This document shows positions 1 to 64,000 of a stretch of 64,000 nt of DNA, piece after piece. The position numbers and the translations under genes are program-made. This stretch comes from Aureococcus anophagefferens (taxonomy: Eukaryota > Sar > Pelagophyceae > Pelagomonadales > Pelagomonadaceae). Every line of letters starts with the position of its first letter. Positions within the stretch are counted from its first letter, which is position 1. The stretch lies in contig NW_008705567.1 of the NCBI RefSeq assembly GCF_000186865.1, positions 1,984,440-2,048,439 on the forward strand. The letters are read 5' to 3'. The notes under the pieces were generated by a model. The model was not told where the DNA came from and ran no database searches. It saw nothing but the letters and a program-made list of their open reading frames with translations.

Positions 1-63
1 CCGGCGTCTGTTTCGACCGCGGGCTGCCCGCGCGCGCCCGGCACCGGACCCGCGCCGCCGGCC

Positions 64-681
64 ATGTCGATGCTGCCGCCGCTCCGGAGCGCCTACCCGG
101 ACTCGGGGAACCCGCCGCCGATGCCGCCGAAGAAGGGCAACCGACGGAAGGTGCCCGTGCCGCCGTCCGAGGACGACGACGACCTGCACAGCTACCACGC
201 GAGCCACCACAGCTACGTGCCGTCTCCCGAGCGCGTCGACGACCACATGGACGAGGACCCCTACGGCGACGATCTGTACAGCGTCGACCCCGGCGCGAAG
301 CGGCCGCCGTCGGCGCCGCCGTCGGAGCACTTCGTGGACCCGCCGGACGTGACCATCTCGTCGGGCGTCGCCATGAAGGGCGAGCTGTCGTTTCCCAAGC
401 TGCTCCGCGTCGAGGGGAGCTTCGTGGGCAGCCTCAAGGCCGGCGGCGACATCGTGGTGGCGCCGACGGGGACGCTCGAGTCGGACATCGACAACGACGG
501 CGGCTACCTCCTCGTCGAGGGCAAGGTCATCGGCAACGTGAGCGTGCGCCGCGTCCAGATCTCGTCGTCGGGCCACATCTTCGGCGACATCACCTGCAAC
601 AGCTTCATCATCGCGCCGGGCGCGGTCGTCATCGGCGCGTGCCAGGTCCGACCCGAGCCGCCGGAGAAGAACCTCGGGTAG
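64..681 (+). CDS. Bactofilin-family (polymer-forming cytoskeletal) protein
   Basis: A 205-residue protein. Residues 1-90 are a disordered, Pro/Asp/Ser-rich tail. Residues ~97-195 are a right-handed beta-helix-type domain with the repeated hydrophobic/Gly pattern of bactofilins (GELSFPKLLRVEGSFVGSL, LLVEGKVIGNVSV, GHIFGDI). Bactofilins self-assemble into filaments without nucleotide; they are mainly bacterial but are known in some stramenopile algae. The role here is unknown, with a membrane-associated scaffold the default inference. There is no signal peptide or TM segment. The ATG at 64 is the first in frame; an upstream exon outside the window cannot be excluded. The next gene on the same strand starts 141 bp downstream. 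Confidence 0.8.
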   Translation: MSMLPPLRSAYPDSGNPPPMPPKKGNRRKVPVPPSEDDDDLHSYHASHHSYVPSPERVDDHMDEDPYGDDLYSVDPGAKRPPSAPPSEHFVDPPDVTISSGVAMKGELSFPKLLRVEGSFVGSLKAGGDIVVAPTGTLESDIDNDGGYLLVEGKVIGNVSVRRVQISSSGHIFGDITCNSFIIAPGAVVIGACQVRPEPPEKNLG

Positions 682-822
682 CGTGCGCCACGAAGCCGCA
701 CCCCCGTGACCCCACGTACAGACACCCTACGATCGCGCCTCCGGAGCGTGCTTCGTTGCACTTCTCGTTGCATGGGCAACGTTCTGCCTTGCCGCCGCGA
801 TCCGACGATCTCAGTCGAGACA

Positions 823-2127
823 ATGGCGACGATGGCGTTTCGGGGCAGCGCCCTCGCGCTGGCGCTCGCCGCGACGGCCGCCCGGGACCTCCCGGCGCCC
901 ATGTCCGACTTCTACCTCGAGGGCCCGCTGGGCCACGAGTCGAACTTTAGCTACATGAACACGGCGACGCTGGGCCCCGCGCCGCGGGCCGTCGTCGAGG
1001 CCCTGTCCGCCGCCGCGGCGGACAACGAGAAGAACCCGAACGTCGACGTCTACGAGTACTTCAAGATCGGCGCGGAGCTCGTGCGCCACAAGGCCGCCAA
1101 GTTCCTCGGCTGCTCCGACGCGGAGGTGCTCCTCACGCCGTCGACGACCTTCGGCCTCAACACCGTCGGCGACGGCCTCATCGCGTCGGGCTTCGTCGGC
1201 GCCGGGGACCGCGTCCTGACGACGGACCAGGAGCACTACGGCGCGACGAACGTCTGGCGGACGCGCGCGAACGCGACGGGCTTTTCCATCGACGAGGTGG
1301 CCGTCCCGCTCTTCAACGCGACGGCCGCCGGGGTCCTCGCGGCCTTCGAGGCGAAGCTCAACGCCACGACCTACAAGGTCGTCGCCGTCGCGCACGTGCT
1401 CACGACGACGGGCTTCAAGCTGCCCCTCTCCGAGCTCGCGGACCTCGTCCACGCTCGGGGCGGGCTGCTCGTCGTCGACGGCGCCCAGGCGCCCGGCGGC
1501 CTCGACGTCGACTTTTCCAAGACGGGCGCCGACGCCTACGCGACGTCGAGCCACAAGTGGGGGCTCGGGCCCAAGGGCAGCGGGCTCCTCTGCGTCAAGG
1601 AGTCCGCACAGCCCAAGGTCCAGGCGACCTACCTCGCGGGCGGCTACGGCCGCGACATCGGCGCCCTGCCGGACGCCTACGGCGTCAAGACGTCGAGCTC
1701 GGGCACGGTGCCGCCGGCGATCATCGCGGGCCAGGGCGCGGCGTTCGACTATTTGGCGGACTTTGGGATGGCCGACGTCGAGCAGCACAACATGGGGCTC
1801 CGGGCCCGGGCCGCCGCGGCGTTTTCGGCGATGGGGTGCGCGCCGCTGGGCGCGCTCGACCCGGCCGCGGACTCGGCGCCCATCCTCACCATCGCGCTGC
1901 CGGACTCGCACGACGCGACGTGGACCTACCGCAAGCTCTGGCTCGAGTACGGCATCTTCGTCAAGTCGACGGGCGCGGCGTCCTACCCGACGGAGTGGCC
2001 GCCGGGCGCGCCGCAGCAGGCGATCCGCTTCTCCTTCCACGTCTACAACACGGAGACCGACGTCGACAGGCTCGTCGCCGCCGTCGCGAAGATTCTGGGC
2101 GACGCGACCGTGGCCCTGACCGTCTAA
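823..2127 (+). CDS. PLP-dependent aminotransferase class V (cysteine desulfurase / isopenicillin-N-epimerase-like)
   Basis: About 434 aa. The start at 823 (or 832) is chosen because it gives a hydrophobic N-terminus (MAFRGSALALALAATAA) resembling a secretory signal peptide; an in-frame ATG at 706 is less likely. Fold-type I PLP enzyme features are VVDGAQAPGG (Asp contacting the pyridine nitrogen) and SSHKWGLGPKG, whose Lys at ~1555 should form the Schiff base. The substrate cannot be read from sequence; the group includes desulfurases, epimerases and kynureninase-like enzymes. The signal peptide suggests ER/secretory or plastid routing. Its TAA (2125-2127) overlaps the stop codon of the convergent LRR gene. 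Confidence 0.85.
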   Translation: MATMAFRGSALALALAATAARDLPAPMSDFYLEGPLGHESNFSYMNTATLGPAPRAVVEALSAAAADNEKNPNVDVYEYFKIGAELVRHKAAKFLGCSDAEVLLTPSTTFGLNTVGDGLIASGFVGAGDRVLTTDQEHYGATNVWRTRANATGFSIDEVAVPLFNATAAGVLAAFEAKLNATTYKVVAVAHVLTTTGFKLPLSELADLVHARGGLLVVDGAQAPGGLDVDFSKTGADAYATSSHKWGLGPKGSGLLCVKESAQPKVQATYLAGGYGRDIGALPDAYGVKTSSSGTVPPAIIAGQGAAFDYLADFGMADVEQHNMGLRARAAAAFSAMGCAPLGALDPAADSAPILTIALPDSHDATWTYRKLWLEYGIFVKSTGAASYPTEWPPGAPQQAIRFSFHVYNTETDVDRLVAAVAKILGDATVALTV

Positions 2128-3937
2128 AGCAGGATATAGTCGTCCCCTTTCTCGTCGTCGAACGTGACGACGGGCACGGTCCGTCGCCGCTTCTCGTGGT
2201 CGATGTACTTCATGTCGAGGTTGAGCGTGAGCCGGTAGCCGCCGTCGGCCTCGTAGGCGAAGTCGTCCTTCTTGTAGCGCTCGTCGAGGAAGGAGATGAA
2301 CGAGTCGGGATTGTGCGTGAGCGCGCGATTGACCGTGACCTTGGCCTGGAGCTCCTTCTCCTGGAACTCCTCGATGTCGTTGCCCGAGACGTCGAGCGCC
2401 GTGAGCGTCGTGTTCCGCCGCAGCACGTCGAGCAGGCGGTTGACGCCGAAGCCGCCCGCGGCCGTCGCGTCGTTCTCGGCCTGGGCAGCACAAGAGAGAT
2501 TCAACATCGCTTCAACGTGAGTGTTCCGCGCGCGCGCGTTCCGGAAAAAGCATCCACGCTTCGAGACCGTTCCGAGAGATGATCGCTCGTCCAAAAATCA
2601 GCCGAAACGAGTGGAAAACGGCTGAGAGAGGAGCCTTTGAAGTTGGAAATTTCGCTCTCTTGTCCTGCCCTGTTCTCGGCGATCTTGAGGTCGACGATGG
2701 ACCGGTTCGTCGCGAGCATGTCGGCGATGGCCTCGACGCCCCGCGCGCCGGCGCTGTTCGACGACAGGTTCAGCCGCTCGACCCTCGGGTGGCTCGCGGT
2801 GATGCCCGCGACGACCGCGATGGCCTTGTGGTCCAGCGAGTTCGCGGAGAGGTCGAGGCTCGTGATCGACGGCACCGTCAGCGTGTCCCGGAGCATGATG
2901 GCCTCCGGCAGGCGCAGCTCGAGGCCCGTCAGCTTCACGGTCTCCGGCGGCGTCTCGAGGAACTCGCGGAGCGGCAGGCAGTTGAGCGCGACGAGGTTGT
3001 CCGTCGACCGGAACGCGCGCGCGAGGCGCTCCGCGGCGCCCTCGGAGATGTCGTTGAGCCGCACGTCGATGCGCCGCATCGTGTAGTTGTCGCTGAGCAC
3101 CTCCGCGAGCGCGTCGGCGGTCTTGTCCGTGATTTTCGTCTTCGACACGTCGAGATCCGTCAGCACGTAGTTCGACCGTAGAGCCCGCACGAGATTCAGC
3201 GCGTCCTCGTCGCGCATGAAGCAGCGCGACAGCGACAGGGACCGGATGGGGTAGTTGAAGCGCAACAGGTACTCGAGGAGGTAGAAGTCGTCCTTCTGGA
3301 GCGACTTGGACGCGAGCAGGAGCTCGCCCTTCATGTGCCCGGCGTTCCAGTAGGAGATCTTCTTCGGCACCTGGACCTCGTCGGCCTGCTCCTGGACGCT
3401 CCGCGGCTCCGTCTCCGCGCGGAGCAGCCGCGCGTCCTTCTCCGTCGGCGACAGGAGCAGGGACCGCGCGCGCCGCCGCGCCGGCGGCGGCTCCTCGCGC
3501 GCCTCCTCCTCCGCCGCGACCTCCTCCGCGGCCTCGGCCTCCTTCTCGCCCTCCTCGCCCTCCTCGCCCTCCTGCGTCTCGCCCTCCTCGCCCTCCTCGC
3601 CCTCCTTCTTCTCGCCCTCCTCGCCCTCCGCCTCGCCGTCCTCCTCGCCCTCCTTCTTCTCGCCCTCCTCGCCCTCGGCCGCGCCCTCCTCCTCCTGCTC
3701 CTCCTCGTCGCCGAAGAACTCCTTCTTCCACTCGGCGATGACGTCCTCGTCGACGGCGCCCTCGAGCAGCAGCGGCAGCGACGGCCGCCGCGGCAGCGTG
3801 TGGGCCTGGAGCTTCTTGGGCGTCAGGCCGTCGAGCAGCACGCGCGACGACTGCACGCGGTTCATGAGCTTGATGACCGCATTGCCCTCCTCGAGCTCGC
3901 CGATGCGCTTCTTCAGCCATGACCCCAGCTCGACCAT
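2124..3937 (-). CDS. Leucine-rich-repeat protein with Glu-rich tract, split by introner A1
   Basis: Two exons: 3937-2681 (419 codons, phase 0) and 2480-2124, total 537 aa. Intron 2680-2481 (GC-AG, 200 bp) is introner A1; joining reads DLKI/AENDATA and continues the LRR solenoid. Residues ~80-150 are a low-complexity acidic tract (EGEEGEKKEGEE type). From ~residue 215 there are RNI-type leucine-rich repeats (LSLSRCF, LTDLDVSKTKITDKTADALAEVL, LDLSANSLDHKAIAVVAGI, LTALDVSGNDI). The tail is basic then acidic (KYIDHEKRRRTVPVV). LRR proteins of this type act as protein-binding scaffolds; no specific partner is evident. The start at 3937 follows a Met in a good context, 141 bp from the divergent ankyrin gene. 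The stop overlaps the neighbour's stop. Confidence 0.85.
2481..2672 (-). mobile_element. Introner element A1 (GC-AG intron in LRR gene)
   Basis: A 192-bp element flanked by an 8-bp target duplication, GCCGAGAA on the coding (minus) strand, at 2680-2673 and 2480-2473 (ninth base also identical). In coding sense the ends read CAGGGCAGGACAAGAG and CTTGTGCTGCCCAG, a near-perfect terminal inverted repeat. The intron is the element plus the upstream target copy: donor GC from the target, acceptor CAG from the TIR. Body orientation is forward (GGCTGATTTTTGGACGA in sense). No transposase is encoded, so it is non-autonomous. Confidence 0.93.
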
Positions 3938-4078
3938 GGTTACCGGTGCTGCGGCGCGGGCAGCGCGTCGCGCGCGCTGCCCAGACGCTGCCCGCTGCGA
4001 CCTTGAATGTTCAACTGGGTTGGTTGCATCCATGATGCTGCGGCCGCGGCCGACGGCACGACTCGGTGCGCCCTTACG

Positions 4079-4771
4079 ATGGACGAAGAATTAGACTGGC
4101 CCGACGAAGAATTAGACTGGCCCGAGGAACTGTGTGACGGCGCTCGCCGCGGTCGCCTCAGCTATGTGGAAGAGCTCCTTGACTGGGGCGCGGACGTAGA
4201 CGCGCGGGACGACCGAAATGTGACGCCGCTGCACTGCGCCGTGTTCTATCGGCACACAGCGGTCGTTGATGTCTTATGCAAATGGGGTGCCGATGTCGAC
4301 GCAACTGTCTGCGGGACCACTGCGCTCCATCTAACAGCCGACGTAATGGTGGGAATCGAATGGTGTGCGATCGCCTTGAACATGCCGCAGCAACGTGAAC
4401 GAGAGAGCGCGCGCTGTGCCGAGCTTCTCATCGCGGCGGGCGCGGAGGTCGACGCGGAATGGCAAAGGAAGACGCCGCTCGCCCTGGCCCTCAAATCAGG
4501 CCACCGCCGGCTCGTGAAGATTTTGCTGGAAGCCGGCGCCAACGCGAGGCTGGCCGCCGCGAGTCGTCCGTTCCTCCTGCGCGACCGCGAGCCCTGGAAA
4601 GCCGCGCTCCGCCTGTACGACGCGGTCGCGGCGGCGGGCAGCTGGAAGCTCTACGTCGCCGAGCACCGGCGCGTCCTCGCCGGCGTGGTCTGCGCGTGCG
4701 CGCGCGTGCCGTTCCCGCTCGACGCGGCGGGCAACGTCGTCGAGTTCCTCTACCCGCCGGGAGGCTACTAA
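4079..4771 (+). CDS. Ankyrin-repeat protein, pelagophyte-type C-terminus
   Basis: 230 aa from the ATG at 4079; the in-frame ATG at 4007 lies in the presumed 5' leader. The N-terminus is a short acidic direct repeat (DEELDWP twice). Ankyrin repeats span ~20-165 (VTPLHCAVFYRHTAVVDVLCKWGADVDA, TPLALALKSGHRRLVKILLEAGANA). The C-terminal ~60 residues carry AAGSWKLYVAEHRRVLAGVVCACA followed by VVEFLYP. An equivalent module occurs in the ankyrin gene at 60989-61846, so the two belong to one family. Ankyrin repeats mediate protein binding; the tail may recruit another factor, but that is inference. It is divergent from the LRR gene and convergent with the coiled-coil gene. Confidence 0.85.
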   Translation: MDEELDWPDEELDWPEELCDGARRGRLSYVEELLDWGADVDARDDRNVTPLHCAVFYRHTAVVDVLCKWGADVDATVCGTTALHLTADVMVGIEWCAIALNMPQQRERESARCAELLIAAGAEVDAEWQRKTPLALALKSGHRRLVKILLEAGANARLAAASRPFLLRDREPWKAALRLYDAVAAAGSWKLYVAEHRRVLAGVVCACARVPFPLDAAGNVVEFLYPPGGY

Positions 4772-4798
4772 AGGACATGTGCTCTGTAATCTTGGGAC

Positions 4799-7069
4799 TC
4801 ATTGGCCGCCTTCCTCGGGCGCGGCGGCCGGGACCGGGCTCGCGCCGCGCGGGACCGGGAGCGGCGACGGCGGCATGTGGAGGAGCGGGTGGTCCTCGAA
4901 CTGGTCCGGCGGCGGCGGCGGCGGCGTCCGCGACGCGTCGACGACGCGGGCGAGGGAGCTGCCGCCCGGGACGTCGTCCTGGCGGCGGAGCGTCGGCGAC
5001 GGCTTCCGCGGCGAGACGTCGCGGCTGCCGCCGTCGCCGTTGGGCGTCTGGTCCGGGGCCTTGGCGCGGCGGACGCCGAGGGGCGCGCCCGAGAGGTTCT
5101 GGAGCGCCGCGCGCCGCACCTTCGACACGGCGCGCGGCGGCGGGCTCCGGGACCGCGCGGCGCCGCGCGACGCCGCGAGGGACGCGTCGAGCCCCGCGGC
5201 GTCGCGCTGGCGCCGGTGCTCCTCGACCTCGGCCTTGAGCTTTTTGTATTTGATCTCCAGCTTCCGCGCGTCCGCGGCGTCGCGGTCCCGCTGCGACCGG
5301 TCCGCGTCGCGCTGGGCCCGTAGCTCCTTGAGCTGGGACGCCGCGGACGCGCGGCACTTGACCTCGACGGCGAGGCGCTCCCGGAGCCGGTCGACGTCGT
5401 CGAGCGCCGCGCGGCGCCGCGACACCGCGAGGCTCACGTCGCCCTCCGTCGCGCGCTTCGACCGCTCGAGCGCGTGGCGCGCGCCGAGGTGGGCCCGCGC
5501 CTCGTGCTCGACGCGGCGCCCGAGGTCGTCGACGCGCCGCTCCGCCGCGGCGAGCTTGCGCTCCGCGGCCGTCGCGCGGTTCCGCGCGGCCGCGCGCTCC
5601 GCGAGCAGCGCGTCGCGCTCCGCGGCCCGCTGCCGCTCCGTCGCCTCGAGCACCCGCTTCGACTCGCCGATCTCCGCGCGCGCGGCGTCGACGTCGGCCT
5701 CCAGACCGTCGATCTTCTTCGCCGCCGCCTCGAGGCCCGCCTCGGCGACGGCCGCGCGCGCGCGCTCGCCGCCGATCTGCCGGTCCGCGACGTCGCGCGC
5801 GGCCACGGAGTCGTCGCGCTCGCGCGACACGCGCGCGACCTCGGCCAGGGCCTTGCCGAGCTCGACCTCGACGTTCTCCAAACCGCTCACGCGGCCCCGC
5901 GCCTCCGCCAAGACGGCCTCGGCGCACTCGAGCCGCTTCTGCAGCTCCGCGCGGTCGCGGTCGCCCTCGCGCGACGCGTGGAGCTCGGAGGCGAGCGCCG
6001 CGATGCGGTGCGACGCGACGTCCTGCTCCTTCTTCGCCTCGTGGAGCGCGGCGACGAGGGTGGCGTGCTGCTCGTCCTTGGCCCGCGCCAAATCCGCGTG
6101 CGCCTCCGACTTCACGGCCGCGAGCGCGAGCGCCCGCTCCGCCTCGAAGGTCTTCTTCGACTCCTCCGCGGCGGCCGTCAGCTTCTGCACGGCGCGCTCG
6201 CTCCGGGCGAGGTCGCGCCGCGCCGCGTTGCGCTCCTGGACGGCGGCCTCGATGGCCCGGTTCGACGCGACCAAGCGCTGCTGCATCTCGCGGATCGTCG
6301 CGATGGCGAGCTCGAGGTTGCGCTTCAGCGAGTCGACGTCGTAGTCGTCGAGGGCGAGCTCCACGGCCGGCGCGGGGCCCTCGGCCGGCGGCGGCGTCGC
6401 GGACGCGGGCGGCGGCGACGCGGCGCCCCGCGGGAGCTCCGCGGGCTCGTCGCCGCAGTCGCCGTCGCCGTCGTCGTCGACGACGACGGTCGCGTCGGGG
6501 CTCAGCAGCAGCTCCGCGGCGCTCAAAAGGCCCCCGGGCTCCTCGGGCGCGTAGCCCTCGAGGGCGCGCTCCTCGGCGGCGCGCTCGTCCGCGCTGCTCG
6601 GGCTCGCGGCCGCGTCGAGCGCGACGGGCGCCGAGAGCTCGCCGTCGCGCTCGGCGGGCGCGGCCGGCGGCGGCGGCCGCGACGCCGGCGGCGGCTCCTC
6701 GGCCGGTGCGCCCTCGAGGTTCGTCTGCAGCCAGCCCTGGATCGGGCCGCCGGCCGCGGCCGCGGGGACGCGCGTCGCGGCCGCGGCCGCCGCGGCCGCG
6801 AGCGTGTCCGGCGGCGGCGCCGGCGCCGGCGCGGGCGCGGGCGGCGGCGCGGCGGGCGCCTTCGCCTCGCTCGCCGCCGGCGACGCCGGGACCGACGCCG
6901 CCTCCTCGCTGCCGGACTCGGACTCCTCCTCGGACGACGACGTCGGCGCCCGGTTCGACGACGGCGAGCTCGACGCCCGCACGTTCGCCTCGATGGACGC
7001 GCGGTGCGCCGCCATGCGCTCCCGCAGCGTCGCCAGCGGGTCGCGCTTCGTGGGCGACGCGTCGGCCAT
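4799..7069 (-). CDS. Long coiled-coil protein with disordered N-terminus
   Basis: 756 aa from MADASPTKRD at 7069; two upstream in-frame Mets (to 7177) are possible but in weaker context. Residues 1-215 are disordered and rich in Ala/Pro/Ser/Glu. Residues ~235-640 are heptad-rich coiled coil, dense in Ala, Arg, Glu and Leu (LKRNLELAIATIREMQQRL, KKLKAEVEEHRRQRDAAGL). The C-terminus is Ser/Pro/Arg-rich. There is no TM segment and no recognisable enzymatic domain. By type it is a cytoskeletal, centrosomal or Golgi-like scaffold, but no family can be named. The antisense strand is also open over long stretches because of GC-rich codon usage. Confidence 0.75.
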   Translation of the reverse strand: MADASPTKRDPLATLRERMAAHRASIEANVRASSSPSSNRAPTSSSEEESESGSEEAASVPASPAASEAKAPAAPPPAPAPAPAPPPDTLAAAAAAAATRVPAAAAGGPIQGWLQTNLEGAPAEEPPPASRPPPPAAPAERDGELSAPVALDAAASPSSADERAAEERALEGYAPEEPGGLLSAAELLLSPDATVVVDDDGDGDCGDEPAELPRGAASPPPASATPPPAEGPAPAVELALDDYDVDSLKRNLELAIATIREMQQRLVASNRAIEAAVQERNAARRDLARSERAVQKLTAAAEESKKTFEAERALALAAVKSEAHADLARAKDEQHATLVAALHEAKKEQDVASHRIAALASELHASREGDRDRAELQKRLECAEAVLAEARGRVSGLENVEVELGKALAEVARVSRERDDSVAARDVADRQIGGERARAAVAEAGLEAAAKKIDGLEADVDAARAEIGESKRVLEATERQRAAERDALLAERAAARNRATAAERKLAAAERRVDDLGRRVEHEARAHLGARHALERSKRATEGDVSLAVSRRRAALDDVDRLRERLAVEVKCRASAASQLKELRAQRDADRSQRDRDAADARKLEIKYKKLKAEVEEHRRQRDAAGLDASLAASRGAARSRSPPPRAVSKVRRAALQNLSGAPLGVRRAKAPDQTPNGDGGSRDVSPRKPSPTLRRQDDVPGGSSLARVVDASRTPPPPPPDQFEDHPLLHMPPSPLPVPRGASPVPAAAPEEGGQ

Positions 7070-7451
7070 GGCTGCGGTGGAAGCCGGGCTGCCTCTATAC
7101 GCAACGTTTTTAGCGTCGCGCTTGAGGGTCAACATCGCGGCACGCGAGACTTCAAGAGTCACGCGAGGTGCAATCAAAATTTAGGAAAAAAAGGGCCGGC
7201 GAGGAGCGTTCAAAGCGCACGTCCACGCCCACCGCCTCGAACAAAAAGCCTGCGGAGGGGATAGCTGTGGACCCGAACGTAGCCCGGCGGCGGAATCTCG
7301 CGACCGACGAGATGTTCGATCGGGGCGCGTAGTGGTGTGCCTTTCGTCTCGGAGGAGCGTCCTTTCGGGCGAGCGCCACGGGCGTTCGGCGTCGCGCCGG
7401 CCTTGCTCTCCTTGCGACCCCCCAAAAAAGGACGCGGCGCCTCGCGCGTCG
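7070..7451. other. Intergenic, 382 bp
   Basis: This lies between the start of the coiled-coil gene and the stop of the FAD oxidoreductase, both on the minus strand. It is locally AT-richer around 7170-7200 (A-run near 7188). It should hold the coiled-coil gene's promoter and the oxidoreductase 3' UTR. No gene, repeat or RNA is recognisable. Confidence 0.5.
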
Positions 7452-8798
7452 TCAGCGGACGCGCGTCACGCCGCCGCCGCCGCCGCGGCAGGGGTCGCAG
7501 TGCTCGCGGAGCATCGCGCGGAGCGGGTGGTCGAGACCCGACGCCGCGTCGGCGAGGGCCTCCGCGGCCGCGGGCGCGAGGGTCATGCCGCTGGGCCCGA
7601 AGCCGTCGAGGAGCCAGACCTGGGGCAGGCCGAGCGCGCCGAGGTCGCCGACCAAGGGCAGCCCGTCGGCGCTGAAGGGCATGGGCCCCGACCACGCGCC
7701 GTCGAGCTCGAGGCCGTCGCCGACGGCCGCGGGCCCGACGAGCTCCCGCGCGTGGCCGCGGGAGCTCGCCGTCGACTCGTCCGTCGTCGCGTAGCCCTCG
7801 GCCGCCGTCTCTACGGGCACGCGGTCGCCGCCGAAGAGCACGCCCGGACAGTCGGACCGCGGCCGCCCGTACAAGTGGCGCACGCGCCGTGCGCCGTCGA
7901 CGTGCGTGCACTTGGCCGGCGCCGTCTTCAGGTTTTGCCAGGCGACGGCGGAGCCCTGGGAGTAGACGACGCGTGTGAGATCCTGCGTCTCGTCGCCGCT
8001 TTGCGACGCGACCCAGATTTGGCCGCGCACGGGCGACACGGGCGCCTCGAGGCCGAAGCTGTCGCGCAGCAGCGGCCGCGCGCCGGAGCCGTTGGCCACG
8101 ACGACCTGCGCCGCCCGGAAGCGGCGCCCGGACGCGCACGCGCACGTCGCGCCGCCGGCGCCGTCCGCGGCGACCGCGGCGACGGCGTCGCCCTCGACGA
8201 CTTCCGCGCCGCGCGCGCGCGCGTGGTCCGCGAAGGCCCGCGCGGCGTCCCCCGGGTCCACGTAGCCGCTCCGCGGCGTGAAGATGGCCGCGACGGCGCC
8301 GCCGCCCGCGAGCGCCGGCTCGAGGGCTACCGTCTCCTCCCGGTCGAGGAGCCGCGCGTCGACGCCGCGCGCGCGGAAGTCCGCGGCCGCGGCCTCGGCG
8401 GCCGCGAGCTCGCCGGGCGCGCCGCTCACGAGCGACAGCGCGCCGCAGCGCACGAGGCCGCAGCAGCCCGGTTGGCGCGCCTCCGCGGCCTCGTAGCACG
8501 CCATCGAGTGATAGGCGAGCGCGTCGTAGAGCGCGGGCGTCGTCGCGGCGCCGCCGCACCAGAGCGTGCCCGCGGAGAGGCCCGTCGCCTCGCAGGCGAT
8601 CGTCTCCCGCTCCACGAGCACCGTGCGCCGGCCGTTGGCCGCGAGCCGCAGCGCGCAGGCCGTGCCGGCGATGCCGCCGCCGATGACGACGACGTCGACG
8701 TCCTCCGCGGGCGCGTCGCAGCGCGCGGTCTCGGCGAGCGCGGCGAGCGCCGCCGCCGGGACGAGGCGGCAGCGCGCCGCCAGGTGCCGCAGCAGCAT
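7452..8798 (-). CDS. FAD-dependent amino-acid oxidase/dehydrogenase (DAO family)
   Basis: 448 aa from MLLRHLAARC at 8798. A dinucleotide-binding GxGxxG motif follows the leader (VDVVVIGGGIAGTACALRLAANGRRTVLVERE), with the DAO-family C-terminal FAD contact (WLLDGFGPSGMTLAPAAAEALAD). The family oxidises glycine, sarcosine, D-amino acids or related amines. The substrate is not deducible. The N-terminal ~25 residues are Arg/Ala/Leu-rich and could target an organelle. The ORF stays open upstream to 8996, but that segment has intergenic-like composition. A divergent gene starts at 9064, leaving a 265-bp shared promoter region. Confidence 0.85.
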   Translation of the reverse strand: MLLRHLAARCRLVPAAALAALAETARCDAPAEDVDVVVIGGGIAGTACALRLAANGRRTVLVERETIACEATGLSAGTLWCGGAATTPALYDALAYHSMACYEAAEARQPGCCGLVRCGALSLVSGAPGELAAAEAAAADFRARGVDARLLDREETVALEPALAGGGAVAAIFTPRSGYVDPGDAARAFADHARARGAEVVEGDAVAAVAADGAGGATCACASGRRFRAAQVVVANGSGARPLLRDSFGLEAPVSPVRGQIWVASQSGDETQDLTRVVYSQGSAVAWQNLKTAPAKCTHVDGARRVRHLYGRPRSDCPGVLFGGDRVPVETAAEGYATTDESTASSRGHARELVGPAAVGDGLELDGAWSGPMPFSADGLPLVGDLGALGLPQVWLLDGFGPSGMTLAPAAAEALADAASGLDHPLRAMLREHCDPCRGGGGGVTRVR

Positions 8799-9063
8799 CG
8801 TCGAGCTTTTCAGGGCTTGGCCATTGTCTTCCTCGACGGCAACATGGGCCTCAACTGGTTCAATGATGCACATTTTTCGGCCCAGCAATGCTTGGTATAA
8901 TGCTGGAATGCTTGGTACAAGCGGCAACTCTACTCGTCTTTTCGTGCTCGTGATCGGCTGGGAGCATTCTAGGCAGCCTTTCGCGCTCCAGCTCAAAAGA
9001 TTCTAAGCAACAACACATTACCACACAACAACGACGTCGATCATCTACGTGAAAGAGCGGCCC

Positions 9064-9843
9064 ATGGCGACGAAGATCTCGCCCACGGACACGGACCCCT
9101 CGAACGCGCCGCTCGTGGACCTCGTGCAGGCGCTGAAGGGGGCCCTCGGGTCCGACGGCCCCCTCGTGCCCGTGCTCCTGTCCGCCTGCGAGCAGCTCGG
9201 CGTGCCGCCGGGCGGGACGCTCCGCGACCGTGCCGCGAGCTGCGTCGCGGCGCTCGGGTGCGACGTGCCGCGCGCGTCCGCCGCGGAGCGCGGCGCCCTT
9301 GTCGGCGAGCGGCAGATCCTCTGCGACTACTGCGGCGCCGACTGCACGGACGCGTCCTGGCTCACGTCGGGCAAGGTTGACTTGTGCACGGAGTGCAAGT
9401 ATGCGGACGCGAACGCGCGCGACCCGGACGTGAGCCGCGCCGCGTTCCAAAAAAAAGGCAAGGAGGCGCCCATCACGGCGCAGCCCCGGCCGAGCAGGCC
9501 GAAGTGGAAGGGGCCGGGCACCGCGGACGACTTCGCGGGCGTCTACCTCTCGGCCTGCGTCTGCTGGTTCCCGCCCTTCTACTCGCTGGACGTGATGTGC
9601 ATCGACAAGGTGTCCCCGACCCACGTGACGGCGTGCCACTGCGGGGTGCCGCTTCCATGGAAACAACACTACCAGCTCGAAATGAAGCATGGACGCATGC
9701 GGTGGTCCGCGTACGACGAGGCGGAAGGCAAGCCCGGCGGGCCGACGTGCGAGGGCAAGCAGCACGCCACCCTCCTCGGTCCCAATGTCCACCTGATGGG
9801 CCCCTGTTGCCTCGGATGCGCCGTCAAACTGTGCAAAAAGTGA
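9064..9843 (+). CDS. Cysteine-rich protein of unknown function
   Basis: 259 aa from MATKISPTDT at 9064. Residues 1-80 are helical and hydrophobic. Residues ~85-120 contain a zinc-finger-like set (CDYCGADC followed 20 residues later by LCTECK), suggesting a C2C2 metal site. The C-terminal half carries scattered Cys/His/Trp (SACVCWFPPF, VTACHCGVPLPWKQHY, GPCCLGCAVKLCKK), which may be a second metal site or a disulfide-rich domain. I do not recognise the family. G/C-rich third positions and an intact frame argue that it is real. Confidence 0.65.
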   Translation: MATKISPTDTDPSNAPLVDLVQALKGALGSDGPLVPVLLSACEQLGVPPGGTLRDRAASCVAALGCDVPRASAAERGALVGERQILCDYCGADCTDASWLTSGKVDLCTECKYADANARDPDVSRAAFQKKGKEAPITAQPRPSRPKWKGPGTADDFAGVYLSACVCWFPPFYSLDVMCIDKVSPTHVTACHCGVPLPWKQHYQLEMKHGRMRWSAYDEAEGKPGGPTCEGKQHATLLGPNVHLMGPCCLGCAVKLCKK

Positions 9844-10102
9844 GGAGCCGGTCCCGCCGCGTCCGTCGCCGTAAGCGCGCGTCCGTCTCCGGCGCCGCGG
9901 GGGCGACTCCGCGGGGCAGCGCGGTTCGACGACGGAGTCGCAGGCATGCCAGGCAGCGGCCACGCGTCGCAGCGCGCTGGGTGGCCGGGCAGCCGGGGCC
10001 GCGACGCCACGGCCAGGCGCGACGCCGCCGCCGCGGCCGCGGCGGCGCTGAGTCGGACCGAGTCGGGCTCGCCGAGTAGAGCATGAGCCCTGCACCGCCG
10101 CG

Positions 10103-11212
10103 ATGAGCGCCCACGCGCAGGCGAGCGCCAACGGCGCCAACGGTTCGAACGGCGCCAACGGTTCGAGCGCGCACAATGGCGCAGCGAGCATGGAGACGGA
10201 CGAGGTGACGGTCATCATCGACGCCGGCTCGACGTGCCTGCGCTGCGGCCTCGCCGGCGACGACCAGCCGCGCGTCACCATCCCCTGCGAGTTCGCGGGG
10301 CGGCGGCAGAGCGACGTGAGCGACGGCGGCGAGGCGCCGCGGCCGCGGTGCCCCCTGGAGGGCGGCGTCGTGAAACACTGGGACGCGATGGAGGCGCTGT
10401 GGCGGCGCGCGTTCGCCGAACTAAACGTCGACCCGCGCGGCGCGGCGGTCATGCTCAGCGAGGCCGTCGGCAACCCGGCGCCGGCGCGCGAGAAAACAAC
10501 ACAAATCTTCTTCGAGAAGCTCGGCGCGCGCGCGCTCTACCTCGCGCCGGCCGCCGTGCTGCGAACCTACGCGGCCGGCCGGACGACGGCGCTCGTCCTC
10601 GACGTCGGCGACCGCCGCGCGAGCGCCGTGCCCGTCCACGAGGGCTTCGCGCTGACGGCGGCGACCGTGGCGCTGCCCGTCGCCGGCCGCGACGTCACGG
10701 CGCATCTCCAAAAAGCGCTCCGAGTGGACGAGGCGGCCGCGCGGGCCGTGAAGGAGAGCGCGTGCGCGGTCCGCGGCGGCGGCGCCGACGAGGCCGCGCT
10801 GCCGGCGACGTACACGCTCCCCGACGGCACGGCCATATCGCTGGGCGACGAGCGCTTCGCCGCGCCCGAGGTCCTCTTCGCGGCGTCGCCCGCCGCGCCG
10901 CAGGCCGTCGTCGACGCCGTCGGCAAATGCGACAAGGACTACGCGAAGGAGCTCTACCCGGCGCTGCTCCTCGCCGGCGGCAGCACGCTCCTGCCGGGCT
11001 TCGGCCTGCGGCTCCACGCGGGCGTCCTCGCGCTCGCGCCGACGTCCAAGGCGACGCTCGCGGACGCGCCGCACCGGCTCACGGGCGGCTTCGTCGGCGC
11101 GTCCATCCTCACGTCCATCACCGCCTTCACGGCCATGTTCGTCTCGCGGGCCGACTACGACGCCAAGGGCGGCCGCGTCGTCCACGACAAGTGCCCCGCG
11201 AGCGGCTGCTAA
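10103..11212 (+). CDS. Divergent actin-like / actin-related protein
   Basis: 369 aa, close to actin's 375. After a ~30-residue Asn/Gly/Ser/Ala tail, the actin ATPase signatures are visible: phosphate-1 loop DAGSTCLRCGLAGDDQPR, WDAMEALWRRAF, a NPAPAREKTTQIFFE segment matching actin's NPKANREKMTQIMFE, phosphate-2 LDVGDRRASAVPVHEGFAL, adenosine motif LLAGGSTLLPGF and a C-terminal FVSRADYDAKG...VVHDKC. Several actin loops (the DNase-binding loop, much of subdomain 4) look shortened or replaced. That suggests an orphan Arp rather than conventional actin; the class (cytoplasmic or chromatin-remodelling) cannot be assigned. Confidence 0.8.
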   Translation: MSAHAQASANGANGSNGANGSSAHNGAASMETDEVTVIIDAGSTCLRCGLAGDDQPRVTIPCEFAGRRQSDVSDGGEAPRPRCPLEGGVVKHWDAMEALWRRAFAELNVDPRGAAVMLSEAVGNPAPAREKTTQIFFEKLGARALYLAPAAVLRTYAAGRTTALVLDVGDRRASAVPVHEGFALTAATVALPVAGRDVTAHLQKALRVDEAAARAVKESACAVRGGGADEAALPATYTLPDGTAISLGDERFAAPEVLFAASPAAPQAVVDAVGKCDKDYAKELYPALLLAGGSTLLPGFGLRLHAGVLALAPTSKATLADAPHRLTGGFVGASILTSITAFTAMFVSRADYDAKGGRVVHDKCPASGC

Positions 11213-11228
11213 CGTTAGGCGGAAATCG

Positions 11229-13202
11229 CTACTGGGACGGCTCGTTGGCCCAGGACGGCTCCTCGGCGACGCGGAGGCCCGCGCGCTCGATGCGCGCGCG
11301 CGTCATGTCGTCGAGGTCCGCGGCCCGCCGCGACGCGCCCTCCTCGGCGTCGCCGCCGTCGTCGTCGTCGTCGTCGTCGCGGCGCGGCGCCGGCGCCGCG
11401 CGGCGCCGGAAGCCGGTCGCGCGCTCCGCGGCCGCGCGCTCCGCGGCCTCGCCCTCGAGGAAGTTCGACGGCGCGAGCTGGCCCGGCCGCCGGAACCCCG
11501 ACCACTCGTCCTCCCGGAGCTGCTCCTCGGCGAGGAGCTTGCGCGCGGCCGCGCCGAGGGGCGACGCCGGGTCGAGCATGGCCTTACTGGCCTCGAGCGC
11601 CCAGATCACGAGGCCGAGCACGAGCACCATGGCGCCCTTGTACTCCAGGGACGTGACGACGTCGCCGAAGAGCAGCGCGCACGCGAACATGACGAGGACG
11701 GACCGCGCGGCGACGAAGAGCACGGCGACGAGGGCCGAGAAGCGGTCGACGACCGCCAACGCGAGCGCAGCGGCGACCGCGAAGAGGCCCACGTCCAGGC
11801 CCAGGAGCCAGACGCCCCAGCGCCCGGCGATGGACGACCGCGCGTCGAGCTGCCCGAAGGACTCGCGCCCCCGGGACCAGGCCGGCGCGAGCTCGAGGCC
11901 CACGGCCGCGGCCGCGACGACCGCGACGGCGACGGGCGCCGTCAGCAGCAAGCCCCCGAAGTGGTCCAGCGGCGGCCGGTCGTCGCGCGGCCTCTTGTCG
12001 AGGCGGAAGCGCCGCTCGAAGCCGAGGACGTAGCCCGCCGCCAGCACCTGCGCGAGGCAGAGCAGCCCGACCCAGAGCCGCGACGTCTCGCCGACCTCGG
12101 CCTCGCCCAGCGCCATGATGCCCGCGCCCCCAAAGGCGACGAGCAGCGCGAAGAGCGACGCCGCGCCGCCCGCGGGCAACACGTGCTCGTCGGGGCAGCA
12201 GCAGCCGCAGTCGTCGTAGGACCCGACGCTGTCGTCGTCGCGGTCCGACGCGTCCGCGCGCGCGGGACCCGCGTCGCCGCCGTCCCCGGCCTCGGCCTCC
12301 GCCATTTCCGCCGGCGACGCCGCGCCCCACTCGTCGTAGTCCAGGAGCTTCGCCTTGCGCAGCGCGACGCCGAGGAAGAGGACGACGACGCCCTGAACGG
12401 ACGCGAAGGCCATCGCGAGCCGCGGGCCGCACGCGCGCGCGCGCGTCGCCTCCTGCATGATCGCCGCCGACGCGCCGGCGAGCACGCCCAGGGGCGCGTA
12501 GCGGAGCGCGTACTCGCGCAGCGACACGCGCCGGAGCCAGTCGCCCAGGCGGCCGTCGCGGTGCGCGCCGACGAAGCCGAGCGCCGCGGACGCCGCGAGC
12601 TGCATCGCGGACAGCGAGAGCGGGAAGGGAAAGTTGCCGCGCACGAGCTCGCGGTCGACGACGCTCAGCGGCACGGACACGGCGAGCCAGGGCAGGAAGA
12701 GCGCGAGGCCCGCGCGCGCCTCCGACGAGACGAGCGCCTCGGCGACGCCGGGGCCGACGGAGTTGCCGCGGACGTCGTCGGCGCCGCACGCGAGCCGCGG
12801 CAGCAGGATGACGAGCGCCGCGGCGACACAGAGCGCGCAGGTGAAGGCCGACCGCGACCGCACGGTCGCGCTCGCCGCGTGGTGGTGCTCGCGCTCGCGC
12901 GGCCGCACGGCCTTGAGCATCGTCGCCGTCGTCGTGCTGTCCGACGCGGCGTCGCCGACGCCCGGCGCCGCGACGGCCGGGCCCGCGCGCGCCTCGGCGT
13001 CGCGGCGCGCTTCGTGGGGGTTCGCGCCGAGCATGAGGAAGAGGCTGCCGAGCGCGACGGCGACGAAGAGGCCCCGGACGCTCACGCGCGGCAGCGCCAG
13101 GCCGCGCGCCGCCGGCGCCGCCTTCGCCTTCGCGCCGTAGTATTTGAGCTTGGTGGTTGACGGCTTCAGGAGGGGCGCGCGCTCCGAATTGAAGGAGGCC
13201 AT
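11229..13202 (-). CDS. Multi-pass membrane protein, drug/metabolite-transporter-like
   Basis: 657 aa from MASFNSERAPLLKPS at 13202, which contains an acidic/dileucine-like ERAPLL sorting motif. About ten hydrophobic segments follow (GLFVAVALGSLFLML, SAFTCALCVAAALVILL, ALFLPWLAVSVPLSV, FASVQGVVVLFLGVAL, LFALLVAFGGAGIMAL, GAMVLVLGLVIWALEASKAML). The arrangement resembles nucleotide-sugar transporters of the DMT superfamily, with a long acidic Cys-rich loop (~345-375, YDDCGCCCPDEH). The C-terminal ~120 residues are cytosolic, charged and poly-Asp containing. Substrate unknown. It is convergent with the actin-like gene (16-bp gap) and divergent from the K+ channel. Confidence 0.65.
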   Translation of the reverse strand: MASFNSERAPLLKPSTTKLKYYGAKAKAAPAARGLALPRVSVRGLFVAVALGSLFLMLGANPHEARRDAEARAGPAVAAPGVGDAASDSTTTATMLKAVRPREREHHHAASATVRSRSAFTCALCVAAALVILLPRLACGADDVRGNSVGPGVAEALVSSEARAGLALFLPWLAVSVPLSVVDRELVRGNFPFPLSLSAMQLAASAALGFVGAHRDGRLGDWLRRVSLREYALRYAPLGVLAGASAAIMQEATRARACGPRLAMAFASVQGVVVLFLGVALRKAKLLDYDEWGAASPAEMAEAEAGDGGDAGPARADASDRDDDSVGSYDDCGCCCPDEHVLPAGGAASLFALLVAFGGAGIMALGEAEVGETSRLWVGLLCLAQVLAAGYVLGFERRFRLDKRPRDDRPPLDHFGGLLLTAPVAVAVVAAAAVGLELAPAWSRGRESFGQLDARSSIAGRWGVWLLGLDVGLFAVAAALALAVVDRFSALVAVLFVAARSVLVMFACALLFGDVVTSLEYKGAMVLVLGLVIWALEASKAMLDPASPLGAAARKLLAEEQLREDEWSGFRRPGQLAPSNFLEGEAAERAAAERATGFRRRAAPAPRRDDDDDDDGGDAEEGASRRAADLDDMTRARIERAGLRVAEEPSWANEPSQ

Positions 13203-13409
13203 CGCCGCCTGCGCAGGCTGTCGAGGCAGGGCACTGCTCGGCGGCGCAGGGAAACTCGGCTCCCGCTTTGACGGGCTGTTTTCCAATACGGTACCTTGAC
13301 GACAACCATATGATACTTACGGGCCGTATCATCACGGTTAAAGAGGCTGCCTTCTCGATAGCTCAGCGCTTCTTCAGCTCTGTGGGGGGCTGGATCGAGT
13401 CGCGCCGCC
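13203..13409. promoter_or_regulatory. Bidirectional promoter region with an inverted repeat
   Basis: 207 bp separate two divergent starts. It is distinctly AT-richer than its surroundings. A 7-bp inverted repeat, ATGATAC at 13310-13316 and GTATCAT at 13326-13332, could form a hairpin or bind a dimeric factor. Function is inferred from position only. Confidence 0.4.
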
Positions 13410-15755
13410 ATGGCGGAGCCCGCGCGGGTCCTGCGGGCGGCGGAGGACGGGCGGACCTTCGGGGACACGGTCATCACGCTCGTCGCGCCGGTGCTGCTGT
13501 CGCTGTCCCTCTTCGTCACGGCCGAGTCCGTGCGGCGCATGCTGCGCCGGTTGGCCGCGGCGAAGGCGCACGTCGAGACCCGGAGCGCCGTGAAGAAGGA
13601 GCTCAAGTACGCCGTCGACGCGGAGGCGGGCGGGGCGCTGAGCGCCGAGGCCGAGGCGGCCCTCCGCGCGGCCGTGCGGTTGCCGTACCTCTTCACCGCC
13701 GCGGACGCGTACCTCGTCTACGCGGACGCGTTCGCCGACGGCGCCTTCGTCGTCTTCTACGTCATCTCGGGCTGCGCCATCTTCGGCTGGTACGAGCGCT
13801 GGCACTGGACCGAGACCTGGTACTACCTCGCGGTGACGTGCACGACGGTCGGCTACGGCGACTACAGCCCCGCGTCGCAGAGCGGCAAGCTCTGGGCCTG
13901 CCTCTACGTGCCGCTGGGCATCGTCCAGATCTTTAGCATCATCACGTCGCGCGTGACGGCCTTCGAGGACGGCTTCGAGGGGCTCGAGGCCTGGGTTTTG
14001 CGGGCCTTCTTCGGCGTCGAGGCCGTCGACACGCTCAGATTGCCCGCGGAGGAGTACTCGCCGGCGGACGTCCGGGCGCGCATCTGGTACCCGCGGCGCG
14101 TCCTCGTCAAGGCCCTGCCGCTATTGGTCGCGCTCGTCGTCTTCTTCCTCCTGCAGCGCGGCGCGGGCGGCGCGGGCGGACGGGGCCGCACCGTCGTCGA
14201 CGCGTTGTATTTCACGGTGGTCACGGCGACGACCGTGGGCTACGGCGACCTCACGCCGACGTACCACGCGGACAAGATGGCCACGGGCGTCATGTGCATC
14301 GTACTGGTCGTGGTCACGGCGAACTTCATCGGCGCGATGCACGGCCTCTTCCTCCGGCGGGCCGCGCGCGCGGGCGCGTACCGGCCCGACGTCGAGGCCA
14401 TCGCTCTCGGCAACCGGGGCCGCACGGGCCGGTCCCTCGTCTCCGAGAGCGAGTACGTGCTCGGGGCGCTCGCGCGCGCGCGGCTCCTCGACGAGGAGAT
14501 CGTCCAGGCGCTCCGGCGCCAGTTCGCGTGGGAGGCGACGCGCGGCACGCCCCTGGGCACGGTCATCGACCTCGACGCCATGCACGCGCTCCAGACGNNN
14601 NNNNNNNNNNNNNNNNNNNNNNNNNNNNNNNNNNNNNNNNNNNNNNNGCCGAAGCGCGTCGACGTCGCGTCGCCCAAGGCCGAGGTGCCGCCGGAGCGCA
14701 AGGCCTACGAGGGCCCGGGCTCGCGGCCGGGCTCCGCAACGCGGAGCCGGCCGAGCTCCGCCGCGGGCTCGCGGCCGTCGAGCGCGTCCCGGAGCCGGCC
14801 GAGCTCGGCGTCGGGCCGGCGCAAGAGCCGCGCGGAGACGGAGGCGCCGGCGGCGGCGCCCCAGGTCGTGCCCACGTACCAGGAGGCGCTCGACCGGAAG
14901 CGGGAGCGCGAGGAGGCGGCCATCCGCTTCGAGGCGAAGCCCGAGCCCGAGCGGAAGAAGAGCGTCTTCGGGCGCCTGAGCAGCGCCATGTCGCCCAAGG
15001 CGCCGCCGCGCGTCGCCGCCGAGGAGCCGCCGGAGGAGCCGCCGCAGCGGCCGCGCCAGACGACGGTGCTCCACCGCGTGCAGACGCACGACAGACGGGA
15101 GCCGAGCGACGACGCCGCGGCCGTGAGCGCCGGGTCCAAGGAGTGGCTCGCGTCGGCGGGCTTCGGCGCCGCGGAGCCCGCCGGCGAGGAGAAGGGCGAG
15201 GTTTCCGTCGAAGTCGTCGCGCTGCCCGCCGCGGCGCCGCCGCCGGGCTCGCCCGCGGCGACGCTCGTCGAGCTGCCGTCGTCGCCCGCGGACGCGCCCG
15301 CGCCCGAGCCGCCGGCGGGGGCCGAGGCCGAAACCGGCGTCGCGCCGAACGCCGCCGCGCTCGGCGCCATGGGCTCCGCGGGCGCGCTCGCCGCGGGCGC
15401 GTTCGCCAAGGGCGCGGGGGGCCTCGGCGGCTTCGGGTCCATCGCGGCGACGATGGCCCGCGCGAAGAAGCTCGCCCAGGACCGCCTGCCCATCTTCGTG
15501 CTCTACGTCGTCGACGGCCGCGTGGAGCGCGCGTGCTTCCGCGCCAAGGCCGAGCGGCTCAAGAGCAAGATGGGCGACAAGGCGAAGCGGGCCATCGTCG
15601 ACAAGTTCTTCCAGCGCTTCCCCGAGCTCGGCGTCACCGACGCGGCCCCCTACGTCGCCGAGAGCGGCACGCCGCTCTGCGTCGCGGAGCAGGAGGAGAA
15701 GCAGTACCGCGAGGGCACGGTGATCCTCGAGATCACGAAGCGCGACGCGGCTTAA
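13410..15755 (+). CDS. Two-pore-domain K+ channel (TPK/K2P-like), interrupted by an assembly gap
   Basis: The N-terminal ~400 residues are a clear tandem-pore K+ channel: TM near residues 20-37, pore helix and filter TTVGYGD at ~145-151, then further TMs, and a second filter TTVGYGD at ~274-280. Such channels pass K+ across the plasma or vacuolar/plastid membrane. No EF-hand follows the second pore before the gap. A 50-N gap (14598-14647) breaks the frame knowledge. Downstream, ~360 residues are disordered (Arg/Ser repeats, Pro/Ala-rich), ending in a folded-looking LPIFVLYVVDGRVERACF segment. That the two halves are one gene is only an assumption; the placeholder length happens to keep a reading frame open. 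Confidence 0.8.
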   Translation: MAEPARVLRAAEDGRTFGDTVITLVAPVLLSLSLFVTAESVRRMLRRLAAAKAHVETRSAVKKELKYAVDAEAGGALSAEAEAALRAAVRLPYLFTAADAYLVYADAFADGAFVVFYVISGCAIFGWYERWHWTETWYYLAVTCTTVGYGDYSPASQSGKLWACLYVPLGIVQIFSIITSRVTAFEDGFEGLEAWVLRAFFGVEAVDTLRLPAEEYSPADVRARIWYPRRVLVKALPLLVALVVFFLLQRGAGGAGGRGRTVVDALYFTVVTATTVGYGDLTPTYHADKMATGVMCIVLVVVTANFIGAMHGLFLRRAARAGAYRPDVEAIALGNRGRTGRSLVSESEYVLGALARARLLDEEIVQALRRQFAWEATRGTPLGTVIDLDAMHALQTXXXXXXXXXXXXXXXXXPKRVDVASPKAEVPPERKAYEGPGSRPGSATRSRPSSAAGSRPSSASRSRPSSASGRRKSRAETEAPAAAPQVVPTYQEALDRKREREEAAIRFEAKPEPERKKSVFGRLSSAMSPKAPPRVAAEEPPEEPPQRPRQTTVLHRVQTHDRREPSDDAAAVSAGSKEWLASAGFGAAEPAGEEKGEVSVEVVALPAAAPPPGSPAATLVELPSSPADAPAPEPPAGAEAETGVAPNAAALGAMGSAGALAAGAFAKGAGGLGGFGSIAATMARAKKLAQDRLPIFVLYVVDGRVERACFRAKAERLKSKMGDKAKRAIVDKFFQRFPELGVTDAAPYVAESGTPLCVAEQEEKQYREGTVILEITKRDAA
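14598..14647. other. Assembly gap (50 N)
   Basis: Exactly 50 N, a placeholder of unknown true size, inside the K+-channel gene. Confidence 1.
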
Positions 15756-15779
15756 CAACGATGAGGCGGCGCTCGACTC

Positions 15780-15982
15780 CGCCGCTAGGGCACGGTGATC
15801 CTCGAGGTCGCGTCGACGTCGCGCCCGTGACCGTGCCGCCCCACTGCCCCGCGCCCCGCGCCTTGCGCATCTTCAAGGCCCTCGGCGTGCGCCACCTGCC
15901 CGTGCTCGACCCCCGCCGGCGGCGCATCCTCACGCGCAAGGACCTCCTCCTCGCCCACGGCGACGACCGGGGGAGCTCCTAA
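15780..15982 (+). pseudogene. Fragment of a CLC chloride channel/transporter (second CBS domain)
   Basis: The frame ending at the TAA at 15980-15982 encodes VTVPPHCPAPRALRIFKALGVRHLPVLD followed by RILTRKDLL. This matches the C-terminal CBS2 segment of eukaryotic CLC proteins (F..LG.RHLPV.D...GI.TRKDL). No other CLC exon exists upstream; the K+-channel stop is at 15755. It is therefore a displaced gene fragment, or a last exon whose partners were lost or misassembled. A 20-bp sequence at 15786-15805 repeats one at 15712-15731 in the channel gene's last codons, perhaps marking a recombination junction. Confidence 0.6.
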
Positions 15983-17086
15983 CGCGGCGCGGCGGGCGCG
16001 AGGGCGGGCGGGAAGGCGCCTGGTGATGCCGGCTGGGCAACCGACCGTCTTCCGGAAGTCGGCGACGTGCGCGCCCGGCACGTCGAGCAAGGACCCCTCG
16101 AGGTCGTGGGTGTCGTAGTTGGTCACCGTCGGCGTCATGAGCGCGAAGAGCGCGGCGAACTCCAGGCACATAGGAGGTGGCACACTGGGTGTTACCCTAG
16201 TGGGGCTAGCCTAGGGGTCTCTGGAATCAAGCTCTAGAGAGGTGCAACATAGCCGGCTTTGTCGTTCGATATCGAACCTCGACAAATTTTGAGGATTGCA
16301 TGAAACTAGCGAGCTCTATCGTGAAAATCACAGCGGCGTTTCTCGACTGTTGCGCCGCTCGACCCCGCCTCTCGCGCATCGTCACCTCCCGCGTCCAAAT
16401 ATCCCCGCATTGGCTCCCGCGAGCACGTCCCTTCCCCCTCGCCGCGAGAGCCACATATTTGGTGAAAAAGTCGGTCGAAAACGACGAGCGAAAACCTAAA
16501 AACGGAAAGTGGATCGATTCGTCGTTTCGATCTTTCATGCCCGCCCCGTGTCGACCCCCCCTCACCCGCCACCCTTCCCCCACCCCCCACCAACACACGG
16601 CCTCCCACCTCGTGGCCCGCCGGCGGCGCGGTCCGCGGCGGGCACCTCGACGACGCGGAAGAGCGACTCGCTCTTGCGCGGCATGGGGGGGGGGGTCGCA
16701 CGCTCGAAGGAGTGGCGGATCTTCATCTCCCTTCAGTCTAGCCCCCTTCTTCGGAAACCATTAAGAACGACGAGAAGAGGACGACGAGAACACGACGACG
16801 AGATGAGAACGACGAGATGAGAACGAGATGAGAACGACGAGAACACGACGATGACGACCTCGCGGCTGCTCCCGCACCGCGCGGACGCCGCCCGGCGACG
16901 TCCGCCCTCGGACGCCGCCGCCGCCGCCGACGCCCCGCGCGTCGGCGTCGACTTCCACGCTGTACATAGCCGCCCAGGCGGCACCCGCCACACCTGCTTG
17001 CACCCCCTCCCCGCGCGCGCCGGCCTCCAGGCCTGCATTCAACATATCCCGCCGGCGGGCTATGTAAGCGCGACTCGTACATTGTT
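15983..17086. other. Gene-poor stretch with low-complexity tracts
   Basis: This 1.1 kb separates the CLC fragment from the TPT gene stop. On the minus strand, ~16172-16020 has coding-like third positions (ALMTPTVTNYDTHDLEGS...GAHVADFRKTVGCPAG) but no recognisable family or gene context; it could be an exon relic. 16200-16520 is AT-richer. A run of ten G lies near 16685-16694. No transposase, tRNA or rRNA is seen. Confidence 0.45.
16765..16858 (+). repeat. Purine-rich GACGAGA/GATGAGAAC microsatellite
   Basis: Imperfect tandem repeats of GAACGACGAGA and GATGAGAACGA run over ~95 bp. They are non-coding; multiple overlapping antisense frames are artefacts of the repeat. Confidence 0.8.
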
Positions 17087-18176
17087 TTAGACGGCGTTCG
17101 ACTCCTTGTTCTTGCCGAGGAGGTCCGTGAGGTCCGACTCCGACGCCTTGGGCGCGGACGCGGGCTTCTGCGGCGCGTTCTGGCTCGCCTGGGAGTAGGA
17201 CATCATGCCGCCGACGGCCATGGTCATGCCCACGAACTGCTGGCCCGTGATCTGGCCGCCGAAGAAGAGGTAGCCGACGACGAGGACGCAGATCGTTTTC
17301 GCGTGGCCGAGGACCTGATACGTGACGGCCGTGAAGCGGCCGAGCACGAGGAACTGGGACACGTTGACGAGGACGGCGGCGCTGCAGGACATGACGAGGC
17401 AGAGCGCGCTGCCCCGGCTCCAGCGGTAGTCCGTGACGAAGATGCCCGTGCTCAGCTTGTCGAGCACCGGCGAGAGGAGCAGGAGCGACATGCCCTGCGC
17501 GGGCGCGACGACGCCCAGCAGCGCGCCGGCGGAGACGTTGTGCTTGAGCTGGAGGTGGCGCACGAGGAGCTGCTGGCCCGACGAGCTCAGCACGCTGCAG
17601 GCCGCCACGGCGACGCCGAGCGCCGAGGAGGACACGTTCATCTCCGTGATCGCGACCAGGGCGACGCCGCACAGCGTGAGGCCGATGGACGCGATCATCT
17701 TCGCCGTGAAGACGCGCCCGTACAGGAAGTACTCGACGACGCAGGTGCAGGGGATGATGCCCAGCTTGGCGATCTGGTAGAGCGTGATGCTGTTGAGCAT
17801 CAAGGACGTGTTCAGGCTGATGATCGACGCGTCCGAAACTAAGGTGAAGACGGCCACGGCCCGCCAGGGCACGTGGGCGGGCTTGCCGCCGGCGCCGTCG
17901 TCCTGCTTCGCGAGGCCCACCTTCTTGGCGACGACGGTCCAGACCGTGGTGGTGAGGTAGTGGAGCGCGTTGAGCGTGACGACGAAGCGGAACGCGTAGC
18001 CCTGGCTGCCCATGAGGCGCTTGTTCACGGAGATGATGAAGACCTAAAGATGGGGGGGCGCGCGGTTCTTCATTGGTTCGGGCGTCGGGGCGGGGGCGCG
18101 CGCGCTCCCGGGGGCGCCGGGCGCGCGCCGACGAGCAGATGTTGAGCAGGAAGGCGAGGCCATCGGCGAGGGCCAT
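17087..18176 (-). CDS. TPT-family nucleotide-sugar / triose-phosphate-type transporter
   Basis: Two exons: 18176-18129 (MALADGLAFLLNICSS, 16 codons) and 18043-17087, total 334 aa. The join gives NICSSVFIISVNKRLMGSQGYAFRF, the conserved start of TPT/UDP-sugar transporters (NK near TM1, then LTALHY-type TM2). About ten TM segments follow, with SLMLNSITLYQIAKLGIIP and a Lys-rich C-terminus (GKNKESNAV). Family members exchange nucleotide sugars for NMP in the Golgi/ER or phosphosugars in plastids; the absence of a plastid leader favours the endomembrane. The 85-bp intron 18128-18044 begins GC and ends TTTAG. Divergent from the ABC gene. Confidence 0.85.
18044..18128 (-). other. Spliceosomal GC-AG intron, 85 bp (TPT gene)
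   Basis: In coding sense it begins GCGCGCGCC and ends CATCTTTAG. It is required to join the conserved N-terminal motif in frame (phase 0). It has no terminal inverted repeat or target duplication, so it is not an introner of family A or B. Its GC donor shows GC donors are not confined to introners here. Confidence 0.75.
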
Positions 18177-18432
18177 GGTCGACAGGTCCTTGCCGGGCTT
18201 CTTGTCCGTGGCGGCGCTGACGGCGCTGTCGGTCCCTTTCGAGTTGCTTCGCGCCCGCGGCGCCAGATTTTCAATATCAGGTTCGCCGCTCGCGACACAC
18301 CCGCCGGGATTGCGCAAGGCTTGAGGGGGACGACGATGCCGACATAAGTCTGCCCTCGCTTCAGCGAGCCTGCTCGAGCCGCCGCGGCGGTGCCGACTGT
18401 GGTAATTTTGCGTCTGCGACCAGCTGAACTCC

Positions 18433-18528
18433 GCGTCGTAATCGCGCCCGGGCAGCCCGGCGGCGGACCAGACCGAGGCTGCGTCGTAATCGCGCCCGGG
18501 CAGCCCGGCGGCGGACCAGACCGAGGCT
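18433..18528. repeat. Perfect 48-bp tandem duplication upstream of the ABC gene
   Basis: Two identical 48-bp copies (18433-18480, 18481-18528) end 10 bp before the ATG of the ABC transporter. They lie in the 362-bp divergent region shared with the TPT gene (18177-18538). Each copy contains GCGCCCGGGCAGCCCGGC. Duplicated promoter or leader sequence is the simplest reading. A comparable 48-bp duplication precedes the Rab gene at 32827. Confidence 0.85.
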
Positions 18529-18538
18529 CGCAGCAACT

Positions 18539-21500
18539 ATGGCCGCCACCTACGACGAGGCCGGCGACAGGCAGTTCTGGGGCGGCTGCCGCGGCGTCTT
18601 CCGGCTCTACGGCGCGTCGTGGATCCCGCCGCTCGCGCGGCGGGGCATGGCGACGCCCGTGGAGCGCGACGACCTGCCGCCGTACCTGCCCGAGTTCGAC
18701 AGCGCGCCGTCCATGGCCGCGGCCGACGCTTATCTGGGCGCGAAGCGCTCCGCGGGCGCGCGCGTCCGCCTCGCGCTGTTGCTCTTCGACGTCGGCCGGC
18801 GCCGCGTCTGCACGGCGCTCTTCTTCGGGCTCTGCCAGGGTTTGTTATCTACCGTCGGGCGGCCCTTTATTCTGGTCTGGGCCATCCGCACGGCCGCGCG
18901 GGGCCCGCGCTACTCCAACGAGTACAAGGTGCTCGTCGCGTGCGTCTTCGGATTCGTCGTCTTCAGCGAGGGCCTGAGCCAGATGCTCATGAGCCTGAAC
19001 ACGCAGCTCTTCTCGTTGCGGAGCCTCCAGGTGGCGTCGACGCTCGTGGCGCGGCGCGCGGCGACGCTCAAGGCCGCCGGGGCCGCGCTGGTGGCCCCCG
19101 ACGAGCGCGCGCCGAACGCGAAGCGCGGCGCCAAGGGCGGCTCCTCGGAGGCGAACCTCGTCGGGTCGGACCTCGTGTCCATCGTCGAGATGTGCCGCTT
19201 CTTGGTGTTCATGCCCGCGTCGCTCGTCGCCATCGTCGGCGGCTGCGTCATGCTGTTCACGCGGCTCGGCTTCGTGCCGACGGTCGCGGGCGTCTGCACC
19301 TGTGTGGAAACCAAATCTTCAACCCGACTTCAATGTGAGCGTATTCGAATGTTTTGACACAAGCTCTTCAGCTGGGCTTCGAGAACTCGACTAGATCGAT
19401 CGATCCGTCCAAAAATCAGCCGAATCGACTTCGATTTGACCGAGCTAGAGAATTCTCAAGTTTGGTCAGGACCACCCAAACCAGTGGTTGGTTTCCACAC
19501 AGGTCTGCACGATGGTCCTCGTGCTCTTCACGAACACGCGCCTCGCGCGCGTCACGAAGCGCGCCCAGAAGGTGAACCTGGGCTTCGCGGACCAGCGCCT
19601 CGAGCTCATCAACGAGGCCCTGCGGGGCATCCGGTCCTTCAAGCTCTTCGGCTGGGAGCCGGGCTTCGAGTCGCGGGTGGCGGCGGTCCGGGACAAGGAG
19701 TGCGCGGCGATCTTCCGGTTCCGCTGCTCCCAGGTCGTGTCCGTGAGCCTCGGGCGCGCGTCGCCGGCGCTGGCGTCCTGCGTCGCGTTCATGGCCTGCT
19801 TCTACTCGGGGGAAGGCGATCTGGACTACGCGTCGGTCTTCGCGGCGCTCAGCGTCTTCCAGGCGCTCCGCGTGTCCATGATCATGCTCCCCCAGACCTA
19901 CATGTACATTTTGGTGATGAAGGTGAGCTTCGACCGCCTCGACGCCTACCTCTTCCCGGAGGCGGCCGAGACCGAAGAGCAGGAGGAGACGTCCTCGGAG
20001 CTCGCGGCGCTCACAGACGCGACCTTCGTCTTCCCCAAAACGGACACGCCGGCCCTCGAGGACGTGACGCTCTGCGTGCGGCCCGGCGAGGTCGTCGCCG
20101 TCGTCGGCGCCGTCGGCGCGGGCAAGACGTGCCTGTTGGCCGCGGCGACCGGAGGCGTGTTATCGAGAACCAAGGGGTCGCGCGCGCTCGGCGGGTCCGT
20201 GGCCATCGCGCCCCAGAAGGCCCTCGTGTTCTCCGCGACGGTGCGGGCCAACGTGCTGCTGAGCCGCCCCTTCGACCGGTCAAGGTACGAGGCCTGCGTC
20301 GACGCGTGCGGCCTGCGCGCGGACTTCGATTTGTGGCAACCCGCGGGCGACCTCACGGAAGTCGGCGAGCGCGGCGTCACGCTGAGCGGCGGCCAGCAGG
20401 CGCGCGTGAGCCTGTGCCGCGCCCTGTACGCCCGGCCGGACCTCCTCGTGGCCGACGACCCGCTGTCGGCGTTGGACGTCCGCGTCGCCGCGCACGTCTT
20501 CGAGGCCGCGTTCCGGCGCTACGCGTCGCCGGAGCGCGGCGTGCTGCTGGCGCTGAACCAGATGCATTTGGCCGCGAAATGCGACCGCGTCGTCGTCGTC
20601 GTCGGCGGCCGCGTCGTCGAGCAGGGCCCGCCGGGCGAGCTGTCGCGGACCGGCGCGCCGCACTACGCCGCGCTCGCGTCCGCGCGCGAGGGGAGCCACG
20701 ACTCGCTCCTCGAGCTCGAGGAGGCGCGGCGCGCGTCGCCCAAGCCGGGCGCCGCGGACTACGAGGAGAACGTGACGCCGCGCGCGCAGTCGCCCGCGAC
20801 GCTGCCGCGGCCGCTCGCGGCGGGACCGGCGCCCAAGTCGAAGCTCGAGGAGCTCTTCGCGGGCACGGACTTTAGCGACGGCGCCGACGTCGACGCGCTG
20901 GGCATGGACATGCGCGAGCGGTCCTTCGCGCCCGCGGGCAGCGAGCGGACGAACAACCCGCGGGCCTTCGACGGCGCCGCGCAATCGTCCGTGCTCGCGT
21001 GCCTCGGCGCGGGCGGCGACATGATCGACGAGTACGACTCGCCGCCGGGGTCCGACGTGAGCGACGACGAGGATTTGACGTCCTCCCTGGGCGCGACGTG
21101 CATGGTCGGGCTCGACTTGGCGGCGATGGCGGGCGCGCCCGCGCCGCCGCCGCCCGCGCGGCTGCCGACGCCCGTCGAGGAGGTCGACCTCTCGCCCCCG
21201 CTCAGAAAGGCCGTGGAGCTCGACGTCGCGGGCAGCGACGACGACCTGGGCGTGGCCTTCTACAAGGAGGACGACTCGCTCATCTTCTCCGCGAGGCCCG
21301 TCGCGCGGCGCGACGGCGCCGCCGCCGCGCCGCCGCCGCCGGCCGACGCGACGCGGCTCGCGGCGATGGTGGGGCGGCCGAGCGCCGCCCTGTCGTCGGC
21401 CATGTTCGACGACAAGCTCACGGAGAAGGAGCGCGAGGCGAAGGGGGCGTTGGTCGAGGCGGAATTCCAGCGGAAGGAGGCGATCGCGGGGTCGATGTAC

Positions 21501-23497
21501 AGGAAGTACCTCGAGAACTTCGGCGTCGCGCGCTTCTGGTGCACGGCCACGGTCTGCGGTGCGTCCTACGGCTGCTTCGCCCTCGGGGACTGGTCCCTGA
21601 GCCGCTGGATCGGCATCCTGGACGTCGACGGCGAGGAGAAGCGCGAGGACCGGCTCGAGTCGGACCGCGCGGAGGACGCGATGTGGCTCTACGGCATTTT
21701 TGTATTGCTGTCGGCGGTGCTCTTGATCGCGACGTCCGTGCTCTTCTCCGCCGGCGGCGTGCGCGCGGCGAAGACGCTCCACCGCGACTGCCTGCACCGG
21801 GTCCTGCGCGCGCCCTTGTCCTACTTCGACGCGACGCCGACGGGCCGCCTGACGTCGCGCTTCTCCGCGGACCTGTCGGTCGTGGACCTGCAATTATCCT
21901 TCTACGTGGACCACGTCTTCCAGATGTCGGGCCAGATTCTGGTCTTCGCGGTGCTCATCGCGGCCGTCGTCCCGCCGATGGTCGCGGTGCTCGCCGTCGC
22001 GCTCGCGGCCTACGGCGTCGTCGTCGAGGTCGCCGACGTCGGCCTGCGCAACGCGAAGCGGCTGGCGAACGCGGCCTTCGCGCCGCTCATGACGAACTTC
22101 TCGGAGATTCTCGCGTCGCGGTCGATCTCGCCGGGCTCCGGCGACGCGTACGTCGAGAAATTCTTCCTCGGGCGCCACGCGATCCACGCGCACGACGTCG
22201 CGCACCTGCGGTTCTGCACGGAGTCCGTGCCGGCCTGGGCGAATCTGCACGCGACGCTCATCGCCGCGGCCTGCGCCTGGGCCACCGCGCTCGTCGTCCT
22301 CTTGGACGGCTCGGGGACCGTCGTCGACGAGGCGACGGCGCCGCTCGCGCTCACCTACAGCGTGCTGTTGCCCTACTTCCTGAGCGTGCTCATGTTCCAG
22401 CTCACGACGCTGCGGCTCTATTTTAGCTCCTTCGAGCGGCTCCAGGAGCTCTGCGACCCGGAGCACGGGCCGCCGGTCGAGAAGCACTGGGCAGGGCAGG
22501 ACAAGAGAGCGACATTCCCAACTTCAAAGGCTCCTTTCTCGGCCGTTTTCCACTCGTTTCGGCTGATTTTTGGACGAGCGATCATCTCTCGGGACGGTCT
22601 CGCAGCGTGGATGTGTTTTCCGTAACGCGCGGAACACTCACGTTGAAGCGACGTTGAATCACCCTTGTGCTGCCCAGGCACTGGGACACGCCGGCGACGC
22701 ACCGCGAGCCGCCCGCGGAGCTCTGGCCGTCGAACGGGTCCCTGCGCTTCGCGGACGTGACGCTGCGCTACCGGCCGGGCCTGCCGCCGGCGCTGGAGCA
22801 CCTGAATTTGTACGTCGAGGGCGGCACGAGGGTCGGCGTCATCGGCCGCACGGGCGCGGGCAAGTCGAGCCTCGTCGCGCTCGTGCTCCGCCTGGTCGAG
22901 CCCGAGGCGGGCCGGGTGCTGATCGACGGGCTGGACGTGGCCTTCGTCGGGCTCTGCGCCCTGCGGAAGCGCGTGTCCATGGTGCCCCAGGACAACGTGC
23001 TGCTGAGCGGGTCCGTCGACCGGAACCTGGACCCCTTTGAGGAGCACGGGTCGCCGGACAAGCGGCGCGCGCTCGACGCCGCGGGGCTCGGCGCGCTGGC
23101 GCTGGACCATGTCGTCAAGGCCGACGGCGGCTCCCTGTCGGCGGGGGAGAAGCAGTTGTTGGGCGTCGCGCGCGCGCTGCTCCGGAAGACGAAGGTCGTC
23201 GTCATGGACGAGCCGTCGTCGAACGTCGACGAGCACACGGACGCCGCCGTGCAGCGCGTGCTCAAGGACGCCTTCGTCGGGACGACGAGCCTGACCATCG
23301 CGCACCGCCTCGAGACGGTCATCGACAGCGACATGATCCTCACGATGGACGCGGGCGCCGTCGCGGAGTTCGACCACCCGGCGAACCTCCTCGACGACCC
23401 GGACTCGCGCCTCAACCTCCTCCTCGCGGCCCTCGCGCCGGACCAGCGCGCCGCGCTCCTCGCCCGCGCGAAGCCCGTCACCCACGGGTCCCTCTAG
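18539..23497 (+). CDS. ABCC-type (MRP) full-length ABC transporter, two introners
   Basis: Three exons: 18539-19291, 19503-22483 and 22678-23497, 1517 aa. The order is TMD1 (~85-380), NBD1, a ~300-residue acidic linker, TMD2 (~660-960), NBD2, the ABCC layout. NBD1: Walker A GAVGAGKT (~452), signature LSGGQQARVSLCRAL (~544), Walker B LLVADDP with Asp replacing the catalytic Glu. NBD2: Walker A GRTGAGKS (~1050), signature LSAGEKQLLGVARAL, Walker B VVVMDEPSSNVD with an intact Glu. One degenerate site is typical of ABCC exporters of organic anions, glutathione conjugates or toxins. Introns B1 (phase 0, GT-AG) and A2 (phase 2, GC-AG) restore the frame exactly. Start ATG 18539 follows the 48-bp duplication. 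Confidence 0.93.
19300..19502 (-). mobile_element. Introner element B1 (GT-AG intron in ABC gene)
   Basis: A 203-bp element between 8-bp target copies GTCTGCAC (19292-19299 and 19503-19510). Its 15-bp terminal inverted repeats are perfect: CTGTGTGGAAACCAA and its complement ending CCACACAG. The spliced intron is 19292-19502 (211 bp): the donor GT is the first two target bases and the acceptor CAG is the TIR end. The body is reversed relative to transcription (GGCTGATTTTTGGACGA lies on the opposite strand). Confidence 0.95.
22492..22677 (+). mobile_element. Introner element A2 (GC-AG intron in ABC gene)
   Basis: A 186-bp family-A copy flanked by GCACTGGG at 22484-22491 and 22678-22685. The ends read CAGGGCAGGACAAGAG and CCTTGTGCTGCCCAG. 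The intron is 22484-22677 (194 bp), with a GC donor from the target and a CAG acceptor from the TIR; it joins phase-2 exons exactly. Body orientation is forward. Confidence 0.95.
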
Positions 23498-23648
23498 CAG
23501 CTTGAACTGGACTTTGAACCGGGTTCGAACGGACTTCAAAAAAATAGTTGACCATGTTGTTGCCGGGAAGGTGCCGACGGTTTCGGGGTGCAATCCAGGC
23601 CCTCGGGCTGCTCTCGCCACCCAAGTTGCAACACCGCACACCGCCGTC

Positions 23649-25014
23649 ATGCCCATCAATCGCATAGAAACAAGAGGTTTCTGCACGGCATCCATCCCAG
23701 GGACGTTCGAGGGCGCCGGAGGCGCGAGGCTCTACGTCGATAGCGTGCAGGATCAGTGCTACATGACGGGGGAGACGGAGTTCAATGGAAACGTCTTCTC
23801 GTCGAAGTGCCTGCCCATCACCCTCGCCGCGCGGGGGGTCAAGGTGGACCTGTGGGACGCGTTCATCGGCGACCTCCTCGGCCTCCCGTCCCTGGGGCTC
23901 GGCCGGGTCGAGTGCTGCGTCGTCGCGACGGTCGGCTGTCCCGTCTTCATCATCAGCCAATGCGAGCGGTCGTCCTCGAGCCTCTGCGCGGGCCGCGCGC
24001 GCCTCTGGCGCGAGCGCGCCAACGCCGTCTGCCTGCGGCACGCGCCGGCGTTCGGCGTGCTCGGCATCTCGCTCAAGGCCACGGTGGCCACGGACGACAT
24101 CTCTAGACTCGATGGTTCTAGCGAATTTGAACTAGGTGAGCCGTGGCAAGGGACCTGCGTCGAGTTCTCCTGGGCGCCGCCGGCGACGGCGCTCGTGCTG
24201 CGGGAAGGCGGCGACGGCTCGCTCAAGTCCGGCCTCGAGAACCTCGCCGGGAAGGCGCTCCGCGGCATCTTCGGCGGGCCGGCGCCAAGACCGAAGCCGG
24301 ACTCGAAGACGGCCTACTGGGAGGCGCTGCCGCTGGGGCCGGCCGACACGCCCTGCGTGCACGTGCCCGTGCCCCCGGGCATGGCGCCCGGCGCGCGGCT
24401 CCAGGTCCTGGCGCCGCAGGGGGGGCGCCTTCGTCGTGCAGGTGCCGAATCCGCCGCCGGCGACGATCCTCGTCCAGGTCCCGCCCGGGCTCTCGACCGC
24501 GGCGATGGACCCGGACCCCTCGTCGCCGAAGGCGACGTCGATCCCCGTGCCGACCCTCAACCAGCTCGCCGCGGGGAATCAGCTCGCGGCGCCGACGTCG
24601 CCGCAGATGCAGCGCGACGCCGCCGTCGCGGGCCAGGTCGTCGGCGTCGCCGCGATGGCGCCCGGCGCGCCGCCGATGAACCCCGTCGTCGCCGGGGCGG
24701 CGGCGGGCCCGGTCGCCCAGGTCGTCGGCGGCGGCGCGCTGCCGAGCGGCCAGGTCGTCGGCGCCGCGCAGCCCTACACCGAGCAGTACGTCGCGGCGGT
24801 GCGCAGGAACAGCATGCGGCAGGAGATCCCCGTCGCGACGGTCCAGCGCGTCTCCATGACGGGCGCCGACGCGGACTGGAAGGGGTTCGGGAAGGACGGC
24901 GCGAAGGCCAAGTCCTCGGGCGCCGCGGACGCGCTCCACGCGGCCGAGGCCGTGGCTCTCATTGGCGCGGCCGCCGCGGCCGCGGGCATCGCGATCTCGA
25001 AGTCCATGAAATGA
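23649..25014 (+). CDS. Unknown protein with a VPPG motif region; frame broken in a G-run
   Basis: The start at MPINRIETRG (23649) is likely. The first frame runs to ~24425 and contains a Cys-rich ~120-residue domain (YVDSVQDQCYMTGETEF, CCVVATVGCPVFIISQCERSSSSLCAG), followed by VHVPVPPGMAPGARLQVLAPQGG. The motif's natural continuation, AFVVQVPNPPPATILVQVPPG, is in another frame and runs to the stop at 25012-25014. One surplus G in the seven-G run at 24419-24425 explains the shift. The VPPGxxPG repeat is common in algal proteins of unknown role. The C-terminus has an Ala-rich hydrophobic helix (AVALIGAAAAAAGIAIS). No family assigned. Confidence 0.6.
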
Positions 25015-25116
25015 TCCGCGCCGCCGGCGAGTTCGAGGATCTCGCGAACGTCGCCCGGCCGTCGCCTCGATCGTCCCCCCCCCCCCCCCCTGGACCCTTA
25101 AACACGTCCCCCGCCC

Positions 25117-26130
25117 TTAGCCCGGCAGCATGGATTTCAGGAGCGCGTCCGTCAGCTGCTTCGACGCGCCGTCCTTCGCGGCCTGGTCGCCGCAGTTGAG
25201 CAGCTGGGGCACGATAGCGACGCGGAGGTCGCCGCCGCGATGGGCGCGCAGCGCCGCGAAAAAAGCGCAATGTTCGCAGTCCTGGCCCTCGAGCCAGGGG
25301 AAGCACGCGCCCGGCGCCATGGCGGCGTCGCGGCCGTCGTAGACGAGGCCCGGCGCGAGCCGGCCCGGGTCGCCGCGGTCGCGGAGCGCCGCGCACGAAA
25401 AGACGCCGAGGCCGCCGAAGGCGCTCAGCACCTCGACGGGGTCGCCCGTCGCCGGCAGCGCGTCCGCGCCGTGGGACATCTCCGGGAAGAAGAACGAGAG
25501 CCCGGCAGCGTACCGGTTCGCGTCGTAGCGCGCGGCGCGCGCCCAGCTGTTGCCCGGCGCGCGCGCCGTGCGCAGGGCCCACAGATCGTAGTAGCGGCGG
25601 GGCTGGTTCGCCGTCGCGACGTCGAGGGACCCGCCTGCGACGAGGCCGCAGGCGATCGCGGCGCCGCCGAGGTCGACGACCTTGTTCACGTCGTCGAGGT
25701 CCGCGATCACGAGCAGCGTCGCCCCCGCGAGCCAGCCCAGGAGCTCGACGCGCCGCAGGAGCATGTTGCGCCCGTGGGCGAGGCGGTGCGTGCGCTTCGG
25801 CAGCCACGCGTCGAGGCCGACCTCCGACACGACGTGGCGCCGCGGGCCCGCGCGGCGGAAGGCCTCGAGGACCGCGAGCGTGCCGTCGTCCGAGTCGTTC
25901 TCGAACAGCACCCAGCCCGCCGGGCCTCCGCCGCCGCAGCAGTCGGTGGCGACGCGCGCGACGCCTTCGAGGGTGCGCAGGCAGGCCGGAAGGTCCTTGG
26001 CGCAGTTGCGCGCGCAGCCTACGACGATCACGGCCGGCGTGCTCGCATCGTGCGTGGGTTTTCGAGCGCGCGTCGGCGCCGCGGCCGGCCGCGAGCTCGC
26101 CTGCACGGGCCCGAGCCACGTTTCACCCAT
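25117..26130 (-). CDS. Glycosyltransferase, CAP59/GT69-like
   Basis: 337 aa. After a short basic N-terminus the GT-A-like core begins VIVVGCARNCAKDLPACLRTL, followed by VLFENDSDDGTLAVLEAF, THRLAHGRNMLLRR and VIADLDDVNKV. These are the ordered motifs of fungal CAP59/CMT1 alpha-mannosyltransferases and their algal relatives, with DLDD the probable metal/nucleotide-sugar site. The C-terminus has MAPGACFPWLEGQDCEHCAFFAAL. It probably acts in Golgi glycan synthesis, although only a weak N-terminal hydrophobic segment is visible, so the anchor may be missing or in an unseen exon. The donor and acceptor are not deducible. Confidence 0.7.
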   Translation of the reverse strand: MGETWLGPVQASSRPAAAPTRARKPTHDASTPAVIVVGCARNCAKDLPACLRTLEGVARVATDCCGGGGPAGWVLFENDSDDGTLAVLEAFRRAGPRRHVVSEVGLDAWLPKRTHRLAHGRNMLLRRVELLGWLAGATLLVIADLDDVNKVVDLGGAAIACGLVAGGSLDVATANQPRRYYDLWALRTARAPGNSWARAARYDANRYAAGLSFFFPEMSHGADALPATGDPVEVLSAFGGLGVFSCAALRDRGDPGRLAPGLVYDGRDAAMAPGACFPWLEGQDCEHCAFFAALRAHRGGDLRVAIVPQLLNCGDQAAKDGASKQLTDALLKSMLPG

Positions 26131-26319
26131 GCGGGCTATCTCGGCGGAGCTGCTGTTTCAGACCTATGCTTGCTTTTAGTGGCCTCCATTGCTCACCGCT
26201 TTAATAACTCTCCTTGTTGAAGCAAGTGCTGGGGGAGGCCCTCTAGCTGTTAACCTCTCCTAGCCTAGCTGAAAACACATTCGGGGGCAGCCTCACTCCA
26301 TCGTCGTCGGCGCGTCGCG

Positions 26320-27833
26320 ATGCAGCGGCGCCACGCGGCCGCGTCGGACGCCGCCGGCGGCGGCTGGGAGAAGAGCGACGCGCCGTCCATCGAAGCGCTC
26401 GAGGCGCCGCCCGTGAAGCGGCCGGCCGTGCCGCCGCTGCGCCGCGGCGCCCGGGGCCTCAAGGGCAAGAAGGCGCGGCGGCCGCGGGACCCGAACTTCG
26501 AGCCCGGCGGCCCGCCGCTCGCCGCCGTCGTCGTCTTCGCGCTGCTGGCCTTTGGCGTGCTCGGCTACCACCTCTACTGCCACCACTACGTGCCCGACGC
26601 GCTGCCCATATCGTCGGTCGTCGCGAACGACCTCCACGGGATCCACGACCTCCTGACGGCGGGCGCGGCGGGCGTCTTCCTCCTCGACGGCGACCGCGCC
26701 GTCGTCGTCGAGGCCGCGGAACGGCTCGCGAAGCTCCTGCCGCAGATCCACCCGCTCGCGGAGTGCCGGGCCGCGATCGGCGACGCCGTGCGCGCGCCGA
26801 GCGACGGGGACCGGGCCCACGGCGGCCTCCCCGCCGAGGTCGCCGCGGCGGCGCGCGCGTCCTGGGCCTGCCTCCCCGGCGCCTTCGACGCGGCGTCCTT
26901 CGACCGCGAGCTCGCCTTCGAGGCCTGGCGCGTCGGCAACGTCACCGACGAGAAGCTCGCGCGGCGGCCGAAGGTCGCGGACCGCGCGAGCCTCGGCGCC
27001 TGCCGGCCGTCGTCCTGGGACCGCGCCTGCTCCTTCTGGGTGAGCCTGCACGCCCTCGCGGCGCGCGCCGACGCCAAGGGCCTCCAGGACGCGTTCCTCG
27101 ACAGCACGACGAAGCTGCTCGCGGGCGGCGCGACGCAGTGCGCGGCGTGCACGAACCACTTCCGCCTCCTCGCGACGCCGCCCCACGGCAAGCTCTTCCA
27201 CCCCTTCCTCTTCGACGCCGTCCACCACGACCTCGCGTACTGCGCGAACGTGCAGTGCAGGGCAGCAAAAGAGAGCGAAATTCCCAACTTCAAAGGCTCA
27301 TATCTCGGCCAGTTTTCACTCGTTTCGGCTGATTTTTGGACGAGCGATCATCTCTCGGAACGGCCTCGAAGCGTGGATGCTTTTTCCGTAACTCGCGCGC
27401 GCGGACCACTCATGTTGAAGCGACGTTGAATCACCCTTTTGCTGCCCAGGTGCAGTGCTCGCGCGCGACGCAGCACATCGTGCCGCTCGCGGACTGCGCG
27501 CGCAACGACCGGCCCTGCCAGACGCCGGGCATGGAGGCGGAGAAGCGGGACATCTACGCCTTCCGCCAGTGGATCAAGTCCCGCAAGCACGTGTCGGCCT
27601 GGGACACGTACGTCGTGCTGCACAACCTCGTCACGGACGGCCTCCTCTCCGGCGACGTGAAGCGCTTCGAGTGCGCCGACAGGGCCTACGACGCGCTCCC
27701 GGCCTTTTTGACGCCCGACGCGCCGCGCAAGCCGCGGGTCAAGGCCGGCGGCGGCGTCGCGGGGTCGCTGCCCCCCGGCGTCGCGCTCCCGGGCGTCGGG
27801 CCCCACCGGCTCCTCGCCTGCGCCGACCTCTAG
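26320..27833 (+). CDS. Membrane-anchored Erv/ALR-like sulfhydryl oxidase candidate, introner A3
   Basis: Exons 26320-27249 and 27450-27833, 437 aa. A single TM (~67-86, AAVVVFALLAFGVLGYHLY) makes it a likely type II protein. Residues ~90-160 may be a degenerate thioredoxin-like region. The C-terminal half resembles Erv1/ALR domains: SFWVSLHALAARAD (W..LH.LA), QCAACTNHF (CxxC followed by H) and YVVLHNLVTDGL (HN.V). Such enzymes oxidise thiols for disulfide formation in the secretory pathway, like QSOX. The CxxC spacing and HN motif fit, but the similarity is remote. Intron 27250-27449 (GT-AG, phase 0) is introner A3. The stop shares CTAG with the next gene. Confidence 0.65.
27258..27449 (+). 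mobile_element. Introner element A3 (GT-AG intron)
   Basis: A 192-bp family-A copy between target copies GTGCAGTG (27250-27257, 27450-27457; ninth base also matches). The ends read CAGGGCAGCAAAAGAG and CCTTTTGCTGCCCAG. The donor GT comes from the target and the acceptor CAG from the TIR. Body orientation is forward. Confidence 0.95.
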
Positions 27834-28741
27834 TCCTCGCGGCTAAAGGGGAGGGACTGGTACGTCGCCGCGCGCAGGGCGTTGGTCGTCGGGCTCCAGG
27901 CCGACGGCGAGCGGTCCGGCGGCGGCGGAGGCGGCGGCGCGAGGAGCCGCGCGCCGAGCTCCGCGTCGTCGGCGACCTTGGCCGGCGCCCGCGCCCCGAT
28001 GGGGCTCACGCTGAAGACGATGAGGTCGCAGGCGCGCAGGGCGACGGCGACGAAGGCGAGGTAGCTGCCCGGGCCCCAGTCGTAGGCCGCGTCCGCGGCG
28101 ACGAGCGCGCCGTCGCCCGCCGCCACGACGGCCTTCGTCGCGGCGCAGGCCGCGTGGAACCGCAGGACGGCGCAGGTGAGCAGGGCCATGGTGCCCAGGG
28201 ACGCCGTGATCGCCAGGTACCGCGCCGTGCGCGTCTCGCGGCGCCGCGTCCACCGGACGAACGCGCAGTAGAGCGCCATGGTTGCGAGCGGCAGCGCGGC
28301 GAGCGCGAGGGACACGACGCCGTCGGCCGCCGCCGCGCAGGACGCGCACTCGTCGCGCTCCGCGTCGATGCCCAGGAGCACGTGGCGCTCCTCGGCCGTC
28401 GTGAGCAGCGGGCCCGCCTCGACGGCCGCGACCTTGGCGTCGTAATTCGCCTCGCACGCCGACCAGGGCGCGACGGCGTCGCCCGCGACCCAGGCGCGGA
28501 GCCCGTAGAACCGCGTCACGCCGAAGGCGTCCACGGACACCGCGGCCCAGGCCGTGTGCGCGACGACGGCGCCGGCGTCGAACCAGGCGAAGGCGCTCGC
28601 GACCTGGAGCACGAGCCCAGCGCCGGCGCTGACGACGGCGAGCAGCGCGCCGGCGCCCAGGCGCCGCCGTCGGCGCAGCAGAGACGCGTCCTCCTTCGAG
28701 GGCTTGATGGGCACCCGGGCCCAGCCGGCGAGCGGGTCCAT
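27830..28741 (-). CDS. Four-TM membrane protein, unknown
   Basis: 303 aa from MDPLAGWARV at 28741. Hydrophobic segments lie near 30-55 (GAGALLAVVSAGAGLVLQVASAF), 140-165 (VVSLALAALPLATMALYCAFV), 175-195 (ITASLGTMALLTCAVL) and 225-250 (YLAFVAVALRACDLIVFSVSPIG). An extracytosolic loop between TM1 and TM2 holds conserved-looking Cys (DECASCAAAADG) and Trp. The tail is Pro-rich and cytosolic. The topology resembles claudin/tetraspan-like proteins but no family signature is present. Its TAG (complement of 27830-27832) overlaps the Erv-like gene's TAG at 27831-27833. Confidence 0.6.
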   Translation of the reverse strand: MDPLAGWARVPIKPSKEDASLLRRRRRLGAGALLAVVSAGAGLVLQVASAFAWFDAGAVVAHTAWAAVSVDAFGVTRFYGLRAWVAGDAVAPWSACEANYDAKVAAVEAGPLLTTAEERHVLLGIDAERDECASCAAAADGVVSLALAALPLATMALYCAFVRWTRRRETRTARYLAITASLGTMALLTCAVLRFHAACAATKAVVAAGDGALVAADAAYDWGPGSYLAFVAVALRACDLIVFSVSPIGARAPAKVADDAELGARLLAPPPPPPPDRSPSAWSPTTNALRAATYQSLPFSRED

Positions 28742-28825
28742 CTTTCAGAACCGATGGGCAGCCATCGTACTTGGAGAAGAAAAGAGTCTCTGCTTGAAGC
28801 GGTGCTTGAACCCCCAAGGCTCGGC

Positions 28826-29773
28826 ATGCGCGCCATCCTGTTGGCCGTCGCGTGCGCCGAGGCGCGCCTGCTCATCGACACGCACGTCCACAATGCGGAC
28901 CTGACGCTCGGCATCGACTACGGGTTTCCCGCCATGTTCCCGAATCTGAACAAGTCGTGGTCCATGGCCGACTTTCGAGGAGCCACGACCTCGAGCCGCT
29001 TCGAGGGAGCGGAGATTCAGGCGATATTGATGACCTTAGAAAAGAAGAACGCGTCGAGCCAGGCCGAGATCGTCGCCGAAGCCCGATTCTACCAGGCCGT
29101 CGCGGACGCCTCCGGAAGGAAGGGCGCGACGACCGTCCGCGGCTTCGTCGGCGGCGTCGACCTCGAGGCGGGCGCGGCGCCCGTCGCGGCGCTCAAGGCG
29201 TCGTTCCCGGGCCTCCTGGGCGTGCGCCAGGGATTATGGCACCAGCCGCCGTCCTTTTTCCGCGACCCCGACGTCGTCGCGGCGCTCCGCGGCGTCGGCG
29301 CGCTCGGCCTCCCCTTCGACGCGCTCGTCGCGGCCTCGCAGCTCGACGACCTCCGCGCGCTCGCCGCCGCGGCGCCGAACTGCACCTTCAACCTCAACCA
29401 CCTCGGCTACCCGCCCCTCGCCAACGCCACGGGCATGGCGTCCTGGGCCGCGGCGCTCCGGCGCCTCGCGGAGCTCGAAAACGTCTACTGCAAGCTGTCC
29501 GGGCTGCCCCAGACCTTCGCGGCGCCGGGCTGGACGGCCGCCGACTTCGTGCCCGCCGTGCGCGTCGCGCTCGACGCGTTCTCGACGGCGCGGCTCAACT
29601 ACGCGGGCAACTGGTTCGTGCTCGAGGCGTTCCCCGCGGATCCGGCGTCGGCGGGCTCCGCGTACGGGCCCATGCTCGACGCCGTCGACGACGCCCTCGG
29701 CGCGCTCGGCGTCTACGGCGCGGACCGGGACCGGGTCTACGCCGGCACGGCGATGGAACTCTACGGCCTCTAG
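28826..29773 (+). CDS. Amidohydrolase-2 family (COG3618-type) metal-dependent hydrolase
   Basis: 315 aa. The start at 28826 gives a signal-peptide-like MRAILLAVACAEARLL directly before the metal-binding IDTHVHN (HxH). The family pattern continues: TTVRGFVGGVDLE, LLGVRQGLWH, LGLPFDALV, NLNHLGYPPL and ARLNYAGNWFVLEAF, which replaces the usual GS(D/N)WP. COG3618 includes fuconolactonase and dicarboxylate lactonases; the substrate here is unknown. The secretory-type leader hints at an extracellular or vacuolar sugar/lactone hydrolase. It sits 84 bp from the divergent 4-TM gene. Confidence 0.8.
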   Translation: MRAILLAVACAEARLLIDTHVHNADLTLGIDYGFPAMFPNLNKSWSMADFRGATTSSRFEGAEIQAILMTLEKKNASSQAEIVAEARFYQAVADASGRKGATTVRGFVGGVDLEAGAAPVAALKASFPGLLGVRQGLWHQPPSFFRDPDVVAALRGVGALGLPFDALVAASQLDDLRALAAAAPNCTFNLNHLGYPPLANATGMASWAAALRRLAELENVYCKLSGLPQTFAAPGWTAADFVPAVRVALDAFSTARLNYAGNWFVLEAFPADPASAGSAYGPMLDAVDDALGALGVYGADRDRVYAGTAMELYGL

Positions 29774-29803
29774 GGCCCATGTACACGATAAAAAAGCGCG
29801 CGG

Positions 29804-31108
29804 TCACGCGATGCGGTAGCCGAGGATGTAGGTGCCGTCGTCCTCGTCGAGCTCGACGGGCTCGTCGTCGGAGTCGGAGTCGGCGTCCTCGAAGGCCGAC
29901 GAGCAGAAGATGAAGGAGACGAGGTCGTCGCCGTTGCCGTTGAGCTCCGCGTCCGCCTTCCCGGGCCGGCCCGGGCCGCGGGGCCGCGGCGCGGCGACGT
30001 CGCGCTTCGGCGCGGGCTGGCGCGCGCTCTGCTGGCGCCGCGCGGGGCGCCGGCCCGTGGCGGCGTCGCGCGTGCCGCCGACGACCGCGCGCGGGTCGTC
30101 GAAGATGGAGCCGTCGAGGACGCCGTCCTCGTCGTCGCTGTAGTCGAAGTCGAAGATGCCGCCGTCGCCGAAGATGCCGAGGGTCGTGTCGCCGCCGCGG
30201 TCCGCCCCGGCCCGGTGCGCCGGCTCGTCGTCGTCGGCGACGAAGTGGTCCGCGCGGACCGTCTGCCCGTGGCTCCGCAGCGCGTCGATCGTCGCGAGCC
30301 GGGTCTGGGCCTTCATGAAGCGCTGCGTCGCCTCCCGGCGCTCGCCGCCGGGCCGGTCGCCCGCGGGCGCGCCGCGCGTCTCGGACGCCGCCGCGACGTC
30401 GGCGGCCAGCTCCGCGCGGATCCGCATGTTCCGCGCCTGGAGCACGTCGGCCGCGGACGCCTTGCTCGAGCCGCGGCCCGGCGCCTCGCCGCCGGCCGAC
30501 CACCGCTCGTAGCGCCGCGCCTTGCCACCGGCGCCGTCGGGCGGCAGCGGCGGCTGGGCGAGCCGCGCGGCCGCGGACCGGAGCGCGCCCGCGTCGCCGC
30601 CGCCGGCGTCGCCGCCGCCGCGCCGGGGGCCGCGCGGGGGGCCGCCCCGGGTCCGCGCGGCGGCCGCGGCCGCGCGCCGCTCCGCGGCGGCCTTGATGGC
30701 GTCGGCCTCGGCGGACCGCGGGTTGTAGACGGCGGGTCGCTCCGTCGCCTCGCGCGCGGCGACGCGCCGCACGGCCGCGGCCGCCGCGGGAGGGAGGCCG
30801 CCGACGTCGGGCTCGGGCCGCGGCGCCGCGGGCTTCTCGCCGCCGCCGGCGGACCAGGCGCTGGCCCGCGAGGGCTCGTCGGATCCGCGCGCCTGGCGAA
30901 TCATGTCCATCATCGCCGCCGAATTCTGGGCGATGGGCGTGCTCGACGACCCGTCGGCGCGCGACTGGGACTTTTTGTACTTTTCCTTGTCCTTGATGAT
31001 GGTCTCCAGGTTCTTGAGGTGGAGCGCGCTCACCCTCTTTGCCGTCGACGGCTCGGGCGCGTCCAGGGCGCTCGACTCCACGACGCGGAAGCCCGCGCCC
31101 GTCGCCAT
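29804..31108 (-). CDS. Disordered protein of unknown function
   Basis: 434 aa from MATGAGFRVVES at 31108; an upstream in-frame Met at 31168 is possible. A short N-terminal helix (VSALHLKNLETIIKDKEKYKK) precedes ~330 residues of low-complexity Ala/Arg/Gly/Pro sequence. These include a basic Gly/Arg stretch (RTRGGPPRGPRRGGG) and a Phe/Asp-rich short motif (GIFGDGGIFDFDYSDDED). The acidic C-terminus ends DDGTYILGYRIA. RGG-type composition suggests RNA or nucleic-acid binding, only as inference. No domain is recognised. It is convergent with the amidohydrolase gene (30-bp gap). Confidence 0.55.
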   Translation of the reverse strand: MATGAGFRVVESSALDAPEPSTAKRVSALHLKNLETIIKDKEKYKKSQSRADGSSSTPIAQNSAAMMDMIRQARGSDEPSRASAWSAGGGEKPAAPRPEPDVGGLPPAAAAAVRRVAAREATERPAVYNPRSAEADAIKAAAERRAAAAAARTRGGPPRGPRRGGGDAGGGDAGALRSAAARLAQPPLPPDGAGGKARRYERWSAGGEAPGRGSSKASAADVLQARNMRIRAELAADVAAASETRGAPAGDRPGGERREATQRFMKAQTRLATIDALRSHGQTVRADHFVADDDEPAHRAGADRGGDTTLGIFGDGGIFDFDYSDDEDGVLDGSIFDDPRAVVGGTRDAATGRRPARRQQSARQPAPKRDVAAPRPRGPGRPGKADAELNGNGDDLVSFIFCSSAFEDADSDSDDEPVELDEDDGTYILGYRIA

Positions 31109-31226
31109 GATCGACGTGGGCTGCTCCCAGGAAAAATATGGCCGCACGAGGGCCTTGCAACGCTTCAAACAAAGTGCGCTTGGAGTTTATTCTAATTCGC
31201 CGCCGCGAGCCTCCGCGCGCGCGCCG

Positions 31227-31941
31227 TTATCGCATGAAGGGCGGGTTGTTTTCCTGGGGCCCGCAGACCTCGACGTCGTCGGGGACGTGGAAGGGCGACA
31301 GCTCCTCGGCCTCGTTGTTCTGGAAGTGGAGCGTGAGGTACTCCGGATCCTGCTGCGGCGCGCAGCACCTGCGGGGGCGTCGACCATGGTCGCGCTCGAA
31401 AAACAAACAGAGGAACGCGGCGGGCGCGCATGAAGAGGCTCCAGTTCTCCGAGCCCTGGTAGGACATGGCGCTGTGGCAGCACGCGGACTCGTCGACGTT
31501 GCCGTGGAACGTGTCCTCGGAGATGGGCGCGCCGAGCTGCGCGGCGATGGAGAACATGTTGCGCTCGTGGGAGAGGGCCCGGCAGCTCTGGAGCGTGCGC
31601 TCGTCGTCGCCCGCGCCGTACGCCAGCAGGATCTCGACGGCCGCGTCGTCCTCGACGTCGACCGCGTGCCAGAGCACGGACCGCTGGCGCGCGTCGACGG
31701 TCTGGCGCCAGACCTCGGGCCCGGCGAGCTCGCAGAGGTTCTTCACCATGATCTTGAACGTCGCCTCCTCGCCCTTGCTCATGAGGGGCAGCGCCTTGGC
31801 CAGGTTCTGGATGCGCGGCGTCTGGTGCGACCACGCCGCCGCCCGCTGCTCCCACTGGAGCGGCGTCGACATCTCGTGGTCGTACTTGCGCTCCTCCGTC
31901 GGCAGGACGTCGGCCTCGGTGCCGCAGACCGACGCCGCCAT
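31227..31941 (-). CDS. Unknown protein, two exons
   Basis: Exons 31941-31417 and 31352-31227 give 216 aa. The first exon encodes MAASVCGTEADVLPTEERKYDHEM and an ankyrin-like helical stretch (VLWHAVDVEDDAAVEILLAYGAGDDERTLQSC). The second encodes QDPEYLTLHFQNNEAEELSPFHVPDDVEVCGPQENNPPFMR. Without the 64-bp intron the frame dissolves into Arg-rich sequence, so splicing is required. The single ankyrin-like motif is the only hint of function. A Met at 31992 is an alternative start. Confidence 0.55.
31353..31416 (-). other. Spliceosomal GT-AG intron, 64 bp
   Basis: In coding sense it starts GTTCCTCTGTTTG and ends GCGCCGCAG, joining phase-0 exons (MRARR/QDPEYLTL). An alternative acceptor at CCCGCAG would break the frame. 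The GTTCC donor recurs in both introns of the TPR gene. Confidence 0.6.
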
Positions 31942-32120
31942 CGCGCGACGTTCAGATCGATTGAGAGCGTCTTTTCGACCGACGGGCAGCATGTTAGATC
32001 TATATCACATGATGTTGCAGTTCAACGGCTGGCGCGACCGTCCTCCCGGCGGCGCCCGGACCGCGACGCCCCCGCCTCGGGCGGTGCGACCGACGCACGC
32101 TCGCCGCACGGCTTAGCGCG

Positions 32121-32561
32121 CTACCCCTTGCCCATGTGGAGGAGCAGCGGGTCGTCGTGGTCGCAGGGCTTGAACTCGTAGTACATCTGGACGCTCACGG
32201 GGTCCTTGTCCTCGGGCGCGCCGAAGATGCCGTAGTCCGCGAGGGTCTTCATGTCCTCGCGGAGCTCGTTCTTCTCCGCGAAGGAGTCCTTGCAGATGAC
32301 GAGGTCCTTGATGCGGCCGTGCCGCTCCGAGAGCGCGTTCTTTACGGTGAAGAGGTGCGTCTCCGTCTTCAGGCGCAGCTTGAAGTTCATGAAGCGCCAG
32401 TTCATGAGGTTCAGCTCGAGGGTCACGTAGTTCTCGACGTCGGGCATGAGCATGGACGGCGGCGGCGGCGCCTGCGTCGACGGCGCGTCGCCGCCGTCGG
32501 CGTCGTCGCCGCCCTTGCCTTTCTTGCCCTTTTTCTTCTTGGCCATGCCGCCCTTGCCCAT
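32121..32561 (-). CDS. Small conserved-looking protein, possible ubiquitin-like fold
   Basis: 146 aa. The Lys-rich start (MGKGGMAKKKKGKKGKGG) and a Pro/Ala linker precede a compact ~100-residue domain: VENYVTLELNLMNWRFMNFKLRLKTETHLFTVKNALSERHGRIKDLVICK, then LADYGIFGAPEDKDPVSVQMYYEFKP and a terminal DPLLLHMGKG. The beta-strand/helix order and the DYGI-type turn resemble ubiquitin-like proteins. That is a fold guess, not a family assignment. It diverges from the Rab gene across 265 bp. Confidence 0.6.
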   Translation of the reverse strand: MGKGGMAKKKKGKKGKGGDDADGGDAPSTQAPPPPSMLMPDVENYVTLELNLMNWRFMNFKLRLKTETHLFTVKNALSERHGRIKDLVICKDSFAEKNELREDMKTLADYGIFGAPEDKDPVSVQMYYEFKPCDHDDPLLLHMGKG

Positions 32562-32723
32562 GGCGCCCCGCGCCGCGGAGGACGGCGCGGCTCGGAGGCT
32601 GGCCCGAGAGTCGGCGCGGACGGCGGTCGGGCTGCGGACGCGGAGAGGGCTGCCCGACGCTGTTGCGCGCAGCGCCTCGAGAGAGCGAAGTAAAGAAAGG
32701 TTCAAGAATCGGTTGTGGAGAAA

Positions 32724-32818
32724 GACCTGGACGACGCGTCGGCGCTCGACCGGGGCGCCTCCTCCCCCCCCGACCTGGACGACGCGTCGGCGCTCGACCG
32801 GGGCGCCTCCCCCCCCCC
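32724..32818. repeat. 48-bp tandem duplication upstream of the Rab gene
   Basis: Two near-identical copies of a 48-bp unit (starting GACCTGGACGACGCGTCGG at 32724 and 32772), each ending in a C-run, directly precede the Rab ATG at 32827. This matches in length and position the 48-bp duplication before the ABC gene; the sequences are unrelated. Confidence 0.85.
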
Positions 32819-32826
32819 GCACCCCC

Positions 32827-33471
32827 ATGGGCGACGCGAAGCCCGCGGCGACGCTGCTCAAGTGCGTCGTCCTCGGAAGCAGCAACGTGGGCAAGACGTC
32901 GCTGCTCATGCAGTTCGTCCACGGCAAGTTCACGCCCGCGCGGCGCGTGACGACGGGCGCGGACTTCGCGTCCAAGGTGCTCCACCTCGGCGACCGCGAG
33001 GTGCGCCTCGTCATCTGGGACACGGCGGGCCAGGAGCGGTTCCACCACGGCACGCTCGGCGGCGCGTTCTACCGCGGCGCCGACGCGGCGCTTTTGGTCT
33101 ACGACACGACGGACATCCGGACCTTCGAGCAGATCGAGATGTGGCGCCGCGAGCTGCTCCAGCGCATCGACGGCCCGCCCGAGGAGTTCCCCGTCGTCGT
33201 CGTCGGGAACAAGGTCGACGTGCCGAACAAGACGCGGGAGCACGAGCAGGCCGCCGTCGTCCGCTGGTGCCGCGACCTCGGCATCGGCCTCTGCCTCACG
33301 TCGGCCAAGGACGGCACGGGCGTCGCCGTCGCCATGGAGGCCGTCGCCATGCTCGCCCTCGAGAACAAGCGGCGGCGCCAGGCGGCCGAGCCCGAGCAGA
33401 AGCGGCAGACCGTCGTCCTCGACGAGCTCCACGCGCGGCCCGTCGCGCGGGACGCGTCCTGCTGCAAGTGA
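32827..33471 (+). CDS. Rab7-like small GTPase
   Basis: 214 aa from MGDAKPAATLLKCVVLGSS at 32827. G motifs are intact: G1 GSSNVGKTSLL, switch I TTGADFASKVL, G3 WDTAGQERF, G4 GNKVD, G5 TSAKDG. The switch/interswitch region (TGADFASKVLHLGDREVRLVIWDTAGQERFHHGTLGGAFYRGAD) is closest to Rab7, and the C-terminal CCK supplies prenylatable cysteines. Rab7 directs late endosome/lysosome (vacuole) traffic. The ORF is open upstream through the 48-bp repeats, but that stretch is non-Rab and the ATG at 32827 is the natural start. Confidence 0.93.
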   Translation: MGDAKPAATLLKCVVLGSSNVGKTSLLMQFVHGKFTPARRVTTGADFASKVLHLGDREVRLVIWDTAGQERFHHGTLGGAFYRGADAALLVYDTTDIRTFEQIEMWRRELLQRIDGPPEEFPVVVVGNKVDVPNKTREHEQAAVVRWCRDLGIGLCLTSAKDGTGVAVAMEAVAMLALENKRRRQAAEPEQKRQTVVLDELHARPVARDASCCK

Positions 33472-33672
33472 TTTCGCCGTAATCGCCGAATTGTTTTTAC
33501 GTCGCGGCGCCGCGGCTCAGGCCGCCGTGCTCGTGACGGACGCGAGGCTCCCGAGGACGCTCTTGGGCGTGGCGGAGCTCAGGCTCCAGCGAGATTTCGA
33601 TCAGGTCGCCGCCTCGCAGACACGTCCCGACAGCCTTACACGGCCTCTTACACGCCACGCCTGCGCGTCGCA

Positions 33673-35950
33673 TCACGCGTCCGCGTCCGCCGCATCATCC
33701 GGGGGATCCGCCGCATCATCCGGGGGATCCGCGCCGTCCGCGCCGCCGTCCGCGCCGTCGTCGTCCGCGCCGCCGTCGTCGTCCGGGCCGCCGCCGTCGT
33801 CGTCCGCCTCCTCCGCCTCCTCGACCTCGCCCGCCTCCGCCTCGCCCGCCGCCTCCGCCACGTCGTCGCCAACACCGCAAGCATCGCGGCCGTGGTCCTC
33901 GGAGCCTCGGGGGCTGGCCGGGTCGTCGTCGTCGCTCTCGTCGGCGTCGTCGTCGACGTGGAGGTCGTCGGGCGCGAGGCCGCCGCCCGGCGTCGTCGGC
34001 GCGCGCGCGTTTTCGAGGTGCGCGGGCGACGTGGGCACGCGCGGGGGCATGCGGAAGGGCTCGGGCTCGGGCGTCCGCGCCTCGTCGTCCGCGTCCGCGC
34101 GGCGCTGCGCCTCCTCCAACAGCGCGAAGCAGGCGTCGGCGCGCACGAGGTCCAGGTCGCCGAGCGCCGCGGCGCCGACGGCCGGCGGCGCGACGGGCAG
34201 CGGCACGCGGCGGACGTCGTCATCGGCGGCGCCCGCGGCGTTTTCGGGGTCCGCGGCGACGGCCGCCGGCGACGGCAGCGCGTCGCCGGCGCCGACGTCC
34301 GCCGGTGCGCCGTAGCCGGCCTTGGAGAAGAGGGCGCTCTTGAACTCCGTCGTCGACGCGTCGGCCATGGCCGTGGACAGCGACGCGCGCTCGTGCGCGA
34401 AGAGCGTCGCCGCGTGGACGACGACGGGCGCGCCGTCCCCGACGTCGCCGGGCGCCGTCGCGAGCACGAAGGCCTTGAGCTGCGTCGCCGGGAGCACGTC
34501 GTCGAGCACCTTCGTCAGCGCCTGGAGGTCGTACTTGCGGTTCGAGAGCGCGGAGCTCTCGAAGACGCAGAGCTTCCGGAGCGAGTCGCGGATCTCGTCG
34601 ACGACGAGCTCCTCGGCGCACTGGTACTCGGCGAGGACGCGCTGGGCCTCGAGGGCGCAGGCCCGGCTCTCGTTGCGCAGCTCGGCCCATTTGTCGTCCG
34701 CGTCCGCGCGCGCGGCCGCGGCGTCGCGCGCGGCCTGCGCGGCGAGGCCCGCGAGCGCCGCGCGCCGCTCGGCCTCCGTGGGCAGGAGCCACTGCTCGAG
34801 CTTCTTGTTCTGGTGCGCCTGCTTCGGCGACGGCTCCTTGGGCCGCAACGGCGACGCGAAGCCCATGGCCGCGGACGCGGACGAGCCGAGCGCGGACGCC
34901 TTGCCTGTGTGGAAATCGACCACTGGTTTGGGGGGTCCCCGCCAAACTTCAGAACTCTCTATCTCGGTCACATCGAAGTCGATCCGGCTGATTTTTGGAC
35001 GAATCGATTGCTCTCATTGAGTTCTCGAAGCACGGCAGAAGATCTCGCGTCAAAACCGTCGCATCTGCTCACATTGAGGTCGGGTTGAAGATTTGATTTC
35101 CACACAGCGCCCTGCCGGAGAGCGTCGACGTGAGGCGGCTCGTCCAGCGGAGCGCGTGCCTCTTCTCCGTCTCCGACGGCGCCGAGGCAAGGATGCCCGC
35201 GGCGCTGGACTCGTCGGGGCTCGCGGGCTCGTCGGGCGGCGCGCGCGCGGCGTCGTCGTCCTCGGGCGCGCCCGCGGCCGCCGCGCGCGCGGCCGCCGCC
35301 GCGACCTCGGCGTCGACGGCCGCGGGCGGCACGCCGGCCTCGACGGCGGCGTCGGCCTTCGCCGCCGCGTCCGTGAGCTTGTGCCGGTACGCGGCGAGGG
35401 CCCGGCGGTAGCGGTCGTCCGCGCCGCGGACCGCGCGCTGCGTCGACACGCCGCGTTTCACGCACTCGGCCGCCGTCGCCGCGGCCTCGCCGCGCGCGGC
35501 GGCGAGGGGCCGCGCGACGTCCATGGCGACGTGGGCCGCGAGGTCGCCGTGCTGCTCCGACGACCCGCGCAGGTTCGACGCGACGCGCGCGAGCGCCTCG
35601 CGCGTCGGTACGTCCGCGCCGTCGTCCTCGGTCTGCAGCGCGGCCTCCAGACGGCCCGCGATGGCCGCGAGGCCCTGGGCGTAGGTCTTCTCCACGGCGG
35701 CGAGGTCCTTCATGGCGCGCGCGAGCTCGCCGCACTCGGTCTGCGCCTCGGCGCCGCGCCGCTTCACCGTCGACAGGGCGCCGACGAGGTGCGTCGCGTA
35801 GCTGAGCCCGAGGGCGACGACGGCGTCCGGCCCGTCGCTCGGCGACGGCGTCGGCGTGCGCGGCGACTTGTCGCTCGCCGGCGACGGGGTGACGGGCGGC
35901 GGCGCGCCGTCGGCGGCGGCGCCTTCCTGAGCCATTTCGGCTGCGCTCAT
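33673..35950 (-). CDS. F-BAR-domain-like protein with acidic tail, introner B2
   Basis: Exons 35950-35116 and 34904-33673, 688 aa. Residues ~30-210 form a helical FCH/F-BAR-like domain (ELARAMKDLAAVEKTYAQGLAAIAGRL, RVASNLRGSSEQHGDLAAHVAMDVARPLAAARGE, RYRRALAAYRHKL). Such domains bind and curve membranes in endocytosis and link them to actin. A second helical region (~300-470) has FASPLRPKEPSPKQAHQNKKLEQWLL and LRKLCVFESSALSNRKYDLQAL. The C-terminus is highly acidic with GADGADPPDDAADPPDD repeats. Intron 35115-34905 (GC-AG, phase 1) is introner B2. It starts 127 bp from the divergent O-fucosyltransferase. Confidence 0.75.
34905..35107 (+). mobile_element. Introner element B2 (GC-AG intron in F-BAR gene)
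   Basis: A 203-bp copy. In the gene's sense the target copies are GCAGGGCG (35115-35108) and GCAAGGCG (34904-34897), one mismatch, suggesting an older insertion or a later substitution. TIRs CTGTGTGGAAATC / GATTTCCACACAG are perfect over 13 bp. The donor GC comes from the target and the acceptor CAG from the TIR. The body is forward on the plus strand, hence reversed relative to the minus-strand gene. Confidence 0.93.
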
Positions 35951-36076
35951 GCTCGAGGTGGCCGGGCCAACGTCGACTGCTTGCCTCATCCGAGGCTGCC
36001 CGCGCCGCAGGCGCCTGCAGCGCCTCGACGCGCGATGCGCGGCTGCTAGAGTCGCAATCGCCGCTGCGTCGACGCA

Positions 36077-38193
36077 ATGCGCGGGTCCTCCGTGCTGCCC
36101 TTCGCCGTCGGCCTCTGCGCCGGCTACGCCGTCTTCAGCATCGCGGCCCTGCACCGCGAAGCGGCGACGCGCGAGGTCGTCGCCGAGGCGGCGCGCGCGG
36201 CGGCGGCGGCGGAGCGCGCGGCGTCGGCGAGCGCCGCCGCGGCGAGCGCCGCGGAGCGCCACGAGAAGGCCGCGCTCGGCGCGTCGCTGCGCGCGCTCGC
36301 GGCCGCCGCGGGGCCGGGCCCGGCCGAGGAGGAGGACGACGCGCGCGCGTGCGGCGTCGCCGTGCCGGCGGCCATGCGCTACTGGGCCGACGCCGAGGTT
36401 CCGGCGCCGGCCGGCGCCGTGCCGGCCTACGACGTGGAGGCCTACCTCACCTTCGTGCCGGACTTCGGGGGCTGGAACAACGTGCGGCTGAGCCTCGAGA
36501 CCGCGCTGGTCCTCGCGCGCGCGTCGGGCCGCGTGCTCGTGCTGCCGCCGGTGCAGAGCTACTACCTGCTGACGGCGTGCAAGGCCGCCGAGGGCGGCTG
36601 CGAGTACAGCCTCGCGGACTTCGCGCCGCCGCTCCTGGCCGCGCGGAGCCGCGCGCGCGTGATATCGTCCGAGGAGTTCTTCGCCGAAATCCTCCCGCGG
36701 CTCGCGGCGGAGGGGCGCCTCGCCGACGACGTCGAGTGGCCGCCGCGGAAGAAGGTGACGAACGCGGCGGCGCGGTGCACGCCGCGCCACAAGGCGACGG
36801 ATAGCTGCTTCCCGCTCTACGAGTGGCTCGACGCGTCGTTCGTCGCGGATTTCGTGCCGGACACGGAGGGCGGCGTCGTCATCTTCGGCAAGGCCCGGGC
36901 GCAGCGCGTCTTTGGGGACGACTTCACGGAGGCGCGGGTGGCGAAGCTGCGCTACGACCCGCCGGAGTGGCGCCGCGACGGCCTGGCGCGGCTCTGGCGC
37001 GAACCCGTCGACGGCAGGGCAGGAAAAGGGTGATGCAACGTCGCTTCAACGTGAGTGTTCCGCGCGCGCGCGTTTCGGAAACAGCACCCACGCTTCGAGA
37101 GCGCTCCGAGAGATGATCGCTCGTCCAAAAATCAGCCGAAACGAGCGGAAAACGACCGAGATAGGAGCCTCTGAAGTTGGGAATGTCGCACTCTTGTCCT
37201 GCCCAGGTCGACGGCGACAAGGAGCTCCGGGACAACCGTTTGGCGCGGGCCGTGGTCCACCTGCGCACGGCGGGCTGGAAGACGCACGGCGCCGACGCGA
37301 AGCACGTCGACCGCGCCGGGCGGCTGCTGACGCCCTTCTACGCGTACGCGGCCGACGTGGACCCGGCGGCGAACAACTTCTACAAGCGGCTCGTGCGCGA
37401 CGTCGTGCGCCACAGCGACGCCGTGACCTGCGCCGCGGCCGCCATCGTGACCTGGCTCGGGCGCATGGGCGGGCCCGCGGTGCCGGGTGCGGACGCGGCC
37501 TTTAGCAGCCTGCACGCGCGGATGAACGAGTTCCAGTTCGGCGAGAGCGGCAACCTGGCCGCGGAGACGCTGCGGGACGCCGTGGGGCGGTCCCTGGGCG
37601 CGCGCGAGGCGTTGTACGTGGCCACGGACGCGCCGGACCGCGCGACGTTCGACGCGATCCGCCACCGAGGGCACCGCGTCGTGCTCCTGTCGGACGCGAT
37701 CCTCGCGTCGACGCGCGCGCGGCGCAACGCGACGGGCCCCCTGCCCCTCAAGTACGCCAAGGACTGGAACGGCGTGTCCATGACGCCCGCCGAGGCCGCC
37801 GCCGTCGCCGCCGTCGGCCGCAACGAGCACGGCCTCGTCGACGTGCTCGTCGCCGCCCAGGGCCGCGCGTTCACGGGGACGTGGTTCTCGACGCTGACGA
37901 CGCACGTCCAGCGCATCCGCGGCTACGTCGGGCGGCCCGACGAGTCGACGTTCTTCTCCATGGCGACGCGCTGGGCCGCGTGCCAGCGGTGGGAGGAGCC
38001 GCGGCGGCCGTGGTACATGCGCGAGTTCCCGACGGCCTGGCGGGGCATCGCCGGCGACGACCAGCCGGGGCCGCGGCCGGGCGAGGGCGTCTACAACGGG
38101 CCCAAGGACGGCGTCGACTACCAGCAGAAGGGCTACCCCGCGGACGGCGCCGCGGCGGACCCGAGGACCCGGCCGTTCCCCGTCCGGCGATAA
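36077..38193 (+). CDS. GDP-fucose O-fucosyltransferase-like type II membrane protein, introner A4
   Basis: Exons 36077-37006 and 37207-38193, 638 aa. A short N-terminus and TM (~5-24, VLPFAVGLCAGYAVFSIAAL) give Golgi type II topology, followed by an Ala/Glu stem. The catalytic region begins DFGGWNNVRLSLETALVLARASGRVLVLPP, the GG(W/x)NN(Q/x)R motif of O-fucosyltransferases. Further C-terminal are AFSSLHARMNEFQF, ALYVATDAPDRATF and AAQGRAFTGTWFSTLTTHVQRIRG (the GTxxST motif). It likely transfers fucose or a related sugar to glycans or proteins in the Golgi. Intron 37007-37206 (GT-AG, phase 0) is introner A4. The stop is 1 bp from the convergent gene's stop. Confidence 0.88.
37015..37206 (-). 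mobile_element. Introner element A4 (GT-AG intron), body inverted
   Basis: A 192-bp family-A copy between GTCGACGG target copies (37007-37014, 37207-37214; ninth base also identical). The body is reversed relative to transcription, unlike A1-A3, yet the transcribed ends still read CAGGGCAGGAAAAGGG and CTCTTGTCCTGCCCAG. It therefore still donates the acceptor CAG. Confidence 0.95.
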
Positions 38194-38194
38194 A

Positions 38195-40412
38195 TTACTC
38201 GAGGAGCGTGAGCCCGAGCTCGCGGCGCTTCGCCGCTCGCCGCTGCGTCGCCGCCTTGAGCTCGGCGATCATGTCGGGCCCCCGGTCCGCCGCGAGCGGG
38301 TGGCCCCGCGCGGGGCCGCCCGCCTTCCGGAGGCCCGCCGGTGCCGGGCCGCCGGCGCCGAAGGGGTGCGCCGGGCGGCCGCCCGACTGCAGGTCGCGCG
38401 TCAGGGCCGCGATCTGGCCCGCCATGGCCTCCATGTCCTGCTGCATCTTCGCGACGCGCGCCTCCTGGACCGCGAGGCGCGCGGTGACCGACATCGACGC
38501 CGCGTCCGCGGGCGCCGCCGCGGCGCCGTCGGCGGCGCCGTCGGCGAGGAGGCCGCCGCCGAGGCCGCCGCCCGGCGGCGCCCGCTGGGCGCCGGCCGCG
38601 TGGCCCAGGACGAGCCGCTCGAGGGCCCGGACGCGCCTGTCGAGGCCGCCGACGGACGCTGTCGCCGCGCGCGACGCCGCGGCCGCGTCGAAGCGCGCGG
38701 CGAAGGCCGGCGGCGGCGGGGCCGCGGGCGCCGCCTCCTCCGGCGGCGGCGCGGCGACGGCCGCCTCCTCGAGACTCTGGACGCGGTCGAAGAGCAGCGC
38801 GAGCACCGCGCGGTCCTCGGAAGCGGAGCCGACGACGCCGCCCGCGGCCTCGGCCGCGGCCTCGACGGCCTCGACGCGCGACCCGAGCGGGCCCAGCTCG
38901 CCGGCGACCCACTCCTCGATGCCGCTCAGCAGGTTGACCATGTCGTCCTGGGCCGCGAGCTGGCCTATGATGGTTAAGTTTCGTCGCGGCTCTCCGTTTC
39001 TCTCGAAACCAATCGCGTTCCCGGAACCGACGTTGTTTCGTCGCAGCTCTTGGTTTCTCTCGAAACCAATCCCGTTCCCGGAACCGACATTGTTTCGTCG
39101 CGGCTCTCCGTTTCTCTCGAAACCAATCGCGTTCCCGGAACCGACGTTTGTTTCGTCGCGGCTCTCGGTTTCTCTCGAAACCAATCGCGTTCCCGGAACA
39201 GACGTCGCTCGAAGGGCGCCGGCGCGCGCCCGCGCCCTTCTCCGCCGCGAGCTCGTAGATGCGCCGCTTCGGCGCGAAGCCCGGCGCCGCGGAGCCGCCG
39301 CCGCCGTCGCCGGCGACGTAGTCGCCGGACTCGACCATGGCCTTGGCCGCGGCGCGCGCGGACGCGGCGTGCCTGCGGCGCGGGGGGGGCGTTGGAACGA
39401 CGTCGGTGCGACCTCGGACGCGGCCCCCGCGCGCGTGGTCCGGCTCCGACTCCTCGAGCCGCGCGAAGGTCCGCTCGGCCTCGGGCGCGCGCCGCTCCTT
39501 GAGCAGGGCGAGCCCGAGGTTGTAGAGCGTCGTGCCTACCAAGCACGTCGGTAACGATGTTTCATCGTTTTCCCACCCCCAAAAATTCGTCGCGGATGCG
39601 GGACGCTGCGTGGAACCCTTGGGCGTGCGCCCCGCGGCGGCGGAGAGCAGCGGGATCGCGGCGCCAAAGTCGCCGCGCTGGCAGGCCGCGGCGCCCTCGC
39701 GCGCGTCGATCGTCGCGAGCGCGTCGTACGCCAGGCCGTAGTTCGGCGCGTACGCGATGAGCTCCTCGAAGGCCGCGCGCGCGGCGGCGAGGTCCTCGCA
39801 CTTGAGGCACGCGACGCCGTAGTTGTAGTAGAGGCTCGTCGGCAGGTCCAGGCCCGCGGCGACGGCCTCGGCGAGCGCGGCGCGCGCGTCGGCCCAGCGG
39901 CCGGCCTTGCACAGGAGCTCGCCGAAGAGCGCGAGCGACGACCGGTCCTCGTCGCCGCCCGCGCGGAAGGCTTCGACGTGCGCGAGAGCCTCGCCGTAGC
40001 GGCCTAGCTTGTTGAGCATGACCGCCGCGTTGTAGCGCCAGGCGTCGTCGGCGTCGTCCGCGGCGCCTGCGGCCTCGAAGAGGCCCAGCGCTTCCGAGAA
40101 CCTGCTCGCCTCCGCGGCCTTGACCGCGAGCGCGAGCAGCTGGGAGGCTTTCAACTGCCGCAGAATTCGTGTGGCGGCCTCGTTGGTGTCGTCGGCTTCC
40201 AGGGCCGCCTCCAGGGACGCGACGGCCTCGTCGAGGCGGCCCAATTGCTCGAGGCAGAGGCCCGCGTTGGCCAGGAGGGTGGACCTGGCGCGAGGCGCCG
40301 CGTCCTGCTGCTTCTCGAGCGCCTCCCGGAGCGTCGCGAGCGCCTCCTCCGGCTTGCCGTCCTTCAGCAGCTCGTTGGCCGTCGCGCTCGACATGGCGGA
40401 CATGGCGGCCAT
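38195..40412 (-). CDS. TPR protein with C-terminal coiled coil, three exons
   Basis: Exons 40412-39617, 39535-39200 and 38964-38195 give an in-frame 633-aa protein. The N-terminal ~360 residues are tetratricopeptide repeats (NELLKDGKPEEALATLREALEKQ, STLLANAGLCLEQLGRLDEAVASLEAALEADD, YNLGLALLKERRAPEAERTFARLEESEPDH). These are protein-interaction solenoids resembling SRP72-type TPRs. The third exon encodes short coiled coils (DRRVRALERLVLG, VQEARVAKMQQDMEAMAGQIAALTRDL) and ends ELGLTLLE. Intron 1 is 81 bp; intron 2 (235 bp) contains a four-copy minisatellite. A possible small extra intron near 39380-39430 cannot be settled. It diverges from the plastid-type gene across 178 bp. Confidence 0.72.
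38979..39205 (-). repeat. Four-copy 57-bp minisatellite, mostly intronic
   Basis: Units start at 38979, 39036, 39093 and 39151 (periods 57, 57, 58). Each holds GTTTCTCTCGAAAC and GTTCCCGGAAC-type short palindromes. On the TPR gene's strand each unit contains GTTCCGGGAACG, and the intron donor lies at the first transcribed copy (39199). If translated instead it would encode a 19-residue repeat, but the 58-bp unit breaks the frame, which favours an intron. Confidence 0.85.
39536..39616 (-). other. Spliceosomal GT-AG intron, 81 bp (TPR gene)
   Basis: In coding sense it begins GTTCCACGCAG and ends CTTGGTAG. It is AT-richer than its exons and contains a perfect hairpin (AACGATG-AAA-CATCGTT). Its length is a multiple of three, so retention would not break the frame, but removal rejoins a TPR motif (RTPKG/TTLYNLG). 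Confidence 0.6.
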
Positions 40413-40590
40413 TGCAATATTGCGCGAAGGCAGCCCCGCCCGCCTGCGGCATCGTTCACAGCTTGAACCAGCTGAAGTTGGCCGAGCCGAGGCATTCCCG
40501 GCCGGCGCACCGACTCTGAAGCGCGTCGACGCGACGCAAAAAAGTCTGAGAGCGTTCTCGCAACGTACGAGACACGCAAAACACGCAATC

Positions 40591-41184
40591 ATGCCTTCCA
40601 CGCGCCTCCGCCTGCTCCTCGTCCTCGTCCTCGCTCGGAACAGCTACGCGCTCGTCACGCCGATGAATTCGAGGACGTTACAACGTTCAACGACCTCGCC
40701 GCTTCGGCGCACGGCCGCGCCTTCCTTCGAGCAGATCATACCGACGCTCGCCGACGTCCTGCCGCCGCAGCGGACGCTCTCGAAAGCGGCTAGACGCCGC
40801 GGGCCGCAAGTGCTGCGAAAGCGCGACGCGGACATCGCCTCGGCGAGTGTTCTGATCGCCGCGGCCGTCGTGCGCGCGGCCCCCGCGGTCGCGCCGCTGG
40901 TGCTCTTGGGCGGCGTCGCCGTCGTCTTTCGGCGGCCCATCGCGCGCACCGCCCGGCTCTTCCTCAGCAAGCGACCGCCGGTCCTCGGCCGCGGGCCGTC
41001 GGCGCGCCTCCGCGAGGGCGAGGAGCTCATCGACGTCAAGGGCGCCTTCGAGGGGCGCCTCGACTTCATGCATAGGGTCGTCAACAGCTACGCGGACGTG
41101 CCCCTCGTCGACCTCGCGTCGTCCGGCGGCGACGTCTCGGGCGCGGCGGCCGCCGGGGACCGCGCGTTGGCGCGCCGCGGCTAG
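40591..41184 (+). CDS. Small putative plastid-targeted membrane protein
   Basis: 197 aa. MPSTRLRLLLVLVLARNSYALVTP is a signal peptide with a plausible cleavage after SYA, followed by a Ser/Thr/Arg-rich stretch (MNSRTLQRSTTSPLRRTAAP) like the transit peptide of complex plastids. A hydrophobic region spans ~88-120 (ASVLIAAAVVRAAPAVAPLVLLGGVAVVF). The C-terminus is soluble (GAFEGRLDFMHRVVNSYADVPLVDL). No family recognised. Its stop codon lies in the first unit of a degenerate tandem repeat that continues to 41299. Confidence 0.6.
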   Translation: MPSTRLRLLLVLVLARNSYALVTPMNSRTLQRSTTSPLRRTAAPSFEQIIPTLADVLPPQRTLSKAARRRGPQVLRKRDADIASASVLIAAAVVRAAPAVAPLVLLGGVAVVFRRPIARTARLFLSKRPPVLGRGPSARLREGEELIDVKGAFEGRLDFMHRVVNSYADVPLVDLASSGGDVSGAAAAGDRALARRG

Positions 41185-41299
41185 GCTAAGACGCGATCGA
41201 AACGTACCCTATGAGCGCGCCGGCGCGCCGCGGCTGGGCTAAGACGCGATCGACACGCGCCCTACCAGCGCGCCGCGGCTCGGCTCAGACTCCATCGAC
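41170..41299 (+). repeat. Degenerate triplicated ~50-bp tandem repeat at a gene 3' end
   Basis: Three units starting GCGCGCCGCGGCT at ~41170, 41223 and 41268 fill the space between the plastid-type gene's stop and the stop of the convergent oxidoreductase. The first unit supplies the TAG; later units read TGG or TCG there. It is probably a slippage expansion of the 3' end. Confidence 0.75.
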
Positions 41300-42424
41300 C
41301 TACCACGTGTTACCCTTGCCGAAGTCCGGGCCGAGCTTGAACATGAAGAAGCTGCCGCACTTGGCCTTCTTGCCGATGAAGCCCTCGGCCTTCGCGGTCA
41401 TGTACGGCCCGCCGAAGTCCGCCACGGCCCAGTCCGGGCCGAAGCTCGAGACGCAGGGCACGAGGACGGGCGCCGCTGCCCAGGCGTGGTTCACGGACGC
41501 GGCCTTGCCCGCGAGGACGCAGCGAGTGACGTTCGCGACGACCGTCGCCGCCGTCGCCTCCGCGTGCTGCACGCCGGACGGCGGCACGAAGCGGTTCTTC
41601 GGCGTTTCGACGCACTCGCCGACGGCGAAGACGGAGTAGGCGCCCTTGACGGCGAGCGTGCCCTCCGTGACGACGCCGCCCGCGGGGCCCGCGGCGTCCG
41701 GGAACTCGTCGGCGACGAGCGCCGCGGCGCGGTGCGTCGTGCCCGTGCAGTCCAGGTAGCAGTCGCACTCCAGGACCTCGTCCCCCGCCGTGACCGCGCC
41801 GGCCGCGTCCCGCGCGCAGCGCCCGGCGACGCGCGTCACGCCGAGCTCCGCGAGCGCGCCGTCCGTCGCGTCCCGCAGCTTCTGCGAGCCGCCGGCCGTC
41901 GCGCCGACGAGCGTCACCTTCTTCTCCGGGAATTTCGAGCGGATCTCTCCCGCGACCTCGCAGCCGACGAGCCCCGCGCCGGCGACGACGACGCTCGCCG
42001 CCCGCTCGATCTCGCCCGCGACGGACGCGTAGGCCGCGGCGCGCGCCTCGGCCGTTTCCTCGTCGCCCTTCCAGACGGATCCGTAGCCCTTGCCCACGGC
42101 GACGACGACGGCCTGCGCCTCGAGGGAAACGCCGCCTTCTAACGTCACGCCGCCGTCGCGCACGGCGGCGACCTTGCCCTTGACGAAGCAGACGCCGAGG
42201 TGCTCGCAGATCTTCGCGTAGGGCGGCGTGTAGTCCGCCGCCTCGTCCGGCGCGACGACGAGTCGCGGCGCCGCGATGCAGTAGTCCCAGTAGTCCTTGT
42301 TGTCGACGAGCGTCACGGTCACGCCCGCGGCGGACAAATCCCGCGCGACGGTGAGGCCGGCGTAGCCGCCGCCGACGACGATGCACTGGCCCTGCACCTC
42401 GCGGCAGAAGAAGCCAAAGTCCAT
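41300..42424 (-). CDS. FAD/NAD(P)H oxidoreductase, FSP1/AIFM2-NDH2-like
   Basis: 374 aa from ATG 42424. Two Rossmann motifs are clear: FAD site CIVVGGGYAGLTVARDLSAAGVTVTLVD (~14) and NAD(P)H site SVVVAGAGLVGCEVAGEI (~143). The second FAD contact is YSVFAVGECVETPKNRFVPPSGVQHAEATAATVVANV. The layout matches AIFM2/FSP1 and type-II NADH dehydrogenases, which reduce quinones at membranes. There is no cleavable leader. FSP1-type activity would regenerate lipid-soluble antioxidants, but the substrate is inferred from fold only. Convergent with the preceding gene and divergent from the S51-like gene (239 bp apart). Confidence 0.85.
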   Translation of the reverse strand: MDFGFFCREVQGQCIVVGGGYAGLTVARDLSAAGVTVTLVDNKDYWDYCIAAPRLVVAPDEAADYTPPYAKICEHLGVCFVKGKVAAVRDGGVTLEGGVSLEAQAVVVAVGKGYGSVWKGDEETAEARAAAYASVAGEIERAASVVVAGAGLVGCEVAGEIRSKFPEKKVTLVGATAGGSQKLRDATDGALAELGVTRVAGRCARDAAGAVTAGDEVLECDCYLDCTGTTHRAAALVADEFPDAAGPAGGVVTEGTLAVKGAYSVFAVGECVETPKNRFVPPSGVQHAEATAATVVANVTRCVLAGKAASVNHAWAAAPVLVPCVSSFGPDWAVADFGGPYMTAKAEGFIGKKAKCGSFFMFKLGPDFGKGNTW

Positions 42425-42663
42425 GGCGGTCGGCGGGCAAGCGGCCTGCGACCTCGCGACGCAGCCTGTGACGTCGGCGCGATCTCTAAGCTGCGACGGT
42501 CGGAGACCACAGCCTATGACGTTCGCGACGCGAACACGAGCAGCTCACGTAGCAACCTCGCGACGTAGCAGCAGATCCCACGGCGGGGTAGAGTGGAGCC
42601 GGAAAGATGCACCAGTGTTGCCTCTCCCTCTCGGGGCAGCGTCGTCTGGAGCCACGAAAAGCC

Positions 42664-44898
42664 ATGGGCTACTACCAGCGCCCGCTGCTGGACAAGCCGC
42701 AGGGCGTGCACGAGGTGAGCACGTGGCAGGAGTACGAGCGGTGGAAGGCGAGCAACACGCAGAAGGTCGAGGACCGGCCCTGCCAGGCCATCATCGCCGT
42801 GAGCGAGGCGTCGACGCTGCGCCTCGTCGACGAGGCCTGCGGGCTGCCCTGGGCCATGCGCATCGCCTGCGAGATCCCGCCGGACTTCGACGACGGCGAG
42901 GAGCTCAACGCGTGCCTCATCCAGCCCGCGGCCTGCGCCTTCGGGAAGACGCCGTCCGTCGACGTGCAAAAAGGTCTGGACGCGGAGCGCGACGAGGTGA
43001 GAGCGGCCATGGAGTCCATCGGGTGCACGGCCTTCAAGCGCGTGCCCATCGGCGGCCTCGGCCCGGCGAAGGACGACCACCTCGCCTTCCTCGAGCGCGC
43101 GCACGTCATCCTCATCGGCGGCGGCGTCGCCGGCGCGACGGCCGCGGAGCTGAGCCTGGGCGCCTGGGAGGTCTACGGCTTCTTCACGCGCTTCAGCATC
43201 GACGAGTCCATCAAGTGGCGCCACTTCCAGGGCGCCGTGCTCGTCGGCGTCGGGCCCGGGGCGTCCGTCTTCAGCGGGCGGGTCTGGCACGTCGACGAGA
43301 CCGTCAAGGGGCTCGAGGACCACGAGCCGCGAAAATTAGAATCGCGGGACGCCATGACCATGTTCGGCGGCAAGCAGATGATCGTCGCGCCGGGGTTCAT
43401 CGTGGACGAGGCCATGGCGTCCGTGAAGCGCTGGGGCGAGCCCGACCTGCCGCTGACGCAGCTCGGCAACGTGCCGTCGGTCTTCGGCCTGCTGGAGCGG
43501 TCGGCGATCGTCCTCAACACGGACGGCACGGTGGAGCCGAGCCGGGGCTACGTGACCTTCTCGCGCTGGGACTTCCGGCGGAACCGCGCGCGCGAGACGA
43601 TCTTCGCGCCGCCGCCGCGCGGCGTGCTCGAGGTCGTCACGAAGAAGCGATTGCGCGCGCGGCACCGCGACTACGGCTCCGGCGTGAAACAAAACACCAT
43701 AATCGACGACGACTCCGACGACGACGACGGCGGCGATCGCGACGACGCCGCCGAGGCCGCGCGCGTCGCCGCGGCCGCGGTCGCGCGGCAGAGAGTGGAA
43801 ATCGCGCTCGCGCGCGCGCGCGCGCTCGCGCGCGGCGGCGACTACCGCGGCGCGCTGGCCTCGGCGGGCGACGCCGTGGACGGCGCCTTCCGCGGCGCCG
43901 CGGCGCTTGAGTGCTTCGGGGGCCGCGCACAGCACAAAGCCCGGGCCTACGAGAGCCTCGCGCGACGCGCCCACGCGGCCGAGAAGCTCCTCAAGCCGCC
44001 GGCGGCGCCCGGCGCGCCGCCGCCGCCGCCGCCGGACGACGCGGCGGAGCTCCTGGATCTCGTCGCCGGCGACCTGGCGCTCAACGCGCTGCTCTACCCG
44101 AAGGACGCGAAGGCGACCGCGAAGGCGGCCGCGGCGCGCGACCGCGCGGCCGCGGCGCGCCGGGCCCGGACGGCGGACGACGTCGACGCGGCCGCCGCGC
44201 TCGACGCGCGGGACGTGCACGGCAGCTGGCGCGTCGCCAAGGCCCTCGCGAAGCGCGCGGCGCTCGCGAACCTCGCGACGCTCGAGCTCGCGGGCGCGGC
44301 GTTCGGACCGACGCTCGCGGCCGCGTTCGCCGAGGGCCTCCGCGGCGCGGCGGCCCTCCTCGTGGTGGACCTGCGCGACACGCGGTGCCGCGACGCGGGG
44401 CTCATCGCGCTCGCGCCGGCCCTGCGGGCGCTCCCGGCGCTCGAGAGCCTCGACGTCGGCGACAACGGCCTCACGGACGCGAGCGCCGCGCCTCTCTCCG
44501 GCGCCTGGCCGGGCCTCATGGCCCTCAAGCTCGCGGGCAACGCCTTCGCCGACGCGGCGCCCGAGCCGGCGTCGCCCTACCTCGAGATCTTGGACCTCTC
44601 GCGCAACGCGCTCGGCGCGGCGCGGTCGCCGGGCGTCAACGCCGTCGCCGCGTGGCTCGCGTCCCCGGGCGCCGCGCCGCTCCGCGCGCTCGACCTCGGG
44701 AGCAACGCCCTCACCATGCGCCACGTCGAGCGCCTCCTCAACGCGGCCCTCAAGGCGCCCGAGCTCCGCACGCTCGACCTCCGCGGCTGCCGGTCGACGC
44801 CCGCGCTCGCGACGTCCGTCGCGCGCCGGACGCGCTTCACGCGCCTCGACGTGCTCCTCGGCGACGCGCCCAAGTCGAAGCGGGCGAGCCCCGAGTAA
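42664..44898 (+). CDS. S51/cyanophycinase-like domain fused to LRR domain
   Basis: 744 aa from MGYYQRPLLD at 42664. Residues ~30-310 follow the order of class-I-glutaminase-like S51 peptidases: HVILIGGGVAGATA, then the nucleophile-elbow equivalent LVGVGPGASVFSGRVW, then IVDEAMASVKRWGEPDLPLTQL and GLLERSAIVLNTDGTVEPSRGYVTF. The usual Ser of the GxSAGA elbow is not present as such (GVGPGAS), so activity is doubtful. A poly-Asp linker (~350) and a short helical repeat (ALARGGDYRGALASAGDAV) lead to ribonuclease-inhibitor-type LRRs (~545-735: LATLELAGAAFGPTLAAAF, LESLDVGDNGLTDASAA, LEILDLSRNAL, LRALDLGSNALT). The open frame is continuous, so a true fusion is likely, though two genes are possible. 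Confidence 0.65.
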   Translation: MGYYQRPLLDKPQGVHEVSTWQEYERWKASNTQKVEDRPCQAIIAVSEASTLRLVDEACGLPWAMRIACEIPPDFDDGEELNACLIQPAACAFGKTPSVDVQKGLDAERDEVRAAMESIGCTAFKRVPIGGLGPAKDDHLAFLERAHVILIGGGVAGATAAELSLGAWEVYGFFTRFSIDESIKWRHFQGAVLVGVGPGASVFSGRVWHVDETVKGLEDHEPRKLESRDAMTMFGGKQMIVAPGFIVDEAMASVKRWGEPDLPLTQLGNVPSVFGLLERSAIVLNTDGTVEPSRGYVTFSRWDFRRNRARETIFAPPPRGVLEVVTKKRLRARHRDYGSGVKQNTIIDDDSDDDDGGDRDDAAEAARVAAAAVARQRVEIALARARALARGGDYRGALASAGDAVDGAFRGAAALECFGGRAQHKARAYESLARRAHAAEKLLKPPAAPGAPPPPPPDDAAELLDLVAGDLALNALLYPKDAKATAKAAAARDRAAAARRARTADDVDAAAALDARDVHGSWRVAKALAKRAALANLATLELAGAAFGPTLAAAFAEGLRGAAALLVVDLRDTRCRDAGLIALAPALRALPALESLDVGDNGLTDASAAPLSGAWPGLMALKLAGNAFADAAPEPASPYLEILDLSRNALGAARSPGVNAVAAWLASPGAAPLRALDLGSNALTMRHVERLLNAALKAPELRTLDLRGCRSTPALATSVARRTRFTRLDVLLGDAPKSKRASPE

Positions 44899-44911
44899 TA
44901 TACGGGTGATC

Positions 44912-45484
44912 CTACTTACCGAGGGCCTTGTCCATCTTCGCCGCGGTGCCCTTGAGGACGACGAGCTCCTTCTTGGATCGCGCGATGTACGTCGCGGCGC
45001 TGTTCTCGCTCGGCTTGCCGCTGCCGCCGGCGAAGTTGCTGCTGTAGGCCATGCCGTCGACGCGGCCCACGCCGAGCATGAACTCCTCGAGCGCGTCCGC
45101 GAACTCGGCGGGGTCCTCGGCCTCGCCGAGCAGCTTCTGGCACGCCTTCTCGATCTGGAACAGCGGCGACGTCGTGCCCACCGTGCCGAGCCGCCGCCGG
45201 ATGCCGTCGCCGCCGCCCTGGATGGCGTCGAAGTCGCTGACGATGGCGTCGAGCTCCTTGAGGGCCGCGTTCCACTGCGCCCGCGCCGCGCTCTCGGCGA
45301 GCGCAGGCCTCGGCAGCGTCGCCGTCGAGAGGGCGGCGAAGGCGGCGGCGACGTCGCGGCGGCTCACGCTTTTGGGAGCTGCGGCATGGCTTTTGGGAGC
45401 TGCGAGGTTGCTTTTGGGAGCTGCGAGGTTCAACGCGCTCGCGAGGACCGCGAGCGCGAGGACCAAAATCGGAGCTCTCACCAT
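44912..45484 (-). CDS. Probable thylakoid-lumen protein
   Basis: 190 aa from MVRAPILVLALAVLASALN at 45484. The leader is composite: an ER-type signal peptide, a short transit-like region with three 7-residue repeats (AAPKS), then SRRDVAAAFAALSTATLPRPALA, a twin-arginine lumenal signal ending in AxA. The mature ~125-residue domain is helical (AQWNAALKELDAIVSDFDAI, IEKACQKLLGEAEDPAEFADALEEFMLGVGRV, SKKELVVLKGTAAKMDKAL) and resembles small photosystem-associated lumen proteins such as PsbQ-like helical bundles only in general form. Function unknown; the location is well supported by the leader. Confidence 0.75.
   Translation of the reverse strand: MVRAPILVLALAVLASALNLAAPKSNLAAPKSHAAAPKSVSRRDVAAAFAALSTATLPRPALAESAARAQWNAALKELDAIVSDFDAIQGGGDGIRRRLGTVGTTSPLFQIEKACQKLLGEAEDPAEFADALEEFMLGVGRVDGMAYSSNFAGGSGKPSENSAATYIARSKKELVVLKGTAAKMDKALGK
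45369..45431 (-). repeat. Three 21-bp coding direct repeats (AAPKS) in a transit leader
   Basis: Units start at 45369, 45390 and 45411, each with CTTTTGGGAGCTGCG. They encode NLAAPKS/NLAAPKS/HAAAPKS between the signal peptide and the twin-arginine segment. Confidence 0.85.
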
Positions 45485-45600
45485 GCTCAAGCTCGATCGA
45501 TCGCGTCGGTGCACTTTGGAGAGCCAGGCCGACGTTGAAGGAGACGCAGCCCCTCGGGAGAGCATGGCCGTCACGCGATGGAGAATGCGATGCTGATGTG

Positions 45601-46269
45601 ATGGCCGAGGATGATGAAATCTGGAGAGACGACGATGGCGAGGTGCTGGAGACCGTCGATCTCTCGTCGACGCCGCCGGCCGCATCGAGCGAGTGGCCGA
45701 AGCCGCTGCCGGTGCCGCGGGAGCCGGGCTTCCCGGCGCAGCCGCCGGTCCTCGCGGCGACGCCGCGGAAGCGCCGCGCGGCATCTCTGGCGCTATCGCC
45801 GACGGCCGAGCACTTCTTCCACGACGCCGACGACGACGAGGACGAGGAGGACGAGGATGACGAACCGGACGACGGAGCCGCCGCGGCGCGAATCTCCGAC
45901 GGAGCCGCGGCGCGAAGCTCCGACACGGCGCCGACCGCGCAACTCCCCGCCGAGGCCGCGACGCCCGGCCCGTCGACGCCGCCGCCGAGGACCCGCGAGA
46001 GCCGGGCGTCCGCGGCGCGGAGCAGCCTCGCGGAGGAGGAGGACGACGACGCCGGGAGCGACTTTAGCTGGGGCGACGGCGACGACGACGGCGGCGAGCG
46101 CGCGCCGTCGCCGCGGGTCGCGCGGAGCGCGAGCGACCCGGGCCTCGCCGTGCGCCGGCGGAGCTGGCTCAGCGACCCGGAGAACGCGCGGCCGGCGCCC
46201 GGCGGCGACCGGCGGCCGTCGCTCCCGCCCGGCGCGGCGCCCATCTTCGTGAACACGGCCTTCGTCTAG
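45601..46269 (+). CDS. Acidic disordered protein, unknown
   Basis: 222 aa from MAEDDEIWRDDDGE at 45601; an upstream in-frame ATG at 45535 overlaps the divergent promoter. The protein is dominated by Asp/Glu runs (DADDDEDEEDEDDEPDDG) and Ser/Pro/Ala, with possible phosphomotifs (RRAASLALSP, RSASDPGLAVRRRSWLSDP). The C-terminus is APIFVNTAFV. No folded domain or family is seen. Head-to-head with the lumenal-protein gene, 116 bp apart. Confidence 0.55.
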   Translation: MAEDDEIWRDDDGEVLETVDLSSTPPAASSEWPKPLPVPREPGFPAQPPVLAATPRKRRAASLALSPTAEHFFHDADDDEDEEDEDDEPDDGAAAARISDGAAARSSDTAPTAQLPAEAATPGPSTPPPRTRESRASAARSSLAEEEDDDAGSDFSWGDGDDDGGERAPSPRVARSASDPGLAVRRRSWLSDPENARPAPGGDRRPSLPPGAAPIFVNTAFV

Positions 46270-46295
46270 GCCCGAGTAAAAAACATGTAAAAACC

Positions 46296-47939
46296 TTACA
46301 CGGCCCCCGCCGCCAGGAACACGAAAAAGACGGCGATGGCGACGAGGACGCCGACCGCGAGCTTCGTCGTCGCCGCGCCGACGGAGAACTTGCGCTTGAG
46401 CTCGACGCCGAAGGTGTGGAACTGGGTCACGACGAGCAACAACTGCTCGTCGCCGTCGAGCACGGGCCGCTGCTGGACCTGCTCGTCGTCCCAGGTCACG
46501 GGCAGCTCGAGCCTCGCGAGCGGTCCGCCGTGGTCCAAGTCGTAGACCGCGACGGCGTCGCTGCCGACGAGGATGAGCTCGCGGCGGCTCAGGGGCGCGA
46601 GGTAGCCGCCCTTGCGGTGGTCCGCCCACGTCGGCCCGTGGCGCGTCTGCCAGCGGTAGTCGCCCGCGGCGTCGACGCGCGTGAGCACGCCGCGGCTCAC
46701 GGCGAAGACCATGTCGCGGCCCTCGAGTTTCAGGGGCGGCGCGCTGTGGACGCGGCGCTGCTTCCACCTGGACCGGCTCCGGTCCTGGCGCCGCTTCGCC
46801 GAGTCGCGCTCGACGCCGCGGTCGTGGCAGAGCGACGCCTCGAAGAACCGCTCGACGGGCGCGAGGCCGCGGACGCCGACGGCCGCGCAGGCCGCGACGT
46901 CCGACGTCTCCGACTTGCGGTGCCGCGGCGGCGAGCTGTCGAAGTCGACGCAGGCGATCGAGTCCGCCGCGCCGTCGCCGTCGACGTCGTCGACGAGCGC
47001 GCGCGCGGGCAGCGGCGCGCGCGCGGCGTGCGCGCCGCTCGCCGCGTCCCAGAAGTCGAGGCCGAAGGGGCCCCGGGACACGTAGAGGCTCGCATTCGAC
47101 GGCGACGGACCCACGGCCGTGTCCTCGGCGCCGCCCCAGTAGAAGGGCAGGTGCGCCGCCGCGAGCGCCTCGAGCGCGTCGCCGCCGGGCGCGCGGTACG
47201 CCTGCTCGCCGGCGACGCGCCAAAAGTCCGCGTCCGCCTCCCAGGAGCTCCGCGGCGGCGACCCGCCGCGGTCGCCGTCGGGCTCGGGCGCAAAGGCCAC
47301 GGCCCAGGCCGGCGCGCCCCGCCGGCCCGCCGCGAGCCGCGCGAGCCGCGACCGGCCGTCGGAGCCGTGGACGGCGACGACGACGGCCTCGGGCTCGAGC
47401 GCCAAACCCACGGACGGCGGCAGGGGCGCGTCGTCGAACCAGGCCGCGTCGAGCTGCGTCGACCAGAGTTCGCGCAGCGTGGCGCCGTCAAGGCACGCGC
47501 ACGCGCCGGCCGCGTCGACGGTTATTACGACGGTCTCGCCGCGGACGGCGCCCGCCGCGAGCGCGAGCAGCGGCGCGCCGCCGAGCGCCCGCTCCGCGAG
47601 GGGCGCGAGCGCGGGCTTGCCCGACCGGCGCTCGTAGAGCTTCACGCCGCTCGGCGCCTCGGCGCCGTCGCGGTCCGCGTGCCACGGCAGCGCGACGCGA
47701 TCGTCGCCGACGAACGCGGGCCGCGCGACGGTCCGCGGCCACCGCGCGCTGCCGAGGCCGCCGCGGCTGCTGTGCGCCAGCTTCCACTTGACGCTGAGGC
47801 TGTGCTCGCTCCAGCCGGGGATGACGGCGAGCAGCGCCGCGAGGCCCGCGCAGCCGATGACGACGTCGCGCCGCGGGATGTGCGCGTGCCAGGCGACCTC
47901 CGCCGGCGCGGCGGCGAGGCGCTTGCGGGATGCGCCCAT
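46296..47939 (-). CDS. FG-GAP/beta-propeller membrane protein
   Basis: 547 aa from MGASRKRLAAAP at 47939. An N-terminal TM (~26-43, VVIGCAGLAALLAVIPG) and a C-terminal TM (~525-545, LAVGVLVAIAVFFVFLAAG) bracket a large lumenal/extracellular region of blade-like repeats. These include one clear FG-GAP calcium loop (DVDGDGAADSIACVDFD) and PQQ-like pieces (CLDGATLRELWSTQLDAAWF, RVDAAGDYRWQTRHGPTW, AVAVYDLDHGGPLARLELP). The architecture resembles plant DEX1-type FG-GAP proteins. Function unknown; ligand or matrix binding is plausible. Confidence 0.7.
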   Translation of the reverse strand: MGASRKRLAAAPAEVAWHAHIPRRDVVIGCAGLAALLAVIPGWSEHSLSVKWKLAHSSRGGLGSARWPRTVARPAFVGDDRVALPWHADRDGAEAPSGVKLYERRSGKPALAPLAERALGGAPLLALAAGAVRGETVVITVDAAGACACLDGATLRELWSTQLDAAWFDDAPLPPSVGLALEPEAVVVAVHGSDGRSRLARLAAGRRGAPAWAVAFAPEPDGDRGGSPPRSSWEADADFWRVAGEQAYRAPGGDALEALAAAHLPFYWGGAEDTAVGPSPSNASLYVSRGPFGLDFWDAASGAHAARAPLPARALVDDVDGDGAADSIACVDFDSSPPRHRKSETSDVAACAAVGVRGLAPVERFFEASLCHDRGVERDSAKRRQDRSRSRWKQRRVHSAPPLKLEGRDMVFAVSRGVLTRVDAAGDYRWQTRHGPTWADHRKGGYLAPLSRRELILVGSDAVAVYDLDHGGPLARLELPVTWDDEQVQQRPVLDGDEQLLLVVTQFHTFGVELKRKFSVGAATTKLAVGVLVAIAVFFVFLAAGAV

Positions 47940-48189
47940 GGCTCCTGTGTTGGTGTCGTGGTTGGTGTCGCGTTTGGTGGTGGTCGGCGCAGCGCAAGGC
48001 GCGCTGCAGGCGCGCGACGCCGGCGGCGGCGGGGACACAATTGCCACAGCGAGTTCGCTGATCTTGACGGCAACGAGCAGCTCGCTATCTTGAGGCAACG
48101 CAGCCTCGGTCGACGGCCTCGCTTGGAGCGCGCGCGCGCGTCTCGCGGAGCGCGGACGCGCATAGAACGGAGCTCCGCGCACATCTTTT

Positions 48190-49341
48190 ATGAACCGCAG
48201 AACCGCGAAAGGGTCCTTCAGCGACGACCTCGCGTCGCTCGAGGCCGGCGGCGACAAGGACATGGCCAAGGGCCCGGGCTTCCTGCGGAAGAACTGGATG
48301 CTCGTCGGCGTCGCCTGCGCCATCGTCGCCGCCAAGGTGGACCCGTCCATCGGCGCGAAGACGGGGCCGCTCCACCCGGACGTCACGGTGAAGTACGGTG
48401 CTGTCTTCCTCATCTTCTTCCTCTCCGGCGTCGCGCTGAAGCCGCGGCAGCTCGCGGGCGCCGTCGCGAACCTGCCGCTCCACGCGCTGATCCAGGGCTT
48501 CACGCTGGGCCTCGTGCCGCTCGTCGTGACGTTCATCGTCGCGCCGACGCTGCGGGCCGCGTCGTTCCACCGGTGGCTGCTGCAGGGCGTCGTCGCGGTG
48601 AGCTGCATGCCGCCGCCCGTGTCGTCGGCGGTGATCCTGACCAAGGCCGCCGGCGGCAACGAGGCCGCGGCCATCTTCAACAGCGCCTTCGGGTCGCTCC
48701 TGGGCGTCTTCGTGACGCCGATCGAGCTCGTGCTCGCCGTCGAGAGCGGCGGGTCCGCGCAGAGCGCGGGCGCCGCGGGCGAGTTCTACGAGACGCTGCT
48801 GCGCGTCTTCCGCCAGCTCTTCGTGACCGTGCTCGTGCCCCTGGCCTGCGGCCAGCTCGCGCGGCCGCGGCTCGAGGCGTGGCTCGAGCGCGCGAAGCCG
48901 CCGCTCTCGGAGGTCGGCCAGTGCACGCTGCTCCTCATCATCTACACGACGTTCTGCGACTCCTTCGGCGCCGCCGCGGGGAAGCAGGCCCAGAGCCGGG
49001 CCGCCATGGCCGCGACGGCCGTCGTCGTCGTCGCGCTCCAGGGCCTCTTCATGGCCGCGCTCTTCTTCGTGACGACGTCGACGGCGCTCTGGCAGAAGCC
49101 GTTCCCGCCGGGCGACGTCATCTGCGCCGTCTTCTGCGCGTCCCACAAGTCGCTCACGCTCGGCATCCCCGTGCTCCGCATCGTCTTCCCGGACCACCCC
49201 TACCTCCCCATGCTCAGCGCGCCGCTCCTCATGTACCACCCGATCCAGATCGTCCTCGGCGGCCTCCTCGTCCCCTCCATACGGAGCTGGGCCGACCGCG
49301 TCGCCGCCGCCCAGAAGCTCGGCGACGCCGAGACCGTGTAA
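48190..49341 (+). CDS. SLC10A7/Rch1-like bile-acid:sodium symporter family protein
   Basis: 383 aa, eight to ten TM segments. KNWMLVGVACAIVAAKVDPSIG at the start, VKYGAVFLIFFLSGVALKPRQL, and the family signature region VSCMPPPVSSAVILTKAAGGNEAAAIFNSAFGSLLGVFVTP match the SBF-like SLC10A7/Rch1 branch (yeast Rch1, human SLC10A7). That branch modulates Ca2+ homeostasis and glycosylation rather than bile-salt uptake. C-terminal segments ASHKSLTLGIPVLRIVF and SAPLLMYHPIQIVLGGLLVP also fit. The start ATG at 48190 is the first Met of the frame. Confidence 0.9.
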   Translation: MNRRTAKGSFSDDLASLEAGGDKDMAKGPGFLRKNWMLVGVACAIVAAKVDPSIGAKTGPLHPDVTVKYGAVFLIFFLSGVALKPRQLAGAVANLPLHALIQGFTLGLVPLVVTFIVAPTLRAASFHRWLLQGVVAVSCMPPPVSSAVILTKAAGGNEAAAIFNSAFGSLLGVFVTPIELVLAVESGGSAQSAGAAGEFYETLLRVFRQLFVTVLVPLACGQLARPRLEAWLERAKPPLSEVGQCTLLLIIYTTFCDSFGAAAGKQAQSRAAMAATAVVVVALQGLFMAALFFVTTSTALWQKPFPPGDVICAVFCASHKSLTLGIPVLRIVFPDHPYLPMLSAPLLMYHPIQIVLGGLLVPSIRSWADRVAAAQKLGDAETV

Positions 49342-49519
49342 TCTCCAGGGAGGGAGCCCGAGTCTGTCTGACGGTCGTGCGCCGGACCGCGGCGTCGCGA
49401 AACGGCGGCCGGCCTCGCCGTCGGAGTCCCCCCGCCGCTCGGGGTGCCCGGCGCGTCCCGGCCGGCGTCCCCCTGGGGCGTCAGCCCGCGCCGCCAGGCC
49501 CACAAATATCGCAGTTCAA

Positions 49520-49569
49520 NNNNNNNNNNNNNNNNNNNNNNNNNNNNNNNNNNNNNNNNNNNNNNNNNN
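49520..49569. other. Assembly gap (50 N)
   Basis: Exactly 50 N of placeholder between the SLC10-like gene and the giant channel gene. It may hide the channel's promoter or first exon. Confidence 1.
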
Positions 49570-50113
49570 GGAATTGCAGTCGCAGCGCTGGAAACGCGTA
49601 TCTAAAATAACTCCCGAGTACATCTCTCGTTACAAGACCATACGGAGGGTGGGCAGCGCCTCACGTCTGCCCCGTCGAATTGTTGAGGGGGAGACTCGTG
49701 GTCGCGTCGGAGCTGCGGCGCCCGGTGGCGGTGGCATAGGCGCGGATCCGCGGCCCCGGCGGAGCGCGCCCGAGGCGGCGGCCGGCCTTCTTCGGGCAGC
49801 ACCATGGGGTGCGTCTCGCGGCGTCCGCGAAAAGCCGAAGGTCGAGGCGCGCGCGCGCGCGGCGCGCCCGGGTCCCGCGGCGCGGCCCGGTCCCGCGCGG
49901 CGCGCCGCCGCCGGAGCGGCCGCGCAAGGCGGGACGGTTCGCCGCCGCCGCCGCCGCGGCCGCCCGGGCCCGGCCCGCGGCCCCGCGCGCGCGCGCGCCG
50001 CGCGCGGGACCCCCGCCCCCCCCGTCCGCGCGAAGGAAGCGCCGCACCAGCCTGACCCGCGCCCCCCGCGTCGCAGCGAGGACGCGGAGAAGCCGAAGAA
50101 GTCGAAGCCGAAG

Positions 50114-53100
50114 ATGACGATGCGGCTGAGCAGCGCGAACATGCTGAAGCTGCCCGGGAACAAGAAGATCAAGATGCCCTTCGTCATCAAGAACCCGCTC
50201 AAGGACAAGCTGCCCATCTTCCTCCCCGACGACCCGCGGAAGAACTACTGGGACGCGCTCATGTTCATGGTCATCTTCTACAACTGCAACATGACGCCGA
50301 TCGCCATCGCGACGCAGCCGCGGAAGTCGAACATCATGTCGCAGCTGCGGCTCGTGGACTTTGCGTTCGACGTGCTCTTCGTCTTCGACACGCTCGCGGG
50401 CTTCATGTTCGCCTTCAAGGACCCGGACACGAAGGAGATCGTCAAGGACCAGAAGGCCATCGGCGACATGTACATGAGCTCCGCGCGCCTCAAGCTCAAT
50501 TTATTGGCCATCAGCCCCCTCGTGACGCTGCCGAACCCCTTCTCCAACTTCCTGTTGGGCAGTGGCGTCTGCAAGTCCGTGTTCAGCGGCCACGAGGACA
50601 AGGTCGTCCGCGTGTCGCGGAAGATGTGCCTCAAGGCCGCGCGGCTCACGCGGTCGTCGCGCATCTTCCTCTTCTTCGCCCAGCTCAACGCCGTGCGCGT
50701 CATTTTGGAGGACAAGAAGATCATGATCATGAACGAGGCGACGTTCCGCATGACGCAGATCATCGTGTCGCTCATCTTCATGTGCTCGTTCTGCGGCAGC
50801 TTCTACTTCTTCCTCGCCTGCAACGACAACCGGCCCAAGCGGTCGCCCTACTGCACCTACGGCAACATGACCAAGCCCACGGGCACCTGGGACTACGACT
50901 ACGACGACGGCGGCGGCTGGAGCTCCGGCGAGCGCGCGCGGCGCGAGAAGCACCTCGACGGCGCCAAGACCTGGGTCGGCGCCGACGCCGTCTTCCAGGA
51001 GCACCGCTCCTGGGACGCCGTCGTCGCGCGCATGATGTACTTCTGCGTCCAGACGCTCTTCACCATCGGCTACGGCGACTCCGTCGCGCCCGTGTCGAAG
51101 GACGAGATCCAGTTCTCGCTCTTCCTCATGCTCACGGGGGCCCTGACCTACGCGCTCGTCATCGCGAACATGACGTCCGTGCTGGCGAACGCGAACGTGC
51201 TCTACTGCCGCCACACGGACGAGACGAACACGATGGCGTCCCTGATGGACGACCGCGACCTGCCCGACGGCTTGAAGGGCCGCGTGAAGCTGAGCTTCGA
51301 GTACATGTGGTCGAAGCAGTGGGGCATGCTCGACCGCCACCTCCTGGGCGAGATGCCCGTGAAGCTGCGGGAGATGGTCCTCGAGTCGCAGATCGCCTTG
51401 GTCAAGCAGGTGCCGTTCTTCGCGCCCGAGGTCCGCAAGGGCAACGACGACCTGGCCAAGGCCGCGGCGCTGGCCATGGCGACGCGCGTCTACATCCCCC
51501 AGTCGACCATCGTCTACGCCCACGAGAAGCAGCGCGAGATGTTCATCGTTCGGGTGGGGCCCATCCTGGTGTATTCGATGCAGTCGCCGACGGCGATCGC
51601 GTCCCTGGCCGAGGGCGACTTCTTCGGCGACTTCCAATTGGTGCTCGACGTCAAGCACCCCGTGGCCATGAAGACGGGCATGAGCTTCGCCGAGCTTTTC
51701 ACGCTGGCCTACAAGGACTACGCGGCCATCAAGAAAGCGCTGGAGATCAAGGTCGAGGAGAGCGACCCGGCCGTCGTCGCCATGACCGAGGCGTACCAGG
51801 CGCGGCTCAAGCAGTGGCAGACGAAGAACACGAACATGGCCGCGTCCGCCGACGCCGACGACGTCGCGGGCGCCGCGGACGTGAGGGAGCTCGCGGCGCA
51901 GAACGTCCGCGAGGCGCAGTCGAAGCGGCTGCTGATCCTGCCCTACGCCAAGTTCCACCTCTTCTGGGAGCCGGGCCTCTTCGTGGCCGTCTTCTTCACG
52001 TTCCTGATGATCCCCATGCGCGCCATGCTCTACACGAACGAGTGGAAGCGCGGCACGGACCGCCGGGGGCCGGGCGCGGACTGGACGCTCTGGGTCGAGT
52101 ACCTGTGCGACGCGGCGTTCCTCGTGGACATGTACCTGCGGCTGAACCACTTCGCGCACCAGGGCATCGTCGCCGGGGAGGAGGTGCTCATCACGGACCA
52201 GCGCAAGATCATGAGCCACTACGTGAAGTCGTTCCGGTTCAAGGTCGACGTCGTCGCGAACTTCCCCTACGTGATCCTGGCGCCCATCCTCATGTCCATC
52301 ACGGACAGCTCGGGCGGCGACGACTCGGGCTTCAACCTGGGGCCCATGTGGTTCGCGGCGCTGCGCTTCCCCCACCTGCTCCGGGGCCTGAACTTCGGCG
52401 TCTACCTCAAGGAGATCCGCGACTACCTGGACATCGGCGAGGGCGTCGTCATCAAGGACAAGACGATCACCATCCTGCAGCGCACCTACGAGACCATCTT
52501 CCTCATCATCTTCATGGCCTGCTTCTGGAGCATCATCCACGGCCACGGCACGGGCGACGAGGGCCAGTCGTTCAACTCCGCGTTCCTGCGGTCCTTCTAC
52601 TTCGCCATCGTCACCTTCACGACCGTGGGCTACGGCGACATCACGCCGTCGACCATCTCCGAGACCTGGTTCATGGTCGTCAGCGGCGCCGTCGGCGCGA
52701 CCTTCTTCGCGGGCATCGTCGCGAACATCACGTCCTTCGTGCACTCCGTCGACATCTCCGAGGACAACATCTCGCACAAGCGCACGGTCATGACGACCTT
52801 CATGGAGGAGCGCGCGCTGGCCGAGGAGACGCAGCACATGGTCAACTCCTACTTCGACTACATGGAGAACGAGAAGGGCGGCCTCGACGACCTGAAGCTG
52901 CTCAACAAGTTTTTGGCGGAGAACATGAAGGACGACGTGACGCTGTACCTCACGCACCGCGTCATCCTCTCCTTCAAGATCTTCCGCGGCACGGAGGCGG
53001 GCTTCCTGCGGAGCGTCATGCTCGTGCTCGTGCAGCACTTCTACATGCGCGACGAGCAGGTCGTCGTCCAGGGCGAGCCCGCGGACGGCACGTCCTTCAT

Positions 53101-56100
53101 CGCCGCGGGCGACGTCGACATCATCCTGGACGGCGAGGTCGTGAAGTCGCTGACGACGAACGAGGCCTTCGCCGAGGCGGCGATCCTCTCCGTCGTCGAC
53201 GCGTTCCCCTATACCGCGTCGTGCACGTCGTACAACGAGCAGTGGTTCCTGAGCCGCACGGCCTTCGTGCGGCTGCTGCCCGAGTTCCTCGTGGTCCGCG
53301 CCAAGCTCACGGACATGGCGAAGCGCGTGCGCACCTACAAGGTCAAGAACGGCAACCGCGCGACGCGGCAGACGACGTCGGCCGACGGCGACGGCAAGGG
53401 CTCCGCGGTGGGCATGAGCGCGGGGCGCCGGTCGCTGCCGCCCTACATCTACCACCCGGAGGGCACCTTCATGCGCCTCTGGGGCTTCGCGCTGCTCTTC
53501 TTCGTCGTGTGGAACGTGCTGCTCGTGCCCTTCAAGGTGTGCTTCATGGACGGCTTCGGCATCGAGAAGTCCGTCGTCGTCATCCTCTTCATCGACTACG
53601 TCGGCGACATCGTCTTCCTCGCGGACATCGTGCTCCAGGCGCGCTACGTCGCCTTCCTCGAGGGCGACCAGGTCATCCACAGCCGGAAGAAGATCTTCAA
53701 CCGGTACCGGAAAAACGGTTTGTGGAGCCACGTCGCGTGCTCCGTGCCCTTCGACGTCCTCTTCTTCGCCGAGGCCATGTTCCCGAACTCCTACCTGCGC
53801 TACCTCTCCAAGGTCCAGTTCCTCTCCGTCTTCCGGGTCAACAAGATGATCCGCTTCGGCGACGTCGTCGACCTCGTGAAGCGGTGCGAGGCGTCGTGCA
53901 ACGCCGTGGGCCTCAAGCTCCACAAGAACTCGGTGCGCATGGCGCGCCTCATCTTCGCCATCCTCATCTCGTCCCACTTCTTCGGGTCCATCTTCTTCGC
54001 GATCGCGAACACGCGGGGCAAGGCGAACGCGTGCGCGCGGTACCGGCGCCGCGGGCCCCGCGGCGACAAGTACTGCGGCAACTGGGCCATGGAGCGCGGC
54101 GGCATCTGGCCGCCGAACCTGCTGAACGTCGAGTTCTACGAGGGCGTGGGCTTCCCCGACGTGTTGGGCGTGGCGAACACGACGGCGACGTTCTCCGCGT
54201 GGGGCACGAAGAAGCCCAAGTGGGACGTCAACTACTCCCTGGGCAGCGACAAGTACCTCTGGAAGCAGTACGTCAACTCCTTCTACTGGGGCTCGGCGAC
54301 GATCACGACCGTGGGCTACGGCGACATCTCGCCGACGTCGCTCGCGGAGATCATCTTCGCGATCTTTTGTTTGATCATGTCCGTGATCATCTACACGCTC
54401 ATCGTCGCGAATTTGGAGGACATCGTGGCGAACTTGGACGTGACGAACACGCTGAACAACATCAAGCGCGAGAAGGTGAAGCAGTACTGCCTCCGGTCGT
54501 ATTTGCCGGAGAAGGTGCAGAGCTCGATCTTCGACTACTACGACAAGCTCTGGGCCCAGCAGAAGGGCGTGTCGGGCACGGAGCTGCTCAAGATGCTGCC
54601 GGAGAATCTGAGGGCCCACGTCGTCCAGGAGCTCGCGGGCAACATGGTCCGCGACATGGTCTACGTGCGCCACTGCCGGCCGCGGATCATCTACGAGGTC
54701 GCGCTCCAGCTGACGCTGGACCTGTACATGCCCATGGACTTTTTGTTCCACAGCGGCGAGTGCGCCTGGCAGATCTTCTTCATCTTCTTCGGGTCGGCGC
54801 AGCTCCTCGACGAGGGCACGAAGCAGGTCTACTCGTCGCTCGAGCGCGCGGCGCTCGGCGAGTCCGAGTTCTTCAGCCGCGTGCTCTACCCCGTGAGCGC
54901 GCAGGCGACGGACTACTCGCAGATCTTCGTGCTCCACTACGACAACCTCGTCAAGGTCATGCGCGACAACGACCTCCTCGCCGAGTTCAAGCAGCACTGC
55001 ATCGACAACGAGGCGGAGATCAAGGAGGGCAGCCTCGACAAGATCAAGGACGTCATGGCCGTGAATTTGAAGCACGAGAAGATCATCAAGTCCTACACGC
55101 AGATGGGCGTGGGCAACGAGCTCGACAAGTCCATCAACCGCCTCATCGACCCGGGGAGCCTCTTCAAGCGCCTCTGGCTGCTCGTGTGCCTCGCGGGCAT
55201 GTGCTACTACCTCATCTCCGTGCCCTTCGAGATCGGCTTCGGCCGCCACTACAAGAAGCAGACCTTCTTCATGGACGTCATGCTCATGTGCTTCTACTGC
55301 GTCGACGTCTACCTGAACATGACCGTGTTCATGGTCAAGAAGCAGGGCAAGGTCATCAGCGACCGCGAGCACTTCCGCGCGCTCTACATCCAGCAGTACT
55401 TCTTCAACGACGTCGTCGGCCTCGCGCCGTTGTCGCTGCTGAGCGTGCTCACGCAGAACACGAGCTTCCAGGACAAGTTCATCAAGGCCAACTACGAGCC
55501 CGTGATCAACGCGCTCCGCCTCTTCCAGGTGCTCCGCGTGAAGCAGGCGAATTTGTACGTCGCGTCGCTCCTCACGTTCCTCGAGGACTTTGGCGTGAAC
55601 CTCAACGGCGACATGATCTACCTCATCATGCTCATCGTCGTCGTCCTCGTCATGTGCCACTGGCTCGCGTGCCTCTTCTACGCGATCGGCCGCTGGGAGC
55701 TCTGGTACGCGCGCGCGGACTCGCCGGGCGGCTACTGGTCCACGTCTTCGTCCGACTACGGCGAGAACACGCGCGAGGCCTTCAAGTGGTACAAGGACGA
55801 CGCGTACGGCTGCGAGGAGTACCTCGCGATGAAGAACGGCCGCAACAACATCTGGATGTGCGACGGCGGCATGTACGCGGCGGGCGCGCGCGACCGCTGG
55901 CTCATGGCCTTCTACTGGGCCATGTACACGTGCAGCACCATCGGCTACGGCGCGCTGAGCATCAAGTCGAACGCGGAGAAGCTGCTGAGCTGCCTCGCGA
56001 TGATCTTAGGGGCGGTGGTCTGCGACGCGGGCGTCACGGCCGTGCTCACGGCCTTCATCGAGCACATGGACCACCAGGCGGGCACGAACAAGCGGCGCAT

Positions 56101-57382
56101 GGACTGCGCGACGCGCATGATGACGGCGTCGAACGTCGACCCGGCGCTCCAGAAGCGCGTCTGCGACTTCTTCGACTACGTCGACCAGGAGCTCTACAAC
56201 CTGGACGCGCAGGAGATCTTGGACGAATTAAACATCGCGCTGCGCAACGACATCCTGCACCGCGCGGCGCACCTGAAGCTCTGCGACTCGCTCATGTACG
56301 GCGGCTTCGAGGCGGGCATCGTCGCGACGATGGTCTACCAGATGAAGACGATCGTCGCGGTGCCCCAGGAGAAGGTGCTGGAGATCGGCCAGCCGGACCC
56401 GTCGCTCTACATCTTCCAGAGCGGCGTCGCCCACTCGCTCGACGGCTGCGGCGACGAGGAGTACATCGCCGTGGGCATGATCCTGAGCAACATCGAGTTC
56501 AAACAGGTCGCGAAGCGCGTCGGCGTGCCGACGAAGCAGCTCGTCATCAAGATCGTCGCGTGCCGGGGGCTGCCGACGCAGAACGGCGCGTCGGCGCGGT
56601 TGCTGGGCGCGTCGCCCTGCGACCCCTACGTCGAGGCCGTCGTCATCTCGAAGACGGTCTTCGGCCAGTCCGTGAAGACGTGCGCGACCAAGGTCCGCAA
56701 GTTCACCTGCGACCCGGAGTACAAGGAGACCTTTACATTGAAGGCCTACCAGAACACGGAGACGGCCCTCGTGTCCGCCATCCACTGGCGCCGGGGCCTC
56801 GCGGGCAAGAAGCTGGGCACGGCCGAGATCGCCGTCAAGGAGAAGTACAAGCGGCCCATGTGGCACAAGCTGCTCAACGACGCGGGCAAGAAGGTCGGCG
56901 ACGTCAAGGTCAAGTGCGAGTTCAACGCGCTCGAGCGCTCCGGCATCGCGTCGACGGCCGAGCTCACGGTCGTCGCGGACTCGTTCTGCCACCTCTACTT
57001 CCTCGACTTCCGGTCCCAGGACATCGTCAAGAAGTACATCAAGGGCATGCGCCTCAACCTCACGAAGCGCCTCGAGGGCCTGAGCGGCGGCGGCGCCGCG
57101 GACTGGCGCCCGGAGGAGACCGCGCTCGACGCGATGACGAACGGCGACGACGAGATGTCGCTCTGCTCGAACCACCAGAACTCGCGCGGCTTCGAGGCCT
57201 ACATGTCCGAGGCCTTCTCGAAGCGCTCGACCAAGGGCTCCGTCATGCAGGTCAGCGACAACAGGCGGCGGAGCTCCCTCGGCGGCAAGCAGGGCGGCGG
57301 CGGCGGCGGCCGGGACAAGAAGGGGCCCCGCGGCACCGTGTCCCACGCCGACGACAAGGGCAAGGTCGTCCCCGTCAAGTAG
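50114..57382 (+). CDS. Four-repeat cyclic-nucleotide-gated-type K+ channel with C2 domain (CNGK-like)
   Basis: 2422 aa from MTMRLSSANM at 50114; the frame is open further upstream to 49574 through Arg/Pro/Ala-rich sequence, so the true start is uncertain. Four homologous 6-TM units lie in one chain. Selectivity filters are TIGYGDS (~319), TVGYGDI (~839), TVGYGDI (~1401) and a degenerate TIGYGAL (~1944), spaced 520-562 residues. Each unit is followed by a C-linker and a cNMP-binding-like domain (repeat 1 EGDFFGDFQLVLD); repeats 2-4 are increasingly divergent. A C2 domain follows at ~2140-2260 (LVIKIVACRGLP, SPCDPYVEAVV). S4 segments carry few regular Arg/Lys. It recalls the single-chain CNGK/tetraKCNG channels of animal sperm. 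Expected role: K+ conductance controlled by cyclic nucleotide or voltage, possibly with Ca2+/lipid binding by C2. Confidence 0.9.
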   Translation: MTMRLSSANMLKLPGNKKIKMPFVIKNPLKDKLPIFLPDDPRKNYWDALMFMVIFYNCNMTPIAIATQPRKSNIMSQLRLVDFAFDVLFVFDTLAGFMFAFKDPDTKEIVKDQKAIGDMYMSSARLKLNLLAISPLVTLPNPFSNFLLGSGVCKSVFSGHEDKVVRVSRKMCLKAARLTRSSRIFLFFAQLNAVRVILEDKKIMIMNEATFRMTQIIVSLIFMCSFCGSFYFFLACNDNRPKRSPYCTYGNMTKPTGTWDYDYDDGGGWSSGERARREKHLDGAKTWVGADAVFQEHRSWDAVVARMMYFCVQTLFTIGYGDSVAPVSKDEIQFSLFLMLTGALTYALVIANMTSVLANANVLYCRHTDETNTMASLMDDRDLPDGLKGRVKLSFEYMWSKQWGMLDRHLLGEMPVKLREMVLESQIALVKQVPFFAPEVRKGNDDLAKAAALAMATRVYIPQSTIVYAHEKQREMFIVRVGPILVYSMQSPTAIASLAEGDFFGDFQLVLDVKHPVAMKTGMSFAELFTLAYKDYAAIKKALEIKVEESDPAVVAMTEAYQARLKQWQTKNTNMAASADADDVAGAADVRELAAQNVREAQSKRLLILPYAKFHLFWEPGLFVAVFFTFLMIPMRAMLYTNEWKRGTDRRGPGADWTLWVEYLCDAAFLVDMYLRLNHFAHQGIVAGEEVLITDQRKIMSHYVKSFRFKVDVVANFPYVILAPILMSITDSSGGDDSGFNLGPMWFAALRFPHLLRGLNFGVYLKEIRDYLDIGEGVVIKDKTITILQRTYETIFLIIFMACFWSIIHGHGTGDEGQSFNSAFLRSFYFAIVTFTTVGYGDITPSTISETWFMVVSGAVGATFFAGIVANITSFVHSVDISEDNISHKRTVMTTFMEERALAEETQHMVNSYFDYMENEKGGLDDLKLLNKFLAENMKDDVTLYLTHRVILSFKIFRGTEAGFLRSVMLVLVQHFYMRDEQVVVQGEPADGTSFIAAGDVDIILDGEVVKSLTTNEAFAEAAILSVVDAFPYTASCTSYNEQWFLSRTAFVRLLPEFLVVRAKLTDMAKRVRTYKVKNGNRATRQTTSADGDGKGSAVGMSAGRRSLPPYIYHPEGTFMRLWGFALLFFVVWNVLLVPFKVCFMDGFGIEKSVVVILFIDYVGDIVFLADIVLQARYVAFLEGDQVIHSRKKIFNRYRKNGLWSHVACSVPFDVLFFAEAMFPNSYLRYLSKVQFLSVFRVNKMIRFGDVVDLVKRCEASCNAVGLKLHKNSVRMARLIFAILISSHFFGSIFFAIANTRGKANACARYRRRGPRGDKYCGNWAMERGGIWPPNLLNVEFYEGVGFPDVLGVANTTATFSAWGTKKPKWDVNYSLGSDKYLWKQYVNSFYWGSATITTVGYGDISPTSLAEIIFAIFCLIMSVIIYTLIVANLEDIVANLDVTNTLNNIKREKVKQYCLRSYLPEKVQSSIFDYYDKLWAQQKGVSGTELLKMLPENLRAHVVQELAGNMVRDMVYVRHCRPRIIYEVALQLTLDLYMPMDFLFHSGECAWQIFFIFFGSAQLLDEGTKQVYSSLERAALGESEFFSRVLYPVSAQATDYSQIFVLHYDNLVKVMRDNDLLAEFKQHCIDNEAEIKEGSLDKIKDVMAVNLKHEKIIKSYTQMGVGNELDKSINRLIDPGSLFKRLWLLVCLAGMCYYLISVPFEIGFGRHYKKQTFFMDVMLMCFYCVDVYLNMTVFMVKKQGKVISDREHFRALYIQQYFFNDVVGLAPLSLLSVLTQNTSFQDKFIKANYEPVINALRLFQVLRVKQANLYVASLLTFLEDFGVNLNGDMIYLIMLIVVVLVMCHWLACLFYAIGRWELWYARADSPGGYWSTSSSDYGENTREAFKWYKDDAYGCEEYLAMKNGRNNIWMCDGGMYAAGARDRWLMAFYWAMYTCSTIGYGALSIKSNAEKLLSCLAMILGAVVCDAGVTAVLTAFIEHMDHQAGTNKRRMDCATRMMTASNVDPALQKRVCDFFDYVDQELYNLDAQEILDELNIALRNDILHRAAHLKLCDSLMYGGFEAGIVATMVYQMKTIVAVPQEKVLEIGQPDPSLYIFQSGVAHSLDGCGDEEYIAVGMILSNIEFKQVAKRVGVPTKQLVIKIVACRGLPTQNGASARLLGASPCDPYVEAVVISKTVFGQSVKTCATKVRKFTCDPEYKETFTLKAYQNTETALVSAIHWRRGLAGKKLGTAEIAVKEKYKRPMWHKLLNDAGKKVGDVKVKCEFNALERSGIASTAELTVVADSFCHLYFLDFRSQDIVKKYIKGMRLNLTKRLEGLSGGGAADWRPEETALDAMTNGDDEMSLCSNHQNSRGFEAYMSEAFSKRSTKGSVMQVSDNRRRSSLGGKQGGGGGGRDKKGPRGTVSHADDKGKVVPVK

Positions 57383-57585
57383 CCGCCCACGCCGGCCGCG
57401 CCCCCGATCCCGACGCAGCGCGTACCCCCGCGCCTCTGTCCCGCACCCGCCGCGATCGCTCGTGTCCCCCAAAGCTAAACTCACATATCCCCTTTAGCTT
57501 GTGCGTTCGAAGCGCCGAAGACTCTTCCTTCCACATGAGTCTTCGAGCGCCAGTGGCGCGGCCACCGCGGCACTTTCACCGAATC

Positions 57586-58617
57586 TCAGGTCCACCGCGC
57601 CGTGAGGCCGAGGAAGCGGCAGAGCGCGGCGCGGTCCGCGAAATCTCCAACGGTGCGGTCGCTGGCGACACCGGCAATGCGGTAATCGAAGTCTATGGCG
57701 ATGTGATCGAAGTAGTAGTCCAATTCTTCGGCGCCGGCGATTTCGACTTCGTTGCACACGACCAGCGCGAACGTCTCGAGATCGGTCTTGAGGTAGTGGC
57801 TGAGCATGCCCTTGAGTGCTTCAATTCCAGGTAACGGCACGCTAAATTGAGACAGAGACATACGATGCATGTGTGAAAAATGAGCTCCGTGCCACCCGAT
57901 CACATCAGGCAGCGCCGGTCCTTTGAATACGCAGCAGATCTTGCCGTCGAGCAGGCGAATGACGGACAGCGAAACGGCGCCGACTGGGCGCCGACTCCAC
58001 GCTTCGGTTTCGGGTTCCCACCCGCTTGGCAGTCTCACGAGGTGGATCGGCGATTGCGCGAAGGACGCGACTCGAATATTGATACGCGTCGTCAACTCAT
58101 AGCCTTCGTCGAATTCCATCTCATCCGGCTCGAGGACGCGCGACATGGTCGCGCCGTTGGTGAGCCGAAATCCCAGGACGAAGCGGTGCGTCGCATCGAC
58201 GTCCGTGACGTCGACGTCATCGTGTGGCGACGCGTCGTCGAGCGCCGGAAGCAAGAAAAATCCCGGACGCGCAGGATTTGGCACGGGATCCGGCATCGCG
58301 GCCGGTCCCGGTCCGATGTTCGCGCGCAAGGACTCGATCGCGCGATCGAGCGCGCCGCGGGAGAGCGATCGCGCCAGCGCGCGCCGAAGGCGGGCGCGCA
58401 CGGCTGGCAGCGCGAAGAGCCCGTCGTCCGGGAGCGGCGGGTTGCGCAGTAGGGTGGCCCGCCGCCTCGCGACTTGCGCCGCGACGTCGCGGCTCGTCAC
58501 CGCCGACCAGTCTGCCAGAAAGCCCTGGTCCAGCATTGGGTCCACTGTCGCCGTCACAAGCATGGCGCACCGCCGTCCTTGCCGCAGCCCGTCAAACCGG
58601 ATAGATCTGCGTGCCAT
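57586..58617 (-). CDS. Unknown protein, compositionally distinct
   Basis: 343 aa (Met at 58617; MLVTATVDPM at 58563 is an alternative start). It is soluble, with no TM. Recognisable stretches are an N-terminal helical region (RDVAAQVARRRATLLRNPPLP, RARLRRALARSLSRGALDRAIESLRAN), then a beta-rich half (FVLGFRLTNGATMSRVLEP, YELTTRINIRVASFAQSPIHLVRLPSGWEP, LLDGKICCVFKGPALPDVIGWHGAHFSH). No family is recognised. Codons use A/T third positions far more than the neighbours, which are almost uniformly G/C-ending. That suggests recent acquisition or a weakly expressed lineage-specific gene. Confidence 0.6.
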   Translation of the reverse strand: MARRSIRFDGLRQGRRCAMLVTATVDPMLDQGFLADWSAVTSRDVAAQVARRRATLLRNPPLPDDGLFALPAVRARLRRALARSLSRGALDRAIESLRANIGPGPAAMPDPVPNPARPGFFLLPALDDASPHDDVDVTDVDATHRFVLGFRLTNGATMSRVLEPDEMEFDEGYELTTRINIRVASFAQSPIHLVRLPSGWEPETEAWSRRPVGAVSLSVIRLLDGKICCVFKGPALPDVIGWHGAHFSHMHRMSLSQFSVPLPGIEALKGMLSHYLKTDLETFALVVCNEVEIAGAEELDYYFDHIAIDFDYRIAGVASDRTVGDFADRAALCRFLGLTARWT

Positions 58618-58927
58618 ATAGCGCGCCCGGGCCGCGGTTGGCTGCGATGCGTGGTGTGGGCGTTCTGACTGGGCTTGGAGATGTGCGGGGCCACGCGCCA
58701 GCCCAGCAGGGAGGTCTGCACCTTCGTGAGGCTAAGGCCGAGACTCAGCCTGCTCTCATCATGTCTCTCATCCTGCCATGGCCGATATTTACTGGGTTCT
58801 TTCCCTGGTGTTGAAGCGCGAGAAACGTCTCAGCAAGGAGATGATGTGTTTTTGATCGCTCCATCGCGCCTCGAAACGCAGCCGAACCGCAGCCGAAACA
58901 CAGGCAGCCCGAGGCGCGCGCGCGACC
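58618..58927. other. Divergent intergenic region, 310 bp
   Basis: This lies between the starts of the unknown gene (58617) and the EF-hand gene (58928). It is AT-richer than coding DNA. No repeat or recognisable motif stands out. Confidence 0.4.
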
Positions 58928-60884
58928 ATGGGCGCGTCGGCGTCGGCCCCCGCGGAGCTCGACCGCGCCAAGGCGCGCGCGCTCGTCGGCGCCGGCTGGA
59001 ACGAGGAGACGGAGAAGCGCTGGGCCGAGCTCTGCGGCGAGGGCAGCACGGTGTCGTTGCTCGCCGCCGCGGAGGTGGCCAAGGAGCTCAAGCTGCAGAT
59101 CGTCGACATGCGGGACGCCGTCGCGACGATGCGGTCCGCGGCCATCGACATGGAGGACTCGGGCGTCCGCGCGATGATCAAATTGGCGGGCAAGAGCGCG
59201 AAGCTCGGCCACCTCAACGAGCTCTTCCGCCAGTTCAACAACCCCGAGGTCATCAGCGAGCGGCGCGAGCGCGTGCGCGCGGAGGCCGCGGCGGCCGTCG
59301 CGGAGCTGGAGAAGCTGAGCGAGGAGGAGAAGCAGACGGCGCGGGGCCAGGGCGACCTGGACATGTACACGCACGAGTCCCAGGCCATCCGCGAGGAGTT
59401 CTTCGTGTCGCACCGGGGCATCAGCGACGAGCTCGAGAAGTGGTGGGAGGCCGCGTCGCTCTTCTTCGACGACAACTGGGACGATTTTTTATCCAAGGAC
59501 GAGTACGCCAAGTTCCACGAGCGGCTCCTGCGGCTCATGCGCGAGGAGGACGAGATGACCAAAGAAGAGGCCCAGGCGGCGCTCGACGCGGACTTCGAGG
59601 TCGACGCGGGCGAGGACGGCCGCGTGAGCCTGTGTGGAATTCAACCACTGGTTTGGGGGGTCCCCACCAAACTTCAGAACTCTCTATCTCGGTCAAATCG
59701 AAGTCGATTCGGCTGATTTTTGGACGAATCGATTGCTCTCGTCGAGTTCTCGAAGCACAGCCGAAGAGCTTGCATCGAAACTGTCGCATACGCGCACATT
59801 GAAGTCGTGTTGAAGATTTGAATTCCACACAGGCGTGAGCCACGAGGAGTTCCGCTACGCGATGTTCCAGCTCGCGGACCACTGGACGACGTCGCTGGAC
59901 GCGCGCGAGTACGTCGACTTCCTGCGGTCGGGCTACGACGTCGTCTTCGCGGATCTGATCGCCGCGGACCACATGCGGCCTCCAGAAGAATGGCGCAAGG
60001 CGCTCAAGGGCTTCAAGGGCAAATCCGTCGCGCTCGTCAAGACCGCGCTCGGCCCGGACGCGTGCATCGAGATCATCTCCGACATCTACGCGTCCAAGCT
60101 CGTCGCCAACGCGGCCAAGGAGAACCGGGGCAAGGCGCGCGTGCCCCTCGCGCAGTTCACGATCAACTACTTCGTCCGCAAGCACGGCGCGAACACGAAG
60201 ACGTGCGTCGTGAAATTCAAGGAGTTCTCCAACGGCGTCGCGAACATCGTCGACGACCACGGCCACGCCTTCCACGACTACGCCCTGGTCTACGCGCAGA
60301 TGGTGGGCTACACGACGCGCTCCGGCCGCGTCCGCCCCTACACGACGGAGAACTGCGCGTTCATGATGGACTTCTTCCGCGACCTCCAGCCCGTGGTCGA
60401 CAAGATTTTGGGCGAGCAAACGATGCTCGACACGTACCTCCAGAAGGCCCTGCGGAACAAGAAGGTCGCGTCCCACTTTGGGTTCCTCATGGCCGACGAC
60501 GTCGAGACGATGATCGTCGACCGGCTCCGGGCCTTCGGGGGCGTCGACGGCGACGCGCCGCTCTTCCAGTGCATCCACTTCGCGTTCCAGGCCGTCTGCC
60601 AGGTCAAGGAGGTCGACCACCACGGCCAGCGGCTGTCGGTGAAGCTCTGCACGGCCATCGACGCGCTCACGTTCGTCGGCACGGTCGCCGGCGCCGTCGA
60701 CGTCATCAAGCAGTCCGCGAAGGACGGCGAGGTCGCCGCGGCGCCCAAGACCATCGGCCACGTCAAGCAGCAGTCCTGGCAGGTCGCCCACGCCATGAGC
60801 GGCCGCCAGCTCGCCAAGGGCGGCGGCGAGGACGAGCTCCGCGCGCCCGAGACGACCCCGAAGACGAAGCCGGGGAAGGCCTAA
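58928..60884 (+). CDS. EF-hand/helical calcium-binding protein, introner B3
   Basis: Exons 58928-59621 and 59833-60884, 581 aa. The first part is helical (ARALVGAGWNEETEKRWAELC, VRAEAAAAVAELEKLSEEEKQ). EF-hand-like segments follow: DDNWDDFLSKDEYAKFHERLLRLM and, spanning the intron, DAGEDGRVSHEEFRYAMFQLADH (D..EDGRVS..EF), which is complete only after splicing. Downstream is a ~250-residue region with KTALGPDACIEIISDIYASKL, FTINYFVRKHGANTKTCVVKF and CVV/IDALTFVGTVAGAVDVI; family unknown. A Ca2+-regulated role is inferred from the EF-hand. Intron 59622-59832 (GC-AG, phase 1) is introner B3. Confidence 0.75.
59630..59832 (+). mobile_element. Introner element B3 (GC-AG intron in EF-hand gene)
   Basis: A 203-bp copy between target copies GCGTGAGC (59622-59629, 59833-59840). 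TIRs CTGTGTGGAATTCAA/complement are perfect over 15 bp. Using the GT two bases into the target as donor would add two bases and break the frame, so GC is the working donor. The body is forward, opposite to B1 and B2 relative to transcription. Confidence 0.95.
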
Positions 60885-60988
60885 TAATGGAGTGTGTGCT
60901 TATGATCTTTAGCCGCGGCGCAAGAAGGAATAGAGAATGGGGAGGACAGGCGTAGGGAGAGCCACGGGAAGGCTCTCTTCTACAGGTT

Positions 60989-61846
60989 TCAAATGCCATC
61001 CCAGAAGGTCAGGACGTGCTCGAACACTTCGTCGGGAAGTGGCCTCTGCGCGGCGCTGTGCGCAAGCCGCTTCGACCGCGTGCGCGCGGCGCACTTCGGC
61101 ATCGGCGCCGAGCCGAAGAGTCGCAAGAAGCGCGCTGGAGCCGTCGCGCGGCCGGCGAGGCACAGGTAGCGTAGCGACAAGAGCGGAACGACGCGTTCAC
61201 GTTCGTATCTCTTCCAGGAGCCCGCTGATCGAACTGCCTCGAGGAGATCGATAATTTTTCTTATCTCTCGTTTAGCCTCATCAAATTCATGATCTTCAAG
61301 GACAAATTTCAGGATATTGAAAACGTGGAGCAATTGTTCGTCCGCGAGTTCGAAGATGTCGAGTGGACGGGACAGGCCACGCACGGGATCATCACACCCA
61401 TAACAAGCACCGAGAGCCGCGCCGTTGTTCAGCAGTGCACGCAGGACGTCAAAGCGCCGGTCTAAGACGGCCCATGCGAGTGGGGTGTCGTCATCTGGAA
61501 CTGTCCGCGCGTCGATGTGGGCGCCATGAGCGAGGAGGAGCTCGACCATTCGAGCGTCGCGGGCATTGTGTAAGGGCGTATCGTGTTGTGCACCGCAGCC
61601 CAGGTTTGGTGCGGCGCCATGCTCTAGGAGCATCTGTGCGACGGCATGCGAACTTTTCTGTTCGGTTTCGTGAATCGCGGTCATCAAGAGCGTAATTTGT
61701 CCGTATATAGTGCTTTCGATTATTTCGTTTACATCACCCGCGTTCTCCAAGGATAAGACAGCTTTTAAAGTAGCCAAATCTCCCTCTTTCACAGCCTTGT
61801 AGGCACGCTGAAACATCGTCGCGGCGCCGCGACCGATTGCCGCCAA
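60989..61846 (-). CDS. Ankyrin-repeat protein, pelagophyte-type C-terminus
   Basis: 285 aa (Met 61846; Met 61816 possible). Ankyrin repeats span ~10-165 (YKAVKEGDLATLKAVLSLENAG, LLMTAIHETEQKSSHAVAQMLLEHGAAPN, TPLHNARDARMVELLLAHGAHID, TPLAWAVLDRRFDVLRALLNNGA). The C-terminal module SAGSWKRYERERVVPLLSLRYLCLAGRATAP followed by LPDEVFEHVLTFWDG parallels the tail of the ankyrin gene at 4079-4771. Codons are AT-richer than typical neighbours. Role: protein-protein interaction; the tail may be an F-box/SOCS-like adaptor module, which is speculation. Confidence 0.82.
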   Translation of the reverse strand: MAAIGRGAATMFQRAYKAVKEGDLATLKAVLSLENAGDVNEIIESTIYGQITLLMTAIHETEQKSSHAVAQMLLEHGAAPNLGCGAQHDTPLHNARDARMVELLLAHGAHIDARTVPDDDTPLAWAVLDRRFDVLRALLNNGAALGACYGCDDPVRGLSRPLDIFELADEQLLHVFNILKFVLEDHEFDEAKREIRKIIDLLEAVRSAGSWKRYERERVVPLLSLRYLCLAGRATAPARFLRLFGSAPMPKCAARTRSKRLAHSAAQRPLPDEVFEHVLTFWDGI

Positions 61847-61933
61847 TATTCAATCCTTGCCTCAGCAAGAGCTTGCTCTTTCAGCGAGCGCAAGACTGTA
61901 GGAGGCCCGGGCCCCCCAGAGACGGACCGAGGG

Positions 61934-62719
61934 ATGGCCCGCCCACTCCAAGGCAACGAGCTGCTCGCGCGTTGGCAGCAGAATCGCGACGCCAACATAT
62001 GTAACATCTTTGATCCCAATCTCAGCGAGCAGGAACGAGGAGACCTCTTCGATACCGAGGACGAGGCAGCGCAGGAAATCTATGCCTGGGCGATCCCCGA
62101 CGAGCGGGCGTTACGGATCTGCGAGGCCTTTGCACCCATCGTCGAGATCGGCGCGGGCGCGGGCTACTGGGCGCGGCTGCTCCGCGACCGCGGCGTCGAC
62201 GTCGCCGCGTACGACAAATCCGTCGGCGACGACGCGCGCGCGGCCGGCGTCGAGGCCCGACCGTGGACGGAGGTCCGCCGCGGCGGCGCCGAGGCGCTCA
62301 AGGACCACACAGCGTCGACTTTGCTTTTGTGTTACCCGGACGATCACGAAGACGGCGGCGACACGAAGCCGCTCTCCGTGGAATGCCTCGAGGCCTTCGA
62401 GGGCGACTTGATTATTCACGTCGGCGAGCTCTTCGGCGACTCGCTCTCCGTGAGCATGGAGGGCCAAGAGACGCCCGACGACATTTGGCCCTGGGGCCGC
62501 AGCACGGACCCGCGATTCCAGGCCCAGCTCGCGACGACGTTCCACAAGATCCTGCAGGTCCCGCTCCCCTGCTGGGCGAACGCGCGGGACACGCTCACGG
62601 TCTGGCGCCGCAGCGCCACCGCCGTCGTTTCCGGCGACCGCTACGCGCACATTCCGCGCGAGGAGCGGCTCTCGCTCGAGCTCGCGTGCCCCGCGACGGC
62701 GCACCTCCTCGCGGAGTAG
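61934..62719 (+). CDS. Class I SAM-dependent methyltransferase-like protein
   Basis: 261 aa. Motif I is clear at ~70-95 (PIVEIGAGAGYWARLLRDRGVDVAAYD), with the acidic Asp expected to bind the SAM ribose. STLLLCYPDDHE occupies the motif IV position. The second half (LIIHVGELFGDSLSVSMEGQE, PRFQAQLATTFHKILQVPLPCWANARDTLTVWRR) matches a type of uncharacterised methyltransferase found in protists and fungi. The substrate is unknown. The start at 61934 lies 87 bp from the divergent ankyrin gene. Confidence 0.8.
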   Translation: MARPLQGNELLARWQQNRDANICNIFDPNLSEQERGDLFDTEDEAAQEIYAWAIPDERALRICEAFAPIVEIGAGAGYWARLLRDRGVDVAAYDKSVGDDARAAGVEARPWTEVRRGGAEALKDHTASTLLLCYPDDHEDGGDTKPLSVECLEAFEGDLIIHVGELFGDSLSVSMEGQETPDDIWPWGRSTDPRFQAQLATTFHKILQVPLPCWANARDTLTVWRRSATAVVSGDRYAHIPREERLSLELACPATAHLLAE

Positions 62720-62857
62720 GGGGCGCGAAGTAAGATCGCGCGGCGGCGGTGATCATCAGCGAAGCAAGACGGACGAGGACCGAAGTAACGACGTCGACGA
62801 GGTCGCGAGGCGGAGTGATTATGCGTAAAAGTCGCGCCGGGGGCGGCGGTCGAGAGG

Positions 62858-64000
62858 TCAGAAGGGCGCCTCGTTCGCGCGGCGGTCCGGGCCGGGCCTT
62901 TGGTCGTCGTCGTGGTCGAGGTCGTCCGGGCCGAGGTCGTCGTCGTCCTCGTCGAGGTCGTCGTCGTGCGCGTCGTCCTCCGTCGCGAGGCGCGCGTACT
63001 CGGCGGCGGCGAAGCGGTCCCAGTCCGTGTCGAAGGGGTCGTCGCGCTTGAGGCGGTCCGCGAAGGGGTCGCGCTGCTCGAAGGCGACGAACTTGTCGAG
63101 GCTGAAGAGCGCGTCGAAGAAGACGCCGGCGACGCGCGTCTTCCGGAGCACGTCGTCCAACGTGAGCCAGAGCTTGCCGCCCGAGCCGTCGACGTTCGTC
63201 TTCTCGAGCGACGCGGGCGTGAGGAGGTCGGCCATCTGGCAGAGCACGTCCTCGAAGCCGATGACGTCGTGGCCCAGGCACTCCATGCGCCGCGCCTGCA
63301 TGTCGTAGAAGAAGGCCGCGTCGCGGACGTCGACGACGCCGTCGCCGTCGACGTCGACGCACTGGAACCAGTAGCGCATCGCCGCCTCCGTCGACTTGTC
63401 CTCCTCGCTGAGCATGAAGTAGACGAAGTCCGCGTAGGTCAGCGCGTCGGCGTCGCGCGCGGGCGACGGCGCCGCGCGCGCGTCGTCGCCGCCGCCGCCG
63501 CCGCCGCCGCGGGGCCGGCCGTCCTCGGACGAGTCGTCCCCAAAGGCCGAGCCGTCGTCGGACGCGCCGTCGTCGTCGCCCGCGAGGTCCTCGAGCGTGC
63601 GCCGCGCCGCGGGCGCCTTGGCCGGCGCGCCGGGGCCCCGCGTCGCGCGGCGGAGCGAGTCGCCGCACGCGCCGTCGCCGTACGGACGCGGCGCGGCGTC
63701 GAAGACGCGGTCGACGATGGCCCGCGACAGGCGGTGGCCGCCGTACTTCAGCACGTCGTCGCGGCTCAGGCGCGCGTCGTGGTCCCCGTCCAACTCCCAG
63801 AAGCGGCAGTAGAGGACGTAAAAGTGCTCGTAGCTAAAGTACGAGAGCTCCTTGTTGATGTCCGGGTCGCCGTCGAGCTGGACCAGGGCCTGGAGCACGC
63901 AGGGCGTCGACGGCCGCAGGAGCTCCCGGCGCGAGATCTTGCCCGTGCGGCTCAGGTTCACGCGGTAGTAGAGCCGCGCGGTCACGGTCGCCGCGTACTT
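62858..64000 (-). CDS. PP2A regulatory subunit B''-type EF-hand protein (5' partial)
   Basis: The coding frame runs off the right edge; at least 380 residues are present. KYAATVTARLYYRVNLSRTGKISRRELLR, SYFSYEHFYVLYCRFWELDGDHDARLSRDDVLKY, TYADFVYFMLSEEDKSTEAAMRYWFQCVDVDGDGVVDVRD and CQMADLLTP follow the PPP2R3/PR72/TON2 family. They include two canonical EF-hand loops (DGDHDARLSRDD, DVDGDGVVDVRD). It would target PP2A to substrates in a Ca2+-dependent way. An unusual ~75-residue disordered Asp/Gly/Ser insertion lies between the EF-hands (poly-Gly near 63490-63510), and the C-terminus is strongly acidic. The N-terminus lies beyond 64000. Confidence 0.85.
   Translation of the reverse strand, partial: KYAATVTARLYYRVNLSRTGKISRRELLRPSTPCVLQALVQLDGDPDINKELSYFSYEHFYVLYCRFWELDGDHDARLSRDDVLKYGGHRLSRAIVDRVFDAAPRPYGDGACGDSLRRATRGPGAPAKAPAARRTLEDLAGDDDGASDDGSAFGDDSSEDGRPRGGGGGGGDDARAAPSPARDADALTYADFVYFMLSEEDKSTEAAMRYWFQCVDVDGDGVVDVRDAAFFYDMQARRMECLGHDVIGFEDVLCQMADLLTPASLEKTNVDGSGGKLWLTLDDVLRKTRVAGVFFDALFSLDKFVAFEQRDPFADRLKRDDPFDTDWDRFAAAEYARLATEDDAHDDDLDEDDDDLGPDDLDHDDDQRPGPDRRANEAPF

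Follow-up and report, generated by a model that had tools for sequence, protein, structure and literature searches.

Predicted introners of Aureococcus anophagefferens with a splice donor from the 8-bp target duplication and an acceptor from the element end

Coding sequence in the 64-kb window (the whole stretch of DNA analysed) is interrupted by seven copies of short elements, and these elements and their relatives are almost certainly introners whose splice donor would be the target duplication and whose acceptor would be the end of the element. This reading is carried by target duplications, terminal repeats, a GY rule at the donor, a CAG rule at the acceptor, agreement of strand, restoration of the reading frame and location in coding sequence, all of which are shown at the level of the DNA. 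The elements are DNA-transposon introners of the kind published for Aureococcus and Micromonas, and the mechanism by which they make introns is already known; the earlier note had called introners of this kind established in Aureococcus, and the features agree with the published ones. What goes beyond that note is that family A occurs in two end polarities and that family B carries an acceptor at each end and interrupts genes in either direction.

Regarding the mechanism, the introners would be short DNA transposons that are non-autonomous, bear terminal inverted repeats, are moved by a transposase acting in trans and duplicate 8 bp of their target. The first target copy would act as the 5' splice site when its first two bases, read on the coding strand, are GC or GT, and the outer end of the element (CAG, following a pyrimidine-rich stretch in family A) would act as the 3' splice site; splicing at these predicted sites would take out one target copy together with the element and give back exactly the pre-insertion reading frame, and insertions that cannot be spliced would be lost.

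Predicted introners in the window

Two families are represented among the seven copies, family A of 192 bp (186 bp in one copy) and family B of 203 bp. The A1 element at 2481-2672 lies in a gene of the minus strand labelled LRR-like (leucine-rich-repeat) from a by-eye reading of its translation, and together with the target copy on its 5' side in gene sense (2673-2680) forms the predicted intron 2481..2680 (GC..CAG, phase 0), the other target copy at 2473-2480 being GCCGAGAA. An ABCC-type transporter gene on the plus strand contains two elements, namely a B element in the X orientation (19300-19502), which with the target copy 19292-19299 gives the predicted intron 19292..19502 (GT..CAG, phase 0; second target copy GTCTGCAC at 19503-19510), and the 186-bp A1 element 22492-22677, which with the target copy 22484-22491 gives the predicted intron 22484..22677 (GC..CAG, phase 2; second target copy GCACTGGG at 22678-22685). 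The alignment of this transporter to the solved ABC transporter C family member 2 is gapless at both junctions, with low certainty at the second (22484..22677).

A further A1 element on the plus strand (27258-27449) forms, with the target copy 27250-27257, the predicted intron 27250..27449 (GT..CAG, phase 0; second target copy GTGCAGTG at 27450-27457). On the minus strand, a B element in the X orientation (34905-35107) and the target copy GCAGGGCG at 35108-35115 make up the predicted intron 34905..35115 (GC..CAG, phase 1), the other copy at 34897-34904, GCAAGGCG, having one mismatch. The A2 element 37015-37206 has a core inverted with respect to the direction of splicing and forms, with the target copy 37007-37014, the predicted plus-strand intron 37007..37206 (GT..CAG, phase 0; second target copy GTCGACGG at 37207-37214); its internal orientation is opposite to that of the other three A copies of the window, yet it ends in CAG on the gene strand. 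The surrounding gene is weakly O-FucT-like (E 0.00047, 20.3 bits, below the Pfam curated cut-off of 31.5). Finally, a B element in the anti-X orientation (59630-59832) on the plus strand gives, with the target copy 59622-59629, the predicted intron 59622..59832 (GC..CAG, phase 1; second target copy GCGTGAGC at 59833-59840).

The positions, duplications, first two bases and CAG ends given for these seven copies in the earlier note all match the sequence, as does their location in coding sequence. Six of the 8-bp duplications are perfect and the one at 34905 agrees in 7 of 8 bases, and every duplication starts with G followed by T or C and every element ends with CAG, giving GY...CAG on the coding strand (p = 1.6e-5 for GY in 7/7 by chance, at a coding-strand background of 20.7%). 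The claim that deleting the element and one target copy restores the frame also holds at all seven sites, with the same best coding frame on both flanks after deletion (log-odds margins of 40 to 95) and with phases 0, 1 and 2 all present (in order 0, 0, 2, 0, 1, 0, 1). A Viterbi segmentation that used the codon model behind these frames and no splice signals assigned 89 to 100% of each predicted intron to the non-coding state under three of the four settings; under the remaining one the share was 74 to 94%.

Element ends and polarity

The terminal inverted repeats of family A are CWGGGCAG/CTGCCCWG, inverted except at position 2, and those of family B are CTGTGTGG/CCACACAG, with variants mostly altered at both ends together. 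Family A occurs with one core and the acceptor AG at either end (A1 and A2), and the acceptor-less form CAG...CTG was not found (0 copies). In family B each end carries an acceptor, and the elements occur in genes in both directions; copies of one 203-bp B element, identical in sequence, interrupt coding sequence at three sites in either direction and always read GY..CAG on the coding strand.

At the non-acceptor end of family A, CAG is dominant and CGG, CCG and rarely CTG are also seen; a functional ban on CTG at this end was considered and rejected, as ordinary mutation after insertion would explain the end triplets. Family-A acceptors at both ends are matched at 13 places (six of 192 bp, seven of 191 or 197 bp), five of which were fetched, two of 192 bp and three of 191 or 197 bp, the latter three having a doubled end motif. 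Also rejected was the idea that the target duplication exceeds 8 bp and takes in the CAG, since on either side the CAG triplet separates octamer from core and does not continue the target. The core also has two exact matches in viral contigs (L114 and L115), 18 to 20 bases long, which were put down to chance.

On the gene strand the outermost triplets of family A may act as a direct repeat, CAG..CAG, that encloses an invertible core, and the pattern is consistent with flips of the core by recombination between the inverted repeats, the outer bases staying in place, such that one element lineage could repeatedly become an intron in both directions. That introners switch splice polarity by such flips, with gene-body-targeted insertion or active loss elsewhere also at work, is put forward tentatively and is on balance doubtful. 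The view that A1 and A2 are two old subfamilies, each of a single origin and without recurrent switching of polarity (for example from an ancestor with perfect repeats, in which T changed to A independently at the one end or the other), has about an even chance of being right. Seven interior positions separate most sampled copies, and the AU test does not reject a tree in which A2 forms one clade (p-AU 0.186, tree support being weak), but the 27 A2 copies of one contig (C1) comprise 12 with an A1-like short motif, 12 with an A2-like motif and three with neither, the exact A2-like motif occurs genome-wide 12 times with A1 ends and 85 times with A2 ends, two A2 copies show the A1 state throughout the seven diagnostic positions of the interior, and the perfect-repeat ancestor form is absent (0). 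Mixed combinations of interior motif and polarity could also be produced by recombination between copies.

The GY and CAG rule genome-wide

The sample comprised 144 copies from 108 fetched loci and the window, and the target duplication, of a fixed length of 8 bp, is 8/8 in 114 and at least 7/8 in 135 of them. The earlier note had proposed tabulating the first two bases of every target duplication. For family A this was done genome-wide: GY follows the end in 1114 of the 1130 copies with exact 8-base ends CAG..CAG, and is lacking in 16, against a background of about 21%. For family B the tabulation covers the sample only, in which all 50 copies have GY on one side or both. Within the sample GY lies on the acceptor-matched side in 52/52 A1 and 36/36 A2 copies, counts that leave out two unclassified A copies. 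Of 131 copies with a confident coding frame, 130 have CAG as the element end, and the remaining one is apparently registered one base off. One splice site would be provided by the element and the other co-opted from the duplication, seen as GY and CAG on the coding strand. The donors of the 131 copies are GC in 75 and GT in 55, GT exceeding the 21% that it makes up of GY in the background (p = 8e-8); mostly-GC donors are unusual among spliceosomal introns in general.

A target preference of the transposase could account for the GY rule in place of splicing and selection, and the unused side is indeed enriched in GY (44/131 versus 21.5% expected, p = 0.0013), which points to a mild palindromic GY....RC preference. 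This explanation of the rule is nevertheless improbable, as the 1.6-fold enrichment on the unused side compares with a value near 100% on the used side, and as the strict GY side moves with the acceptor end (A1 versus A2) and with the coding strand (family B).

Regarding the mode of spread, an RNA-based route, in which introns, once excised, enter new transcripts by reverse splicing and come back via reverse transcription, would predict location in coding sequence in the splice-competent strand, as found in nearly all sampled copies, but is very unlikely. The first 8 bases of each predicted intron are locus-specific and equal to the bases after it (8/8 in 114/144), where a reverse-spliced intron would bring the 8 bases of its donor gene; in addition, identical elements are found with different octamers, both families have terminal inverted repeats, and the use of an identical B element in both directions is not expected of RNA copies. 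Reverse splicing as the origin was rejected on the locus-specific octamers and the bidirectional use. The earlier note's description of the intron-generating system as live finds only indirect support, in that 17 of 131 copies are letter-identical to another copy but have a different target octamer.

Coding location, strand and reading frame

A confident coding frame was found for 131 of 135 sampled copies (four were without one), and the flanks of these 131 are in one frame after removal of the element. The codon model, which is blind to splice signals, could decide on the coding strand for 117 confident copies and chose the predicted strand in all 117. The model placed 12 of 12 test windows correctly, the frame of the test gene resting on a weak Pfam match, and about 970 of the 2469 bases of one training gene (38133-40601) are probably in the wrong frame, as seen in the Viterbi run. 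The spliced frame would be stop-free in 124 of 131 copies, with a stop in the flanks examined in seven. Ordinary miniature transposons left unspliced in pseudogenes or tolerated positions are hardly credible, as the elements bring an in-frame stop in 119/131 copies and, with the duplication, a length that is not a multiple of three in 126/131, yet the flanks keep one frame in 131/135, an ABC transporter with two copies is among the frame-keeping genes, and the GY rule would be left unexplained.

Many near-identical introner copies fill the predicted introns of different genes (1130 of family A genome-wide, with 131 of 135 sampled copies coding). Random insertion followed by selection would leave most family-A survivors outside coding sequence, and the near-exclusive coding location exceeds this, which suggests gene-directed insertion or loss of copies elsewhere.

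Comparison with known systems

The introners of Aureococcus anophagefferens reportedly carry one splice site and co-opt the other, as Huff, Zilberman and Roy are said to have described in Nature in 2016. An 8-bp duplication is typical of hAT-superfamily miniature transposons; family A resembles these in the duplication length and in a non-acceptor end starting with CAGGG, unlike family B, which starts with CTGTG at both ends. A mobilising transposase did not turn up: the hAT dimerisation profile PF05699 had no matches among the four candidates scored, and likewise none in control genomes.

In the available parts of the published accounts, A. anophagefferens introners have inverted repeats at their termini and direct repeats that do not vary in length (PMC7789003), are mentioned to co-opt a splice site and insert in both orientations (PMC10228655) and form introns of about 210 bp (PMC9481584). 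The present elements are alike, as far as those parts describe them, in terminal inverted repeats, fixed-length direct repeats, the predicted carried and co-opted splice sites and both orientations, with predicted introns of 200 and 211 bp. Family 4 introners of Aureococcus sp., as outlined in part of Gozashti et al. (2022; PMC9860276), share the 8-bp target duplication but carry both splice sites and add 12 bp to the transcript, whereas here one splice site is predicted to come from the duplication and nothing to be added. The introners of Symbiodinium microadriaticum, according to the legend of Fig. 2B in the same paper (PMC9860276), resemble the predicted ones here in their terminal repeats, a 3' splice site carried by the element and a 5' site derived from the duplication, the latter being 4 bp there and 8 bp here.

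Significance

The elements provide an unusually clean genome-wide case of transposon-made introns, in which the rule can be checked base by base. With over 1100 intact-ended copies, they are a resource on how the spliceosome reads donors defined by little beyond GY and on how often transposons enter genes, and can test whether the direction of an intron is set by one base at the end of the transposon.

Two introner families and the copy sample

The seven repeats of the window (GC 70.6%; genome of 49.05 Mb in 86 contigs) fall into two families, A with copies at 2481, 22492, 27258 and 37015 (192 bp, one copy 186) and B with copies at 19300, 34905 and 59630 (203 bp), which have a core segment in common (inverted repeat I12; 58 bases at 71%). 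The coordinates, target duplications and element ends that an earlier note had assigned to all seven agreed with the sequence on re-checking. Further copies came from three DNA searches, each scoring the best 40 of 1553 to 2056 candidates, with loci obtained for 40/40, 38/40 and 30/41 of the matches; once 8 partial or edge matches had been set aside, these 108 loci and the window held 144 distinct copies, 92 of A and 52 of B. End motifs were clear in most of the 144, and the 8-bp target duplication (octamer) matched at 8/8 positions in 114 and at least 7/8 in 135, with a slight bias toward matching duplications, since element ends were set jointly by end motif and duplication match. Later counts use 140 copies (4 with a duplication below 6/8 or masked bases removed) and the frame test 135 (5 more removed for short flanks). 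Terminal repeat variants CTGTGTGG, CTGTGCCG and CTGTGTGC occur in family B (e.g., loci L027, L038 and L036); in most cases the two ends of a copy change jointly and mixed copies are few, which suggests conversion between ends or co-evolved subfamilies.

Element ends and the predicted splice sites

Read in one fixed internal orientation (X), family A ends as CAG..CAG in 43/92 copies (type A1) and as CTG..CTG in 32/92 (type A2), and 14 of the remaining 17 are single-base variants of these ends. Both types read CAG..CAG on the gene strand, so that the predicted acceptor lies at opposite ends of one core; of 67 family-A copies on contig C1, 40 are A1 and 27 A2. Read outward, acceptor ends are 81 to 84% pyrimidine at -18 to -4 at either end, and thus whether an end offers AG turns on one base, at repeat position 2. 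A form with acceptors at both ends was found at 13 places, with the full 192 bp in 6. Both family-B ends offer AG; they are less pyrimidine-rich than those of A (56 to 58% over -18 to -4), and the family is used in both directions (24 confident coding copies in X, 22 in the other orientation). A single 203-bp B element, unchanged in every letter, occupies six sites, three per direction, each with an octamer of its own.

The duplication on the acceptor-matched side starts with GC or GT (GY), the predicted donor, in 52/52 A1 and 36/36 A2 sampled copies, against a background of 21.2% in the flanks; two sampled A copies fall outside both types, one of them apparently registered one base off. Family B has GY on at least one side in 50/50 copies (X alone 20, the other side alone 16, both 14). 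In the whole genome, the family-A pattern CAGGGCAG-(165 to 185)-CTGCCCAG was found 575 + 555 = 1130 times and was directly followed by GY in 567 + 547 = 1114, which bears out genome-wide, for family A, the regularity in the first two duplication bases that the earlier note had drawn from seven copies. Sixteen of the 1130 intact-ended copies lack GY, e.g., C1:2625203-2625394 on the minus strand.

Reading frame and coding strand

Four window genes with Pfam hits served to train a codon model without splice signals, which correctly placed 12/12 windows of a fifth gene; the frame of that gene is itself taken from its open frame and a weak Pfam hit. In a later Viterbi run with the model, some 970 bases of one training gene turned out to be probably misframed, an error that should make the model weaker and not bias it toward the reading. 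Calls were confident and frame-consistent in 131/135 copies, the flanks being in the same frame once the element and one duplication are removed, as had been proposed for the seven window copies. The coding strand was that predicted from GY and CAG in 117/117 decidable confident copies (A1 49/49, A2 34/34, B with one-sided GY 34/34), and the 12 confident B copies with two-sided GY split 6/6. Among the 131, the predicted spliced frame has no stop in 124, the element carries in an in-frame stop in 119, and element and duplication together have a length not divisible by three in 126. Intron phases 0/1/2 (64/32/35) are compatible with those expected from GY in coding flanks (52.5/32.6/45.9; p = 0.078).

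In three of its four settings the splice-blind Viterbi run made 89 to 100% of each of the seven predicted introns non-coding; the fourth gave 74 to 94%. One ABCC-type transporter gene holds two introners, and its predicted spliced protein aligns with ABC transporter C family member 2 (9li5), which we take to be a plant protein, gap-free at both junctions (nearest gaps about 5 and 6 residues away); alignment certainty is moderate for the first junction, low for the second.

Predicted donors in the 131 copies were 75 GC, 55 GT and one TG (the misregistered copy). The GT share among GY donors is twice the background share (p = 8e-8), and GT is commoner in A2 (23/35) than in A1 (16/49; p = 0.004). 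The side unused for splicing also has GY in 44/131 copies vs 21.5% expected (p = 0.0013), a mild palindromic GY preference at insertion sites.

Other repeats lie in the window. Four tandem 57-bp units (38978-39206; 91-100% identical) in a minus-strand TPR gene lie near a codon-model frame change (39167/39168) and may be a tandem-repeat intron of a different kind; three tandem 53-bp units (41162-41312; 60-100% identical to the reference unit) lie mostly within a predicted non-coding intergenic gap.

Origin of the end polarity

Two histories fit the polarities: a perfect-repeat ancestor may have undergone independent T-to-A changes, at one end for A1 and at the other for A2, or the core may have been inverted between the repeats. 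Genome-wide, the perfect repeat without an acceptor (CAG..CTG, exact 8-base ends) was found 0 times, and its reversed control pattern once per strand. Interior type and polarity are not cleanly linked. By a short interior motif (80-base prefix), 12/27 of the A2 copies on C1 are A1-like, 12 A2-like and 3 neither, and in two A2 copies (L080, L031) every one of the seven interior diagnostic positions has the A1 state. Genome-wide, the exact A2-like motif was counted 85 times with A2 ends and 12 times with A1 ends; 10 of these 12 have an A1-like left part of the prefix and look mixed, and two are A2-like in both parts seen. This mixing suggests recurrent polarity switching, and only suggests it, because family-A trees, on which polarity needs four changes, are weak and a single A2 clade was not rejected (p-AU 0.186; 85 of 88 copies). 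Recombination between copies is an alternative source of the mixing.

Relation to published introners, activity and genomic location

The sections consulted of PMC9860276 (Gozashti et al., 2022) describe introners with a duplication-derived 5' site and a carried 3' site, and also Aureococcus introners of another type, and those of PMC10228655, on Huff et al. (2016), describe co-opted splice sites and both insertion orientations. These accounts place the splicing rule, as the earlier note had said, among published results. Excerpts on A. anophagefferens report introners with constant-length direct and terminal inverted repeats and canonical motifs (PMC7789003) and a length of ~210 bp (PMC9481584), and the window elements very probably belong to these families or to sister ones. 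The parts of the introner literature consulted, those of these four papers among them, do not mention end-polarity types, and no novelty is claimed for them. Letter-identical copies carrying different octamers (17/131, in groups of 6, 4, 3, 2 and 2 with both B directions pooled) would fit recent activity.

A confident coding frame was found for 131/135 copies vs 1762/2330 (75.6%) other window points in the identical test, and for 24/25 copies outside search targeting with enough flank. Three queries supplied most of the fetched copies as their top matches, a selection from which the genome-wide GY count is free. The Viterbi model, partly in-sample, makes the window without the seven predicted introns 81 to 88% coding. 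At 50080-57379 lies a very long predicted coding stretch, free of family A or B matches, in which a Pfam run on 49574-55000 found several ion-channel domains and one cyclic-nucleotide-binding domain. Under a null model of random insertion, in which only sense-strand GY insertions survive in genes and insertions elsewhere are harmless, the share of non-coding copies among family-A survivors would be 57 to 69% if 12 to 19% of sites are non-coding, and 34% if 5% are. The genome-wide GY count leaves at most ~1.8% of family-A copies unconstrained, and therefore gene bodies are strongly favoured as insertion targets, or else copies are lost elsewhere.
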